Of a stretch of 64,000 nt of DNA, positions 1-64,000 are shown one piece after another. A program made the translations under genes and the position numbers. The notes beneath the pieces were generated by a model. That model did no database searches. It saw only the letters and a program-made list of their open reading frames with translations, and was not told where the DNA came from. The DNA lies in the NCBI GenBank assembly GCA_964019425.1, contig OZ025802.1, forward strand, positions 62,001-126,000, read 5' to 3'. The DNA comes from Flectonema sp. DT1601. Its lineage: Eukaryota > Euglenozoa > Diplonemea > Diplonemida > Diplonemidae. Every line of letters starts with the position of its first letter. Position 1 is the first letter of the stretch.

Positions 1-337
1 AGATTGACATTTGGAGGTCATTGTCAAGTCGGATTTGTTCAACGTTGAGTTTGTGTCGTTCTTCTCTGATTGCTTCTCGTTCCCGTGCGATGTTTGTTCG
101 TACCGCCCGCTGGTTGGCTAAACACTGTTCGTAATCAGATTGTTTTTTTCGAGTTTTTTCTGACTCAACAATTGAATCAAACGCATCGAACTGCCGTCGG
201 TGCATTGCCTGCTCTGCTTCTATCAAATCCCCTTCACTTCCTTCATATTCAAATCTATTCTTTACTTTCTTTATCCATTCCTTTCTCACACCAACACTCG
301 AACTCAAACCAAGAGCACCAATTGCCTGAATAGCCAT
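1..337 (-). CDS. Coiled-coil protein, C-terminus cut by window edge
   Basis: An open frame of 112 codons runs from an ATG at 337 off the left edge. The protein begins MAIQAIGALGLSSSVGVRKE and becomes a highly charged helix rich in E, R, K and Q (for example NIAREREAIREERHKLNVEQ), so a long coiled coil is likely. An in-frame stop lies seven codons upstream of the ATG, but that TAG also ends an ACTTAG acceptor-like sequence, so the stretch could instead be an internal exon. I do not recognise the family. Coding status is inferred from the uninterrupted frame and the strong amino-acid bias. Confidence 0.6.
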   Translation of the reverse strand, partial: MAIQAIGALGLSSSVGVRKEWIKKVKNRFEYEGSEGDLIEAEQAMHRRQFDAFDSIVESEKTRKKQSDYEQCLANQRAVRTNIAREREAIREERHKLNVEQIRLDNDLQMSI

Positions 338-692
338 CTTTTTGGAATCCTGCTGCTAAGTAGTCAATCCCTTGAAAGAAAAGATCACAACATATCGGTA
401 ATAGAAACTTAAAGGCCTTTCTCAAAAAGAAGGGATATAAAAAGGATAAAATCGGCGCAAACAGGAACCAGCGGATCGCAACAAGCACCGAACGCTCACC
501 GAGCAGTATCTCTTTTCTAAAGGACGATCGAAGGGGTTCACTCTTAACATTTCACACATCAGCAACTCGCGAAAAGTCGCACGGAGGGGGCATACACCTC
601 GAATCGATGTCTCCCAAGATATGTATTTCGAGATCATCTGCTTCCCAAGACTTCGTCTGTTTTTAATTTTATGTTTTTGTTCTTTAATTTAA
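338..692. other. Spacer, no gene seen
   Basis: About 355 bases between the stop of the SH3-repeat gene and the coiled-coil gene. Short open frames on both strands look non-coding. It probably holds the 3' end of the first gene and the promoter of the second; no clear signal was seen. Confidence 0.5.
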
Positions 693-2939
693 TTAGTTTT
701 TGAACTTGACGTCGACACTAACAAAACATACGAAGGGTTTCGACTCATTGCTGGTTTTAAAACGAATTTTGTAAACAATGCCGTCTGTTGATTCTTCCTT
801 CACGACACCCATCGTGTGGGCGTCGAGCATTAGTTTGTCTCCGATTTTCCACTCCTTTGTAATACGTACTATTTGACCTACAGGAAGGAACTTTCCAGTC
901 GCGCTGGTAAATTGCGGTTGCGAATGCATCGCTGTCGGAAGTGGCGTCAGAAGTGTTGGTTTTGGTGTTGCAGGAGTTGGTGCTGGAGTTGGCCTTTGTG
1001 TTGGTACCGGAGTTGGCTTTGGTGTTGGCGGTGGAGTTGGCTTTTGTGTTGGTACCGGAGTTGGCTTTGGTGTTGGCGGTGGAGTTGGCTTTGGTGTTGG
1101 TGTCGGAGTTGGCTTTGGTGTTGGCGGTGGAGTTGGCTTTGGTGTTGGCATCGGAGTAGGTTTGGCAGTCAACACATTCGATCCTCTCCCTCTACCCCGA
1201 CTCCCCCCACCTCCTCTAGCTGCTCCAGGTATTAGTGGAGGCGGAATTGGTGTTTCTTTCGTAGGCACTGGCGTTGGAACAGTTTTTTTAAGTTGTTCCT
1301 CTGCCTGGTCCTTAATTGTATCAGAAACTAATTCCAATTCCATGTCTTTGTACCAAAAGGTACCACCATGTGGTCCTCTCACTAAATACGAATCACTACG
1401 AGATGTGTCAATATCGATAATTGTTCCAACCTCTCCAACATCGAGGACTCCCTCCACTCGAGCATACTTCCGAAGTCGAATAGAATCTCCAGCACCCATA
1501 ACTGGTGGTGGTGTTCGAGGTGCTGAAGGAGGAACTGCTGTGTGGTTACTTTCAACATGGCTGACTTCTGACCTGCTGTTCTCTGGAACAACTAATAACG
1601 GAATTGCATACGGATCGACTACTAAAGAAATCGGCCACACATACGATTTGTTATTCGCGTACATCAACTGCACTACTTCCGTAGCGAGTGAAAAAGCTTC
1701 TTTCACAGGAATAACAACACCAGATTCTCCGCAGTGAGAAACTTGAGCTTCAACGAAGTAAGTAGAGAGTCGTGTTTCGAGAAACTGTTGAGTGCAGTCA
1801 GTCCGTGAGACTGCAGCAATGATTCCGATGTCAGGTTTGTGTTTTATGTGTTTGCGAAGAGAAGAAACCGGAATCCATCTTCCATGAGTTCCGTGTGCGT
1901 CACTAGACTCATCAATTGAGACCATTGATGTTGATTTGTTAGCTGTACGAACAGTTACAATATTCCAACTACCTGCTACTGCAACGTTTTGTTGTGGATG
2001 AATGTCTGCCATCTTTAAATGAAGTGACTGCAGACAATTCGAATCGTATTCAATAACAACTCCATCAGAGTGCTTCACCGAAATTATTTTACTTCCCTCA
2101 GCAGTGTTTTGAATTATCCCTCGGCGACCAGCATAGCGGAGAAGTTGAGCGATGTTTTTTGTTTCCAAGTTGTCGTCTGCTAATTTATTATATTCCGCAG
2201 TAACGATGATCTCATCACCTTCAGATAGAATATCCTTATCATCTGTTGATGTAATTGGTGTAGTAATCCACTTCGCATCAGCTCCGTACATTGAAGCTTC
2301 AAACTCTGCAGCCAATCTACTGAGAACAGCAGCTAAAGGCCACGTTAATGTTCTTCCATTTGGGTGAAGTAATCGAAGAGTCTTATCCTCTTCATCAATA
2401 GCATCATAACGCCTTATGACAGCTATAGTTCCGCAGTACATTTGAAAGTCTTTTTGCCAACCAACAGCAATGTTTGAGCGACCCAAGGCAGCTGTTTGTT
2501 GAAGTTGGGAAGAAATGACAACCTGAGATCCAACCTTCACACCCTCTGGGAAGTGAGGGTCTGCTGCCTGTTGCGTTTCTTCGAAAAGTATAACCGCAGT
2601 TGGCCACGTTAAAATAGTCCCATCGTTGTGCTGAACTCTCAAAGTATTGTCCGCACTATCGAATTCATCAAATCGAATAACTCGACCAGACTTCCCGCAG
2701 TAGTCGGCCATGGAATCGCTCCAACCAATCCCCGCATTCATATTAACCCAATGCTTTGTATTCAATACATCTTTTTCTATGTGAACAACAACGCCAACCC
2801 AGGGAGTGATATTTGGTAGAAGATGCACATTAGACTCTTCAATGACACTCGAAGCATAACCAGCGTTGACAGCTAACCCCACGAGAACTACTAATCCGAT
2901 TATTGATAATAAAGACTTGAAATTAAACCTCAACCTCAT
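693..2939 (-). CDS. Secreted protein with Mind-bomb-like SH3 repeats and a Pro/Thr stalk
   Basis: 748 residues. I chose the ATG at 2939 because it gives a classical signal peptide ([20 protein letters not shown] then [10 protein letters not shown]); the frame stays open 41 codons further upstream. The body has several copies of a module of the form GW[18 protein letters not shown], then about 10-20 residues, then an NDGTILTWP-like strand. This resembles the SH3-like repeats of Mind-bomb E3 ligases, where the second half ends in a Trp-containing strand. A Pro/Thr-rich stalk of [12 protein letters not shown]-type repeats (plus-strand 960-1170) follows, then one last SH3-like module. No RING or ankyrin part is present. 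Family assignment is by eye; a cell-surface or extracellular role is inferred from the signal peptide and stalk. No C-terminal membrane segment is visible. Confidence 0.75.
960..1170 (-). repeat. Coding minisatellite ([12 protein letters not shown])
   Basis: Tandem in-frame repeats of roughly 36 bases (plus-strand GGAGTTGGCTTTGGTGTTGG) encode the Pro/Thr stalk of the secreted protein. Copies differ by V/P and K/Q/R swaps. Such tracts change length readily. Confidence 0.85.
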
Positions 2940-3306
2940 AATATACTTAGCCAGGTATACATCCCCGTCGGGTAACTCGAACTGCTGAATGTGAAGGTTA
3001 ACGACGAGAATATAAAACAAGAAATCAAAGATGTTAAAGACCAGCTCAAAAAGAGCCCACAAACACGCAACACATTTTTGCTTTCTTAAAATAGAATAGA
3101 ATTATTGGAAGAGTTCAATTGGATTTTGAGATCGACATTAGTCAAATTAATCTATGATCGAAAGCGTACTATGAATCTGAAAGTAGTGTACAACTTTACT
3201 TTTGTCAAATGCTCTCCACTCACAAGTCTTCAAAAGGCAAGATGCCTTCTGCTCGTTCGGATGGCTTGCGACTATCGAATTAGTTCTCATATCCGACAGC
3301 AGTGAT
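2940..3306. other. Spacer, no gene seen
   Basis: Upstream region of the SH3-repeat gene. The continuation of that frame to 3062 is hydrophobic but precedes a better signal-peptide start, so I treat it as 5' leader. Nothing else recognised. Confidence 0.4.
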
Positions 3307-3600
3307 CTATTCATCATCATCATCTACCCCGTGACTACTTCCGTATTTCTTATTGTACGTATCAACTCTCGTTGGTGACATCTGTCGAGTGTATATATTT
3401 GCTATTCCATACGTCATCGCTATGCTACTAAATAATGCTGTTTGTTGTTGTTGATGTTTCCTTTTAAAGAATTGGAATATCTGTTTCATATATTCGATTC
3501 TGAGACGAGAAATTAATAAGTCGAAGTTGCATACCTACTATTTGCATTCTGGTTCTCGTTACCTTCTTGGGTGCCATTTTTATACTTCCAAACCTGTTGA
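3307..3600 (-). CDS. Possible small spliced gene, 3' exons
   Basis: A 64-codon terminal stretch (3307-3499) ends in an acidic DDDDE tail. Upstream lies a frame encoding QVWKYKNGTQEGNENQNANS. A donor GTATGC at 3534 and acceptor CAG at 3500-3502, with a TTATTAAT branch-like sequence, join them in frame. The implied 35-nt intron is shorter than the others here (60-300 nt), so the model is weak. The 5' end is not resolved. The protein is not recognised. Confidence 0.3.
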
Positions 3601-4097
3601 TTACTTACGAAGTGGAAACATGATAATGAGACAAGTGTGAGTCGCCGGAATCGAAATATTTTTATTCTTTTTTTATAAAAACCTGCTGCGGAACCAAAAA
3701 AAAAATTAGAATAAAAAATTCCGTTCAAAATACTAACAGTTTGATATGTACGAACATTAGCTCTTTTTTTTTTTTTTTTCAACTACGGGAATAATGCCAC
3801 GAGTAAGGTTTTGGGAGCAGTCTTTTGCGGTCCTCAATATCTCAAAAAAACATCATAAAATCATAAATATAAACTACGACAAGTCTGTCTAAAGAGTAAA
3901 GATTATTTAGTTCTGACAGAAGGCGAGCTCTGATATCTTTTTTTTTTTTTTTTTTTTTTTCCAACTACATAAAAAAATTCAAAATCAATAAAATAATTAA
4001 CCTACAGAGGGAAAAGCAACCCTAATTCCCTTATCACGGGTGAAACAAGTGTTTAAATGGCGTTTTTTCCGAGACCAAGAGTCGACGGTCAGCGGCC
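3601..4097. other. AT-rich spacer with poly(T) runs
   Basis: Contains T runs near 3763-3780 and 3939-3960. No gene or RNA recognised. Confidence 0.4.
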
Positions 4098-4337
4098 TTA
4101 TATTTCGTTTTCGATTGCCATATCAATTCCCGTTTTCAACTAACTTATGAAATGATGAGCAGACCGCCGAAAGGAAGTAAACAAACAAAGTACGAAACAG
4201 AAATTATAAATAATTAACCAACTATTAACATTTACCTTATAAAAGGTTTCCACGGCAAGGCTCAGTAAGTCTGTGGATCGACCACAAAACGCTGCGTTGG
4301 TTAGCTGCGCAGCAGCTGAATACTGCGGAAGTGTCAT
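4098..4337 (-). CDS. Small two-exon gene, 47 residues, unknown
   Basis: Exon 1 (4236-4337) encodes MTLPQYSAAAQLTNAAFCGR and 14 more residues ending ETFYK. A donor GTAAAT at 4235 and acceptor TAAGTTAG ending at 4140 bracket a 96-nt intron in phase 0. Exon 2 (4098-4139) gives LKTGIDMAIENEI and a stop. Clean splice signals and sensible residue composition support it, but the protein is too short to recognise. An alternative is that the frame simply reads on into the intron for 65 residues. Confidence 0.42.
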
Positions 4338-4506
4338 TTTCTTTTGCTGTTCTGCAGAACGCGAAAATGAACTTCTTCAGAGGTTAGCCAAAGAGAATTA
4401 TCCGAAGACAGCAACTGGTTAATAAAGCAGCAGCTTAAGTTGCAAACGTACCTACGGAATCGACCTTTAGAGAGATTGTTTAAGATTTAGGAAGTCTAGT
4501 CGATCA

Positions 4507-4710
4507 CTACTTCCGCTTCATATCGTTCTTCACTTCTTCCTTCGCAAACTGTAGAATCCTTTGAATCCTTCCTTGAGTTCCTGAGATAGTAGCTGTTTGA
4601 GTTTGGAAAACCATTCGTTTAAACCACGGAGCTTCATTCAGATATCCCGTCAGACCTTTCTGAAATTGAGAACGACCAGCAACTCCCAACATCTTCCAAA
4701 TGTTAAACAT
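4507..4710 (-). CDS. Small basic protein, unknown
   Basis: 67 residues, beginning MFNIWKMLGVAGRSQFQKGL and ending KEEVKNDMKRK, from an ATG in an AAAAATG context. It is basic and amphipathic, in the size range of small mitochondrial complex or ribosomal subunits, but I cannot name a family. It lies just 3' of the amidase-like gene on the same strand. Confidence 0.5.
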   Translation of the reverse strand: MFNIWKMLGVAGRSQFQKGLTGYLNEAPWFKRMVFQTQTATISGTQGRIQRILQFAKEEVKNDMKRK

Positions 4711-4954
4711 TTTTATTAGTTTGGCTTGGGAGAGAAAAAGTATACAATTTAAGAATTCAAATGAAGGAAAAAACGTCGTAATTAAGATCCACTCATCGAT
4801 GTATTTGTGAAGCTGGTGTGTTATTAAAAAGATATTTTATTAATTGACCAACGATTAAAGTGAGCAGCGCAAACACTCGCTATTTGCGCACAAGAACTGA
4901 TCGATTGCGAGATACTTCTAAATAACGTAACACAAGTCAGTTGAGGATACTGTT

Positions 4955-7231
4955 CTAGCGATTCCTGTAGCCATCACGCGATGCTGCTACTTTCTGTCCG
5001 TCTCTTTGAAGTTTTCTAAAACCCTTCGGACCAGTTGAAGGGACCCCAACACCCAAAGCAGCAATATCTGCTGGCACTTTGTCATGAGGTCGTATTATTT
5101 CCGGTTCTTCGATGAACACTTTAGGCTTTCGATTTGGATCTGGTTTTCTATTTATGGCTTCGAGCACCTGAAGCCGCTCTTCTTCCATAGAAGTTGGTTT
5201 CGGTCCGTCAACTTCTGGAGTGTGCTCCTTCCATATATTAGGGGAATCAGAATCTGGGTATTCACTTCGGGGATACAGAGAATTGGTGTACCTTGTTAAA
5301 GTTGATTTCTTTGAATGCCCAGCTAAAGCTTTTTGGGATACCATGTTACCTTTTCCCATACCGAGAAAGCCTCTCAATTTCTGGTGACGAAAGTCAGATT
5401 CCCTGGCAATGCTCATTTTATTATTCACCCAATCAACAAATTGATTTTTTGATGCATCTTCAAGCCAGTCCTCCGCACCCTCAACCATGGTTTCCCTTGT
5501 GTTTTCTTTAGAACCAAGACTGACGATTGCAGCTTTAATTTTTGCATCGATTGCCCGTGCGGACTCAAGGAGTTCAGCTGTTTCCCCTGGCCTGCCAACA
5601 ACTAGCAACCCCAAGCCTGTTTTAGAACTACGGTGAGACTTTCCTAATGGTACTGTAATACTGGGTAATCCAGCTATTGAGACAGGACCTGTGTTTTGAG
5701 TGAGTTTCTCAACTCCCGTGTGCATCCCCCTCCAGACAATGGTACCGTCCTTGTTGTTGCTTTCGATGACAGTTGGAGACGGAGTTACAGTAGTTGGAAA
5801 TACCAACACATGTATAGATTTATCGACTGCTTCCCAGTAGTCATTTACGTGTGTCTTCACCCACTCGACAGCAGTTTCTGATTCTTTTAAGTCCTCTGAA
5901 AACATCATTTTCGTATTGAGACGTTTCTTCGCGTATTCCACTGTAATTGAATTTATTACTTCCGCATGGTCAGCACCAGCCTTCTGACAAATTGCTAGTA
6001 GTCTGCCGGCTACTTCAAAATCGAAGACAGGTTGGCAGTTGAACCAATGGCGAAGGAGACCATCAAGAATCCTACAGTCTGTCTTCTCGTGTACTTCTCT
6101 GGGTTTTGTGACCATCGTGGTATCATCCACAACATGTTTACCTTTTGATTGAGCTACTGAAGTAGTAACAGAGCAGTTTAACATTTGTAACATCATCAGA
6201 GTTGATCTGAAGGGAAGCTCTACGGATTGGTCTAATGAAACAGCAAATCCGTCTTCGGGTACGCAAAGTCTAACTTTATCAATTACTTCAATCGGTGATT
6301 GTGGTTTAGCTGCGAACAGAGCTTGGACTCCGACATCGTCTGAGATACGAGTGGATCTCATGACACCATCAACAGTACTGATGTCATCAACACTTCTCGC
6401 AATGATTCCAATATTTCCTAAAGTTGAAGACAGAGACCATGTTCTCGCTGTTGAGTACGCACCAACTTCTGGAACGAATCCAATGACGTTACAGAACGAG
6501 GCTGGGATTCTGACATCTCCGACGACATCAATTCCAATTGAGAAAGTAACGCATCCACTGCAAACAGCTACTGCTGCTCCTCCTTGACTACCTCCTGCGT
6601 AGTGTTTTGGATTTAACGGATTTAATATCGTACCTGTTGACTCATTGTGTCCTAAGAATCCCAACCCGAACTCATCTTGGTTTGCCTTCCCAACACAGAT
6701 AGCACCAGCTGCCTTGAGTGCTGTGACTACAGGAGCAGACTGTGAAGGATTGTAATTTATTTTATTTGATCCGCATGTGGTAGGAAGACCTGCAACGTGA
6801 ATAGCATCTCCGACAATGAATGGAACTCCGTGAAGAGGACCAACAAGTTTCCCACTTTCAGAAAACGACTCGTCGAGTATCGCAGCCTCGTAGATCGCAT
6901 TAAGATTAATAGAAGTCACGGAATTGTAAAGAGCGCCATCAGTTTGTAACTTTCGAATACATTCCTCAACAATCTCTTCAGATTTATATCTTTTACTGCG
7001 ATAGGCTTCAACTAAACTCTCGGCTGTCATCATAAACGCTTCCTCAAATAAATTTATATTCTTGTTTTCCCTCACCTTGTTATCTTCAACCGCAGTGTCC
7101 TCCTTGATTGCAACACGTTCTGGTGGTACTTGCTCATTAGCTGCTTTTTCAGCTGAACAATACCACCGTCTCTGAACTGGTGATCCCCGTTTCCCGACTC
7201 GCAGCATAGCAGCTCGAAGTTGCTGCCTCAT
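4955..7231 (-). CDS. Mitochondrial amidase-fold protein lacking catalytic residues
   Basis: 758 residues from the ATG at 7231, which gives a basic, Ser/Arg-rich presequence typical of mitochondrial import (MRQQLRAAMLRVGKRGSPVQ). Residues about 65-590 are an amidase-signature domain (GatA/FAAH family). The active site is degraded: the catalytic Lys of the GVP-x-x-x-K motif is Gly (GVPFIVGD, residue 141); GGSSGG is GGSQGG (residues 213-218, keeping the first Ser); and the nucleophile Ser of the GGSIR motif is Asp (VVGDVRIP, residue 239). The fold therefore looks retained without catalysis. A charged tail of about 170 residues, unrelated to amidases, follows. A structural role, for example in a mitochondrial complex, is my inference. 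It is not a likely source of the glutaminase activity of GatCAB. The frame extends to 7294 from a poorer upstream start. Confidence 0.82.
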   Translation of the reverse strand: MRQQLRAAMLRVGKRGSPVQRRWYCSAEKAANEQVPPERVAIKEDTAVEDNKVRENKNINLFEEAFMMTAESLVEAYRSKRYKSEEIVEECIRKLQTDGALYNSVTSINLNAIYEAAILDESFSESGKLVGPLHGVPFIVGDAIHVAGLPTTCGSNKINYNPSQSAPVVTALKAAGAICVGKANQDEFGLGFLGHNESTGTILNPLNPKHYAGGSQGGAAVAVCSGCVTFSIGIDVVGDVRIPASFCNVIGFVPEVGAYSTARTWSLSSTLGNIGIIARSVDDISTVDGVMRSTRISDDVGVQALFAAKPQSPIEVIDKVRLCVPEDGFAVSLDQSVELPFRSTLMMLQMLNCSVTTSVAQSKGKHVVDDTTMVTKPREVHEKTDCRILDGLLRHWFNCQPVFDFEVAGRLLAICQKAGADHAEVINSITVEYAKKRLNTKMMFSEDLKESETAVEWVKTHVNDYWEAVDKSIHVLVFPTTVTPSPTVIESNNKDGTIVWRGMHTGVEKLTQNTGPVSIAGLPSITVPLGKSHRSSKTGLGLLVVGRPGETAELLESARAIDAKIKAAIVSLGSKENTRETMVEGAEDWLEDASKNQFVDWVNNKMSIARESDFRHQKLRGFLGMGKGNMVSQKALAGHSKKSTLTRYTNSLYPRSEYPDSDSPNIWKEHTPEVDGPKPTSMEEERLQVLEAINRKPDPNRKPKVFIEEPEIIRPHDKVPADIAALGVGVPSTGPKGFRKLQRDGQKVAASRDGYRNR

Positions 7232-7688
7232 TTTTATATTATTCACACACTGACTAAAGTTCTTGCTTAAAATAATCATTAAAAAATTAAACAAATAGCG
7301 AACGCTTCACAAGACTTGTCGGTGTTATTATTTCGATGTTTGTTTGTTTTTTTAAAATTCTGTTTTATAAAATATGTGAAGCTATCCGATACCTACATCA
7401 ACAAGGTGGCGGTGGTTGTTTTTGCTTTCGTGCAAAGAAACTGCTCATTCTTTTGAGCGAACAGAAAAAATTGTACTACAGGAAAAGATACTATTACTGT
7501 TGACGTATAATACAAAAGTAACATCATTTGTCCCCTCAGTGGGGTATTAATCAATAAGCCGTACTTCGAATAGCAACCTACCCAAAGGGAGGGTTGCTAT
7601 TCATTATTTCTAAACGTGGCAACAGTCCACGCAAACTTAATGTTTGTTTACTTTCATTAGTTCTACTTAACGAACTAGTCAGCTATCC
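7232..7688. other. Spacer with a perfect 11-bp-arm hairpin
   Basis: Promoter side of the amidase-like gene and 3' side of the TFIIIC gene. Apart from the hairpin at 7568-7602 nothing was recognised. Confidence 0.5.
7568..7602. other. Perfect inverted repeat, 11-bp arms
   Basis: GAATAGCAACC and its reverse complement flank a 13-nt loop. It lies about 90-120 nt 3' of the TFIIIC-like stop codon. It could act in transcript 3'-end formation or be a small foldback remnant; the sequence alone does not decide. Confidence 0.6.
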
Positions 7689-10501
7689 TTAAATATCCGG
7701 ACGTGTTAAACGATAGCCACAAGTGATACAGTTAGTCAGATCTCTTCCAAAGAGCCATATAAATGCTTTCTTATCCCCTGCTGCAGTTTTCGGATAGCAG
7801 TGCTGACCAAATGAAGGAAAGGAAGCAGCAGTTCCACAAACAACGCAAACAGAATGCTGCTGCAAACTATCGATGTGGAGAAGTGTATTGCTACAGAGTT
7901 GATTTGGATGACCGTTTTCACAGTTTTGTGTGACAGTCGAAATACTGAGTGGGAATACAACTGGTTTCGGACAGAGGTAGCATTTGCTCTTCAACTTGAA
8001 GGATTCCAGCGCCTCTTTTACTTTCGGCAACTCTTCTTCATTAATTTTTGGAAGGGTCCACTTCTTTGCCGTAGCTTGCTTGCATCGTTCCTGAATTGCA
8101 ACAGCACATTTTCTAATTAGCGCAAGTTGTGCCTGTTTGTTTGCGTGTTTTAAAACAAAAATCAAAGGAAGAATGCAGTAACCGATCTACTAACACTCGT
8201 AACGAAGACTCTGCTATCAAACTCGTAGTATGAAAGCCATTGTATCTTTATTACTTTACTTCCTTGTAGACCTTAGTGGACAAATATATAAAATACAAAC
8301 CCTGGCTTCAGCCTTTCCAGCACTCGATATAACAAATTCAGCCAACTGTAAATCTCGCAACACCCACGTCAGACTCTCCGCAACTCGCGGGGCTGTAACG
8401 GAGGGTTGGAATGTAATATCAGGAGCCTGTTTTAGTTAAGTTATTGCTGACTAGCAGCATTCCAATCGCCAAAACCCTGGTCACGCTCATCATGTCAATT
8501 AAGGTAAAATAATTCAAACAGGCAACATACGTGAAGCTTCTTTAAGTCAACATTGTACCTCCGTTTAACGGGCTTCTTAGAGCGTCCGATGGTTCTCTTT
8601 TTCTTGGGAGTGTCATCTTCGTCGTCGCTACTGGAGAACTCAGTTTCGGAATCTCGTTCATAACGAGATTCTGTTGAGAGAGTTGGTGTCCAGATTTTAA
8701 CTATTCGACAGGCTACAGCAGTCAGAAAGGTTCCCATAGTCAAAGCAGAGCGGAGTTCTTGAGGAGTGAATTGTGCCTTCGGATTTGATTTCTTAATCTT
8801 ATAGAGGTTGAGAAGAGACATTCTAGCCAGAACTCTGAGAATCTCAGTTCTGGTTGAGTTTAGTGTTGCTGCTGGACTCGTAGCTGAGAGTGCGAAGTCA
8901 GGTGTAGCAACATAGTCTTTGGGTAAATCTAAAAAACAGAACGGAGGAAGCAACTGCAACACAGCCGACACCATTCTGAGCGGTAAGATACCACCATCAG
9001 GAGAACTTCTTGCCGCACGATAAGCATCAAATAAACAATTAATACTAAAATACCACAAAGCAGGTGATCTCAAATGAAGTGAATATCCCACACTAGATGC
9101 TAGTGCTGTAAATCCACTTCCAGACATTATTCGTTGTCTGTTTGAAGAATGAATACCTTGAGAGTGTCCCTCAATTAGAAGTTCCATTTGGTCTTTCGGT
9201 GACATCGCAGCGAAGGGGAACATTGGTTCAATATTTTGAACAATCGCGTTCTTTACAACATTTGAGTGTTTAGAACAGAGTAACTTTGATACTAAAAGCA
9301 TTAGGGTACCAGGCATAAACTGAACTCCGAAAGGTGTAAATGGACTTGTGTTAACAATAGTACAGCCTCTGGCTCCCTGTTCAGTAGATTCAAAGATCAT
9401 AAGAGATGATAATGACTTCTTGTGTGGTGTCATTATAATCTTATTATCATAAGCACAGGTAGCTATCCACCCACACGTTGCTGACATCCCAGTGATAGGA
9501 CTCTTGTGTTGAGTTTCGATTGTTTTTCGTTTCTCAACAAAAGTCCAATCTTTCTTTATTTCATTACATACGATTGTCAATCCCTCAGCGTTGAATATAA
9601 CTAACGTGTCTTCCTTACTAATATACGAACAGAATGTTGCCGTAGTAACTGGTATTAATATCTTAGGAAGTATTCGAATCTTTTCAGCGAACAGCTTAGC
9701 TGCCGGGTCACATTCACATATTAGGATTTGACCTTTTGATCCGAGGATTACTATTCGTTCCCAACTTGGTTCTTGTCGAATCCATTGTACAGAAACTGGT
9801 ATTAAGTCTTCATGGTTAATAGCTGCCCAAGGTGCTCTTTCTGATATAACATGAAGTCGTTTTGACGAGTCGGATGGTAGTTTTACGATCGCTAATTCTG
9901 TGACTCCCCTGAGGCTGTCAGTCCTTCCTGATATTGCAATCAATAACTTATCACTTATCGGAGCTGGTCTCCATGAAATAGATGTCACGTAGTTGTCGAA
10001 TGAACACCAGGTGACTTCATCTTCTATTTCAATTTTTTGATTCTTTCTTATTGTGTATAAAGTACCTAAACTACCATCACTCATTACAATCCCAAGAGGT
10101 ACAAGAGGAGGATCACCTTCACTAACAGCGTATGGTGTTCCCCATGACAGAGCTACAACAGGACAGCCTCTTGGGTGGAGTGTTGTTCTAACGAAACCTC
10201 CCAAGTCGTTCGCATTCTTATGATCTGAGTCATTCAAACTAACCATCTCAATTCTAGCAACAGGTTCCCCAAAAGGATCAACAGTAGCATCCATAATATA
10301 AACAGTATCAAGTCCTAAGTCAGGACATCCAACACACGCTACTAGTCCTTCACAAGAGCAAGCCATTGATTTGGTGCTCAGATTAGCTCTTGAGATCGAA
10401 GGGACTACTTGAGGCCTTGATATTCCCATTCTATTAACAGATGCTGCAGGGATATAAGGACATGCTAGAACAACACTCTCATCTGGTTTCTTCTTAGACA
10501 T
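7689..10501 (-). CDS. GTF3C4: TFIIIC 90 kDa-like subunit (delta), three exons
   Basis: Exons 8531-10501, 8301-8426 and 7689-8132 join in phase 0 through introns with donors GTATGT and GTTTGT and CAG acceptors, giving 846 residues. The N-terminal ~450 residues look like the WD40-type propeller of TFIIIC delta subunits (SWGTPYAVSEGD...LGIVMSDGSLGTLY, TSISWRP). A middle acidic/basic linker (SSSDDEDDTPKKKR) follows. The C-terminal exon has the paired zinc site of this family: CYLC, CENGH, then CVVC and a final CITC. The protein would help bind tRNA and other Pol III promoters. Two separate open frames were merged because the family carries both parts and exon 2 (APDITFQPSV...) fits in frame. The identification rests on domain order and Cys/His spacing. 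Confidence 0.8.
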
Positions 10502-11751
10502 AATAATATCTAAAGGGGGGAAAATAAAAATAAAAATAAATTTAAATTTAAATTACTACACCCAACTCACAATAATGAGCATTCTGTATGACCTGTGGGG
10601 GGGCAGACTTATTATTTATTTTATTCAATTTCATTACATTAATTTACAGAAAATACAACACGAAGAAGAGAGAATGTGTAAATGAAAAATAGAAAATTTG
10701 CAAAAAAAAAAAATAAAAAATATTACTCATTCTTCAAAACACCGACCGAGTCCCAGGAAAGCTGTTTTCTGTCATCCTGTGAGTTGCTACGAGATACCAA
10801 CAACTAGACTACAGTGTGCATATGTTTGGAAGTATGTTTGGAAGTGTCAAAACCCGACAAACACAGCGTAATTTTCCCATTTTTTTGAAATACATAAGTG
10901 CTAAGTACCTCATGTGTCCAGCTGGTTTACAGGATGGAAAGGGAAGTTCAAACGTATTTTAAAACTGTTGCCAATTCGGTGTCATACTCCCTGGGACCAT
11001 CCTTGATGAAAAAGAATTCTTTTTTTGGGGGCCGTTTTTCTGAAGAATGTAATTCATGTTTTTAATCTCAAGTATAAATCTAATAGCGAATTAGAAAGCA
11101 GGACTCAAAGTGCTAAGAGTTACACGAGGTAGTGATAAAGATTAAAGACTACACGATAATTTAATGTGTTACGTCTTGTTAATAATTATCAGTCAATCAA
11201 AATAATCAAATTAAAAATACTGTTACAATTTGTAAGGAAAAATAGTTAGAAAATGAATTAAAAAACCTGAGACAGTCAGTTGTTGAGTCATAACTGCTCT
11301 GGTCAGTTAGTTAAAATACGAGTTTTTTGTTATTAAAAAAAGTATTTTAAAAATAAAAAAAGAATCTCGGATTCGTCAATGGCTATCCCATATAAGAATC
11401 GACTTCTCAATGTCCATCGGAGCTCTCCTACGACAACAAATAAATAATGGTTTCTAAAATTAAAAAATATTTTACCATTCCGGAATACTGCGGTGTCAGA
11501 GCAAAGGGACCACGTTAACATGGTTATTTTTTTTACAATTTAACACAGTCCCCCTATAAATATCAGTGAACGCGGGATACCAACTAATGAGTAGGGCAGA
11601 GTTATGTTTATGAGGGCCATCTCTTCAATTGCTGCTTTTTCCTTAGACAACAAAATGATATTATTTTACTTACCTTTTTTTTTTTTTTTTTTTTTTTCTT
11701 GGTAAGCAAGTCTTTGGGAACACCACTTAGAGATACCTTCATAAATTATTG

Positions 11752-11887
11752 TCACACGCATCACACGCATCACACGCATCACACGCATCACACGCATCAC
11801 ACGCATCACACGCATCACACGCATCACACGCATCACACGCATCACACGCATCACACGCATCACACGCATCACACGCATCACACGCAT
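11752..11887. repeat. 9-bp minisatellite (TCACACGCA), about 15 copies
   Basis: A perfect tandem array of TCACACGCA, open in several frames (His-Thr-His-type or Met-Arg-Val-type), which makes false ORFs on both strands. No adjoining coding context supports translation. Confidence 0.95.
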
Positions 11888-12179
11888 TAACACAAAAGTG
11901 GAGTGGAAGTTATGAATCTCTGAAAAGAGATTCGACGACTCTGAATCAGAGCCTCCAGAATATTCGCAAGGGATGCACCATCGCCTCACAGTTTTAAAAT
12001 ATATTTTTGAAAAAAAAATAAATTAATAATAATGGAATAAAATATTTTCAAATCCAGTCATAGCCGAAGGGGGGATAATGATTTAGAAAATCAAACATCC
12101 CTTCCAAGTATGCGAGGCTTGGTATTATATTCCATTTTAGTTTAGTTTAGTTAGCAAAATACAAACTGATGACTACGAG

Positions 12180-12220
12180 GGGTCTGGGTAGCCCGCATCA
12201 GTAAGGACCCAATCGCGAAG
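12180..12220. repeat. Structured hairpin repeat, copy A
   Basis: Outer stem GGGTC(T)/(G)GACCC encloses an inner GGG-TAG-CCC hairpin and the word CATCAGTAA, followed by AATCGCGAA. It pairs with copy B at 12754, where two stem positions have changed in a compensatory way. Confidence 0.7.
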
Positions 12221-12240
12221 ATTGTAGTTTCATAGTATTG

Positions 12241-12263
12241 GCTGGAAGCGATCGACTTCCAGC
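12241..12263. other. Inverted repeat, 8-bp arms
   Basis: GCTGGAAG, a 7-nt spacer CGATCGA, then CTTCCAGC. It sits in the segment present in copy A of the hairpin repeat but missing from copy B, so it may be an insertion. Confidence 0.5.
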
Positions 12264-12753
12264 TTCCACCTTGCCCAGAGGCTAACAGGTTGTAAACAAC
12301 TAAAGAAAATAAAAGAGAAACGATCTGGGAGTGGGGGGAAGGTGAAAAAAAATAAAAAATCTTCTTTCTTTCATATACATCTTTCTTTATAATACGACCA
12401 TATGTGCCATATGCCCACACTCCACGAAAGAAAATAGAAAACCCCGGAACAGTACCGAGGATCGTTCTCCCCCAGTTGTCCAAAGCATTATAAGTGTACT
12501 GTGGGCTTACCGAAAAGCTTTAGAAATGTACCACAAAAGATTTGGGCAGCACATAGCCATATCACTCAGCAAGAAATGAAAACCAAAAGGATCAGGTAAG
12601 ATGACAGTCAGTTTAAGGTCATAACTGCGCCGGACCTTTTATGAATCATTATTTATCAAAGTCACAATAGTCAAATCACGGGAAAGATTCGCGTAACTAA
12701 CTACTAAGACTGAGAGTAATGAGTACAAACTATGAGCCTTAGTGATGCAATGA

Positions 12754-12795
12754 GGGTTCGGGTAGCCCGCATCAGTAAGAACCCAATCGCGAAAA
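12754..12795. repeat. Structured hairpin repeat, copy B
   Basis: Outer stem GGGTTC/GAACCC, inner CGGG-TAG-CCCG, same interior word as copy A. The downstream AAAGAGAAATGATCTGGGAG follows directly, whereas copy A has about 100 extra bases there. Confidence 0.7.
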
Positions 12796-13643
12796 GAGAA
12801 ATGATCTGGGAGTGGAGGGTGAAACTTTGAAAATGTAAAAAGAGTAACAACTTGAGGTATTAAAAAAATTAAACTAATTTACCAATTACTTGACTATGAA
12901 AATATTTGTAGTTGTTAATCAAAGAAAAATGATGTTTAGAAAAAAAGAAAATATAAAAAGGGAAATTATATTTTTTCCCCTCAAAATAAAAAGACAGTTC
13001 TCTTTATAGCTAGTTCGTAGCACACGACTAGCGGCGCACTCTTTTGTTAAAACAAAAAGTATAACGTTTCGAGGTTATTTTAAAGTTCATTAATGAGGGC
13101 AAGGGAGCAGGGGGAAATTTGAAATGATACGAAAAGATTTATCTGGGAAGAATACGGGGAAGGTGAAAAAAAAAATATAAAAAATCTTTTTTATTCCTAG
13201 CTTATGGGTCATAACTGCGCCAGATATTAAATCAATACTGATACACGTTGACTAAAGGTAATGTTAGTATAGGTAAACACTCTGCATATGATGGGAAACT
13301 AAAACCAGAAGTATAGTGTCATACGGCAGAGTGTAGGTTTCACCTATTTTTTTTTAAAAAAAAATGTTAGCTTACGCTGATTGTTCGCAGCAGGAGCACT
13401 CACCTTAAATAAATTAAGGTAGTATTATCCAGAATTCAGTTAGAAAAACATGAGGGGGGTGGCGTTGTTACTGTACTATCAAGCAAGGAGGGGTGAAACT
13501 TTGACAATGTAGAAACAGTAATAACTTTAGGTATTAAAAAAAAGATCAAAGAAAAGGTACGCTAAGAAAAATGAAAAAAACAAGGTGAGATAAAACAACT
13601 TGAACCCCAACACTATGTAATAAAAGGATAAGTCATCCGGACA

Positions 13644-14424
13644 CTAATAACCGAACGACATCGATCTTGAAACCATCCCTCTGGCAACTAAAATCTTTTC
13701 TAAAACCAAAAGTTCACTGCGAAAGTTTTTATTATACAATATGGGACCTCTTGCTTTTGCTACATTCGAATACGCAGCAGAAAGTGGCATCCCATACCAA
13801 ATCATAAGAACAGCTATTGCAGCAAGAGCAGTTCTATTTACACCAGCAACACAATGAATGAATACCCTTTTATCTTCTTTATCACAATATTCGAGAACAT
13901 CAACTGTCGTCGATAAGATTAACGGAAGAACTTCTTCGTAGGAATCTTCAATCGGACAAATAAATTGTTTCGCTCCGCTGATGTCAATCTTTTGTAATAA
14001 CTTTGGAGCGAGTTTACAATTATCGAGGGTGAGGATTACCTGGTGAACCTTTTCAATAATCCCAGACTGCATTCCAATATCAATCTTGTCAGTCAGCCTC
14101 GCAACACTTCCAGATCTGCAACTGAATAGTTCCGGAAACATACTAATTCCACCAACTTCAAGGGTGTTTGAATTTTCACTTATTTCCTTCGCAATCTCTA
14201 AAACTAATTCCCTAGAGACAGGTTTGTATGAATATCCATTACCGCTTTCTTCTACTGCGAGACACATATTGAGGTCAAGACTGTAAAAAAGTGAAAGCAA
14301 TAATTAGCAGTTAAACACATTAAAAAAAAACGAAAATCCACTAGTCGGATAAAACGCTCAATATTTCAGAAAGTGTAGAAATACTCAAAGCGTCAGGACT
14401 GCTACAGAGATGACGTCCATCCAT
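13644..14424 (-). CDS. Dual-specificity protein phosphatase, two exons
   Basis: Exon 1 (14342-14424) encodes MDGRHLCSSPDALSISTLSE and a few more residues; a 60-nt intron (donor GTGGAT, acceptor TTACAG) joins it in phase 2 to 13644-14280. Total 239 residues. The catalytic loop is HCVAGVNRT (Cys and Arg present), preceded by the conserved buried hydrophobic strand (RVFIHC) and followed by NRTALAAIAVLMIWYGM helix, as in DUSP phosphatases. The domain fills about residues 95-230; the N-terminal 60 residues are unlike the family. It should dephosphorylate phospho-Tyr/Ser/Thr or possibly another phosphate ester; the general-acid Asp is not obvious by eye. The donor lacks the common GTATGT, so exon 1 is less sure than exon 2. 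Confidence 0.8.
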
Positions 14425-14772
14425 ATTCTAGTCTGCGGTAAGAACTAACAGTTGCTTAGAGAGACTGGGACACCACTCTCAATTAAATGATATTTGAACT
14501 ACTACAGTCAGTTCTACTGAAAGAAAAGAATTAGAAATTAATTATTTAATTCTAAACAATCTGATCTCAACGACTACTTTAATTACAATATTTTTAAAAA
14601 AGGTTTTTTGACACGAAAAACACTCCTCACGCTGATCGGATTACTTAAGTCCGATGGAGAGCAGCCTTTTGAAGACAAAGAAAATACAAACAAAAATATA
14701 TCAATTTATCTAATCTACGTAAATAATAATTTCGACTGAGATGGGTCGAGTAGTAGTAGTAAAGAAGGAGGT
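14425..14772. other. Spacer, no gene seen
   Basis: AT-rich region between the phosphatase and the next gene. Nothing recognised. Confidence 0.4.
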
Positions 14773-15282
14773 TTATGGTATCTGTTCAGTGAGCTTATTT
14801 AATACGACAGAAGACCTATTGAGAACATGCAGCTTGTTGCTAATGACATTTTGAGTCCTTTGAATCGAAGTAATGCAATCAAACGACTGATCAACTTCTT
14901 CACAGATTCCTGTGATTGAGTTCATAAAGTGATCAGCTGCAATCAAAGATGAATGATGACGAGCAGCACTCGAAGGTGATTGAAACCTTTGTTTTGAATT
15001 TCTTCTTTTAATAACACCTTCACCACCAGTGTGAACGAGTCTGCGTAGATCTTTCTCACTTGGCTGTCTTCTCTTGTGTGGTATTGGTGGAGTTATTTTT
15101 TTTCCAACATCATCACCAACCATTTGATTCAACACTTCAACAAGTATTTCATTCATCCTCCCCTGACGATGAGACATTGTTTCCATGGCATCATTATTAT
15201 CACTTACTAATAAATTAATATCATTTATGATCGAAGCAAACCTTTGAACATCTCTGTGAACGTTACCCCCGGGAGGGAGCAT
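14773..15282 (-). CDS. Unrecognised helical protein, 169 residues
   Basis: Starts MLPPGGNVHRDVQRFASIIN from an ATG in an AAAATG context. Helical N- and C-terminal segments (residues about 10-55 and 110-169) flank a basic linker with PHKRRQPSEKDLRR and KRRNSKQR. The size and heptad-like helices recall small subunits of membrane-trafficking complexes (BLOC/BORC type), but I cannot assign it. The basic stretch could be a nuclear signal. Confidence 0.6.
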   Translation of the reverse strand: MLPPGGNVHRDVQRFASIINDINLLVSDNNDAMETMSHRQGRMNEILVEVLNQMVGDDVGKKITPPIPHKRRQPSEKDLRRLVHTGGEGVIKRRNSKQRFQSPSSAARHHSSLIAADHFMNSITGICEEVDQSFDCITSIQRTQNVISNKLHVLNRSSVVLNKLTEQIP

Positions 15283-15911
15283 TTTATATTTCCTGTCAAT
15301 TGATAAAAATAATTTTTTTTAATAGAAAAAAAAGACAAAACGGGATACTCTCTTTTACATGATGTGGAGAATAGTACTGTTTTTGAATAAATATATAAAG
15401 CAAAAAACTCACAGCTGTTTGAAATCTATTATCTGATGTAGTCAGTGCGGCAGAGTAGCCGCTGTCGTGGAGTTAGTGGTAGTGTTTTGGTTAAGAAACA
15501 CTTCTTTTTTGTAACAAAAAAAAAAAATAATAATAATAATAATAAATTTACTTTTGTGAAAAACACTTCACCCACTGCTTACAATTAGACGACAGCTAAA
15601 AGGGAACAGCAACATCGATAAATCTACTGAGCTGAGTTAAGTAAGATTTATTTAATTATTGACTCGGTGATAATTATAATTATACTCTCAACGTACAACA
15701 CACATCCACAGTCAGCATCTACTTCGAATAGTAACAACAGGTCGATTTGGATCAGAACAATTCCTGCCTTGCATCGCTTTACGGATGCTGTGCAGAGGGT
15801 AGTCGGAGAAAAGATTTTTTTTTTACAAAATTAATCAGCGAATACACCACAACCGTACCACTACTTAGGTAGCATTTAAGTCGTTTCTGCAACGGCCACA
15901 TCACCAGAATC
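15283..15911. other. Spacer, no gene seen
   Basis: Promoter region of the 169-residue gene and 3' region of the NXT-like gene. A short TAA/TAT microsatellite lies near 15525-15545. No gene seen. Confidence 0.4.
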
Positions 15912-16531
15912 TTATTCTGCCTCAGCTCCGACTTCGCTCAACCACCGAAGGCAATCGTATGTGATCCAGTGACGTGCTTGGTCCTGTTTTGAATTTAATT
16001 TTCATCTTTTATTGCGTAAGTAAAGTTTGAATGAATGGTAAAGTTCACATACGGGATTTGAGACATCTTTCCAAATTACAAATTGCTGATGGAATTTTCG
16101 AAACAGCACATCTTGATAACGACAGATTCCGTGAACCGATACCAGAAAGTTGTTACCGTCACCACCAGCTGGTTGGACGTCTAGTGTCTTAATTGTGTGT
16201 CTGGATGGAGGCCTGTTTTTTAGTTTTTATTTACTTTTTACACGTGGTGGTGGTAATAAAAATAAAACTAATTAACATACATATTATTTACTAAATTATT
16301 CACACCATCTCTATCCATTGCTTGACCATTCCATAAAACAGATGCGGTTGGGTGGTAGAGTCTCCACAGTTTACATTGTTGTACCATAGCACCTGTGTTT
16401 TCATCTTGAATCATTTCAGTTCTAGCGTCATCCCAAGTTTTGTAATAATGTTCAGCGAGTAGCTCTTTAGCTTCTCTGCAAGCAGTGGCAATCTTCGTGT
16501 TGTCGAACTTTTCGCAATTCAACGTCGCCAT
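15912..16531 (-). CDS. NXT1: NXT/p15-like mRNA export cofactor, three exons
   Basis: Exons 16281-16531, 16053-16212 and 15912-15983, introns of 68 and 69 nt with GTATGT donors and CAG acceptors, give 160 residues starting MATLNCEKFD. The NTF2-like fold of the p15 branch is recognisable: a helix (AKELLAEHYYKTWD), then LWRLYHPTASVLWNGQAMD (p15 has a matching LY-P-TA-LIWNG), then HTIKTLDVQPAGGDGNNFLV and VHGICRYQDVLFRKFHQQFV, ending WITYDCLRWL where p15 has a similar Asp-Cys-x-Arg-Trp/Phe strand. NXT1 dimerises with the large NXF receptor to export mRNA through nuclear pores. NTF2 itself is the nearest alternative; the WNG and VHG motifs favour NXT. The first exon alone has only a TTG upstream, so the ATG at 16531 is used. 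Confidence 0.82.
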
Positions 16532-16649
16532 TTTATTATAATCTGACAATACTTTACCTGAATTGAAGTAACAATATTCATCACATCATTTACTTTAAAT
16601 TATTTTATAAAAACCGCAAGCAGGCTGCAACTCAAAAAATGAAATTAGA

Positions 16650-16689
16650 AGAGAGTTCCCTCGGTCTGTAAAGGCCGAGGGAACTCTCT
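16650..16689. other. Perfect hairpin, 15-bp arms
   Basis: AGAGAGTTCCCTCGG, a 10-nt loop, then the exact reverse complement. It lies 80-120 nt 3' of the stop of the gene ending at 16771 and upstream of NXT. On RNA it would be a very stable stem. A 3'-end-processing or terminator-like role is inference. Confidence 0.75.
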
Positions 16690-16770
16690 GATAGAATCCG
16701 TCCAACTGTTGGTAGTCAACTAGTGAATGTTGGTGTAAATAAAATTTCTGCTTTACTTGGCTCTGTTCGA

Positions 16771-17481
16771 CTACGAGGCCTCATAAAAATGTAATCTCGC
16801 GCACGCAGTCATCGGGGACGTCAGAGAAATCAGTTTTCGGTGAATTTGCTTTCTTTCATTGTGGAGAGAGAAGATACCAACAAAAGTAGCGATAACACGA
16901 CGAATATCTTGTGGTAGACAGTGGAGAGATGATTCTGAAGTAAAGAGGAAACGAGACCACGTGCAGAGTGTCTGACAAACTACTTCACGACGAGACAACA
17001 ACTCAACAATCAGTTCATCGAATGCCATCGCTTCCTTCCAGGGTCTCGTATTCCACAAGTGATCAACTTGTTCTATAGCAACTCTGGTTAGTATTTCTCG
17101 TGTCGATTGAAGTCCTTCATCACTCGCAACGATTACTGTTGGTCTGACAACACAAGTACTAATCATACCAACATCATTATTATTATCTTCGCTATCACTT
17201 TCTGCTCTCACTGACGGCTCTGTTACTGGGTTGTGAATACTGCTTAAATCTACCGACAGATATGCTTCTCTCATCCAAGATGCTTCCATGTTGCTTCGCT
17301 TATTTTTAAACCATCTCAATAAACTAGATGGCGATAAGTTACAACTACACCTAACACAGTAATCCTCCTTGTCGTTATTGTTGGTGCTACTCTTGACATC
17401 GTCCAGTACTTTTCTTGCTGTCGAATACGCTGCTCCGCGACCCTTCTTTGCGAGTCTCCCTCGTCTTACTCCTTGCGGCAT
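16771..17481 (-). CDS. Unrecognised protein, 236 residues
   Basis: Begins MPQGVRRGRLAKKGRGAAYS; the frame extends five codons upstream without an ATG. A basic N-terminus, a possible zinc knuckle (YCVRCSC, residues about 42-48), an acidic patch (ESDSEDNNND), then a helical C-terminal half with DIRRVIATFVGIFSLHNERK. The last motif resembles an F-box-adjacent or DIRR-x-I type helix seen in many protist proteins, but no family can be named. A short upstream exon is possible because the ATG is preceded by an AACAACAG acceptor-like sequence. Confidence 0.6.
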   Translation of the reverse strand: MPQGVRRGRLAKKGRGAAYSTARKVLDDVKSSTNNNDKEDYCVRCSCNLSPSSLLRWFKNKRSNMEASWMREAYLSVDLSSIHNPVTEPSVRAESDSEDNNNDVGMISTCVVRPTVIVASDEGLQSTREILTRVAIEQVDHLWNTRPWKEAMAFDELIVELLSRREVVCQTLCTWSRFLFTSESSLHCLPQDIRRVIATFVGIFSLHNERKQIHRKLISLTSPMTACARLHFYEAS

Positions 17482-17854
17482 GTGGATTGGTAGCACATAT
17501 TGGGTTCTGTTGTTTATTATTATTATATCAAACTAATTAACTATTCAAATAGAGATCACTTCCTGTCGTCTCATTCATTTTTATATCTGCGAATAGAATT
17601 AATAATGAATTGAAGCCTTCTTCTCTTGGTTATCAAAACTACTGACGCTCTTCCCGCACATGGTGATGCGGGAAAGATAAACCAAAGGGAGATAATAACG
17701 GGGCGGGATTGGGGAGTTCAGGTCTTTCAGTTGTTGTTCTCGTTAGAAGAAGTCAGGCTTTCCTTTTTTCTTGTTTTGATTATCGGCATTTGATAAACGA
17801 CACAGTTCAGGCAGCCATTCTTCAAACGTAAAGACCTTTTAATAAATACTTAAC
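17482..17854. other. Spacer 3' of the first SCP2 gene
   Basis: Holds a short hairpin-prone stretch (GCCCGCACATGGTGATGCGGG near 17655-17673) and AT-rich sequence. The SCP2 spacer motif is absent here, although this is the 3' side of copy 1. Confidence 0.4.
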
Positions 17855-18187
17855 TTAGATGGAGCTTCCCAACTTCTTCATCACCTTACCCAACTTCATT
17901 GCGACGTCAGTGTCTCCGTCAAGCTCAATCTTTCCCTCCATGAACAGACCCATAGGATCGGCCTTTCCTCCGGCCAACTCAACGAAAACAGCCTCGTCCA
18001 TCTTGAATGAAGCGGCGGCGTCCTCACACTTTCCCTTGTAGGCCTTGCATGCCTTCAAGTCAATCACGTATGAAACACCAGTGTCTGGGAACTCGTAGGT
18101 GATGATCTCGTTAACCATCTTGGCGGCCTCCTTACCAACTGAGGTGTTGAGGGCTGCGGACATCTTCTGGAAGATTGCGTCGGCCAT
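17855..18187 (-). CDS. SCP2 sterol-carrier domain protein, copy 1
   Basis: 110 residues, single exon, wholly one SCP2 domain (Pfam SCP2 type). Diagnostic parts: the N-terminal helix MADAIFQKMSAALNTS, the strands YEFPDTGVSYVIDLK and YKGKCEDAAASFKMDEA, the helix FVELAGGKADPMGLFMEGK, and the closing DTDVAMKLGKVMKKL. SCP2 domains bind sterols and other lipids in a hydrophobic tunnel. The C-terminus is GSSI, not a peroxisomal SKL-type signal, so it is probably cytosolic. Start context TCTAAAATGG is shared by the whole family. Its codons are more GC-rich than those of neighbours, suggesting high expression. Upstream is the 'class II' leader (gtgagtgagctgataaatgc), shared with copy 10. It lacks the paired dyads of class I copies. 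The spacer motif sits at 18388-18407 with one base change. Confidence 0.92.
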   Translation of the reverse strand: MADAIFQKMSAALNTSVGKEAAKMVNEIITYEFPDTGVSYVIDLKACKAYKGKCEDAAASFKMDEAVFVELAGGKADPMGLFMEGKIELDGDTDVAMKLGKVMKKLGSSI

Positions 18188-18387
18188 TTTAGATTAAAGT
18201 GGTGAGTGAGCTGATAAATGCTGAGAGAGGGAATGATAGATAAACAAGTCGGAAATACAACAACTGAAATGAAGCACTCCGATAACCACGTCAAGAATTC
18301 TCCAGTCTATCTTCATTCGTACATTCTGAAGAAAGTAAATAAAATACATCTCAAGGAAGCTGTTCAATTCCATCAACTAAAACTCTT

Positions 18388-18407
18388 GAGAGGTGGTGTG
18401 CCTACTC
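18388..18407 (-). promoter_or_regulatory. SCP2 spacer motif (one mismatch)
   Basis: Minus-strand consensus GAGTAGGTACACCACCTCTC; here the GTAC core reads GCAC. About 200 bp upstream of copy 1. The flanks differ completely from other spacers, so the motif itself looks constrained. Confidence 0.6.
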
Positions 18408-18677
18408 CAAGAACAATAAAAGCAGCTCAAATAATATAAGAACGACACTTTTAACAATAGTTGTTCACGCACACAGAGAATAACGAGAATAAAAAGTTTT
18501 GACTTTACTTTTCACAATAAAAAAACCGATTTCCAAACCACAAAAGACACCTACTCAGCTTATCTAAAATTGAAATTTCAGAACTGGTTTCCTTCTTCAG
18601 TAATCAGATAGGTGTAGTTATGGTATTTCACACCAAATAATCTTTCAAACTAAAAAATATTCACCATTGTCGACCAT

Positions 18678-19010
18678 TTACATTGAGCTTCCCAACTTCT
18701 TCATCACCTTACCCAACTTCATTGCGACGTCAGTGTCTCCGTCAAGCTCAATCTTTCCCTCCATGAACAGACCCATAGGATCGGCCTTTCCTCCGGCTAA
18801 CTCAACGAAAACAGCTTCGTCCATCTTGAATGAAGCGGCAGCGTCCTCACACTTTCCCTTGTAGGCCTTGCATGCCTTCAAGTCAATCACGTATGAAACA
18901 CCAGTGTCTGGGAACTCGTAGGTGATGATCTCGTTAACCATCTTGGCGGCCTCCTTACCAACTGAGGTGTTGAGGGCTGCGGACATCTTCTGGAAGATTG
19001 CGTCGGCCAT
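18678..19010 (-). CDS. SCP2 protein, copy 2
   Basis: Identical to copy 1 except that the last residue is Met (GSSM), because the codon before the stop differs. The 3' flank is also unlike the other copies. The promoter is class I: dyad pair at 19107-19147. Confidence 0.92.
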   Translation of the reverse strand: MADAIFQKMSAALNTSVGKEAAKMVNEIITYEFPDTGVSYVIDLKACKAYKGKCEDAAASFKMDEAVFVELAGGKADPMGLFMEGKIELDGDTDVAMKLGKVMKKLGSSM

Positions 19011-19106
19011 TTTAGATTAAAGTGGTGGATGAAGATAAGAAGCTGTTGAGGTGAGAAAGTGAGAAGTCTGACTACCAACACGGAAACCAATCGACTCAAT
19101 ACAAAC

Positions 19107-19147
19107 ACATCACTTGTGGTTAGAGTGATGTCTACCAGCTACTGGTA
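19107..19147 (-). promoter_or_regulatory. Paired dyads upstream of SCP2 copy 2
   Basis: On the plus strand ACATCAC, 11 nt, GTGATGT, one base, then TACCAG-CTA-CTGGTA. Both inverted repeats are perfect. The first spacer contains TTGTGGTTAGA. They lie about 100-140 bp upstream of the ATG and suit binding of dimeric factors or an RNA stem in the leader. Confidence 0.6.
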
Positions 19148-19297
19148 TTGGATTGCTAAAGGGAGGAGGTCACACAAAGAGACTCATCAAATGTGAAAAG
19201 GTCGTCACATTTTATTTTGCAGGGATGAAGACATTCATTGCGTCACTCAAATGACACTGCGACTGACTTAATAATATCAGAAAGTGTTCTTTACTAC

Positions 19298-19317
19298 GAG
19301 AGGTGGTGTACCTACTC
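19298..19317 (-). promoter_or_regulatory. SCP2 spacer motif
   Basis: Exact GAGTAGGTACACCACCTCTC, about 290 bp upstream of copy 2. Confidence 0.6.
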
Positions 19318-19416
19318 GATTCAGACTCCAGCACTTGAAGTCCTCAACTTCGAATCTCAAAATATAATTCAATTCCTCATTGCCTTATTTCAGTGATGCG
19401 CAACTTAAAAGATTTA

Positions 19417-19749
19417 TTAGATGGAGCTTCCCAACTTCTTCATCACCTTACCCAACTTCATTGCGACGTCAGTGTCTCCGTCAAGCTCAATCTTTCCCTC
19501 CATGAACAGACCCATAGGATCGGCCTTTCCTCCGGCTAACTCAACGAAAACAGCTTCGTCCATCTTGAATGAAGCGGCAGCGTCCTCACACTTTCCCTTG
19601 TAGGCCTTGCATGCCTTCAAGTCAATCACGTATGAAACACCAGTGTCTGGGAACTCGTAGGTGATGATCTCGTTAACCATCTTGGCGGCCTCCTTACCAA
19701 CTGAGGTGTTGAGGGCTGCGGACATCTTCTGGAAAATTGCGTCGGCCAT
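19417..19749 (-). CDS. SCP2 protein, copy 3
   Basis: Protein identical to copy 1. Class I promoter with the dyads at 19846-19886. Its 3' region (ending in TTAAGTTGCGCATCACTGAAA on the coding strand) is shared with copies 5, 6, 8, 12, 13, 14 and 15. Confidence 0.92.
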   Translation of the reverse strand: MADAIFQKMSAALNTSVGKEAAKMVNEIITYEFPDTGVSYVIDLKACKAYKGKCEDAAASFKMDEAVFVELAGGKADPMGLFMEGKIELDGDTDVAMKLGKVMKKLGSSI

Positions 19750-19845
19750 TTTAGATTAAAGTGGTGAGTGAAGATAAAAAGCTGTTGAGGGGAGAAAGTG
19801 AGAAGTCTGATTACCAACACGGAAACCAATCGACTCAATACAAAC

Positions 19846-19886
19846 ACATCACTTGTGGTTAGAGTGATGTCTACCAGCTACTGGTA
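19846..19886 (-). promoter_or_regulatory. Paired dyads upstream of SCP2 copy 3
   Basis: Same two perfect inverted repeats as upstream of copy 2. Confidence 0.6.
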
Positions 19887-19988
19887 TTGGATTGCTAAAG
19901 GGAGGAGATCACACAAAGAGACTCGACAAGACTGAAAAGGTCGCTACATTTTTAATACTTCATCAGCAGTAGTAAGCATCTCAATTAT

Positions 19989-20008
19989 GAGAGGTGGTGT
20001 ACCTACTC
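19989..20008 (-). promoter_or_regulatory. SCP2 spacer motif
   Basis: Exact copy in a spacer whose flanks (after about 19930) are unrelated to the standard class I spacer. This supports the motif as the conserved part. Confidence 0.65.
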
Positions 20009-20167
20009 AAAAACATAAAAGAAGCACCCTAAGAGTTTAGGACTACGACAGCTGTTGTTTATAAAAGTATAGCAACTACTACATTATCAAAACACATCAC
20101 AGAATCCGAATATAAATAATTTCTGAAATCAATCGCATTCCACTTCGACCTGATAACTGTTCCTCAT

Positions 20168-20500
20168 TTAGATGGAGCTTCCCAACTTCTTCATCACCTT
20201 ACCCAACTTCATTGCGACGTCAGTGTCTCCGTCGAGCTCAATCTTTCCCTCCATGAACAGACCCATAGGATCGGCCTTTCCTCCGGCCAACTCAACGAAA
20301 ACAGCTTCGTCCATCTTGAATGAAGCGGCGGCGTCCTCACACTTTCCCTTGTAGGCCTTGCATGCCTTCAAGTCAATCACGTATGAAACACCAGTGTCTG
20401 GGAACTCGTAGGTGATGATCTCGTTAACCATCTTGGCGGCCTCCTTACCAACTGAGGTGTTGAGGGCTGCGGACATCTTCTGGAAAATTGCGTCGGCCAT
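20168..20500 (-). CDS. SCP2 protein, copy 4
   Basis: Protein identical to copy 1. The first ~40 bp upstream match class I but then diverge; the paired dyads are missing. Its 3' flank is also unique. Confidence 0.92.
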   Translation of the reverse strand: MADAIFQKMSAALNTSVGKEAAKMVNEIITYEFPDTGVSYVIDLKACKAYKGKCEDAAASFKMDEAVFVELAGGKADPMGLFMEGKIELDGDTDVAMKLGKVMKKLGSSI

Positions 20501-20684
20501 TTTAGATTAAAGTGGTGGATGAAGATAAGAAGCTGTTGAGAGTGACAATAAGTTTCACAATAACCTACAACTATAACTATTAATGCAAACAAACTCATAG
20601 CGCTATTTGATCTGTTTTGAAATAATGGATCACAAAGAATATCACAATCATAAGTAGAGTTCAACAAAAACAAAAGAACACAGA

Positions 20685-20704
20685 GAGAGGTGGTGTACCT
20701 ACTC
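20685..20704 (-). promoter_or_regulatory. SCP2 spacer motif
   Basis: Exact copy, about 185 bp upstream of copy 4, in an otherwise unique spacer. Confidence 0.65.
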
Positions 20705-20921
20705 TCTAGATAAAAGTGAACGTGAGGGGAAATACTTCAATGATTTCCTTACTGTCGATTAGCTGCTTTCTTATAATCAAATCGAAGGTGACGATATCCT
20801 CAAGTTATTTGGGTGACGTACCACAACAGATACTTTGAGAGGTCATCAAGTACTGATAATCTCAAAATATAATTCAATTCCTCATTGCCTTATTTCAGTG
20901 ATGCGCAACTTAAAAGATTTA

Positions 20922-21254
20922 TTAGATGGAGCTTCCCAACTTCTTCATCACCTTACCCAACTTCATTGCGACGTCAGTGTCTCCGTCAAGCTCAATCTTT
21001 CCCTCCATGAACAGACCCATAGGATCGGCCTTTCCGCCGGCCAACTCAACGAAAACAGCTTCGTCCATCTTGAATGAAGCGGCAGCGTCCTCACACTTTC
21101 CCTTGTAGGCCTTGCATGCCTTCAAGTCAATCACGTATGAAACACCAGTGTCTGGGAACTCGTAGGTGATGATCTCGTTAACCATCTTGGCGGCCTCCTT
21201 ACCAACTGAGGTGTTGAGGGCTGCGGACATCTTCTGGAAAATTGCGTCGGCCAT
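20922..21254 (-). CDS. SCP2 protein, copy 5
   Basis: Protein identical to copy 1, with a private synonymous change (TCCGCCGGC on the plus strand near 21035). Class I promoter, dyads at 21351-21391. Confidence 0.92.
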   Translation of the reverse strand: MADAIFQKMSAALNTSVGKEAAKMVNEIITYEFPDTGVSYVIDLKACKAYKGKCEDAAASFKMDEAVFVELAGGKADPMGLFMEGKIELDGDTDVAMKLGKVMKKLGSSI

Positions 21255-21350
21255 TTTAGATTAAAGTGGTGGGTGAAGATAAGAAGCTGTTGAGGGGAGA
21301 AAGTGAGAAGCCTGACTACCAACACCAAAACCAATCGACTCAATACAAAC

Positions 21351-21391
21351 ACATCACTTGTGGTTAGAGTGATGTCTACCAGCTACTGGTA
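21351..21391 (-). promoter_or_regulatory. Paired dyads upstream of SCP2 copy 5
   Basis: Same pair of inverted repeats as copy 2. Confidence 0.6.
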
Positions 21392-21541
21392 TTGGATTGT
21401 TAAAGGGAGGAGATCACACAAAGAGACTCATCAAATGTGAAAAGGTCGTCACATTGTATTTTGCAGGGATGAAGACATTCATTGCGTCACTCAGATGACA
21501 CTGCGACTGACTTAATAATATCAGAAAGTGTTCTTTACTAC

Positions 21542-21561
21542 GAGAGGTGGTGTACCTACTC
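21542..21561 (-). promoter_or_regulatory. SCP2 spacer motif
   Basis: Exact copy, about 290 bp upstream of copy 5. Confidence 0.6.
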
Positions 21562-21660
21562 GATTCAGACTCCAGCACTTGAAGTCCTCAACTTCGAATC
21601 TCAAAATATAATTCAATTCCTCATTGCCTTATTTCAGTGATGCGCAACTTAAAAGATTTA

Positions 21661-21993
21661 TTAGATGGAGCTTCCCAACTTCTTCATCACCTTACCCAAC
21701 TTCATTGCGACGTCAGTGTCTCCGTCGAGCTCAATCTTTCCCTCCATGAACAGACCCATAGGATCGGCCTTTCCTCCGGCCAACTCAACGAAAACAGCCT
21801 CGTCCATCTTGAATGAAGCGGCGGCGTCCTCACACTTTCCCTTGTAGGCCTTGCATGCCTTCAAGTCAATCACGTATGAAACACCAGTGTCTGGGAACTC
21901 GTAGGTGATGATCTCGTTAACCATCTTGGCGGCCTCCTTACCAACTGAGGTGTTGAGGGCTGCGGACATCTTCTGGAAAATTGCGTCGGCCAT
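21661..21993 (-). CDS. SCP2 protein, copy 6
   Basis: Protein identical to copy 1. The upstream flank (22000-22144) is nearly identical to that of copy 9, including the tail of the sulfatase gene, showing that this copy belongs to a duplicated SCP2-plus-sulfatase-tail block. Neither spacer motif nor dyads are present upstream. Confidence 0.92.
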   Translation of the reverse strand: MADAIFQKMSAALNTSVGKEAAKMVNEIITYEFPDTGVSYVIDLKACKAYKGKCEDAAASFKMDEAVFVELAGGKADPMGLFMEGKIELDGDTDVAMKLGKVMKKLGSSI

Positions 21994-22144
21994 TTTAGAT
22001 TAAAGTGGTGAGTGAGCTGATAAATGCTGAGAGAAAATGAGGTCAAGAGAACGGGTACAGAAATATTACTTCTTCTGCGTACGAGGTAAAAGGTGTAAAT
22101 AGCAAGAACAAAACAAAATAAGAAAGTTTAAACGACAACAGTGT

Positions 22145-22531
22145 TTAAGTGTTCCATCCCTCAACTACTTCTGTGAGATAATTTCGACTCTCAATGAGAA
22201 TCTGATTGTAAGAGGAGTCACCAGCAACACTTCTTTGATACGCAGGAAGATCAAAATTAGTTCCAACATCAGTCGTTAGATTATATAGTTCCTCCCCTCC
22301 GATCTCAGATAGATTTGGTCTAAGTGTTGTAGTATTCCAAGAAAACCAAGCAGTGTATCGATAATTAGAAGTACGCATTGTGTATCCCATAAAAGACATG
22401 TTTGTTTGTGGAGTAGTGACGCAGGCATTAGCGTTGCACATTTTCCAACCAGACTTCGTGATATTACAATCACATCTTGCGATCTAACTGTAAGCTCTCT
22501 TTTCACTCAGAGCTGGATTATCGAAGACAGG
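22145..22531 (-). pseudogene. Duplicated sulfatase C-terminal fragment
   Basis: Nearly identical to the last ~125 codons of the sulfatase at 24460-25974 and ending at the same stop position. It has a 3-base deletion and an in-frame TAG where the parent has a Gln codon (AYSQIA), so it cannot be translated through. It is joined at about 22531 to a truncated SCP2 copy. The very high identity marks a recent duplication. Confidence 0.85.
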
Positions 22532-22827
22532 AACTTCATTGCGACGTCAGAGTCTCCGTCGAGCTCAATCTTTCCCTCCATGAACAGAGCCATAGGATCG
22601 ACCATTCCTCCGGCCAAATTAATGAAAACAGCCTCGTCCATCTTTAATGAAGCGGCGGCGTCTTCACACTTTCCCTTGTAGGCCTTGCATGCCTTCAAGT
22701 CAAACACGTATGAAACACCAGTGTCTGGGATTTCGCAGGTGATGATCTCGTTAACCATCTTGGCGGCCTCCTTACCAACTGAGGTGTTGAGGGCTGAGGA
22801 CATCTTCTGGAAAAATGCGTCGGCCAT
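22507..22827 (-). pseudogene. Chimeric, decaying SCP2 copy 7
   Basis: The first ~98 residues are SCP2 but carry about a dozen replacements (for example MADAFFQKMSS, TCEIPDTG, FINLAGGMVDPMALF), in contrast to complete protein identity elsewhere. After DSDVAMK it runs into sulfatase sequence out of frame (FLSSIIQL, stop), losing the final helix. The promoter is intact class I with dyads at 22926-22966. Likely non-functional, with relaxed selection since the fusion. Confidence 0.85.
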
Positions 22828-22925
22828 TTTAGATTAAAGTGGTGGGTGAGTTGATAAGAAGCTGTTGAGGGGAGAAAGTGAGAAGTCTGACTACCAACAC
22901 GGAAACCAATCGACTCAATACAAAC

Positions 22926-22966
22926 ACATCACTTGTGGTTAGAGTGATGTCTACCAGCTACTGGTA
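22926..22966 (-). promoter_or_regulatory. Paired dyads upstream of the chimeric copy
   Basis: Same pair of inverted repeats as copy 2, still perfect although the gene is decaying. Confidence 0.6.
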
Positions 22967-23116
22967 TTGGATTGTTAAAGGGAGGGGATCACACAAAGAG
23001 ACTCATCAAATGTGAAAAGGCCGTCACATTTTATTTTGCAGGGATGAAGACATTCATTGCGTCACTCAGATGACACTGCGACCGACTTAATAATATCAGA
23101 AAGTGTTCTTTACTAC

Positions 23117-23136
23117 GAGAGGTGGTGTACCTACTC
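23117..23136 (-). promoter_or_regulatory. SCP2 spacer motif
   Basis: Exact copy, about 290 bp upstream of the chimeric copy. Confidence 0.6.
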
Positions 23137-23236
23137 GATTCAGACTCCAGCACTTGAAGTCCTCAACTTCGAATCTCAAAATATAATTCAATTCCTCATT
23201 GCCTTATTTCAGTGATGCGCAACTTAAAAGATTTGA

Positions 23237-23569
23237 TTAGATGGAGCTTCCCAACTTCTTCATCACCTTACCCAACTTCATTGCGACGTCAGTGTCTCCG
23301 TCGAGCTCAATCTTTCCCTCCATGAACAGACCCATAGGATCGGCCTTTCCTCCGGCCAACTCAACGAAAACAGCCTCGTCCATCTTGAATGAAGCGGCGG
23401 CGTCCTCACACTTTCCCTTGTAGGCCTTGCATGCCTTCAAGTCAATCACGTATGAAACACCAGTGTCTGGGAATTCGTAGGTGATGATCTCGTTAACCAT
23501 CTTGGCGGCCTCCTTACCAACTGAGGTGTTGAGGGCTGCGGACATCTTCTGGAAGATTGCGTCGGCCAT
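23237..23569 (-). CDS. SCP2 protein, copy 8
   Basis: Protein identical to copy 1. Class I promoter (dyads 23664-23704). The leader has TTTAGTCTAAAATGG in place of the usual TTTAATCTAAAATGG. Confidence 0.92.
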   Translation of the reverse strand: MADAIFQKMSAALNTSVGKEAAKMVNEIITYEFPDTGVSYVIDLKACKAYKGKCEDAAASFKMDEAVFVELAGGKADPMGLFMEGKIELDGDTDVAMKLGKVMKKLGSSI

Positions 23570-23663
23570 TTTAGACTAAAGTGGTGGATGAAGATAAGAA
23601 GCTTTTGAGGGAAGAAAGATAAGTCTGACTACCAACACGGAAACCAATCGACTCAATACAAAC

Positions 23664-23704
23664 ACATCACTTGTGGTTAGAGTGATGTCTACCAGCTACT
23701 GGTA
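23664..23704 (-). promoter_or_regulatory. Paired dyads upstream of SCP2 copy 8
   Basis: Same pair of inverted repeats as copy 2. Confidence 0.6.
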
Positions 23705-23854
23705 TTGGATTGCTAAAGGGAGGAGATCACACAAAGAGACTCATCAAATGTGAAAAGGTCGTCGCATTTTATTTTGCAGGGATGAAGACATTCATTGCGT
23801 CACTCAGATGACACTGCGACTGACTTAATAATATCAGAAAGTGTTCTTTACTAC

Positions 23855-23874
23855 GAGAGGTGGTGTACCTACTC
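23855..23874 (-). promoter_or_regulatory. SCP2 spacer motif
   Basis: Exact copy, about 285 bp upstream of copy 8. Confidence 0.6.
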
Positions 23875-23973
23875 GATTCAGACTCCAGCACTTGAAGTCC
23901 TCAACTTCGAATCTCAAAATATAATTCAATTCCTCATTGCCTTATTTCAGTGATGCGCAACTTAAAGTTTTAT

Positions 23974-24306
23974 TTAGATGGAGCTTCCTAACTTCTTCAT
24001 CACCTTACCCAACTTCATTGCGACGTCAGTGTCTCCGTCGAGCTCAATCTTTCCCTCCATGAACAGACCCATAGGATCGGCCTTTCCTCCGGCTAACTCA
24101 ACGAAAACAGCCTCGTCCATCTTGAATGAAGCGGCAGCATCCTCACACTTTCCCTTGTAGGCCTTGCATGCCTTCAAGTCAATCACGTATGAAACACCAG
24201 TGTCTGGGAACTCGTAGGTGATGATCTCGTTAACCATCTTGGCGGCCTCCTTACCAACTGAGGTGTTGAGGGCTGCGGACATCTTCTGGAAGATTGCGTC
24301 GGCCAT
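23974..24306 (-). CDS. SCP2 protein, copy 9 (last of cluster A)
   Basis: Protein identical to copy 1. It lies only 153 bp 3' of the sulfatase stop, with a class II-like leader (gtgagtgagctgataaatgc) and no spacer motif or dyads. This is the parent arrangement of the duplicated block around copy 6. Confidence 0.92.
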   Translation of the reverse strand: MADAIFQKMSAALNTSVGKEAAKMVNEIITYEFPDTGVSYVIDLKACKAYKGKCEDAAASFKMDEAVFVELAGGKADPMGLFMEGKIELDGDTDVAMKLGKVMKKLGSSI

Positions 24307-24459
24307 TTTAGATTAAAGTGGTGAGTGAGCTGATAAATGCTGAGAGAAAATGAGGTCAAGAGAACGGGTACAGAAATATTACTTCTTCTGCGTACGAGGT
24401 AAAAGGTGTAGAAATAGCAAGAACAAAACAAAATAAGAAAGTGTAAACGACAACAGTGT

Positions 24460-25974
24460 TTAAGTGTTCCATCCCTCAACTACTTCTGTGAGATAATTTC
24501 GACTCTCAATGAGAATCTGATTGTAAGAGGAGTCACCAGCAACACTTCTTTGATACGCAGGAAGATCAAAATTAGTTCCAACATCAGTCGTTAGATTATA
24601 TAGTTCCTCCCCTCCGATCTCAGATAGATTTGGTCTAAGTGTTGTAGTATTCCAAGAAAACCAAGCAGTGTATCGATAATTAGAAGTACGCATTGTGTAT
24701 CCCATGAAAGACATGTTTGTTTGTGGAGTAGTGACGCAGGCATTAGCGTTGCACATTTTCCAACCAGACTTCGTGATATTACAATCACATCTTGCGATCT
24801 GACTGTAAGCTCTCTTTTCACTCAGAGCCGAAGGATCATCGAAGACAGGAGCTAGTGACGTACCCTGAACTGAGTTTTGAACTTCTTCAAATCCACACAA
24901 CTCAACCAACGTTTTATATAAATCAATCAACTCCGCCAACACAAATGACTTCCCAGTTCGCTTCCATGGTACTTTTATTATCAACGGTACGTGTGTTCCC
25001 AGTTCTGTGTCAACCTTCTTTGACCATTCATTCTGCTCACCAAGATGATATCCATGGTCGCTATGAAATACAACAATCGTATTGTTTGCGACAGAACTTT
25101 TGTTCAACATTGATAAAGCTTGACCCATAATGTGATCACTGTAAGTGACGCTAGCGTAGTACCAAGATCGGTAAGTAGTACTTCTGTTTGTTGGAACAAT
25201 ACAGGAACCGCATCCCTTATCGGGATCTAATATGTCTCCATTCATCCAACTGTTAGAGACGAATGGAACATTGACTGGTGGTGCAGTATTTACAGGAGGG
25301 TTTACTGTGTGGTAGGGATACAGTTCTGATCCCCAAAATCCTTTCGGTACTCGATATGGAACATGTGGTCTGTGCAGACCAATAGAAACCCAAAACGGAG
25401 TGTTCGTTTCAACCGAACTATTTATCGCCATTCTAAGTCGAAATAATCCTTCGTGAAGAGCCAAGTCTTCATCGGTAAGTTTATTAGTACTGTTTTCAGT
25501 AATACCGCAATAGTTACTATTCAAATCAATAAAGTCTCCATCAGAACAGTAAAACCATTTTGTTTGGTTTGACGGATACGACCAAGAAATCGGGTCATCC
25601 ATTCCATCGTGGAATACCTTCCCCGCACTACTTGTGAAGTATCCTTTATTCTTGAAATACTGAGGCATAGTAATCCAGCTCTCACCTCCGGGAGCTTGTC
25701 TGAATGTCGTTAAAAAGTTTAAAGCCCTCGTTCTGTCTGGTCTTCTACCTGACATGAATGAGTTCCTTGAAGGAGCACAATATGAGAACTGGGTGTATGT
25801 TTTCATAAATTGTATTCCTTCTGATGCAAGTTGATCCAAGTTGGGGGTTTTCATGAAAGTTTGATCGTAGCAACCCAACTGTGGACGCATATCGTCAATT
25901 ACTAAGTATAAAATATTCGGAGACTTCCTACTCAACGACATCACCAACGTTGTTGTCAGTAGTGTCAGCATCAT
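24460..25974 (-). CDS. Secreted sulfatase, iduronate-2-sulfatase type
   Basis: 504 residues, single exon. An N-terminal hydrophobic segment (MMLTLLTTTLVMSL) is a probable signal peptide. The sulfatase core follows at once: NILYLVIDDMRPQLGCYD holds the metal-binding Asp pair; SYCAPSRNSFMSGRRPDRTR contains the C-x-P-x-R site (Cys66) matured to formylglycine; later GLHRPHVPY and HSDHGYHLGEQNEWSKK match iduronate-2-sulfatase-like enzymes. Several N-x-S/T sites suit secretion or lysosomal delivery. Substrate is unknown, probably a sulfated polysaccharide. Its 3' end has been copied to 22145-22531. It sits between the two SCP2 clusters on the same strand; no functional link is shown. Confidence 0.88.
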   Translation of the reverse strand: MMLTLLTTTLVMSLSRKSPNILYLVIDDMRPQLGCYDQTFMKTPNLDQLASEGIQFMKTYTQFSYCAPSRNSFMSGRRPDRTRALNFLTTFRQAPGGESWITMPQYFKNKGYFTSSAGKVFHDGMDDPISWSYPSNQTKWFYCSDGDFIDLNSNYCGITENSTNKLTDEDLALHEGLFRLRMAINSSVETNTPFWVSIGLHRPHVPYRVPKGFWGSELYPYHTVNPPVNTAPPVNVPFVSNSWMNGDILDPDKGCGSCIVPTNRSTTYRSWYYASVTYSDHIMGQALSMLNKSSVANNTIVVFHSDHGYHLGEQNEWSKKVDTELGTHVPLIIKVPWKRTGKSFVLAELIDLYKTLVELCGFEEVQNSVQGTSLAPVFDDPSALSEKRAYSQIARCDCNITKSGWKMCNANACVTTPQTNMSFMGYTMRTSNYRYTAWFSWNTTTLRPNLSEIGGEELYNLTTDVGTNFDLPAYQRSVAGDSSYNQILIESRNYLTEVVEGWNT

Positions 25975-26027
25975 TATTATTGTGAACCTGATTTTATGAA
26001 AAATGAATTATTTCTTACATTCCAAAC

Positions 26028-26063
<36 letters not shown>

Positions 26064-26744
26064 TCATTTTTAGCAAACCAAACAAAAACTAAATACCCCC
26101 AGTCGGGTGAAGACATTCTAAGTTAGGATTTTGCTCCCCCCCAATCACCGAGTTTTAAAACACTTTTGAAAGAAACAGAACAAGGAATCTGTTTCTATAA
26201 AGGTGAGACCATGAAACAACAACATTAAGCAGCCTTCTCAATACGTAGACTACGATAAGGACAAGAAGCATTTTTTTCAAATCGACTTTCGGATGGAAAA
26301 ATTTCAGCTCAAAAAAAGTGAGCAAAAAGGTATTCCAACCATTCTTACAACATGAATGTGTTGAAAACATCATCTCTCTATTTTCATAAGTTTGCTGTGC
26401 TAAAAGTATATTTCTGTACCAAGTTAGTGGCATTGCTAAGTAATCCGAGTAGGTAGTTTGAGATAGTCCCTCAAGCCTCACGACAATTGGCTTTTTTTTT
26501 TTTTTTTTTTTTTTTTGCAAAAATAAAATGAAAATAATACTTTTCTTGCAAAAGGCTAGGGGAGGAAGAACCATAAAAAACAGAATAAGAAACAATCACA
26601 AGCGAAGTGTTCCGTTTTGACTTCCACCGCCACGGAGCCTGGTCAGCATGACCATCGGCATTCTCAAGCAATGTGTTTGTTTCGTTTATTCGCTGAGAAT
26701 TAGTTACTTTAGCCAACCAGCAGTTGCTGGAGTGACGTCTTTGT
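25975..26744. other. Spacer with long poly(T) runs
   Basis: T runs at about 26032-26059 and 26490-26516. Open frames through it are short or cross the homopolymers, and I see no supported gene. Confidence 0.45.
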
Positions 26745-27806
26745 CTATACAAAGACAGAAATAACACTTCCACGGTATCGTGTCGGTTCTAATGCCACAG
26801 CTAAACGAGTATCATTGAGAACTGTCATCGCTGTTGCTTGAGACGATAATGGGAATCTGTTAAGTGGATGGATCTCTTCTCTTCCAATAGCGCGATCCAT
26901 CCAACCCATCCAATTCTTACTAAGAGACCAAATATATAAAGCTGACGGACTAACAGTTGTAGAAGCTAATAGTTTACTTTGATTATCAACTGCCTTAATA
27001 TATTGTGGGCGACCATCATCGTGAGTTAACATTTGTGACTTACTATAGAGACCGTTACCTTTTAATTCATAAACACTACAACCATTGTACTGTCCATCTG
27101 TTACAGCTATTCGTGTTGGAGTAATCGATTGAATATTTGAGACTCCAAAGGATCCGCTGTCAATGATGGAAGATGTTTCATTAGTTCTTAAATCGAATAC
27201 GATTGGTCTACATCTGTGTAATCCAAGGGCTAGGGTGTTTTGATCTAATTTAGTTACGTGAGTCACTTCAGAACCTTCGAGTACTTTTGAGGTGCATTTA
27301 CCGTTTTCAATGTCCCAAATCCCTAAACCTGAACCTGATCCTCCACCAACAGCAAGATGAGTTCCGTTAAAAACAGGTGATGATGTTGTTATTTGTGATT
27401 CGTGAGTTCCTACATTCGTACACGTCCAGCAAGAAGGTGACCAGAGACTGATACTTTTCCCGCTGGTCATTATCATCTTCATTGGAATCACATTTAGTGT
27501 TACTTTTGACTTTGGTTCTTGTTCGAAAGCATCTTTCTTTTGATGAATTACTTGTTGGCTATCTAAACAACAAACTCTCATCGTCCTATCAGAACAAAGT
27601 GTCATTACTTTCGATGCGTCACACGATGAAGGAAGAGCTGACATTTCTTCAATCTTCGCATTGCCGTCAAGATTCATTTTAACTGATCTTGCTCGGCCTG
27701 CAAATTGAAACCGCGCCCTTGCTACCAAAGATATTAAATCATCACACACCTCACTGTGTTCAGCGAATGCCTGCAGTGACAAACAGTCTCTGCTTGACAA
27801 CGCCAT
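26745..27806 (-). CDS. WD40-repeat protein
   Basis: 353 residues from MALSSRDCLSLQAFAEHSEV. Degenerate WD40 blades: SDRTMRVCCLD, GKSISLWSPS, GSGLGIWDIENGK, CRPIVFDLRTNE, SALYIWSLSKNW, spaced about 40-50 residues. The N-terminal ~40 residues are helical and outside the propeller. It probably forms a seven-blade scaffold; no partner or pathway can be named. Lies between the sulfatase and the TrpF-TrpB gene. Confidence 0.75.
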   Translation of the reverse strand: MALSSRDCLSLQAFAEHSEVCDDLISLVARARFQFAGRARSVKMNLDGNAKIEEMSALPSSCDASKVMTLCSDRTMRVCCLDSQQVIHQKKDAFEQEPKSKVTLNVIPMKMIMTSGKSISLWSPSCWTCTNVGTHESQITTSSPVFNGTHLAVGGGSGSGLGIWDIENGKCTSKVLEGSEVTHVTKLDQNTLALGLHRCRPIVFDLRTNETSSIIDSGSFGVSNIQSITPTRIAVTDGQYNGCSVYELKGNGLYSKSQMLTHDDGRPQYIKAVDNQSKLLASTTVSPSALYIWSLSKNWMGWMDRAIGREEIHPLNRFPLSSQATAMTVLNDTRLAVALEPTRYRGSVISVFV

Positions 27807-28862
27807 TTGAATTTGTTTAACTGAATGACAATTATTATTATTATCTCCTTCGACCTTATTAATGATTACCTTCTTCTTCGTTAATATGTGTTGTGCCTTG
27901 AGAGGATAATAAATATTAGTTGTGAATTAAACAAAATAAACAACCCAATGCTGCATCACACTGACAACAATAAATGGTTCCCTCGGCAGCAGGCACTATG
28001 GATGTGGTTATCAAATATCTGATACAACAGTGAATCAATGATCAAATTTCATTACGAACGAGAGTGGCAGACGAACTGCCATTTCCTTGAAACCAACTTC
28101 CAACTACATCTGAAGGATGATAAGATCTCTTCAGAGCCTCAATAATGAGCAAAGTCGTCTGAACAAAAAATATTGTTGCCTTCAGCAGAGAGCCCGTGCA
28201 ACCAAAAGCCAGCGCCACAGGATAACCAACACACAGCAAGAATCAATGGATTTGGAAGGGGAGAACGCGGAACAGAAGAATAATTCAAAAATAAAAAAAA
28301 CAGTAAAAACGAAACACAGCTCCAAAATTGAAGTTTGGACCCAAGAGAAGGGTGCAACTTCGATTAGTGCCAAACATTCCGCCAGTCGGATGTTGTGAAC
28401 GTACCAGCAGACACAAACAACTAAACTCACAAAGCAACAACTTTAACTTCAAACAACTCATCGAATGAAGAACAGACTTGCTAACAAAACGAGTCCTTTC
28501 ATTTGGAGAACAACAAACAGTCAAGACCCGCAACAGATGACGAGAAACTAACATGACTGAAGTCCCTTTTTAAGTGCAGTTTATGGATCTTCCTTAATAT
28601 GGCAGAACACAACTAAACTAAACACAATTAAAGATTACACGCATTGAACTGCTAACTGACACGTGCGAGAGGTGCACTTTTAGAGACAGTTTTTCACTGC
28701 AGAGCTCGGCTATTGTGCCGAATGAAACTGAAAAAATAAAAAGAAAAGGGAAAACGTCAGGAATAGGGAAATTAAAAACCCTCAAAACCTGCTTCAGGAC
28801 TCTTGGTGCGCAGAGCAAATATATTTGTCGCTGGCAGATGTCAATATCAAAGACAGAGTGAC
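27807..28862. other. 1.06 kb spacer with ambiguous coding signal
   Basis: Both strands have plausible short frames over 28042-28400. On the minus strand an acceptor TTTTTTGTTCAG precedes a 38-codon terminal frame ending SSATLVRNEI. On the plus strand 28117-28398 encodes 93 lysine-rich residues starting MIRSLQSLNN. I could not decide between them and call neither. Confidence 0.35.
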
Positions 28863-30913
28863 TTACAATTCGAAGCCAAGTGAACGAGCAATCGTCTCCA
28901 TGTCTTTGTCACCTCTTCCGGAAACACAAATCACAACGTGCTGATCACGTGGAAGACTTCTCGCAGTCTCAATTCCCTTCCACACTGCATGCGATGATTC
29001 GAGAGCCGGTAAGATCTGTTTTTGTTTTAATTTTTATGTTTCACTGGAATACTCTGAATGATGACAAGTTAGTTACTGTAAAGAAACATAAAACCATAAA
29101 CAAGTAATAAATAACATACTCCTTCAGTCCTTGTGAGTAACTTGAATCCATTAAGAGCATCATCATCACTACATGCGATGTATCTAGCGCGGCCAGTATC
29201 CTGAAGGAAGGAGTGCTCTGGTCCAACTGCAGGGTAGTCGAGACCAGCAGAGATCGAGTGAGTGTCCGACACCTGACCTTCTTCAGTTTGAAGAAGTTTG
29301 GTGCGGGCTCCGTGAAGCCATCCGGTAGTGCCGTGAGTGAGAGTTGCGGAGTGGAGTTCTTTTGCGTCACCTCCAGCTTCAACACCAATTAAATCAACTC
29401 CGTCATCACATACGAAGGCATCAAATGCACCGATGCAATTACTACCTCCTCCGACACATGCAACAACAGCATTAGGAAGAGCACCATCGTGACCAGCCAT
29501 GAATTGTTCTCTAGCCTCTCGTGAGATAACACTTTGGAAGTCTCTTACAAGTGTTGGGAATGGATGCGGACCAACAACACTTCCAATCAGATAATGGGAA
29601 TCAGAATTAGCTGCCCAGTCTCTAAGAGCTTCATTAACAGCGGCATTAAGTGTACGACCACCTGAAGTAGCTGGAACTACTTTAGTACCCATTGATTCCA
29701 TTCTAAGAACGTTGAGTCTCTGTCTTTGAGTATCCTTCTCTCCCATGTAAACAGTTCCATCCATTCCGAAAAGTGCACACACGGTAGCTGTAGCAACACC
29801 GTGCTGACCAGCTCCTGTCTCAGCGATGATTCGTTTCTTCCCGAGTTCCTTGGCTACGAGAGCCTGTCCGATTCCGTTGTTAATTTTATGAGCACCTCCG
29901 TGAAGTAAATCTTCTCTCTTTAACCAAATCTTTGCTCCCAAGTTGGATTTTCCATCCTTGTCAAGCTCGTTTCTGATGAACGCAGTCAGCCTTTCAGCAT
30001 CGTACAAGAATGTTGGTCTTCCAGAGTACTCCTTGTTCCACTTATCAACAGTGGCTAAGAAAGCTTCATCTGCCTGTAATTCGATGTACTTCTTCTCTAA
30101 TTCGATTAGGTTCGGCATCAGAATTTCAGGTAAAAACTGTCCACCGAATTTCCCGAAGTAGGCTGGAATGCGCTTCTTGACAGCGCGTGTCATCTTACGG
30201 ATGCGATCACCGTTCTTAATTTTATTGACTTCAACACTTGATGATAGATCAATGCAACTGATGTTTGGAATACTGATAGCTGATTCAACATTACTGTCGG
30301 TAATACCACCAGCAAGGAACACCATCAGGTTTCTGTTAACAATCGAATCCAAGTTTGGAATTGTTGACCAGTCAAATGGCTTTCCAGAACCACCCAAGAG
30401 ATCAGAGTTCTTACTATCCTTGTGATCGATACAAATACCTCTTAGGGAGCTTCCATTTTCCTTTGGGAGGGAACTTGCGAATTCTTCTGCTGAGACCTTT
30501 CCCTCAATCGAAATCGTAAAAATAATAAAAGCATCTGAAGCAGCCTCCGCCAAAGACTTCTGTACGACGTTGAATTCCTCGGTGTTGTAGCCGTAGAGTT
30601 GGACTCCGTGCATGTTTGTTTCTTTCATAACATTGCAAATGTTTGAAGCGTCGTCGACAATCGCCATTTCTCCCTTGCGCTGAAAAACTCCAACAACTGC
30701 AGGAAGGGTTTTAAAAATCTCGCACTTCGAAGTATTATTTGCTTTAGTCCTTGCTACCTCAACCATACTAGATACCTCCTTCAAGTTGTTACCCATGTAT
30801 CTATGACTCTTCTCAGCGAATACAATTCCCATAAAGTCAACTCCCTCTCTGACGCAGGAGATGACCTGGTTGCGGGTCTTCAGCCCGCAGATCTTTATCA
30901 GCTTTCCAGACAT
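28863..30913 (-). CDS. TrpF-TrpB fusion: phosphoribosylanthranilate isomerase / tryptophan synthase beta
   Basis: Two exons (29120-30913 and 28863-29015) joined by a 104-nt intron, donor GTATGT, acceptor ACAG, phase 0; 648 residues. Residues 1-245 are phosphoribosylanthranilate isomerase: KICGLKT with the catalytic Cys, [19 protein letters not shown], the catalytic Asp region GICIDHKDS and AGGITDSNV. From 249 the chain is tryptophan synthase beta: [29 protein letters not shown] with the PLP lysine (343), [13 protein letters not shown] and the phosphate loop [10 protein letters not shown]. The splice restores the conserved [13 protein letters not shown]; reading through the intron instead would truncate the enzyme. 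It covers two non-consecutive steps of tryptophan synthesis; TrpC and TrpA are not in the window. No plastid or mitochondrial presequence is visible, so it is probably cytosolic. Confidence 0.93.
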
Positions 30914-31238
30914 TTCTTTAGATATTGATTAAACTGTTAAATTAAATTTAGTAGCATTCTAAAGCAACATTTCCAAATACTCGACAACAACTGGTCATTC
31001 ATAACTTCGATCTGTTTGTTAAAAAGTTATGTAAAGGAAATCAAAACATTCACATCCTAATACCAACACGTGCCCGGGTGTGGAGAGCGTGATGAAAACA
31101 ACCAAATAAAATGAAACGAAAAAATGCTAAACGCTAAAAGAAAAACAAAAACACAACGAAGAGAGGAAATCAATAAAAACAGCGATGGATCTTTTGCATG
31201 GAACCCATCTGGCCGTTACGAGTAACACGAGGAGATTC
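30914..31238. other. Spacer between TrpF-TrpB and SCP2 cluster B
   Basis: AT-rich promoter region of the fusion gene and 3' side of copy 10. The SCP2 spacer motif is absent. Nothing else recognised. Confidence 0.4.
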
Positions 31239-31571
31239 TTAGATGGAGCTTCCCAACTTCTTCATCACCTTACCCAACTTCATTGCGACGTCAGTGTCTC
31301 CGTCGAGCTCAATCTTTCCCTCCATGAACAGACCCATAGGATCGGCCTTTCCTCCGGCCAACTCAACGAAAACAGCCTCGTCCATCTTGAATGAAGCGGC
31401 AGCGTCCTCACACTTTCCCTTGTAGGCCTTGCATGCCTTCAAGTCAATCACGTATGAAACACCAGTGTCTGGGAACTCGTAGGTGATGATCTCGTTAACC
31501 ATCTTGGCGGCCTCCTTACCAACTGAGGTGTTGAGGGCTGCGGACATCTTCTGGAAAATTGCGTCGGCCAT
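31239..31571 (-). CDS. SCP2 protein, copy 10 (start of cluster B)
   Basis: Protein identical to copy 1. Its 5' flank matches copy 1 for about 95 bp (class II leader with gggaatgatagataaacaag), then diverges. Both are the 3'-most gene of their cluster, which suggests that the clusters themselves arose by block duplication. Confidence 0.92.
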   Translation of the reverse strand: MADAIFQKMSAALNTSVGKEAAKMVNEIITYEFPDTGVSYVIDLKACKAYKGKCEDAAASFKMDEAVFVELAGGKADPMGLFMEGKIELDGDTDVAMKLGKVMKKLGSSI

Positions 31572-31827
31572 TTTAGATTAAAGTGGTGAGTGAGCTGATA
31601 AATGCTGAGAGAGGGAATGATAGATAAACAAGTCGGAAATACAACAACTGAAATGAAGCACTTCAATACTCACAAGAAAACACTCTAATTATGATGTGCA
31701 TCTCTACGACTCATGTCAGAACTATAGCCTCGTGTACTGATGGTTGTGAAATAATTTAATCTTGACTGGCAACAATGCACAAACAGTCTCACTTCACTCA
31801 ATAAGAAAGCTACTCAATTAGTACAAA

Positions 31828-31847
31828 GAGAGGTGGTGTACCTACTC
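31828..31847 (-). promoter_or_regulatory. SCP2 spacer motif
   Basis: Exact copy about 255 bp upstream of copy 10, in a unique spacer. Confidence 0.65.
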
Positions 31848-32099
31848 CATTTACAGTGAAAGAGAACAACCGAGAGAGGGATGACTATCTTTGAATACCA
31901 AACACTGATATCAATAATAATAAATCACGTCGGCTACGATGTATACTCAACAGCGATTAAGGCAAAGCAACCTAGATAGCATATCCAGTTTATATTACTG
32001 ATTTCAATAACCTTTTCAGTAAACTGGTTAACTTCTCTGCGACTCGAAAACGATGTCGAGGAACTCAAAATGTTGTTATTTCCTCTTCAGAAGTTTTAT

Positions 32100-32432
32100 T
32101 TAGATGGAGCTTCCCAACTTCTTCATCACCTTACCCAACTTCATTGCGACGTCAGTGTCTCCGTCGAGCTCAATCTTTCCCTCCATGAACAGACCCATAG
32201 GATCGGCCTTTCCTCCGGCCAACTCAACGAAAACAGCCTCGTCCATCTTGAATGAAGCGGCGGCGTCTTCACACTTTCCCTTGTAGGCCTTGCATGCCTT
32301 CAAGTCAATCACGTATGAAACACCAGTGTCTGGGAACTCGTAGGTGATGATCTCGTTAACCATCTTGGCGGCCTCCTTACCAACTGAGGTGTTGAGGGCT
32401 GCGGACATCTTCTGGAAAATTGCGTCGGCCAT
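32100..32432 (-). CDS. SCP2 protein, copy 11
   Basis: Protein identical to copy 1. Class I promoter, dyads at 32529-32569. The 3' flank is unique except for AAGTTTTATTTAG next to the stop, shared with copy 9. Confidence 0.92.
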   Translation of the reverse strand: MADAIFQKMSAALNTSVGKEAAKMVNEIITYEFPDTGVSYVIDLKACKAYKGKCEDAAASFKMDEAVFVELAGGKADPMGLFMEGKIELDGDTDVAMKLGKVMKKLGSSI

Positions 32433-32528
32433 TTTAGATTAAAGTGGTGAGTGAAGATAAGAAGCTGTTGAGGGAAGAAAGTGAGAAGTCTGACTACCAA
32501 CACGAAAACCAATCGACTCAATACAAAC

Positions 32529-32569
32529 ACATCACTTGTGGTTAGAGTGATGTCTACCAGCTACTGGTA
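32529..32569 (-). promoter_or_regulatory. Paired dyads upstream of SCP2 copy 11
   Basis: Same pair of inverted repeats as copy 2. Confidence 0.6.
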
Positions 32570-32719
32570 TTGGATTGTTAAAGGGAGGAGATCACACAAA
32601 GAGACTCATCAAATGTGAAAAAGTCGTCACATTTTATTTTGCAGGGATGAAGACATTCATTGCGTCACTCAGATGACACTGCGACTGACTTAATAATATC
32701 AGAAAGTGTTCTTTACTAC

Positions 32720-32739
32720 GAGAGGTGGTGTACCTACTC
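32720..32739 (-). promoter_or_regulatory. SCP2 spacer motif
   Basis: Exact copy, about 288 bp upstream of copy 11. Confidence 0.6.
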
Positions 32740-32839
32740 GATTCAGACTCCAGCACTTGAAGTCCTCAACTTCGAATCTCAAAATATAATTCAATTCCTC
32801 ATTGCCTTATTTCAGTGATGCGCAACTTAAAATATTTGA

Positions 32840-33172
32840 TTAGATGGAGCTTCCCAACTTCTTCATCACCTTACCCAACTTCATTGCGACGTCAGTGTCT
32901 CCGTCGAGCTCAATCTTTCCCTCCATGAACAGACCCATAGGATCGGCCTTTCCTCCGGCCAACTCAACGAAAACAGCCTCGTCCATCTTGAATGAAGCGG
33001 CAGCGTCCTCACACTTTCCCTTGTAGGCCTTGCATGCCTTCAAGTCAATCACGTATGAAACACCAGTGTCTGGGAATTCGTAGGTGATGATCTCGTTAAC
33101 CATCTTGGCGGCCTCCTTACCAACTGAGGTGTTGAGGGCTGCGGACATCTTCTGGAAAATTGCGTCGGCCAT
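32840..33172 (-). CDS. SCP2 protein, copy 12
   Basis: Protein identical to copy 1. Class I promoter, dyads at 33269-33309; the leader has one change (CACTTGAATC for CACTTTAATC). Shares the GAATTC synonymous variant with copy 8 in the other cluster. Confidence 0.92.
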   Translation of the reverse strand: MADAIFQKMSAALNTSVGKEAAKMVNEIITYEFPDTGVSYVIDLKACKAYKGKCEDAAASFKMDEAVFVELAGGKADPMGLFMEGKIELDGDTDVAMKLGKVMKKLGSSI

Positions 33173-33268
33173 TTTAGATTCAAGTGGTGAGTGAAGATAA
33201 GAAGCTGTTGAGGGGAGAAAGTGAGTAGTCTGACTACCAACACGGAAACCAATCGACTCAATACAAAC

Positions 33269-33309
33269 ACATCACTTGTGGTTAGAGTGATGTCTACCAG
33301 CTACTGGTA
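33269..33309 (-). promoter_or_regulatory. Paired dyads upstream of SCP2 copy 12
   Basis: Same pair of inverted repeats as copy 2. Confidence 0.6.
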
Positions 33310-33459
33310 TTGGATTGCTAAAGGGAGGAGATCACACAAAGAGACTCATCAAATGTGAAAAGGTCGTCGCATTTTATTTTGCAGGGATGAAGACATTCAT
33401 TGCGTCACTCAGATGACACTGCGACTGACTTAATAATATCAGAAAGTGTTCTTTACTAC

Positions 33460-33479
33460 GAGAGGTGGTGTACCTACTC
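33460..33479 (-). promoter_or_regulatory. SCP2 spacer motif
   Basis: Exact copy, about 288 bp upstream of copy 12. Confidence 0.6.
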
Positions 33480-33578
33480 GATTCAGACTCCAGCACTTGA
33501 AGTCCTCAACTTCGAATCTCAAAATATAATTCAATTCCTCATTGCCTTATTTCAGTGATGCGCAACTTAAAGATTTGA

Positions 33579-33911
33579 TTAGATGGAGCTTCCCAACTTC
33601 TTCATCACCTTACCCAACTTCATTGCGACGTCAGTGTCTCCGTCGAGCTCAATCTTTCCCTCCATGAACAGACCCATAGGATCGGCCTTTCCTCCGGCCA
33701 ACTCAACGAAAACAGCCTCGTCCATCTTGAATGAAGCGGCAGCGTCCTCACACTTTCCCTTGTAGGCCTTGCATGCCTTCAAGTCAATCACGTATGAAAC
33801 ACCAGTGTCTGGGAACTCGTAGGTGATGATCTCGTTAACCATCTTGGCAGCCTCCTTACCAACTGAGGTGTTGAGGGCTGCGGACATCTTCTGGAAAATT
33901 GCGTCGGCCAT
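33579..33911 (-). CDS. SCP2 protein, copy 13
   Basis: Protein identical to copy 1; a private synonymous change near 33848. Class I promoter with a 6-bp shorter leader, dyads at 34006-34046. Confidence 0.92.
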   Translation of the reverse strand: MADAIFQKMSAALNTSVGKEAAKMVNEIITYEFPDTGVSYVIDLKACKAYKGKCEDAAASFKMDEAVFVELAGGKADPMGLFMEGKIELDGDTDVAMKLGKVMKKLGSSI

Positions 33912-34005
33912 TTTAGATTAAAGTGGTGGGTTGATAAGAAGCTGTTGAGGGGAGAAAGTGAGAAGTCTGATTACCAACACGAAAACCAATCGACTCAATA
34001 CAAAC

Positions 34006-34046
34006 ACATCACTTGTGGTTAGAGTGATGTCTACCAGCTACTGGTA
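34006..34046 (-). promoter_or_regulatory. Paired dyads upstream of SCP2 copy 13
   Basis: Same pair of inverted repeats as copy 2. Confidence 0.6.
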
Positions 34047-34191
34047 TTGGATTGTTAAAGGGAGGAGATCACACAAAGAGACTCATCAAATGTGAAAAGG
34101 TCGTCACATTTTATTTTGCAGGGATGAAGACATTCATTGCGTCACTCAGATGACACTGCGACTGACTTCTTTCTGACTTACTCTTTACTAC

Positions 34192-34211
34192 GAGAGGTGG
34201 TGTACCTACTC
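34192..34211 (-). promoter_or_regulatory. SCP2 spacer motif
   Basis: Exact copy. The flanking sequence just 5' of it on the plus strand (34166-34185) differs from other class I spacers while the motif is unchanged. Confidence 0.6.
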
Positions 34212-34311
34212 GATTCAGACTCCAGCACTTGAAGTCCTCAACTTCGAATCTCAAAATATAATTCAATTCCTCATTGCCTTATTTCAGTGATGCGCAACTT
34301 AAAATATTTGA

Positions 34312-34644
34312 TTAGATGGAGCTTCCCAACTTCTTCATCACCTTACCCAACTTCATTGCGACGTCAGTGTCTCCGTCGAGCTCAATCTTTCCCTCCATGA
34401 ACAGACCCATAGGATCGGCCTTTCCTCCGGCCAACTCAACGAAAACAGCCTCGTCCATCTTGAATGAAGCGGCAGCGTCCTCACACTTTCCCTTGTAGGC
34501 CTTGCATGCCTTCAAGTCAATCACGTATGAAACACCAGTGTCTGGGAACTCGTAGGTGATGATCTCGTTAACCATCTTGGCGGCCTCCTTACCAACTGAG
34601 GTGTTGAGGGCTGCGGACATCTTCTGGAAAATTGCGTCGGCCAT
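34312..34644 (-). CDS. SCP2 protein, copy 14
   Basis: Protein identical to copy 1. Class I promoter, dyads at 34741-34781. Leader nearly identical to copy 11. Confidence 0.92.
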   Translation of the reverse strand: MADAIFQKMSAALNTSVGKEAAKMVNEIITYEFPDTGVSYVIDLKACKAYKGKCEDAAASFKMDEAVFVELAGGKADPMGLFMEGKIELDGDTDVAMKLGKVMKKLGSSI

Positions 34645-34740
34645 TTTAGATTAAAGTGGTGAGTGAAGATAAGAAGCTGTTGAGGGAAGAAAGTGAGAAG
34701 TCTGACTACCAACACGAAAACCAATCGACTCAATACAAAC

Positions 34741-34781
34741 ACATCACTTGTGGTTAGAGTGATGTCTACCAGCTACTGGTA
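34741..34781 (-). promoter_or_regulatory. Paired dyads upstream of SCP2 copy 14
   Basis: Same pair of inverted repeats as copy 2. Confidence 0.6.
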
Positions 34782-34931
34782 TTGGATTGTTAAAGGGAGG
34801 AGATCACACAAAGAGACTCATCAAATGTGAAAAGGTCGTCACATTTTATTTTGCAGGGATGAAGACATTCATTGCGTCACTCAGATGACACTGCGACTGA
34901 CTTAATAATATCAGAAAGTGTTCTTTACTAC

Positions 34932-34951
34932 GAGAGGTGGTGTACCTACTC
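34932..34951 (-). promoter_or_regulatory. SCP2 spacer motif
   Basis: Exact copy, about 288 bp upstream of copy 14. Confidence 0.6.
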
Positions 34952-35051
34952 GATTCAGACTCCAGCACTTGAAGTCCTCAACTTCGAATCTCAAAATATA
35001 ATTCAATTCCTCATTGCCTTATTTCAGTGATGCGCAACTTAAAAGATTTGA

Positions 35052-35384
35052 TTAGATGGAGCTTCCCAACTTCTTCATCACCTTACCCAACTTCATTGCG
35101 ACGTCAGTGTCTCCGTCGAGCTCAATCTTTCCCTCCATGAACAGACCCATAGGATCGGCCTTTCCTCCGGCCAATTCAACGAAAACAGCCTCGTCCATCT
35201 TGAATGAAGCGGCAGCGTCCTCACACTTTCCCTTGTAGGCCTTGCATGCCTTCAAGTCAATCACGTATGAAACACCAGTGTCTGGGAACTCGTAGGTGAT
35301 GATCTCGTTAACCATCTTGGCGGCCTCCTTACCAACTGAGGTGTTGAGGGCTGCGGACATCTTCTGGAAAATTGCGTCGGCCAT
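35052..35384 (-). CDS. SCP2 protein, copy 15 (5'-most of cluster B)
   Basis: Protein identical to copy 1. Only about 40 bp of the class I leader (ggatgaagataagaagctgttgagg) remain; beyond that the sequence is unique, without dyads or spacer motif. If this copy is expressed, neither element is essential for it. Confidence 0.9.
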   Translation of the reverse strand: MADAIFQKMSAALNTSVGKEAAKMVNEIITYEFPDTGVSYVIDLKACKAYKGKCEDAAASFKMDEAVFVELAGGKADPMGLFMEGKIELDGDTDVAMKLGKVMKKLGSSI

Positions 35385-35774
35385 TTTAGATTAAAGTGGT
35401 GGATGAAGATAAGAAGCTGTTGAGGAGGAAATGTTAGCACTAAGACGACAGTTTAGAATTCAAAGACAAATGATTTTGAAGATATTCGTAAACAGATGTG
35501 GCCAAGAATTTGATTTGAAGAACCAATAGCAAAACATAAATAAAAAGACTTCTCCCTTTGATTGGCTAGTTAGGATAGTTGTCAAGGTGGGATCATATCT
35601 TTTGTTAAACTGATAACACAAAATGAACACATCGTCGTTGTCGCGAAGGTGTCATAAATATAACAGGTTTGGGTAACTAAAGGAATTAATAAATATAAAA
35701 TGGCGACCAAAAAAGCAGCCATCTGTCTGAATAACAGAGTTGAGAGAAGTTATCGTTTGAAGCAGAAAATGTGA
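35385..35774. other. Spacer between GNL1 and the SCP2 array
   Basis: Unique AT-rich sequence with CCAAT-like ATTGGCTAG at about 35560. No gene seen. Confidence 0.4.
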
Positions 35775-38168
35775 TTAGTCATCAGTAGAACATGTCTCTG
35801 CGTCGCTATCAGAACCGCCGATTCCCTCGTCACCCATTTCAGATTTTTCAGATTCTAATTCTGATGAACCAATCAATGTTGGAGCTTCGAATGACGGTTC
35901 ATGTGATAGCCTTAATACTTGTTGTGGTTCACTTGCTTTCATTAGAGGTGGTGGCATAAAGAATAAAATAAGAATACCATTCACTGCTTCTTTAATTAAT
36001 CCCTGACCTCCACGATGAGTATCAGGTAATCCCTTACCACGTTTTAAGTAGAAACCACTTTTCTCAGAGAAGGCTTCACAAAGTGAATAACCTGACCAGC
36101 CTTCGTCTTCAAGTGCACAACGAGGACGACTGAGATTATATACTCTTTCCATCGGAATACGTTCGCCGAGGTAATGAATTGCTGTGTATGGTTCTCGATT
36201 CTGAGCAAGTGGAAATGAACCCATCAATACTTGAATGCATAATGGTAATCCAACAACAGGAAATGTTAATCCTGGACAATCACATAAAGTTATTTCATTA
36301 TTTAAAGGAATGTGTTGTAAGTGTTTTGTGTGACCAGCAGTTGCACTCGTCGAGACCACCTTTTCCCCTTTCAGTGAATTAATAAAACTACTCTTCCCTA
36401 CATTCGGATGACCTACTGTCCCTAACATGACTCTCTCACCGTCCTTTATGTTTGTTAGACTTTTGGCTGTTTCTAAAAGAGTTTTAATCATCGCCGCTAC
36501 TTTGAGACGTTCGGCGTTTTCGGGTAGGCTGCGTAGTTCTGATGAGATAGCTTTCTTTTGTCCTTTAAAAGCCTCGTGAATTGATTCTTCGCTGTCAGAT
36601 GAGTTTCTTGAAGAAGGTTTGTTGTATCTTTTTCTTCGAGGTGGTTGATTCTTCTTACGCGCTGGTTCATCATCGTCGTCTCCTTTGTTCATTCCTTTAA
36701 AGTTAACGACAGGATCGATTGCTTCTATTCCATCATTGTGTAAGAATTCATGAACAGATGATAGTGTGATGTCTTTATCGTTATCGTCGTGAGGAGGATT
36801 GGAGGGTTTTTCCTTTTTCTTACGGCGATGCCTTGACTTTGGGTTTGTATCAGGAGTCTCTTCACAAAGCGCCTTGTGGACTGACGATAGAGTTATCTCT
36901 TGTTCGTTATCATCGTTGTTGTTGTTGTTGTTGTTGTTATTGTTGTTCTGGTGTTTCGTATGTCTTCCCTTCCTGCGCCCTCCGCGTTTTCGCTTGCTGG
37001 CCTTGTCGTCATTTTCACTCTCGTTGCTGTGCTTTTTACCAGACGTTGCTTTTTCATTACACTTCCCGTGTTTTGACTTCACATTCGAATCGCTTTCACT
37101 CTCTTTGGTTGTTTTACTTATTTGTGAAAGAGCGTCTTCAGTGTCACTGATCGCTTTGTTTTGTTTCCCGTGAGATCCTTTCTTCTGACGTCTTCTGCGT
37201 TTTGGTTTCTTACTGGAGTTGTCGCTGAGTTGAGATAGGTCATCATCAGTAGTATTAATTACTTTATGATTGTGAGTGTTATCTGAATCAGAACTCGTCT
37301 CTTGTTCCTGGTAATCTGTTTCCTCACCAGTGTTCAGGTCGTTAATGTAAAGGTTGTAGTTTACTTTGGTTTTTGAATCTCTTAACCTTCGTTTTCTATA
37401 TCTATTATCATTCAATTCTAAGGTAACAGTTTCTAAATTAGGATGACAAGTGAATGGAATAATTGGTATCGTCGGATGTAACTTCGTTAAGTATTCCATC
37501 CAAGCATCAACAGATGCTTGTGGAACCAAATCAATCTTGTTGAGAACGATCATAATAGGTTTGTTTATATCTCTTAAGAAAGCAATTAAGGAACTTGGGA
37601 TATGAAATAACGGATGTCGAGCATCAGCGATGATCGCAACGACGTGAGAACTTTCACAAACCCTCCAGAGTTGACGCCATACTTCGAGGTTCCTCTCGAA
37701 GAGGTTTAAGTTTGAGTGGCCGTATTCTTTATCAATAATCTCTAAGTAATTACTGAAATACATGTTTTCACGTGTTTCGATTGACTGTTCCGTGTCAGAA
37801 GTTCCCCATTGCGGACGTTTTGGGATTTGCAATGACCGCGGAGGTTCAACTAAACTATCACCTTCGATGTTCCACCAGCGTTCGAATTCTACTCCGTGAG
37901 TAAACCTTCTCGTGGTGTATTCTTGCATTGCAGCCTTCTTTCGTTTGTCTACCTCAGCCCTCTCTTCTTTTCTAAAAACTGATCGTTTCTCATTCTTTAT
38001 TAATTCACCTTTCCTAGTAGTCCTTCCTTCTTTTGAAGTTATCTCAGACTTCTTTACAAAAACTGTTTTTTCAGGATTCTCCTCTGCCTGTATCCGCTGC
38101 TGTTTTTTAACTCTCTTCGCCTGAAGCTGTGCTTTCTTTGCCTTTCCACTGAAAGGTCTACCTCCCAT
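35775..38168 (-). CDS. GNL1: GNL1/HSR1-type circularly permuted GTPase
   Basis: 797 residues, starting MGGRPFSGKAKKAQLQAKRV, the basic head usual for GNL1. Motif order is permuted: DARHP and NKIDL (G4, about residues 185-215) come before GHPNVGKSS (G1), the switch region STSATAGHTKHLQ (G2) and DCPGL (G3, about 640). WRQLWRVCESSHVVAII matches the helix before G4 in GNL1. Between G4/G5 and G1 is an insert of about 300 residues of low complexity: Lys/Arg/Glu/Ser runs, an Asn run and several KRRRRQKK-type nuclear-signal-like patches. A short insert is normal in the family, this one is far longer. GNL1-family GTPases act in ribosome biogenesis or nucleolar functions. The C-terminus is acidic (SDSDAETCSTDD). 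Confidence 0.88.
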   Translation of the reverse strand: MGGRPFSGKAKKAQLQAKRVKKQQRIQAEENPEKTVFVKKSEITSKEGRTTRKGELIKNEKRSVFRKEERAEVDKRKKAAMQEYTTRRFTHGVEFERWWNIEGDSLVEPPRSLQIPKRPQWGTSDTEQSIETRENMYFSNYLEIIDKEYGHSNLNLFERNLEVWRQLWRVCESSHVVAIIADARHPLFHIPSSLIAFLRDINKPIMIVLNKIDLVPQASVDAWMEYLTKLHPTIPIIPFTCHPNLETVTLELNDNRYRKRRLRDSKTKVNYNLYINDLNTGEETDYQEQETSSDSDNTHNHKVINTTDDDLSQLSDNSSKKPKRRRRQKKGSHGKQNKAISDTEDALSQISKTTKESESDSNVKSKHGKCNEKATSGKKHSNESENDDKASKRKRGGRRKGRHTKHQNNNNNNNNNNNDDNEQEITLSSVHKALCEETPDTNPKSRHRRKKKEKPSNPPHDDNDKDITLSSVHEFLHNDGIEAIDPVVNFKGMNKGDDDDEPARKKNQPPRRKRYNKPSSRNSSDSEESIHEAFKGQKKAISSELRSLPENAERLKVAAMIKTLLETAKSLTNIKDGERVMLGTVGHPNVGKSSFINSLKGEKVVSTSATAGHTKHLQHIPLNNEITLCDCPGLTFPVVGLPLCIQVLMGSFPLAQNREPYTAIHYLGERIPMERVYNLSRPRCALEDEGWSGYSLCEAFSEKSGFYLKRGKGLPDTHRGGQGLIKEAVNGILILFFMPPPLMKASEPQQVLRLSHEPSFEAPTLIGSSELESEKSEMGDEGIGGSDSDAETCSTDD

Positions 38169-38280
38169 TTTTTTTTTTTTTTTTTTTTTTTTTCTTTTAA
38201 AGTTCTAATGAGAGTGTTGAATTACTAATCCATAGTAGTGTAGACAGGTGTATGAACAGATTTTCTTTACTTTACTCTTT

Positions 38281-39239
38281 TCACGAGTAGTTCGGATTAC
38301 CACCCGAGTAGTTTAATAAAATACCGTTACCTGTCGGAACAAACTCAACCGTTTCGTTTTCAATAGACAAGTCACCAGCCACAATAAGAAGTGCTATCAA
38401 GAGTTTAATTACATTACTGTTCGTGTAATTAATAAAAAACAGTGATGAGGTACTTAAATGTGATTTTATCTTTTTAAGCATTCCCTCAATTGTTCGAAAT
38501 TCGCCTTTTGATGACATTAAGAAAGACGAGGAATCAACTTGTGCGATTTGCCTCATTTCTATTAGAGTTGATGTTTTTAATTTCATCCGAAGAGGTTGCG
38601 TTTGAATGAAGTTTCTTAAGTCGTCTGGATCAAATGCTCCAATGTAGTCAATGGAAAAACAAACTCTTCCACCTCCTGCAGTGAATTCTTTATTATATTC
38701 GTTCATATCTGAGAGTAGTTGCATTGCTCGCTCAGCATCTTCAACTTCCCCAACTAGTTCTGTGCTTGAGTACTGACCTTTGAATGTGTTCTCGCCAACT
38801 TGTTTTAAACCGTTTCTAATTTCGTCAATCATGTTGTTAGCAGGGGTCAGGATGACCTGAAATATACAAAAATAATGAAAAGGAAAAAAAAAGTTTTTTT
38901 TTTTTTTTTTTTTTTTTTAAACGAAGGTACACAAAACACTTTCAATCATCACCTGTCAGAACGGGTTTTATTTTTAAAGTCTTTTGTTCAAAACAATTTT
39001 TATAAAAATGTAAGGCAAGGTCTAATACTGGGAAACTGTAACTTTTTTTCTTTGATAACTTCTTTTTTTTGTTAAAACGAAAACAGACAACGAAGCTACT
39101 CTCGCAAGAATATAAAAAAAAATTTAAAAATAAAAAGGCAAACTCGCTAAGCAACAACTATGAGAGTAAAATCCTTGTAATCGGAGTCATCTCCACCGTG
39201 GAATTTCCTATCAAGCACCAAATTAAGGGAGCGTAGCAT
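38281..39239 (-). CDS. Unrecognised protein, two exons (model tentative)
   Basis: The terminal exon (38281-38856, preceded by a TATATTTCAG acceptor) is clearly coding: VILTPANNMIDEIRNGLKQV, then GRVCFSIDYIGAFDPDDLRN and a Ser/Asn-rich tail. An upstream frame (39159-39239) starts MLRSLNLVLDRKFHGGDDSD and ends YKDFTLI; with a weak donor GTTGTT it joins in phase 0 to give 218 residues. The intron would be 302 nt and contains T runs. I do not recognise the fold. If the upstream exon is wrong, the internal ATG at 38832 gives 183 residues. Confidence 0.55.
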
Positions 39240-39553
39240 GACGTGAAAAATTAAAGCGTTGGTAACGATCCAGAGCCAATTTCAGTCATTTCATACGAAC
39301 CGCGAACTATTTGACTGAAGTTAAGTGGAGCAAACCCATTGAAAGTAGTCATTCACACAACTGACGCAGTACTCAATAGTCGAATGATGTTACTTTGCAA
39401 TTTCAAATACAACTTTTTTTAAAAGTGAATGGGATGTTTATAAATCGTGCGATTATTGAAATGCCGTTTGAGTAAAAACAAAACAATACATTTACCGCAC
39501 TGCATTGAGGAAAAAGATTACAAAAAAGAGAAAAAAGAAAAAAAAAATATATA
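39240..39553. other. Spacer before the DNA transposon
   Basis: AT-rich; no gene seen. It ends in TATATA, the apparent target-site duplication of the next element. Confidence 0.4.
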
Positions 39554-41215
39554 TTAGTCATTCCAAAAATAACCGTCCATTTTAGGGTTCCAGTATTTCA
39601 TAGGTGAAAATAGGGAGTAAAACTTAAAACCGAATACCCATTTTAATCGCTTTTGCACCGCTGATTTCATTCCCGCTGCGATTCAAAAAAATGCAGCTAA
39701 AATTCAAAAAAATTGTGACATTTTTGTGTGGTGAAAATTTTGAATAATGGAACTGTTGATGTCTAATCGGCTGCCCCGGGTGCTAAAATGAAAGATCGGT
39801 ATATGGTTCTATATCCGGCTGTACCTGGTCGGATGTTTTACTCTGAAACAGTTACAAAGGCTGCTCGAAGCAAAACAGTACCTTGTACATCTTACACTAC
39901 ACTTAGCCTATTTTTATTTTTGATTAGGCTTAGCTCTTTTGGCAACTTTTACTGCTGGCTTTCTTCGTTTTCCTACCGGCAATGAACCGATAATAGAACT
40001 AGTTGAACGCAGCGATCTGAAACTGGAACTAGAACTAGATTCAGTGGCCAAAGAAGCAGTTGTAAGACGGGTCTCGACATAGTATGAGTGGTAGGTGGTC
40101 ACTCAAGCGGGTTAGCTGAAATCTTCTCAGGCCCACAAGTCTTATATAAGCAGGAAGGATAAGTGCAATTTGCATGTGCCACCTGCAACGGCATCGAGGG
40201 TTATTCGGACAAGATTTGACATGAGCAGGCCTTTTGTCACAAAACTGAGGATATGAGATAGCTGTGTGAGTTCTGCAGAAGGCACTCCACAAGGCAAGGT
40301 ATGGTTCTCTTACATAGAGGACTGTCTCTTTACTTGTCTCGCCGGTTATGTAGTCTTTGCTGAGGACCACGCGGTTTGACTCAGGGCGTGCATTGGAAAT
40401 CCAGAAGTTCCAGATATCTCTGTCTTGGCTGCGCTGCTTTACTGATTGGGAGGGATCGTGCTGTTCCAGCCTCTGTAGCTGCTTACGCATTGAAGAATCC
40501 CTGACATGGGCATTAATCTGGCTATCAGTGTAGCCTAGCGTGAGACAGAGTCTCAAAAACTGAGAACGGACAGCAGGAACTGATTCTTTCACGCGTTCAA
40601 AAATATCTGAGAGCGGTTCCGGATTGATCGGCTCTGCAGGGATACTGACGGATGCGTAATGCGGATCACTAGTCAGCCTTTTTGCTCGCTGGTAGCAAGC
40701 GTTGCAGATTGAGCGCAGAGGAGCATACGCCGGGATTTCAAGACTACCGCGAAGTGGCTCAAGAAGCTTGTTGAACTTCGGATTCCGTCTTTTCGCGTTA
40801 GTGTGCGAGGTGCAGTTGTAGTTGTCTGAGGAGCACTCAGCTGGCATCTCGTGGCACGTGTGACACTTCATTGAGAGAAGTTTAAGCTGGTGCTTAAGGG
40901 AATAATAAGTGTAGTTACGAGAAAAAATGCCAATCTCTGATGCATTTCCCTTTTTTTTCCAGAAAAAAATTAAATGCAGCAACAGGATTAACTTTTCCAT
41001 GCCGACAGTGACATTCTCTTAGTACCCATAACGCACCTGTCGGGTTCTAACGGTCAGTAAAAAAAGTGAAAAAAAAATAATCCCACCGCGTAAAATCAGA
41101 GATTGGGGCCGAACCTTTCCACCTCGTAAAAAATCTCGAAAATGGATGCATTTTTGACCAATGGCTGCTCGAAGCAAAACTGGTTTTCGCGGCCGGTTAT
41201 TTTTGGAATGACTAA
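39554..41215. mobile_element. DNA transposon, 1.66 kb, 22-bp terminal inverted repeats
   Basis: Ends are perfect inverted repeats beginning TTAGTCATTCCAAAAATAAC (39554-39575 and 41194-41215), each flanked outward by TATATA (39548-39553, 41216-41221), so the target duplication is TA or a longer TATATA. The TTAG-type end and TA target recall Tc1/mariner. A 16-base direct repeat GCTGCTCGAAGCAAAA lies inside both ends (about 39861 and 41164). The one gene inside is not a mariner transposase. The perfect ends suggest recent insertion. Confidence 0.82.
40041..41000 (-). CDS. Transposon-borne Cys-rich protein, probably truncated
   Basis: 319 codons from an ATG at 41000; the better start may be the Met of MKCHTCHEMPAEC (residue 44). 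It has two Cys pairs (CHTC, then CNAC after about 50 residues), a middle helical part, then YPQFCDKRPAHVKSCPNNPR and CRCRWHMQIAL. The order 'zinc site, FC-x-x-RP-x-HV, CxCxxH' resembles uncharacterised transposon proteins of invertebrates whose DDE part follows. Here the frame ends soon after CRCRWH in a sequence with no nuclease motif, so this is likely an internal-deletion derivative. Function of the family is not established to my knowledge. Confidence 0.55.
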   Translation of the reverse strand: MEKLILLLHLIFFWKKKGNASEIGIFSRNYTYYSLKHQLKLLSMKCHTCHEMPAECSSDNYNCTSHTNAKRRNPKFNKLLEPLRGSLEIPAYAPLRSICNACYQRAKRLTSDPHYASVSIPAEPINPEPLSDIFERVKESVPAVRSQFLRLCLTLGYTDSQINAHVRDSSMRKQLQRLEQHDPSQSVKQRSQDRDIWNFWISNARPESNRVVLSKDYITGETSKETVLYVREPYLALWSAFCRTHTAISYPQFCDKRPAHVKSCPNNPRCRCRWHMQIALILPAYIRLVGLRRFQLTRLSDHLPLILCRDPSYNCFFGH

Positions 41216-41221
41216 TATATA

Positions 41222-41820
41222 AATATCGGATTTTCTGGAGTTATAAAAAAAATACGAAAATCGTCTTCAACAAGACAGCGTGTGAATGACAGAAGGCTGA
41301 ACGTTTATTAAGTCGTTTCGAATTGAATAACAATAACATAAAGAGTGAATTAGTTTCGTAAACAGAACTCCCACAAAGCAGATCGCAGGGGTCGTTGAGG
41401 CAACAATCGCAAGGGGAAATCGAATAGAAGGAAGTAAAAAAAAAAAAAAAACAGTAAGAGTTTCTTACATTTCCTCCTAAAGTGATTCGGAATGTGTATC
41501 CCCACAAAGCGTTGGCGGTAGAGGGGCAGGAGATCTACAAAGCGAGCGGATGGGCAACAAAACAAACGAACTAAACAAAAAAAAACTCACGCACGCAGCT
41601 CCCCATAACAACATCAATACAATACCATATTGAGTATGGATGATTTCTATTGTCTTCTTCAATAACATCAGTTATCTAGTATGTAGATCGATTGGTGTTC
41701 AACAAAGAACTCCTGAGAGAATGCCAACAGAAATAATAAAAAGATATCGACCCAACGCAAGATAACTAATACATTTGAATACAATAATCCAACACAGCAG
41801 TGTGTTGACACTTCGAGAGG
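41222..41820. other. Spacer, no gene seen
   Basis: AT-rich; short frames on the minus strand look hydrophobic by composition only. Confidence 0.4.
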
Positions 41821-43710
41821 TTAGTAACCACCAGTTAATGGCCATCTTCCTGATGAGGCTCGTGAAGATGCTCTGGGACTGTTTTTTTTATATTTTATAT
41901 TGATGTGTCTGTTGTTGATAGTTGTAACTTATAATGTCACTACATACCTTGGTCCTACATCTTGCTTCTTTCCTCGCATCCATACTCCCTTTGGAGCACC
42001 CAGAACAAATGATGTTGTCAGTGAATTACATCTTCCGTTAAGAGAAGAAGGTCTTGATCCAAAAGAAGAATTTAAAATACTTCCTGGTTGGTATTGATTT
42101 GGTTGTTGTGTCCCATCAAGAGGAATCTTTGGAATAGTCGGGACGAGATCAGGTTGATATTCATTTAGTTGATATCCTTTACCAGTTTTTCCAAAAGTTG
42201 TCGAAACATGAGATGCATAATCCGGGTGAGCAGCAGACTGTTTAACCCAATCACTGAATCCAGCAATAGCAATATCATTCTTCCTTGCGGCAGCTGCCTG
42301 TTTCCTTCCTGCTGCTTGACGAGTCTTCTTTACTTTAGAACGCTGCGTTTTGCGATTGTTTACTTCATTTTCAAGTTCCTCTACCCAGGCGCTTAGGATA
42401 GCAGTCTTACGAAACTTTGGTAGAATATTCCCAGTAGCCCTTCTTAATCTAGAAGCTTTCGTTTCTTTATACCCTCGAGGAGTTTGTATCGTCCTCTTTG
42501 GTTGTGGAGTACGGGCAGCAATATATCCAGTAGCACGTTTAGCAGCAATTTTTGAAGCCTGAGCAGTGCTGAGATTTCCTCTGTGAGGTGCTCTGCCTCC
42601 AAAGCCTCCGTTGATTGCTTGTTCAGTTGGCGTGAGTCTACCTGCTGGAATAGGAGATCTGTCTGTGGATCTCAAAGGTATCCTTTCAGGTGCTTTTGTG
42701 TTATTGAAACTGTAAGGGAGAGGATGAGATTGTGGTTCTAGGCGTTTCCTGACTTCAGAATTTCCAATTATCGAATTAAAGTTAGCATTAGACCCGTAGT
42801 CTCTACTTCTTCTATCTCCTCTGTAGTAGTCATCATCATTTGATGATCTGTCAGTACCAGGCTTCCGAAGACCAGTAAAGCTTTCTTTTTCTAATTGATC
42901 GCGTGAGTACTCTTCAGGTGGGGGAGAGTATATCTTACTTGGTGAGAATGGAGGCTTACCAGAGTTTAAATCTTGAGTATGAGTCTTTCTTTCTCTGTAA
43001 GGACTTGTATCTCTTGACTGACTTGTTTGACTGTCAATAGTACTTCTCAATTTGTGTTTATCAACTTCATTAATTAAACTACTCATATCGTCTACGTCAT
43101 CATTCCAATGACCAAGTGTGACACTACTCGGTCTTGGACAGGCGATATCTTTAATTGGTTGTGGTGCTATTGGGCATTCCATCATAATTATGTCACTTCC
43201 AGCAGCTACTTCACCATTTCCGTTAAGACTGTTGGTACTGATGTGGTATCGGCTACTACCTCTTCTTATCATTGTACCGTATGATGGAATCTTTAATCTG
43301 TTGTAATATCTGAATAGCATTTCATATTTCTGTTCTGCGAGAACCGCTCGTTGCATTACTCGGATGGCACTCTGTTCAAGTCGATGGTACCGTTTTCGTG
43401 TTGTCCCTGGACATGATAGTTGTAAATCAGTTGTAGACATTCCAGTCGATTCGATTGTTTTCTTTATGTGTGAATTCTTTAATATAAATGTTGTCGCTTT
43501 CTTCGCTTGATCATCACTTTCTAAACACCTCGCAAACCATTCGTCAGCTTTCTCCAATTCAGTGTCGTCAATACCGTGCAAGTTCTTCATCTGTTGGAGG
43601 AGAGCTTTCATTCTGCGAATATCTACGTCGCCTTCACCATCTGTATCCATCTGTCGGAATCTTGTTAGAAGGGCCCTGCCTTCCGGAGACTTTGAATTTT
43701 GTCCCCCCAT
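41821..43710 (-). CDS. Myristoylation-signal protein with one degenerate EF-hand, two exons
   Basis: Exons 41948-43710 and 41821-41878 (69-nt intron, GTATGT donor, AACAG acceptor, phase 2) give 606 residues. The N-terminus MGGQNSKS is a good N-myristoylation signal. Residues about 19-35 contain an EF-hand-like loop DTDGEGDVDIRR, whose last position is Arg where Glu is expected, so calcium binding is doubtful. The remaining 500 residues are largely disordered, Ser/Arg/Pro-rich, with one likely helix (AWVEELENEVNNRKTQRSKV). A membrane-associated scaffold is a guess. The splice model replaces a tail of YVVTL with SPRASSRASSGRWPLTGGY. Confidence 0.72.
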
Positions 43711-44377
43711 TCTCTTGTAGGTACCTTTAAATGAAATAATTTAAAAACAAAAAAAAAACTTTTATCCAAAAAAAAGAAAAAAAAAAAAAAACACATTCCA
43801 AGGAAAGGGTTTCTTTTTTTTTTTTTTTTTTTTTTTTGTTCGCTCACGTCTTCAAAACTAGCTGAGAAAAAGAACGAAGAAAAAAGTAATCTTTCGAAAA
43901 AAGACTCGAAAAAACCAAAACCAAAAGAAGAAAAAAAAGAAGGGGAAAAAAAAACGCCAATAACGGAAACAACGAAATCAAAGCAGCGAAGTAGCAGCAG
44001 CCAATTAATAACATCTCAAGCTTGGAAATTCTGACTCGCTAGACAAAATAAAGTACGGTGTTTTTTTTTTTCTGTTCTTTTTCCCCCTTTCTTTTTTTTC
44101 TTCGGCTAACTTCACAGCAATACCGAAAAATATGAGTTAGAGTATATGTGTATTTCAGAGTAAAGTAAAGAAAGTGAAACTATTTAAATAAATTGTTTTT
44201 TTTGTTCCACATGACCACCGGTGGTGGAAAAACGAAGAAGCCATAATCTTATTTTATTAATTATTTTTTTTTTGAAGTTCGGGTAGTCAAAACCTCCAGG
44301 GAAGCCCGTAATTCGCCGTGAGACCTTCACAGGCGAGAAGAGACGTAGTTATTACCGAAAGTAGTTAACTACCGAGA

Positions 44378-44423
44378 CCCACCGCATGCACGAGACAGGC
44401 ACCACCGCATGCACGAGACAGGC
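44378..44423. repeat. 22-bp tandem duplication
   Basis: CACCGCATGCACGAGACAGG occurs twice in direct succession within the GC-richer island at 44280-44456. The island itself has no long frame. Confidence 0.7.
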
Positions 44424-45149
44424 AGTGTAAGAGACGGCTGATGACGCCAATTTTTCACCTTACACTGCTTGTCGTTCATCTGTTAGTTTTTGGAGACTTT
44501 TCATTTTTAAATTTCTTGTCAAATCTGTTTCAGTAATTCTAATCAAAATAACTGATTCACGTCGGGTGACATTTAATTTACTAAGTTGTGTGTTTCTCGC
44601 GTTTATCTTCAAGTTTGTTAGTAGAAATGAGTAACTGCAATAAATCTCGAGGGACGCAAGTAATTTCATCAAAATTTCCCTCTTGAATCAACGCAAATTG
44701 TAGTATTCGTAATTTAATAAATGAATCTGACGACAGAAAATAATGCTGATAGATAATTCTAACATGCGTGCAAGTATTTTATCTTTTTTAAACATAACTC
44801 ACCTTTTGAGGGCTATTTGTTTTAGAAAAATATTTTTTGTACTTGTAAGCCCATGTGCATGGGCATTGTTCAGTCAGAATTAAAAAAAAAAAAAAAAAAA
44901 GTGAAGCGATTCTGACTAAATTTTTTGGAAGTAATTTTTCACGACATAATTATATTTTCAAGTTTTTTTTTTTTTTTTTTTAAATATCTTTTGTAGCAAA
45001 ACAAATAAAAACGTTCTCTTTTTATGTTTTGCGATTTTATGTTTTTTTTTATAATGCTAACAAATACTACTACTGAGAATCTCTCAGGGCAGTGGGAAGC
45101 TATTAAATTTCAAAAAAAGAGACCTACTTTTTGTTATAAAAATATACAA

Positions 45150-45181
<32 letters not shown>

Positions 45182-45619
45182 GAGGATCGCACATAGAATC
45201 CCTCGTCTTTGATTATCTAATGTGTTCTGTGTGACTATCAATGTCCCAGACAACATTTCTTTGCATACTGATGGTAGGCAAGATGCAGTAATATCATTGT
45301 TTTATTGTCTCTTTTTTAGTTGCCTCCCGTTCCTGTTCACACTTTGATAGGTATGAACAGATCTTTTGAAAGGACATCTGAGTCAACAATAATTAAAAAA
45401 AAAAAAAAAAAAAAAAAGATTATTTAGTAACTACTTCTATGTTATGATACAGTCACGTCATCATAAAACAACTAATGAAACGAAGGGGGGTAAAAAAAAA
45501 AAAAAAAAAAAAAATCAAAAACTTCCTCCGAAATGAGTTAACGTTAACAGGAAAGCGAGCAGAAGAAAATAAATATCTGTAATTGTACCAGAGTTTAACT
45601 AAAGTAGACGTTAGTTTTT

Positions 45620-45938
45620 GATACAGTTGGGGGGTACTAACTGCTTGATTTTGTACGTAAAATACAAATGTATTGTATCATAAACAACATAACTATAATT
45701 TAACATCAGTTTAAGATACAGTGACTAGGTGTGATGCGTAACTTAGCCTTTTTAAAGTAACTATTTAGGTATCGAGAGTAATCCATACTAAAACCTTAGA
45801 TGCAGTTGGGGATTAACTGTTCGAGTTTGTACGTAAAATACAAATGTATTGTATCATAAACAACATAACTATAATTTAACATTAGTTCTGAGATACAGTT
45901 GACTAAAGGTAATGTTAGTGTAGGTATACAGTTGGGGG
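45620..45938. repeat. Tandem duplication, about 180-bp period
   Basis: GATACAGTTGGGG...TTGTACGTAAAATACAAATG occurs at about 45620-45727 and again at about 45799-45906, with a third GTATACAGTTGGGG start at 45920. Each copy has an AATACA-AA-TGTATT dyad. GACTAAAGGTAATGTTAGT at the end matches sequence near 13250, so this is a dispersed family. Confidence 0.75.
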
Positions 45939-46045
45939 GGACATGGAGAAGCTTTTAAAAAAAAAAAAAAAAATATCAACAAAACTCACACTGATAACAA
46001 AAAAAATGGAGAATAATATCTCAAAAAGTTTAAACCACAAACTAT

Positions 46046-46080
<35 letters not shown>

Positions 46081-46690
46081 CGGCTCAAAAGAAAAAAAAA
46101 AATCTATAAAAAAAGAAGGTTTTATGGACCTTAACTTGACTACGCCGAGAGTTAGATTTCGGTAATTTGATTCTCAACTCAAATGATTTTATTATTCAGA
46201 AAATTGTTACAAAAATTCACAAATGACAATTCCAATGCTGTTTGATTTTGCAAACGAAAAACAGATGGGGGAAAGTTTTTTTTTATTTTATTTTCATTGT
46301 ATTATTTTTTTTCTCAAGATTTTCGACGGACCTTGTTGATTCCAGCTGAACGGCATGGGGAAAAAAAAAGAAAAAAAAAAAAAAATTCAACAAAAAGTTT
46401 TAAAAAGTCGATCTCTCAGCTGAGAACTGTATCTAAACATAAATAAAGGATACAACTACAACACAGCTGTGTGGTGTGTTGTGTAATAAATCCGAATCAG
46501 TGAACAATATAATAATTAAGTCTCAATAAAGAGTGACCCCACCTCTATTCAGCAATAGTCTCTCTTGTTAGTTGTTTTTTCAAAGATAGAAATAGGGGGG
46601 AGAACAAGAAAAAAAAAAAAAAGGGAAAGGGAAAGGGAAAGGGAAATAAAAACTGACCTTAAATAAAAACTAACGATTATCGCTGCTTCC

Positions 46691-48538
46691 CTAAGAGTCA
46701 TCAGGACAACTTTCTTTTGCAGGGAGTTGTTTTGATATTTTAACGAGATATCGACGAGTTTTTTCCGCCGTTTCGTAAACCTCATGGCATCCCATTGATG
46801 ATAAGTTGTCAACTATTTTTGCAGCAACTAAAGGAACACTTTTATTAATAGCGCAGGTGACATTCGTAACAAGTGCTCCCCCATCAGACAAGAAATGATA
46901 TAATAATATACTTTTGAGTTTGAGAGTGGAATCACTTCCAGACTTGATCCGCTTGGTCCTCTCCATGAGAATAGCATGATGGACAGGAATGCCATCGCTC
47001 AAAATTGATAATTGTTCTAAGAGGTGTTCAGGTATGACTGAACAGCGAAGTTGAAAAGTAACTTGAAAAAATATCGGAATCACAGGCTTTGTAAGTCTGA
47101 ATGTATTTGGTTCTTCTACATTACTCCAAACAGTTGTCTTTTTCATCCCGCTGCCGGGTTGGCATTCATTGTGAAATTGCACGGAAGAAAATATTTTCGG
47201 ATTTAATAATTCAGGATTCACATTACTTCCCATACAATACATTCCTTTATTTAATAAAAATATATATTTCAAAGATGCGTCACTGTGAGGATCAACATAA
47301 GGAACAGAATTCTCCTTAAGCTCGTCTTTAAAAGAGGACACGTTTACAAAAGCAGCAGCCATTGACAGCTGAGCTTGTGTTAGTATCGATCCAGACCTGC
47401 AGAGGCAGCAGTACAAAGCTCCGCCATGCATTAGAAATTTTAAGTTTTCCGGAGAAATAAAATCAAAACCACTCACCACTTTTGACTGCTCTTTCTTTGG
47501 TGCAGCAACAGGACACGATTTCGCAAAATTCGGAGGAAAGCGAACCTTACATTTGTTAGTTTCTGGTGCTTGGTGTGCTGCTTTGTAGGCTGCTGCGACA
47601 GCAACTTCCTCATGAGCCTTTTCGTCTAGTGTCCCATTGAGAGCTTCTCCAGCGAGTTTCGCCATTTGCATGTGTAGTTTAAAACAGTCTAAGCATAGTT
47701 TCTTATTACAATTCCGACATCCTCTATTTAATGTCTTACTACCACAGAGATAGCAGCTTGCAAGTCCTGGTCCCCAGTCGTGCATTTTTTCATCGGCACA
47801 TGCAGGCATGGCCATTGTTTTTTCTGGAGGTTGGTATCTGTTCTTTTTCTGATTTATGATCCTATTCAGAACTGTGTTTGAATTGACTGCGAATATTGGA
47901 TGCTGGTCGAGTAAGGAAATAATTTGATCAGCTTCGATGAATTCAGTCTTAACACCGTCCTCGAATTGTTGTGGTGCTTTCACACAGGTACAAAAGGCAC
48001 TCCATTGTTCTCTAGCAAGTTGAACTGATCCTTTCGTAGCAAACAGTTGTAGTATTACTTGAGATATTTCTTTGGCGTTTAGTTTTTTATTTTTGTGGGC
48101 GTCAAAGCAAGGCATGCACATTCGTTTATTACAAGTTTTGCATCCTCTATTAAGAATAGGTGCTTTATGACACTGAGAACAACTGGCAACACCAAGCCCC
48201 CAATCGTAATGACCTGATGTGTTTGCGTGACATTCCGGATATTGAAATAATTGTGAATGATTTCCTTCTCCAATTGAGAGTTTGGTGAATTCATCATCTC
48301 CCCATGACTTGCAACTTTTTAAACTTGGACTTCTGTCTTCTGATGAGAGTTTCGCACAAGGCGACATCATATTATCAATTTCGACACGAAGAACATCATC
48401 ATGACTTTCCGACTTCGAGACTGGATTCTTAACACAATTAAAACCAAACACTCGATGAAGACATAAAAATATTAAAAACAATCCAAAAACACCACCCGAT
48501 GACACCACAATAACAAGCAGAACCCCCCGATCCATGTC
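46691..48538 (-). CDS. Membrane-anchored protein with two B-box-like zinc modules
   Basis: 615 residues from the ATG at 48538, which gives MDRGVLLVIVVSSGGVFGLF and then LIFLCLHRVFGF, a single N-terminal membrane segment. The frame stays open for 23 codons upstream but only through a proline run. Two related zinc modules follow: HYDWGLGVASCSQCHKAPIL...CKTCNKRMCMPCFDAH (about 110-155) and MHDWGPGLASCYLCGSKTLN...CRNCNKKLCLDCFKLH (about 260-300). Spacing is C-x2-C-x6/7-C-x2-C-x4-C-x2-C-x3-H, B-box-like. The C-terminal 250 residues are unrecognised. It may be an organelle-anchored ubiquitin or scaffold protein; no RING is seen. Confidence 0.72.
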   Translation of the reverse strand, partial: DMDRGVLLVIVVSSGGVFGLFLIFLCLHRVFGFNCVKNPVSKSESHDDVLRVEIDNMMSPCAKLSSEDRSPSLKSCKSWGDDEFTKLSIGEGNHSQLFQYPECHANTSGHYDWGLGVASCSQCHKAPILNRGCKTCNKRMCMPCFDAHKNKKLNAKEISQVILQLFATKGSVQLAREQWSAFCTCVKAPQQFEDGVKTEFIEADQIISLLDQHPIFAVNSNTVLNRIINQKKNRYQPPEKTMAMPACADEKMHDWGPGLASCYLCGSKTLNRGCRNCNKKLCLDCFKLHMQMAKLAGEALNGTLDEKAHEEVAVAAAYKAAHQAPETNKCKVRFPPNFAKSCPVAAPKKEQSKVVSGFDFISPENLKFLMHGGALYCCLCRSGSILTQAQLSMAAAFVNVSSFKDELKENSVPYVDPHSDASLKYIFLLNKGMYCMGSNVNPELLNPKIFSSVQFHNECQPGSGMKKTTVWSNVEEPNTFRLTKPVIPIFFQVTFQLRCSVIPEHLLEQLSILSDGIPVHHAILMERTKRIKSGSDSTLKLKSILLYHFLSDGGALVTNVTCAINKSVPLVAAKIVDNLSSMGCHEVYETAEKTRRYLVKISKQLPAKESCPDDS

Positions 48539-50287
48539 GGTAGGAGGAGGGGGGGGTACAATCCGTCTGATTAAAAAAAGATTATAATTACAATATAAAG
48601 TAATCATTTCCTAAATCCAACATCCATATTTATAAATAGCCTCTTGACTGCTGTTTCAATAACTTTACACAACAAACAACAACTAAGTAATAATTATTAG
48701 GCAAGGTGATACATCAACACTGGTGGGGTAAACGGTGGGAAAAGGTAAAAAGATTATTATTTTTTTTTTTTTTAAATTTTATAATACTGCAGCTGTTAAG
48801 AACCTTATGTAGGGATGGTGAGGAGGAGGGTTGGATAAATTATGGGGAAAAAAAAAAAAAGAAAAAAAAAAAGAAAGCTAAAACACAAAAAAATACTATT
48901 TTATAAAAATCCTCTTTTTTTTTTTTTTAACTCATGTACACCCTAAACAGCACAACATACAATTCAAGAGAATAATTCACCCGAAGCAACCTACATAATA
49001 AATACTAAAGTTGCAGAACAGAATAGCTCGAAAGAAACAGCAGCTGTTCCTCGATTTCAACTCTCTCTTTATCAACCGTCTGTATAAGACAAGAACAGTT
49101 TATTCCGTCCCATCCCCTTTACTATTTAAAGTGGATTTATTGCCTTTGATCAAACAGAAGACTTGTGAAATAAGAAACCCTTACCAGTTAGATTCACTCT
49201 CAAAGAGATCTCGGTAGTGGTAAATTATATTTATTTCAAAAATGTACAACACGTCTCAAAGGGGGAAACAAAGAAAAGAAAAAGAAAAAAAAGGGAAACA
49301 AAACTCTTCTCCCATAAAGTTCAGTATGTGTGCCCTATGAAATGATGAACAAGTGCTTATCTCGAATTTTTTTTTTTCTCTTTTTTTTTTCTGTTTCTTT
49401 TATGCAGTAGACACTAATTATTCGGCTGTGAATAAAAAAAAAAAAAAAAAAAAACAGACCGTAAGAAGGCTTGAGGGGGGAAAATAAAAGAAGATAGAAA
49501 AAGACCTTATTGCTGCATTCCAAGAAGGAAAACCTTCGATATTCGTCCCAACCAAGGCTACTGGTACCCTGATACTGGGGAACAACTACATGTGCGTGAG
49601 CTTTATAAAAATGGTTCAAATACCCCCAAACTCATAAAAACAGTACAGGATAATTCCGTATTTTTAATAATAGATGAGAAAGACAAAAAAAAAAAAAAAA
49701 AAAGAAATTCCCCCATTTTATTTTAGAAAAACTTGCCTCCGTAGTGAAGAGCACGTAGCTCCCAAGCGGGATAGGAGGGAAGCAAGAAAAAAAAAGAAAA
49801 AAAAAATTAATGCGAAACGAACTTTGACGAAGGACAAAGCATTCCAATAAAAGATAGTGAAGGATCTCATTTTTTTGTTTTGCTTTTTTTTGTTTTGAAC
49901 TCAAGAATTTGGTTGAGCGAAACCAGAAATCCATAACTGAGTCACTGCCTCAGTAATATCCAAAAAAGATTAAACACAAGAAGGGCACGAGTTCACAAAT
50001 GTAACCTCTTCTGCACTGCTAACTACGACAATAATTATATCATAAGCACTACCAAAGTGTTAATCTAAGAGTAACTAATCGGGTCTACAAATATCAAAAG
50101 AAGAGAAAAGAAAAAAAAAGTAAAGTTCCGTTGCGATATTGAGCGAAATAATTGAAACAAAATGGGCGAGGGAATTCTTTTAAAAATAAAAATAAGGGAA
50201 TTTTAAAAAAAAAAAAAAAAAAAAAGAGGGTGTTGAGTGAAAATAAAGAAACCTTCTAAACGTTTTGTTTATTTATTTTTATTCAAT

Positions 50288-50329
<42 letters not shown>

Positions 50330-50615
50330 CCCCCTTTCCGTTATCACAAAAGCAGTCCAACACTTGTCGTGGACCACAGATTTGCTTGTTCAGCTGGATA
50401 ATTATTTTCTTTCTCAACTACTTTTTTTTTGTTTTTGTTTTTGACCCCAGTACGACCAGGTCATTAGCTTTCACTTTATTTAATAAAAGCGGTCTTCATA
50501 TGTAATGTTACAATATGGTAACTTCGAATAGAAGCATACCAACTACGGACAGCGAGTCTGCTCTCCTCTACTCACGTTCTCAAAAAGAAGGGGTCCCAGG
50601 TGAGATTTTTTTATT
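48539..50615. other. 2 kb spacer with extreme poly(A)/poly(T) runs
   Basis: Includes an approximately 40-nt T run at 50289-50329 and many shorter runs. No supported gene. Confidence 0.5.
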
Positions 50616-51905
50616 CTATTTGAAAACCTGAATGACATCTGCAATATCACCCCTACACATTGGGCACTGTGGGGCTTCGTTATCCTTTGAGTCTTTAATT
50701 AGAGCAACAGTACATTCTCCACAGATTGCAAGATGTCTACAAGGAAGGATAAGACAATCCTTTTCATTAGTCCAGCAGATAATACAACTACGATCCTCAG
50801 CATCAGTTGGGGTAACTCGAGGGTTTTCACCAACTTTTTTAAGAATTTCAGACTTCACGCTCTTCGATAATGATTGCCGTCCACTCATACTCGGATGTAC
50901 AGCTGCTGCTTGCTGTGCTGGTGGTTGTGGAGTAGGTTGCTGTGCTTGATACTGTTGTTGTTGAACTGGTTGGTATTGTGCATTCTGTTGTCTACTTGAT
51001 AGAGAATACACAGGAGGTTCTCTACTAAAGATGTCAATCATTTTTACAATCGCTAATTTCAAACTGCTATCCTCCCTCCAACGAGAAAAGTAATCTGTGA
51101 ACACATTACCCATCTGATCAACATGTCGATGACCAGGTTTAATTTGCATTCCCTCAGTTGGAACAACTCTAGCTTTTGGAATCCCATGATGTGGTATTGG
51201 ATAACCACGTACTACTGTAATAGCGACAGGGTAGTTATATTGAACGCTGTTGTACAAACATGGGACAGTTCCAACAAGAACTACCTCGCGATCGGCTCCT
51301 TCAACTTTTAGTTGTAGAGAACGATACTCTTCTAGTGCTTCAGTAACATCTCTGATAGCTCTCGGTAAGTTTTGATAAGCTGATCCTTTTGCAATTACTT
51401 CTTCATTGAAGAATGCGGCAACTCTACGCTCTTCATTCTGATCAACTGTAAATCTACGAGCAGGAGTAGCAGTAGCATTACTGCTACTACTGGTGTACAG
51501 TGGTGGTTCAGTATCAAAAGCTCTCTGTAACTCACACACTAATGTGTAAAGATCATATCCTGGTCTCCAATTCCTTGAATACGGTACTATAACAACTCCA
51601 TCAGGTCTCATCTCATATCCTTGTGCTCTAGTGTATGGTCTCATACTTTCGGTTGGAACAACTGCAACAGCAGGAGCAGATCTTGGATAATCAGCCATTC
51701 TAATTAATATCGGAGTGTGGTATTGCTTAAACTGATGTGTTGTCGGAATGGTTCCTTTCAACTCCATCGCTCCATCTCTATAACTCGGTAATAAAGATCC
51801 AGATACGTGTGTTAACAACGCCATTGTATGAGACCTACATGGTCCCTGTTGCCATCCCTCGAGTCTAGGGATTACCGCCTCTAGATGTGGTACTGCGGTA
51901 TTCAT
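50616..51905 (-). CDS. UEV-UEV-RING protein (Tsg101-like ubiquitin E2 variants plus RING)
   Basis: 429 residues. Residues about 20-140 look like a Tsg101-type UEV: MELKGTIPTTHQFKQYHTPI, MADYPRSAPAVAVVPTESMR, GVVIVPYSRNW, then a C-terminal helix and EPPLY. A second, more diverged UEV spans about 195-315: VEGADREVVLVGTVPCLYNS, YPIPHHGIPKARVVPTEGMQ, FSRWREDSSL, EPPVYS. No active-site Cys is visible in either, as expected for UEVs. A Gln/Pro-rich linker leads to a C-terminal RING (CIICWTNEKDCLILPCRHLA, CGECTVAL, CPMCRGDI) of the C3HC4 type with His as fourth ligand region. Known Tsg101 ends in a coiled coil and steadiness box, both absent here. A ubiquitin ligase acting in endosomal sorting is inferred. 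Single exon. Confidence 0.82.
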   Translation of the reverse strand: MNTAVPHLEAVIPRLEGWQQGPCRSHTMALLTHVSGSLLPSYRDGAMELKGTIPTTHQFKQYHTPILIRMADYPRSAPAVAVVPTESMRPYTRAQGYEMRPDGVVIVPYSRNWRPGYDLYTLVCELQRAFDTEPPLYTSSSSNATATPARRFTVDQNEERRVAAFFNEEVIAKGSAYQNLPRAIRDVTEALEEYRSLQLKVEGADREVVLVGTVPCLYNSVQYNYPVAITVVRGYPIPHHGIPKARVVPTEGMQIKPGHRHVDQMGNVFTDYFSRWREDSSLKLAIVKMIDIFSREPPVYSLSSRQQNAQYQPVQQQQYQAQQPTPQPPAQQAAAVHPSMSGRQSLSKSVKSEILKKVGENPRVTPTDAEDRSCIICWTNEKDCLILPCRHLAICGECTVALIKDSKDNEAPQCPMCRGDIADVIQVFK

Positions 51906-53374
51906 TTTATAGAGTCAAGTGGGAGGATTATTTTTTGTTCTATTTCCCTTGTTGAACTGCCAAGAGAAAGTGATACGGTGATACGGTTATGTGAATCCAC
52001 TCATTATCATAAAAAAAGGTAAACACCCCCCCATCAGGTTCCTGCAACCATCAAATGCTGTAGTAAAAAAAAATGGGAATTTTATAAAATTCTAATTCAT
52101 CCGCCAACAGCTAAATATATAAATAACCGAATTACTGAACTGAATATCATTACGTAGAAAAAAAAGAAAAACAAAAAACGACAACAACACCCACCTATTG
52201 GAATAGAGTACAGAGCAGGTGCTTTCTCCACCCTGGTATATACCCTGTTGCTTAAATAAGATATTGGTTGACATCGCTTTCAGCGTTTAGGAACGCAAAG
52301 AAAGCTACTCATAATATAGAAAGAAGAAAAACACTTCCATGAGCATTCAGAAACTTCCAAAACAGATACAACAAGTCACAAAGGGGGTGGTGGATAATAG
52401 TTATTTGTTATCCAGCATATAGGTAGCAGAAAGAAATTTCAAACCAACAAGAAAAACAAAAAAATATGTTCGGAAGCCTTAGAGCACCTCCTCTTCGCAC
52501 TTTACGTGTTTTCTCATTGACAATTACTTGAGAAAGAATGAAATACCTCAACAAAAATAAAACTAAACAAAACATATAGACGGGGGACACTCACACCCTT
52601 TCAGTTGAACCCCGTTGTGTTTAAATACTGTCTACGTATGTAAGGAAGCCACCTCATGAGCTTTTCCGTTTCCATTTTTCGGACATATCAAAAAAACTAC
52701 AGAGATGCTAATTACTAAAAATCAGCCGTGTCTTATTCGTCCGTTACTTACGCAGTTAAGTATTTAGTTTTTTTTTTTTTTTTTTTTGTATAATTTTATA
52801 CCAAAAAAGAAATAGAATAAAAACATAAAAACAAAAATATAAAATAATAATTTATTACTATTATTTTTTATTATAGGGCAACTAACCTACACCTGACTTC
52901 TCCAATGAGATTTTACAGAGCACTTTTAAAATGTATTTCTCTTTTCATCAGAACTCGGATGATGTAGAAATTTCGTTCCATCTTCAGTTCAACTTCAACA
53001 AAACAGGGTGTGCGAACTATCGACGTTTGGGCCTCTGTTTCATTTTTTTGCAGAGGATAAGAGAAAAAAACTTGCAGTGCATTATTGTTGCCGATAATTG
53101 AGCCAGTGCTAGTCAACTGGAAATGACCCGAGTGACTACCTGACTTCTATAAGGAATGTTGGCGCGTGAAACCAACGAACAAGACAAGAAAAAAAAGGTT
53201 TCAACAAATCTGAAAAAACACAAAAAAACAACAACAAAAAAAAAAAAAACTTAACAATATTATAAGACTTTTAAGAAAAGAAGGAAAAAAAAAAAAAAAA
53301 ACAACCTCAGTAGAACAGGGTTACCTTAACAAAAATAAAATAATAATAATAATAATAATAATTAGATCTCCAGC
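51906..53374. other. 1.5 kb spacer, one doubtful small frame
   Basis: A minus-strand frame at 52913-53116 (TEAQTSIVRTPCFVEVELKM, ending MKREIHFKSAL) has protein-like composition and could be a terminal exon, but I found no convincing partner exon. The rest is AT-rich. Confidence 0.35.
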
Positions 53375-54904
53375 CTACAGATGATCAAGTTCATGTTCGA
53401 AGTCAATCAGCATTTTACTGGCCTCATTTACGGCTTCCTTGTACCTCCACTGAAGGTAGAGATAAATACAAACACCCATACTGGTAACAATAATCACAGC
53501 TGCTGCAATCATGACGGCTTGGTTGTCAGTGTCACGTCCAATATCTGAGTCTGCAGAACCATCAAGCGAAGGAGAGTCTGACTCTGTTGTCGAGTTGTCG
53601 GTTGTGTTGGCTACGACATCAGGAGCCTCAGTTGGTAACGTTGGATACGGAGTCGGAGATAGTGTCCTCGGTATTGGAGTAGAAACCACAACAGGAGTAT
53701 CCGTTTGTTCCGATGTTGTAACTAACCTTATTACCTCAGTAAGGCCATCTCCAATCTGAATTACTACAATGCAATTAACACTATTAATGTCCTTTTCTAA
53801 AGTAGTATCAAAACTACCAATAGGCTCATCAAATGACCCATTAAATTCTTTAACAAGAACTGAATTCATGATTAGAGAGGCTGGTTGCAGACGCACTCCA
53901 AACTTTTCCGAATATATTAGAATATTGTCGGCGGTTTGAACGGCATAAGAAACAAAGAATCCACCGTCAAAAGCCTGCAACCTATAATTTGATACAGTGT
54001 AGTTATCGGTTGAGGACACCATTGGAATATCATAAACGATTGTTCCGAATTCCGACATTATTTTAAAAAAATCACCATTATCACCTTTATACAGTATTCC
54101 AATAAGGTTGGGTGATGCGGAGACTGCTACTATGTGACCACTCGCTTCAACTAACGGGAGTTTCGGATGAACAGGAGAGACATACGTGTCACTCACCGGT
54201 TTTAATTTCGGCAACACCCACGACCCTCTTGCAATAGCAGTTTTACCAGACTTTTCATTAAAACCTTCGTAGATAACATGAATAAAATTTTCAGTAGCAA
54301 CAGTCCATGAGTTATTAGCATTACGTAGTGGTTCAGCAAGCGGTACAGTCGGAAACGTAAACAACGTCGTTACGTTGTAGAACGGAGCTGATTTTGCTTC
54401 CAATCGCATAGCACCAGAACCAATATCCTGAGTGACTATGTATGTTACTGGGGTTTTATTTGAATACCTTGCTGGTAGAACAGTAGCTTCAGCAATAAGA
54501 TATTTCCAGCTGTTTGGTTTTGACATTTTCGTATCGATGTGTGTGAGATTCGATGACAACGTTCGAGTGAGAACACCTTCATCACCACTTTTTGAACTTC
54601 CTTCTTCTATCCAAGCAGCTATAAATTGACCTTCCGATTGGATTGTGAGTCCAGAAATTGAATTACTTTCAGCTATTGGTATGCTATCTGCTGTGATATT
54701 TAATTGATCTAAAGTAAAAACAGTTCCATATGTTATTTTCCTACTGTCGTCTGGATCGTTTTCCCAGGTTGTGATGTATTGATAATCATCTGCTCCTTGC
54801 CATAGAGTTAATTTCCAACCTCCTATTCCATTTAGGATTCCAATCGTTTCTTGCTGAAATCCAGAGAGGACCATGCAGACACTTATCGCTGACACGATCA
54901 TCAT
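53375..54904 (-). CDS. Type I membrane protein, unrecognised ectodomain
   Basis: 509 residues. Probable signal peptide MMIVSAISVCMVLSGFQQET; an ectodomain of about 390 residues, beta-rich with many N-x-S/T sites (YSNKTPV, NNSWT, DNYTV, EFNGSF); a Thr/Pro/Ser-rich acidic stalk (TPIPRTLSPTPYPTLPTEAP); one membrane helix (AVMIAAAVIIVTSMGVCIYL, about 460-480) and a short acidic tail (LIDFEHELDHL). Periodic strands might form a propeller but no family motif is clear. Topology is well supported, function is not. Confidence 0.75.
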   Translation of the reverse strand: MMIVSAISVCMVLSGFQQETIGILNGIGGWKLTLWQGADDYQYITTWENDPDDSRKITYGTVFTLDQLNITADSIPIAESNSISGLTIQSEGQFIAAWIEEGSSKSGDEGVLTRTLSSNLTHIDTKMSKPNSWKYLIAEATVLPARYSNKTPVTYIVTQDIGSGAMRLEAKSAPFYNVTTLFTFPTVPLAEPLRNANNSWTVATENFIHVIYEGFNEKSGKTAIARGSWVLPKLKPVSDTYVSPVHPKLPLVEASGHIVAVSASPNLIGILYKGDNGDFFKIMSEFGTIVYDIPMVSSTDNYTVSNYRLQAFDGGFFVSYAVQTADNILIYSEKFGVRLQPASLIMNSVLVKEFNGSFDEPIGSFDTTLEKDINSVNCIVVIQIGDGLTEVIRLVTTSEQTDTPVVVSTPIPRTLSPTPYPTLPTEAPDVVANTTDNSTTESDSPSLDGSADSDIGRDTDNQAVMIAAAVIIVTSMGVCIYLYLQWRYKEAVNEASKMLIDFEHELDHL

Positions 54905-55053
54905 GTTAGGTGATCCGCTGGGGAATTAATAAATAAAGGGCAAACTAGTGTTTACTACACAAATAGTTTCAGAACTAACCATTCATTACAAAATCCAAAA
55001 TGGCTGGGGGACCCAAAAACTGTATATGGGATGCATCGAGACCCGCACCTGTC

Positions 55054-55122
55054 TTTAAGAGCGGATGTGGTTCAGCGGAGGGAGCACTGACTTTGGATAC
55101 CCGACGCCCAGGCTCAATCCCG
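55054..55122 (+). other. tRNA-like SINE head remnant
   Basis: TGGTTCAGCGGAGGGAGCAC fits a Pol III A box and GGCTCAATCCCG a B box, about 45 nt apart. The rest does not fold into a convincing tRNA cloverleaf, so this is a tRNA-derived repeat and not a working tRNA gene. Confidence 0.5.
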
Positions 55123-55170
55123 ACCAACGTCATTTTTTTTTCACCGGATTTTTTCACCCAGAATAGGTAT

Positions 55171-55650
55171 TAAGCTGGGGTATAGTGCAAGGGGGGGGCT
55201 TGCGTTCCGCCAAGAACTTGGCGGAACGCAAGCCCCCCCCCCAACCCCCCCCAAGGGGGGGGAGCCACTAATAAAAGCCAACCCCTCCCGTACAAAGTCT
55301 GCCTGTCCGTACAAAGTCCAACCTCAAAAAACAAATTTGCTACTAATGGATATTAAGCTGGGAAGAGTGCAAGGGGGGCTTGCGTTCCGCCAAGTTCTTG
55401 GCGGGACGCAAGCCCCCCCCCCAACCCCCCCCAAGGGGGGGGAGCCACTAATAAAAGCCAACCTCCCCTGTACAAAGTCCAACCTGAAAAAACAAGTTTG
55501 CTACTAATGGATGTTAAGCTGGGGAAGAGTGCAAGGGGGGGGCTTGCGTCCGCCAAATTCTTGGCGGGACGCAAGCCCCCCCCCCAACCCCCCCCAAGGG
55601 GGGGGAGCCACTAATAAAAGCCAACCTCCCCGTACAAAGTCCAACCTGAA
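55171..55650. repeat. Three tandem units with long hairpins and G/C runs
   Basis: Units start at TTAAGCTGGG near 55170, 55354 and 55514. Each has CTTGCGTTCCGCCAAG and its reverse complement as 16-bp arms around a 2-nt loop (one or more mismatches in units 2 and 3), extended by G7-9 and C7-10 runs, then a second C-run/AA/G-run hairpin, then GAGCCACTAATAAAAGCC. Strong cruciform and G-quadruplex potential on both strands. Confidence 0.85.
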
Positions 55651-55749
55651 AAAAAAATCAGGAAAAAAAAAAAATGCCCTCACCCAGGATCGAACTGGAC
55701 GGTTTACAGCCATTTTGGATTTTGTAATGAATGGTTAGTTCTAAATACC

Positions 55750-56093
55750 CTCCTGGGATGGAAAGAGCCGACGAGATACGGATAGCGAACTTCCGGACAG
55801 GATGTCACCCGCTAATTCAGAACTGGCGCAAGAAAATCGACTGCCCATTTTGTGGCGAACCGTCCTCACAGGTTCACCTGCTGCAGGGATGTCAATCTCC
55901 CAAACTCGACTCGGCCAGGTTCAAAATCCTGGGCTTCTCAACACTGACCGGCAAGTGGGATCGCGATCGAGAACTTATTATTGCCAACGAAATTCCTAAC
56001 CTTGAAGCTCTCTTCACTTTGGCGTGGCTTCCATCACTCGCGTTGATCATAAGGTGGATGGAACAGACATCTAACCTTAGACTTTGGAAGTAA
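55750..56093 (+). mobile_element. LINE reverse-transcriptase ORF, C-terminal remnant
   Basis: The plus-strand frame encodes IRIANFRTGCHPLIQNWRKK, IDCPFCGEPSSQVHLLQGCQ and a tryptophan-rich end (WLPSLALIIRWMEQ). The pattern 'RTG...W...CPFCG...H.L..C' is the zinc-knuckle region after the reverse transcriptase of R1/jockey-like non-LTR elements. Everything upstream is missing: the piece is 5'-truncated at or near the foldback element. A 3' UTR and an A tail (56570-56593) follow. It is the only convincing coding sequence on the plus strand. Confidence 0.7.
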
Positions 56094-56593
56094 TGTAGGT
56101 GACATGTAGTCGCCAATATCAATTTGTTATTATTTTTAGTATTTTCATCATTATCAATCATCTCCTGGTTGGGTAACTGCACATCACCTTCGGTGTTGTC
56201 GCAGTGTCTCTTCCAACACTCCTGTCTCCTTTTTCTCCTATTCTCCTTATAAATTTCTCTTGAGGGCAGGCCTTCGGGCTGTTCAAGTGGTCTTTGACCA
56301 CCGCTCTAGTTATATGCTCGATTCTTTGTTTTTTCCTTATCGATGGTAGGAATGGTAACCGAATTAGCTTCGTGTGTCCAATTTCAAGGACGCGTGACCA
56401 TTTATTTTTCCGTTGCCGCTCTTCTTACGTCCTCAGGCGGAGCCTACCTATGTTTCCCGTGTTTTCCAATTTGTCAGACTTAAGTCAAAAAGAAAGTATA
56501 AAAGAAAGACAAAACAAAGAAGTGAAAAGAACAAAAACAAAGAGTTTGGTAGCACAGACGAGTGTAACCAAAAAAAAAAAAAAAAAAAAAAAG
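56094..56593 (+). mobile_element. LINE 3' UTR and poly(A) tail
   Basis: Non-coding sequence continuing from the RT remnant to an A run of about 21 bases preceded by AGTGTAACC. Taken as the 3' end of the same insertion; the boundary is inferred. Confidence 0.45.
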
Positions 56594-56848
56594 TTCTGAA
56601 ACTAGGGGTAAGTACAGCGCAGTGGTATAACTCTCGCCCCGGAGCTGGGTGATCGCTGGTTCGATCCCCTGCCACTGCAATAACCCATCGCGTCCGTACA
56701 CGCAATTAGTTCAAATCCCGCACCCGAAGGGCGTCCAGGGTAGGCACCTGGTTGACTCTCCTACGTTAAGACTGGAGGGAAGGGAAAATGGAAGGATTTC
56801 CATAAAGAAGCCAAGAACACAAAAAAAAAAAAAAAAAAAAAAAAAAAA
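56594..56848 (+). mobile_element. tRNA-derived SINE with poly(A) tail
   Basis: ACAGCGCAGTGGTATAACTC matches an A box and CTGGTTCGATCCCCTGCCAC a B box with normal tRNA spacing. A second B-box-like AGTTCAAATCCCG follows about 65 nt later, suggesting a dimeric head. The body ends with an A run of about 27 bases at 56820-56847. Inserted immediately 3' of the LINE tail, same orientation. No clear target duplication. Confidence 0.75.
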
Positions 56849-58253
56849 CTATTTGTGTAGGAAAGACCCCTTTACCCATAAATAAATTAATCACATCACA
56901 CGACTGAAGTCTTTGAAGGAACTCATTTGGTACTTTTTTGTTTTGCGCTGGTTTGAAAAAAAAAAATTAATTAAAAAGTAAAATAAAAAAAGTTATTATG
57001 TCACGTCTTCCAAAAACCCAGCCCTGTTGTTCTTGTTTTTTTGGATCTCTCAATTTTTTTTTTTTTTTTTTTTTTTTCATTCTTGTTTATTTTTTTTATT
57101 TTTTTTTTTCCCCTTTAAAATTAAATTAAAGAAACGAAAGTCTATCGATACACATTCTCCAAGGAACCCAAGGGGTGTCGTTGAGTTGCTTCGCTCTCGT
57201 TATCGTCGATTTTTTGTTTTTTGTTTTTTGTTTTAGAATGGGGGGAATATTTTATATTCCTATCAGGATGGTGGCCATGGTCGTTATTTCTTTTTTTTTT
57301 TTTTTTTTTTCTTTCCCCCTTCTTTCTGTTCTCCTTTTTTTTTCGTTCTATTTTTGTAAAAAAAACCGACGCGCGTAGAATCTATTTTTTTTCTCGGTTT
57401 TCTTTTCCCCACCCCTTATTTAATCCTGTTTCTTATAAACGTTTCCAATGAAGCCGTTGGCTGTTGAACCCGAGAAGTTATTCTCGGATACTGACAGTAT
57501 CAGGTTAAGGAGAACTACAACTAAAAAGAAGAAAAAAAAATAGAAAAAAAAAATCGGGTGAGAGAGTGTAATAATTTTTTTTTTTTTTTTTTGTATTTTT
57601 CTCTCTCAGCGTATGTGACCAAAAGAAAATAAATAAATAAAACAAGAAGTCGGCAACACAAGTTAGAAAAACGCTGTACGAAGATGTACGAAGATAGCGC
57701 GAGGATAAGAATTTCGGACGAACTGATGAAAGAAAACCCAGCAGTACATTCTACAACGGCGTCACTCAATATGACTCAGCCACTGCATATGTTTGCCAAC
57801 TAGAGAGAACGTTAGGCTGGGGTGGGTTTCTTAATAATTTCTGTTTCTTTTTTCTTTTTTCTTTTTTTTTTTTTTTTTGTAACATTCTGAGGTTATCTCT
57901 TCCTCAGCTAAAAATTAAAAAAGAAAAGTGAGAAATAGAAAAAGGGAGAAAAATTGGGGAAGAGCAGGAAAAAGAAATCCAACAAACTCCACTCAGCTGA
58001 GACCCCGACAAGGCGCAGCACACTACACTTTGGAAGTTCAGTTCTCATTCAGAATTGTTGCATTTGAGAATTACTCTCTATGCTGTGTTCCAAGATGTAG
58101 ATCCTCAGTGGATTGTACAATGAAACACATCTCGGTTCTTACAGTGAAGAAGTGTATCAATCATGTTAACGATGTATAAATACGCCAGCAGTCTTATTTT
58201 CTCTTTTATATTTAAAAGAAAGCTATAAAAGAAGACCTAATGATATCTACTGT
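56849..58253. other. 1.4 kb AT-rich spacer
   Basis: Homopolymer-rich 3' region of SEC31. Plus-strand frames here run through T tracts and are not credible. TGTACGAAGA is tandemly duplicated at about 57674-57693. Confidence 0.45.
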
Positions 58254-58897
58254 CTATGATGTTGTGTTCCACCAACCAGTTCTAAGTCTTCGAAGATTCC
58301 TGAACTCTTCGTGATCGCTCTTTCGGAGTGCAATCAGTGCAGCCTGGTACTTGGCTTCATCTTTTCTGTATAGCGCATCACAGAAGTCAACTAATGTTTG
58401 CATTAATTCTTGTGGAAGTCTTCCACTAGTAGCATGCATAAACACATCAGATATAATTGTATGAACTTGTTTCAAACGAGTATTAATACCGGGAGTTGAG
58501 GCCATTCCATTATAAACTCTAGTAAGAGCTTCAACAATATAAGTAGCTGAAGGGTTTAATGTATTCATATCATAAACAGGAAGAGGTTCAACAGCTGGTT
58601 GATTGTTCCACTGTTGCTGAGTATGTTGTTGCTGTGGCTGAGTAGTTTGGTGTTGCTGTGGATAAGCAGGTTCAGCAGCTACCTGAGACTCTTGTTGAGT
58701 TGGGTAACCCCCGTTGTGGAATGCGGAGTCTTGTTGCATACCACGCTGCTGTTGCTGCGGCTGTTGCTGCTGCTGCTGTGGGTATCCAGCATGAGGCTGT
58801 CCAACACCACCGCCACCCATTTGGAAGTTATCTTGTCCTCCCATTTGATGCCCTCCCATCATGTGCTGTTGCTGTTGTTGCCGTTGCTGTTGTTGTT

Positions 58898-58940
<43 letters not shown>

Positions 58941-61682
58941 TTGTTGTTGTTGTTGCTGCTGCTGCTGCTGTTGTTGCTGGAGGTGCGCATCTTGACCATA
59001 GCTTCCGTAATTTCCTGCAGCGGTAGCGCTAGGTGGGAGGCCAGTCTGTCTGGAAGGACTAACAACCTGGTTCTGGTTAGCTGGTACGTTGTGGTTTTGA
59101 GCACCTCCTCCCCATTGGCCCTGCTGCGTCTGCTGTTGCGGGTGATGTTGTGGTTGTTGAATGTGTGGCTGTCCTCCAAAACCAGTTGGATGAGTCGGTG
59201 GGGTGACAGGCATACCACCAAATCCGGCCGGCTGCGCAGCTTCTTGAAGTGCACGTTGTTGTTCCTGTTGTTGCATTTGTTGCTTTTGCTGTTCCATTTC
59301 AGGAGTCCATGGCTGAATTACGAACTCTTCAAAAGGATTAGCTGCGTTAGGATCTTGCCAACTTCCGTGAGCTTTCATTAATCTCCACTTCAGTGACTGA
59401 GATCCTTCATGATCAGGTGGAGCGTAGTAAAGTTGAGTAAGAGCGAATTCCATTCCCTGCCTGTCAAAAGCAGAGAGGTTGGTAGCGTACTTACACTGAA
59501 GGTCCAGATAGTCTTTAATAGTACAATTCGTACCAGTAATACGAGAGAAGACAGTGACTAATTCAATAATACTATCAAGTGATTCTGAAGAGAGTGACTT
59601 CACTAAGTGATTAGCAGCTTCATCAACACAACCAGCACTTAAATAACAAACGAGTGGTGGGATTGTATCTTTTGATGAAACCTCACAAAGAGCATCACCA
59701 AGAGCTTTGCAAGGCGATTTGATTTCTTCTCCTTCGCCAGCACGTACAGTGATAAGGGCAAGGACTTCTTTCCAAGTGACGGTGGCGGTTTTGTTCTTAA
59801 CCTTTTCAATAAGAGAGTCCAAAGCAACAGATCCTTCGACCATCACCTGCACCATATCGATTAGAGTCGAGGAAGGATCACGAGTCTTTCCTTTTAAACT
59901 GTTATAGTAAGCTTCCTTTACTTCCTGAAATGACTGATTATCTCTACATTGTGTTAATACTAAAGCATCAGCAATTCTACCTCCACATAAAAGCCATTTT
60001 TGCGCTGCTGCAGTATCAGCAACAAGGAGAGACTTCTTAGCAAGCAGATCAGCTTCTTCTGGTGATACACCGTTAGTGTCTTTTTGTATATCATCTGTCT
60101 TCATGTTTAAGTATTCCAGCATTCCTTCTCTGCTATTAGCGAGTGGGAGTTGTGATGAGAGGACAGCCCAAGCTGTTTCAACTATTCCATTTCCTCCACT
60201 GTTGCTGCGAGTCTTACAGTAGGCTGCAATGTCTTCAGCGCTTCCGTATAACATTCTTTGAAAGTCGCTTACTCTCGCACAGATTCCGTTTTCTTCTAAA
60301 GCTGCTGCAACTGGAGTGACTAACGGATTCAAGTCACCAGAGTTGTATCTCGATGGTAACTTCTTTGATGAAAAACAAACAAGTCTTCCGCCAAAAGCAA
60401 ATGACGCTCCAACTGGCCGTTTCAACCATCCTGGTGCTGCTACTTTCCCTGTCGCTCCACTTCCAGATGCGATTGAGTGCATGCTGTGGACTTTAAGCTT
60501 TCCTGAACCAGTAGCACATGAGGCAAGTAATGGCATCTGTTTTTTTGTTGATATCATTTCGAATATTTAAAACAGAAGGGAAAACAGAAATCAAATCATA
60601 CCAACGGATGCCATGCGACATGAACGTTTCTACCATCTGGAGCAGGGAGTTCCTGGATTACTTCTTCACCTTGAGCTCCGTTAGGATTCCACATCGTCAT
60701 TCTGATTGATTTAGTTAATTAGATTTTGACTATTGAAATACAAAAGAGAGACGAATACAATCAACGCATACCTTCCATCATTCGCAGTTGCGACTAAAAG
60801 GTTAGGATCTTGAATACTCCATGAGAGTGAATTAATACCACCATTGTGACCTTCAAGGACTGCCTTAGGCATGTGTTTGTTAGCATGAACATCCCAAATG
60901 TGAATTGGTGAAGGTCCGTGAGAGTAACCTCCACTAGCAGTTGTTCCCACAGCAAGTTCATAACAAGGAGCATGTGGTGTCCATGTTAAAGATGTGAAGC
61001 TGGAGTATCCTTGTCCTACCTGAAGCATTACCTTTTTAGATTTCAAGTCCCAAAGAACTACAAAACCTGATACTGTCGCTGCTGCTAAAAGATAATTATG
61101 TGCGGGATTGAACTTGACATCACTAATACTCGCCTTATTACTAGACAAGTACTGAGGATCTAGAGGAAGCTCAAGAGGATTGGTTGGATCTTTTAATTGC
61201 CAAACAGAAATATGACCATTAGCTCCACCTGTAGCAATACAGGCTGGAGTTGTTTTTGTTAAGAAATCAAGACAAGTAATATTTCCTTGAGGGTGTTTTA
61301 TGATTCCTACGTCAGCTGGAGTTCCAGCAATCAAGTCATCAACGCTCCACATTCTTAAAGAACCATCGGTGAGGACACCTGCAATGATTCCGTTTTCGTA
61401 CTTCTTCTTTTCACCGAATGTCTTCCCGCTGACACCAACAGCCCACTCAATTCTGTCGAATCGAAGGTCTCCAATCTCTTTTGTTACTTTTGGTGTTAGT
61501 TTTCCATCCACAAGATTAACATCGTAAATAATTAACTTTCCCTGTTCTGCTTGAGGAGCATCACTCCCTTCATCCATAAACAAACCTCCTCCTGAAAACA
61601 TCGACTCAGCAGTGCTGCCCACTACGAGCATTGTTTTCCTTCCAGGAAACCATGCGAACACGCTGGAGCCTCCTGCCTCCAT
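58254..61682 (-). CDS. SEC31: SEC31, COPII outer-coat subunit, three exons
   Basis: Exons 60772-61682, 60602-60701 and 58254-60536 give 1097 residues; both introns have GTATG donors and CAG acceptors and keep frame (phases 2 and 0). The N-terminal third is a WD40 propeller typical of SEC31: GSLRMWSVDD, GHISVWQLKD, GFVVLWDLKSKK, SPIHIWDVHANK, GGINSLSWSIQDPNLL, then exon 2 with MTMWNPNGAQGEEVIQELPA (the usual WNP...ELP blade). A helical middle domain follows (about 400-700), including CYLSAGCVDEAANHL. Then a Pro/Gln-rich region with a polyglutamine tract, and a C-terminal helical domain (HTIISDVFMHATSGRLPQEL) as in other SEC31 proteins. SEC31 pairs with SEC13 to form the cage of ER-exit vesicles. 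SEC13 is not in the window. Confidence 0.92.
58850..58980 (-). repeat. CAG/CAA repeat in SEC31
   Basis: About 40 consecutive Gln codons, interrupted by one Arg (CGG) near the 3' end, with mixed CAG and CAA codons. The mixture suggests an old, relatively stable tract. It makes long false frames of Leu or Ser on other frames. Confidence 0.9.
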
Positions 61683-62088
61683 TTTTGTCAGAGCCTTTGT
61701 TGAAAAATAATAATAATAATATTTTTTTAATGTGTTTTACACTTCCAGTATGAGTACAGTACATCTCACAGAAGTATTCATATTGATGTGATCCTGTTAT
61801 TCGTAAGGTGAGGTGAGGTATGAAATGCTACTCAGATATCGATGTTGTTGTATCAAAGAAGTACCAAAAATTAACAAATTATGTCGGATAGGTCATCGTG
61901 ATCTTAAACAGAATGCTTCGAATTGACTTCAGAGGGATAGCGCAGTGTTCGAACTGCAGTGTAAGTATTGGTGACTTGTTTTAGGTCAGAAGAGATGGTT
62001 AAGACTTTTAATGAAAATGTGTTTTCTAAGTTGTCACATCCATCTCAATTGAGTAGAAGAAATATAACTTCCCAACAGCCACATCTTC
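61683..62088. other. Spacer upstream of SEC31
   Basis: A TAATAATAAT stretch just upstream of the SEC31 ATG; at about 61932-61956 an A-box-like GATAGCGCAGTG next to GTTCGAACTGC, too compressed to be a tRNA. Nothing else seen. Confidence 0.4.
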
Positions 62089-63783
62089 TTATGGAACAAA
62101 GAATCGATTGGGACCTTTTCCAGACTGCGAACCTATTGTGCAGTTCTTCTTCCTTTGGACGAATTTTCCTTCAGCAGAAACCACCGTCAAGAAATCGGGA
62201 GCAGGAGCTCCAGTACGTGAAGTCTGTGACTGCATAGTTTTATTACGCAGAACATGAGGAGGAACAGCTTGAACTCGCCTTCGAGCGAGAACCGATAGAT
62301 TCCGATCCGCAGCAAGTCTGGTTTGGGTGGTGTCAGGTGAGTTGCGAACTTTCTCTTTTGACGGGCGCGGCTTAGAAGAAACGTCGTCTTTTGATCCGAC
62401 CGCCGGCGGCTCCGGGTGGTATGCGGCATCACCATCGCCCTCCGTGTCAATGTCACCGTCGTATCGAATTTGGTTGTCGGTTGACGATGGATCGTCTGGA
62501 CGAGGAGGGACTCCGGCTTCGTTTTGCCACGCTTCGAAATTAATATTCCACATTGCTAAAGCTTCCATAGGAGATACCCTATTATTAATATGATTATTAC
62601 TTCTAAGTTGATTATCTTCTGTTATCGAATGGTCAGACATCGCGTCAGACGATGTTGGATCGGTTGTGACGGCTGCTTCAGCATCTTCGAGTTTGACGGC
62701 ATTTTCTGCCCGTCGCTCACGAATTCGCTGACGACGATCTCTTCGCTGACGTTCCTTGCGAAGCTGCTCATCAACTCTTTCCTGTCTTTTAACGGCATTC
62801 TCCGTCGCAACAAATTGATCAGACTTTCCCATATCTGTTGTTGCTTGAAGTGCTCTGTTCTTCCACCTTTCACTCTCTTTTTGAACTCTTCTTTTGGAAG
62901 CATTCGTCTTAGCAAGTTCCTTTCTGGTTGCCTCATATTCCATGTACAGCAACTCAAGAGAGGCTCGTTCTACACGACGCTGTTTTAATGCGTCTTCAAG
63001 TTGGCTGTTCTTCTCTTTTGATTCTTTTAATTGTTTCCTCAGTTTGTGAACTTCGTATTGATGTTGTTTTAAGTTTTGTTGTGCGAGATCTTGTTCAGTT
63101 CTCATCCTCTCGTGACTTGTTTCTAATTGTTTACAACGAGCCAAGACTCCCTCGATAGAGTCGTTCTGCCTTTGAAGAACCATCTGTAAATGGTCGTTAC
63201 CCTGAAGGGCTATTTTAGCTTCTTCAGATAGGGCTCGGTAGGCTTCAGCTCGAAACTTTTTCTCTGCTTCGCTGAGTCTTTTTTTGAATTCTGATTCAAG
63301 CTGTGCTCTGAAATCGACCATTTCCGTATTCGCACGGGATTTTAAATCGTCGTTACTACCCTGAAGTTTTTCTACCACAGCTTCATATTGTAGAAGTGAC
63401 TCTCGTAGGTTACGGTTTTCCTTCTCAAAGCTACTGAATAACTGATTTTCTTCCACAAGACGAGTAATTTCAAGTTCTAAGTATTTATTTCTGTGATCTA
63501 ATTCCATCACCCTAGTCTTCGCCTCTTCGCCTTGTACTTCAGCTTCTTGTCCGCTCATTTGACTTACTTTTTGTAGTTCTTCTTGCAGGAAGTTTATTAC
63601 TTGATCTTTCTTCCCTTCAGCGTCTTTAAGATGTTGGATTAAAGCGTCTTGTTGAGTTAGTTGGAGAGATAGTTTTGCGTATTCTCTTCTCGTTTGATCT
63701 AATTCAGCGAGTAGGTCTTGCATTGCTGTCTTTGTCTCACTGAGTTGACCTTTTCCATCATTTTTCTGTGGAGATCCCGACAT
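62089..63783 (-). CDS. Long coiled-coil protein, possibly ciliary
   Basis: 564 residues from the ATG at 63783 (MSGSPQKNDGKGQLSETKTA); the five codons before it have no ATG. Residues about 15-360 are nearly unbroken coiled coil (ELDQTRREYAKLSLQLTQQD, LRKQLKESKEKNSQLEDALK, RKERQRRDRRQRIRERR). The central stretch EFKKRLSEAEKKFRAEAYRA with NDHLQMVLQRQNDSIEGVLA resembles DUF4515/BBOF1-CFAP157-like basal-body proteins, but this is a weak recollection, not a match. The last 200 residues are disordered, ending KGPNRFFVP. A ciliary or basal-body role is a hypothesis. Confidence 0.75.
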   Translation of the reverse strand: MSGSPQKNDGKGQLSETKTAMQDLLAELDQTRREYAKLSLQLTQQDALIQHLKDAEGKKDQVINFLQEELQKVSQMSGQEAEVQGEEAKTRVMELDHRNKYLELEITRLVEENQLFSSFEKENRNLRESLLQYEAVVEKLQGSNDDLKSRANTEMVDFRAQLESEFKKRLSEAEKKFRAEAYRALSEEAKIALQGNDHLQMVLQRQNDSIEGVLARCKQLETSHERMRTEQDLAQQNLKQHQYEVHKLRKQLKESKEKNSQLEDALKQRRVERASLELLYMEYEATRKELAKTNASKRRVQKESERWKNRALQATTDMGKSDQFVATENAVKRQERVDEQLRKERQRRDRRQRIRERRAENAVKLEDAEAAVTTDPTSSDAMSDHSITEDNQLRSNNHINNRVSPMEALAMWNINFEAWQNEAGVPPRPDDPSSTDNQIRYDGDIDTEGDGDAAYHPEPPAVGSKDDVSSKPRPSKEKVRNSPDTTQTRLAADRNLSVLARRRVQAVPPHVLRNKTMQSQTSRTGAPAPDFLTVVSAEGKFVQRKKNCTIGSQSGKGPNRFFVP

Positions 63784-64000
63784 TGCTGAAGGGAACAACC
63801 TTTTTTTTAGAAGAATATTTATAAACTTTTTTGTTATTTAAGACTGCTGACAACAAAAAATATTCTCAAAATTAATATTACTGTGGTTGATAAAATAAAT
63901 AAACAAACTTGGTCAGCTGATCTCCGTCATATTCTCAAAACCAAAACAAACCAAACGAATCGTAACGGGTGTGGAGAATAACAAATAATGAGAGACACCT

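Follow-up and report, generated by a model that had tools for sequence, protein, structure and literature searches.

Organization of the SCP2 gene array

The window, a stretch of 64,000 nucleotides from Flectonema sp. DT1601, contains a tandem array of 14 intact SCP2 genes and one broken copy, all located on the minus strand. Each intact ORF is 333 nt long, and together they span from 17855–18187 to 35052–35384. ORF comparison confirms the original prediction that they encode the same 110 residues, the exception being copy 2 (18678–19010), in which SSM replaces SSI at the C-terminus, and that a broken copy accompanies them. Copy 15 (35052–35384) is the first in the direction of transcription and is followed by copies 14 (34312–34644), 13 (33579–33911), 12 (32840–33172), 11 (32100–32432) and 10 (31239–31571), which ends the first block. 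A TrpF-TrpB fusion (29069–30913), a WD40-like protein (26745–27806) and a sulfatase (24460–25974), all on the minus strand, lie between this block and the second one. The identities predicted for these genes are borne out by Pfam for the fusion (PRAI, PF00697, and PALP, PF00291) and the sulfatase (PF00884), while the WD40 assignment stays below threshold, with 27.1 bits against a cut-off of 200. The second block opens with copy 9 (23974–24306) and continues with copies 8 (23237–23569), 7 (22507–22827), 6 (21661–21993), 5 (20922–21254), 4 (20168–20500), 3 (19417–19749), 2 and 1 (17855–18187), where the array ends. Copy 7 is the broken one. It retains approximately the first 96 codons and then continues into sulfatase-derived sequence; a duplicated sulfatase fragment is found on the minus strand at 22145–22441, where an ORF reproduces the C-terminal 98 residues of the sulfatase exactly. 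Three more SCP2 genes are present elsewhere in the genome, two on contig C32 and one on contig C71.

The assignment to the SCP2 family is upheld by the Pfam profile PF02036, which scores 57.1 bits over residues 9–104 (cut-off 21.3), and by the modelled fold. The AF2 model has a pLDDT of 90, and its best 15 matches in the PDB are SCP2 domains save two alkylsulfatase chains, with TMq values of 0.73–0.89, which supports a predicted SCP2 fold. In family score and modelled fold the array protein resembles known SCP2 carriers such as the SCP2-like domain of human MFE-2, rabbit SCP2 and Yarrowia SCP2, and it is likewise a small, stand-alone SCP2. It differs from them in being encoded by 14 near-identical copies within one array. 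Mammalian SCP2 ends in AKL, whereas the array protein ends in SSI.

The 14 intact copies contain 14 variable nucleotide sites, every one of them at a third codon position. Only the site in codon 110 of copy 2 alters the protein and the other 13 are silent (P ~2e-8, given 79% replacement changes expected and independent sites). The broken copy carries 13 replacement and three silent differences over its first 288 nt. The intact copies are under purifying selection. Tandem arrays are frequently miscounted in assemblies, and an artefact would mean that the real SCP2 copies are fewer. We regard this as extremely improbable here: most copies or spacers have variants of their own with distinct SNP patterns, the array is interrupted by five spacer types and the sulfatase fragment, and the assembly comprises 89.5 Mb in only 92 contigs.

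A conserved hairpin in the spacers and its distribution in the genome

One hairpin, GAGTAGGNNNACCACCTCTC, is present in all 12 SCP2–SCP2 spacers, including those that are otherwise dissimilar. Its 20 nt consist of GAG, a bulged U, AGG, a seven-base loop NNNACCA and CCUCUC. The element lies on the minus strand 99–270 nt past the stop codon of 12 of the 14 intact copies. It is found 100 nt 3′ of the copy 15 stop (34932–34951) and at 34192–34211, 33460–33479 and 32720–32739 behind copies 14, 13 and 12; in the second block it follows copies 9 (23855–23874), 8 (23117–23136), 6 (21542–21561) and 3 (19298–19317). Four further hairpins reside in divergent spacers, namely those 3′ of copy 11 (31828–31847, at a distance of 252 nt), copy 5 (20685–20704), copy 4 (19989–20008) and copy 2 (18388–18407, at 270 nt, with the loop variant CAC). 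No hairpin was found 3′ of copies 1 and 10, for which 372 nt and 325 nt were searched, respectively. Among five representative spacers, seven of the ten pairs have no common block of 12 nt or longer apart from all or part of the element and from 17–22 nt preceding the ATG.

The iron-responsive element and other bulged UTR hairpins have a short stem, a bulge on the 5′ side and a loop that is conserved in part. The hairpin resembles them in these features, but no Rfam family reaches its gathering score in 17500–36000, and a known Rfam element was rejected for that interval. Four of the six base pairs of the stem are invariant. Covariation rests on one site, C2:1485656, which lies outside genes and whose two changes pair with each other. 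Two other candidates for compensating changes, on C84 and C78, were dropped since both sites fall within open frames, and the C84 match was judged to be due to chance; the pair counts come from an alignment that already contained C84 and therefore overstate covariation.

A genome search for the 20-mer found at least 25 exact matches, where 0.004 would be expected by chance, none with exactly one mismatch and at least five with two mismatches, these counts being lower bounds. The reversed control gave 69 matches at up to two mismatches, and four in a further hairpin pattern search. Outside the array the hairpin occurs at 12 places on 11 contigs, with 14 sites that are single or double. At these places it lies 3′ of genes on the same strand (the C71 case is ambiguous, and no gene was recognised on C15), and no ATG-started ORF of at least 100 codons covers any of the 14 sites, whichever strand is read. 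The remaining four two-mismatch places and a core match on C46 all lie within open frames of 117–1006 codons; the sites on C46, C56, C65, C78 and C84 were rejected as hairpin members for this reason. The 150-nt flanks at the outside places are unrelated save for one 22-nt match, and a dispersed repeat or transposon piece was rejected on this ground.

Genes adjacent to the hairpin

The hairpin-linked genes include PEX11, a PMP34/PMP47-type carrier, a BioF-like enzyme, DGAT2, START, MMPL and the SCP2 gene on C71. The named relatives of the carrier include SLC25A17/PMP34 and PMP47, and BioF is described as peroxisomal via PTS1 in fungi and plants (PMC3713238). Three of the linked proteins end in GKL, AKL and SRL. 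A peroxisome/lipid bias is seen among the 11 identified neighbours, in a gene list that was read after the fact. These 11 leave out C15 and take in the C19 gene, which comes from a joined stretch; an identity of the latter as TMEM135 is tentative, the match being sub-threshold (E 0.029). PTS1-like ends are found in four of the 11 linked genes and in two of 46 other ORFs (P 0.01), a modest difference against a small control which still contains the linked MMPL gene and may contain spurious ORFs. Before removal of the linked C11 gene, this control comprised 47 ORFs with three loose and two stricter matches, and afterwards two and one of 46 remained. Membership does not extend to whole gene families: the element is found at one of six PEX11 matches, and it is absent from the stretches searched around the two C32 SCP2 genes.

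The distance from stop codon to hairpin is 618–1562 nt in five of the 11 assigned genes. On C71 the hairpin lies 232 nt past the SCP2 stop, and a 179-codon ORF starts only 75 nt beyond it. A pyrimidine tract and an AG precede the hairpin, so that it may belong to the leader of the next gene; C71 was withdrawn as proof of a 3′ position.

Possible peroxisomal targeting of SCP2

The GSSI C-terminus had been taken to exclude a peroxisomal location. This exclusion fails because SSI fits published euglenozoan PTS1 patterns, namely S-S-[LIF], given for euglenozoan glycosomal proteins (PMC9512073), and [SAGCNP][RHKSNQ][LIVFAMY], applied to Paradiplonema (PMC12697944). SSI agrees with both as cited, and SSM of copy 2 with the broad ones, neither end being canonical. 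These permissive patterns would allow import of SCP2 rather than demonstrate it, and a PTS1 is reported to be no guarantee of import in Paradiplonema (PMC12697944). Relatives of the protein have mixed C-termini, with AKL, AKM and GKM as well as GKK, GAL, NVA and ALL. The SCP2 proteins encoded on C71 and C32 end in NAI and DAI, which fit neither pattern.

Dosage and alternative explanations of the hairpin

A spliced-leader probe matches 754 places at up to two mismatches, its reversed control none, and D. papillatum is among the best matches, alongside others whose prefixes, Rhum and Hpha, would also point to diplonemids. The spliced-leader arrays and these relatives indicate a euglenozoan host, probably a diplonemid. 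In euglenozoans transcription initiation is described as not being the main level of expression control (PMC10161547), and since expression would not mainly be set there, the earlier suggestion that the array serves dosage is plausible. A genome search found approximately 45 tubulin genes, which are dispersed and fall into two groups of near-equal score; amplification for dosage would thus not be unusual in this genome. Trypanosomatids carry tandem arrays of tubulin, HSP70 and other genes. The SCP2 array is like these in its head-to-tail identical genes within a spliced-leader genome, but the Flectonema tubulins are dispersed and the SCP2 array retains one hairpin though its spacers diverge.

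The array could be a plain dosage array for an abundant cytosolic SCP2, with the 20-mer as a poly(A) or trans-splicing signal of abundant mRNAs. The near-identity of the copies, with changes almost all silent, and the tubulin groups would suit this. A signal serving mRNA processing in general would be expected to occur often, however, while 26 hairpin sites were found in 89.5 Mb, next to a functionally narrow gene set, and none of the 12 outside places has a tubulin locus nearby; we consider this explanation unlikely. Its conservation across dissimilar spacers and its imperfectly palindromic sequence would also suit a site acting on DNA, such as an origin, a recombination site or a chromatin mark, for instance one driving homogenisation of the array, with no RNA signal involved. 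The outside sites follow the orientation of the neighbouring genes and are single or double rather than arrayed, and the order that is conserved lacks symmetry and includes a bulged T, which makes a DNA-level role quite improbable.

A part of the downstream gene, either 5′ leader or promoter, is suggested by the C71 arrangement and by the five upstream stops more than 600 nt away, but it is very improbable for the set as a whole. In the array the hairpins precede the next ATG by 184–289 nt and lie upstream of the likely splice acceptor. At eight outside places the next ORF begins 466–1770 nt away, none was found within 1.5 kb on C14 and C16, and the Phe-rich 110-codon ORF at 106 nt on C11 is probably spurious. 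Judged by eye, the downstream ORFs are non-peroxisomal in appearance.

A putative peroxisome/lipid RNA regulon

That one hairpin is common to the SCP2 copies and to mostly peroxisome- or lipid-related genes suggests a shared control switch on RNA. The reading to which we lean, with slightly better than even confidence, is that a 3′UTR hairpin marks a peroxisome/lipid RNA regulon of which the SCP2 array is the high-dosage member. The copies would be transcribed within a polycistronic transcript and each would be released by spliced-leader trans-splicing, for which a pyrimidine tract and an AG slightly more than 30 nt before the ATG are candidate signals. The hairpin would then sit in the 3′UTR of SCP2 and of the linked genes, where one RNA-binding protein may read it and set stability or translation of the gene set jointly. 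The array would serve to provide a small, stand-alone carrier at high dosage, and this protein might work in or at the peroxisome (glycosome) with its lipid carried in a tunnel. More tentatively, and with rather less than an even chance of being right, we propose that in diplonemids the growth of peroxisomes and the traffic of lipids are coordinated by this RNA element and not by promoter elements. A protein recognising the GAG-U-AGG/NNNACCA 3′UTR hairpin would switch PEX11, the PMP34-type carrier, BioF, several PTS1 enzymes, DGAT2 and SCP2 jointly, with the SCP2 array as its highest-output target. This would be a post-transcriptional equivalent of the oleate response in yeast and of the peroxisome-proliferator response in animals.

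Euglenozoans are mostly without control of transcription initiation. Diplonemids are ranked with the most abundant microeukaryotes of the sea (PMC10161547). A rigid 20-nt element and a short peroxisome-biased gene list offer a direct experimental handle on how euglenozoans, and diplonemids above all, may coordinate the genes of an organelle. No diplonemid 3′UTR element, peroxisome RNA regulon or SCP2 array was found in the literature (titles and abstract openings, chiefly open-access), which is weak evidence of absence.

Short 3′ RNA hairpins are also described for the NT8 3′UTR stem-loop (PMC4066783) and for trypanosome 3′UTR RNA regulons, where they are common to functionally related mRNAs (PMC3728762); organism, sequence and gene set are different there, and the main text of PMC3728762 contains no word starting with peroxisom or glycosom. 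The yeast oleate response depends on Oaf1-Pip2 elements, and oleate is reported to raise the levels of Pex11 and Ant1 ~12-fold and ~17-fold, respectively (PMC12904895). Its gene set is similar in kind, with PEX11 and a peroxisomal nucleotide carrier, but it uses promoter DNA elements whereas the element here is RNA-like and lies 3′ of the genes, so that the two would work alike without being homologous.

Copies and maintenance of the SCP2 array

The SCP2 array is organized as in the original prediction. The ORF list and a nucleotide comparison give 14 intact genes of 333 nt. All are minus-strand genes, and they fall into two blocks. The first block (31239-35384) contains six intact copies, and the second (17855-24306) contains eight intact copies and a broken one (22507-22827). 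Fourteen variable sites are found among the intact copies, every one at the third codon position, and a residue is changed at one of them only, the last codon of copy 2. In contrast, the first 288 nt of the broken copy have 13 replacement and 3 silent differences. This pattern indicates that selection, or conversion from copies under selection, maintains the intact genes but no longer the broken one. Directly 3' of the broken copy is an ORF whose product equals the C-terminal 98 residues of the sulfatase, so that a rearrangement with one end within the sulfatase probably broke this copy. In the region 22145-22827, the broken copy and a duplicate of the 3' part of the sulfatase gene thus meet in a chimeric junction.

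About 45 tubulin genes are scattered over the same genome and fall into two groups by near-equal profile score, a grouping by score and not by sequence comparison. Thus, the SCP2 array taken alone is plausibly an ordinary kind of dosage amplification. A profile search of the genome places the tubulin genes singly on many contigs with no tandem arrangement, unlike those of trypanosomatids, which are tandem.

A hairpin element in the spacers and across the genome

Reading of the SCP2-SCP2 spacers reveals a 20-mer that is constant while the remaining spacer sequence varies. Each of the 12 spacers contains a single copy, 99-270 nt past the stop codon, and no match is found in 100 shuffles of the window. 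It is absent 3' of intact copies 1 and 10, which are followed by other genes. Identity is 94-100% among eight of the 12 spacers, and the remaining four are divergent, down to ~47%. Among five representative spacers, seven of the ten pairs have no common block of at least 12 nt besides the element and a stretch of 17-22 nt ahead of the ATG; in the remaining three pairs, longer pieces are common as well. Pairs involving spacer 2, which carries a loop variant, have 12-13 nt of the element in common rather than all of it. Folded alone, five element variants are predicted to form GAG, a bulged U, AGG, a loop and CCUCUC, at -3.6 to -7.4 kcal/mol.

A search of the assembly of 89.5 Mb and 92 contigs, of which the window makes up 64 kb, gave 25 exact matches to GAGTAGGNNNACCACCTCTC (0.004 expected from composition), none with exactly one mismatch and five with two. 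Its reversed control gives 69 matches with up to two mismatches, and so the two-mismatch matches are no evidence by themselves. The core pattern without mismatch has 28 matches vs 4 in the control. One two-mismatch site, C2:1485656, lies outside genes, 223 nt from an exact element, and pairing is restored by its two changes (GGG/CCC). The other four and a core match on contig C46 are all inside open frames and were dropped. Of the 26 sites retained, 12 belong to the array, and the other 14 are distributed over 12 places on 11 contigs. No ATG-started ORF of at least 100 codons on either strand covers any of the 14 outside sites; same-strand ORFs of 53 and 82 codons over the sites on C11 and C37 were judged spurious. 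The hairpin is doubled at two places, C2:1485656 with 1485879 (223 nt apart) and C9:559552 with 560035 (483 nt apart), and one of these pairs has a compensating stem change.

Genes linked to the hairpin

The element is oriented like the genes around it at all 12 outside places. The nearest upstream genes, with the distance from stop codon to element, are a BioF-like enzyme ending in PSL on C51 (137 nt; its top NCBIfam hit, bioF, scores 322 bits, under the 426-bit cut-off), an amidohydrolase ending in GKL on C3 (171 nt), an AfsA-type hotdog protein ending in AKL on C9 (216 nt, two elements), a START-domain protein on C16 (228 nt), an SCP2 ending in NAI on C71 (232 nt), an aromatic aminotransferase ending in SRL on C11 (300 nt), PEX11 on C37 (618 nt; 28.3 bits, cut-off 23.8), a DGAT2-type acyltransferase on C14 (932 nt), an SLC25A17/PMP34-PMP47-type carrier on C2 (1086 nt, two elements), a membrane protein whose TMEM135 match is below threshold on C19 (about 1300 nt) and, at a second place on C2, an MMPL transporter (1562 nt). 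For the exact element at C15:798933 no recognisable gene is found in ~1.6 kb upstream; the gene there is possibly non-coding or rich in introns. The best matches of the C2 carrier include proteins of D. papillatum and of the species labelled Hpha.

By family assignment, PEX11 and the carrier are peroxisomal, and DGAT2, START, MMPL and SCP2 are lipid families. Four linked soluble enzymes have PTS1-like ends, of which AKL and SRL are classic, GKL is close and PSL is permissive. BioF has been reported as peroxisomal in fungi and plants (PMC3713238). A published permissive PTS1 pattern fits 4 of 11 linked genes vs 2 of 46 other ORFs (P 0.01), and a stricter one 3 of 11 vs 1 of 46 (P 0.02); with a small control and a gene list read after the fact, these values serve as guides only. 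The element is found beside only one of the six PEX11 matches in the genome.

The element could belong either to the gene before it or to the 5' leader of the gene after it. In the array, 184-289 nt separate it from the following ATG, and the likely splice acceptor comes after it. The distance to the next ORF of at least 100 codons is 466-1770 nt at eight of the outside places. At C71:318732 a pyrimidine tract with AG precedes the hairpin, and the ATG of a 179-codon ORF follows 75 nt on, so that this element may instead be part of the following gene's leader. Overall, a 3'UTR position is considered likelier.

Diplonemid genes are reported to be largely co-transcribed and trans-spliced (PMC10161547), and coordination is therefore expected at the mRNA level. 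For trypanosomes, 3'UTR hairpins have been reported or proposed for such coordination (PMC3728762; PMC4066783). In the simplest reading, the element would likewise be a 3'UTR hairpin coordinating mRNAs. The gene set carrying it would be that of peroxisomal lipid metabolism, with the SCP2 array as its most amplified member. In yeast on oleate, Pex11 is described as ~12-fold and Ant1 as ~17-fold more abundant (PMC12904895), and the hairpin-linked set would thus resemble a peroxisome-proliferation response in kind.

The SCP2 protein, its relatives and its location

The array protein is an SCP2 domain by profile score and matches the SCP2-like domain of human MFE-2 in a PDB sequence search. Its AF2 model has a pLDDT of 90, and SCP2 domains top a PDB structure search with the modelled fold. 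A profile search with scoring restricted to 7999 candidates found 56 related proteins. All full-length relatives with >60% identity and a readable name are diplonemid, and bacterial and algal SCP2s are among the distant ones. One SCP2 relative carries the full name Diplonema papillatum; two others are labelled Rhum and Hpha, which we take to stand for Rhynchopus humris and Hemistasia phaeocysticola. The D. papillatum protein has two entries at neighbouring locus tags (DIPPA_04119 and DIPPA_04123), a hint that this species may also have an SCP2 cluster.

Peroxisomes had been excluded because the array protein ends in GSSI. However, SSI is permitted by published euglenozoan patterns, and the exclusion fails. 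Relatives ending in AKL, AKM and GKM are found; NAI, DAI and several other C-termini lie outside the published PTS1 patterns. For Paradiplonema, a PTS1 is reported not to guarantee import (PMC12697944). Genetic tractability has been described for the laboratory species Paradiplonema papillatum (PMC8611851). The array SCP2 is tied to peroxisomal genes because they have the element in common, and a peroxisomal site appears somewhat more probable than a cytosolic one.

A second SCP2 paralogue is present in two copies ~187 kb apart (C32:154737 and C32:342191), duplicated jointly with a sirtuin-like gene as judged by eye. Both copies end in DAI, and the hairpin is absent beside both in the stretches examined around them.

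Spliced leaders and other features

A 20-mer resembling the euglenozoan spliced leader matches 754 places in the genome at ≤2 mismatches, and its reversed control none. Among the 100 of 754 places listed, many are arranged in tandem with units of ~610 and 623 bp, in arrays at C16:1432460-1446807 (~623 bp) and C20:1248665-1287266 (~610 bp). Isolated matches are also numerous and might be retro-inserted mRNAs. Together with the relatives of the SCP2 protein and of the C2 carrier, the spliced leaders point to a host that is probably a diplonemid or near the diplonemids. In the window, a 614-codon ORF at 29069-30913 fuses TrpF and TrpB domains (PRAI then PALP), and a 9-bp unit forms a perfect tandem array of 15 copies at 11752-11887.
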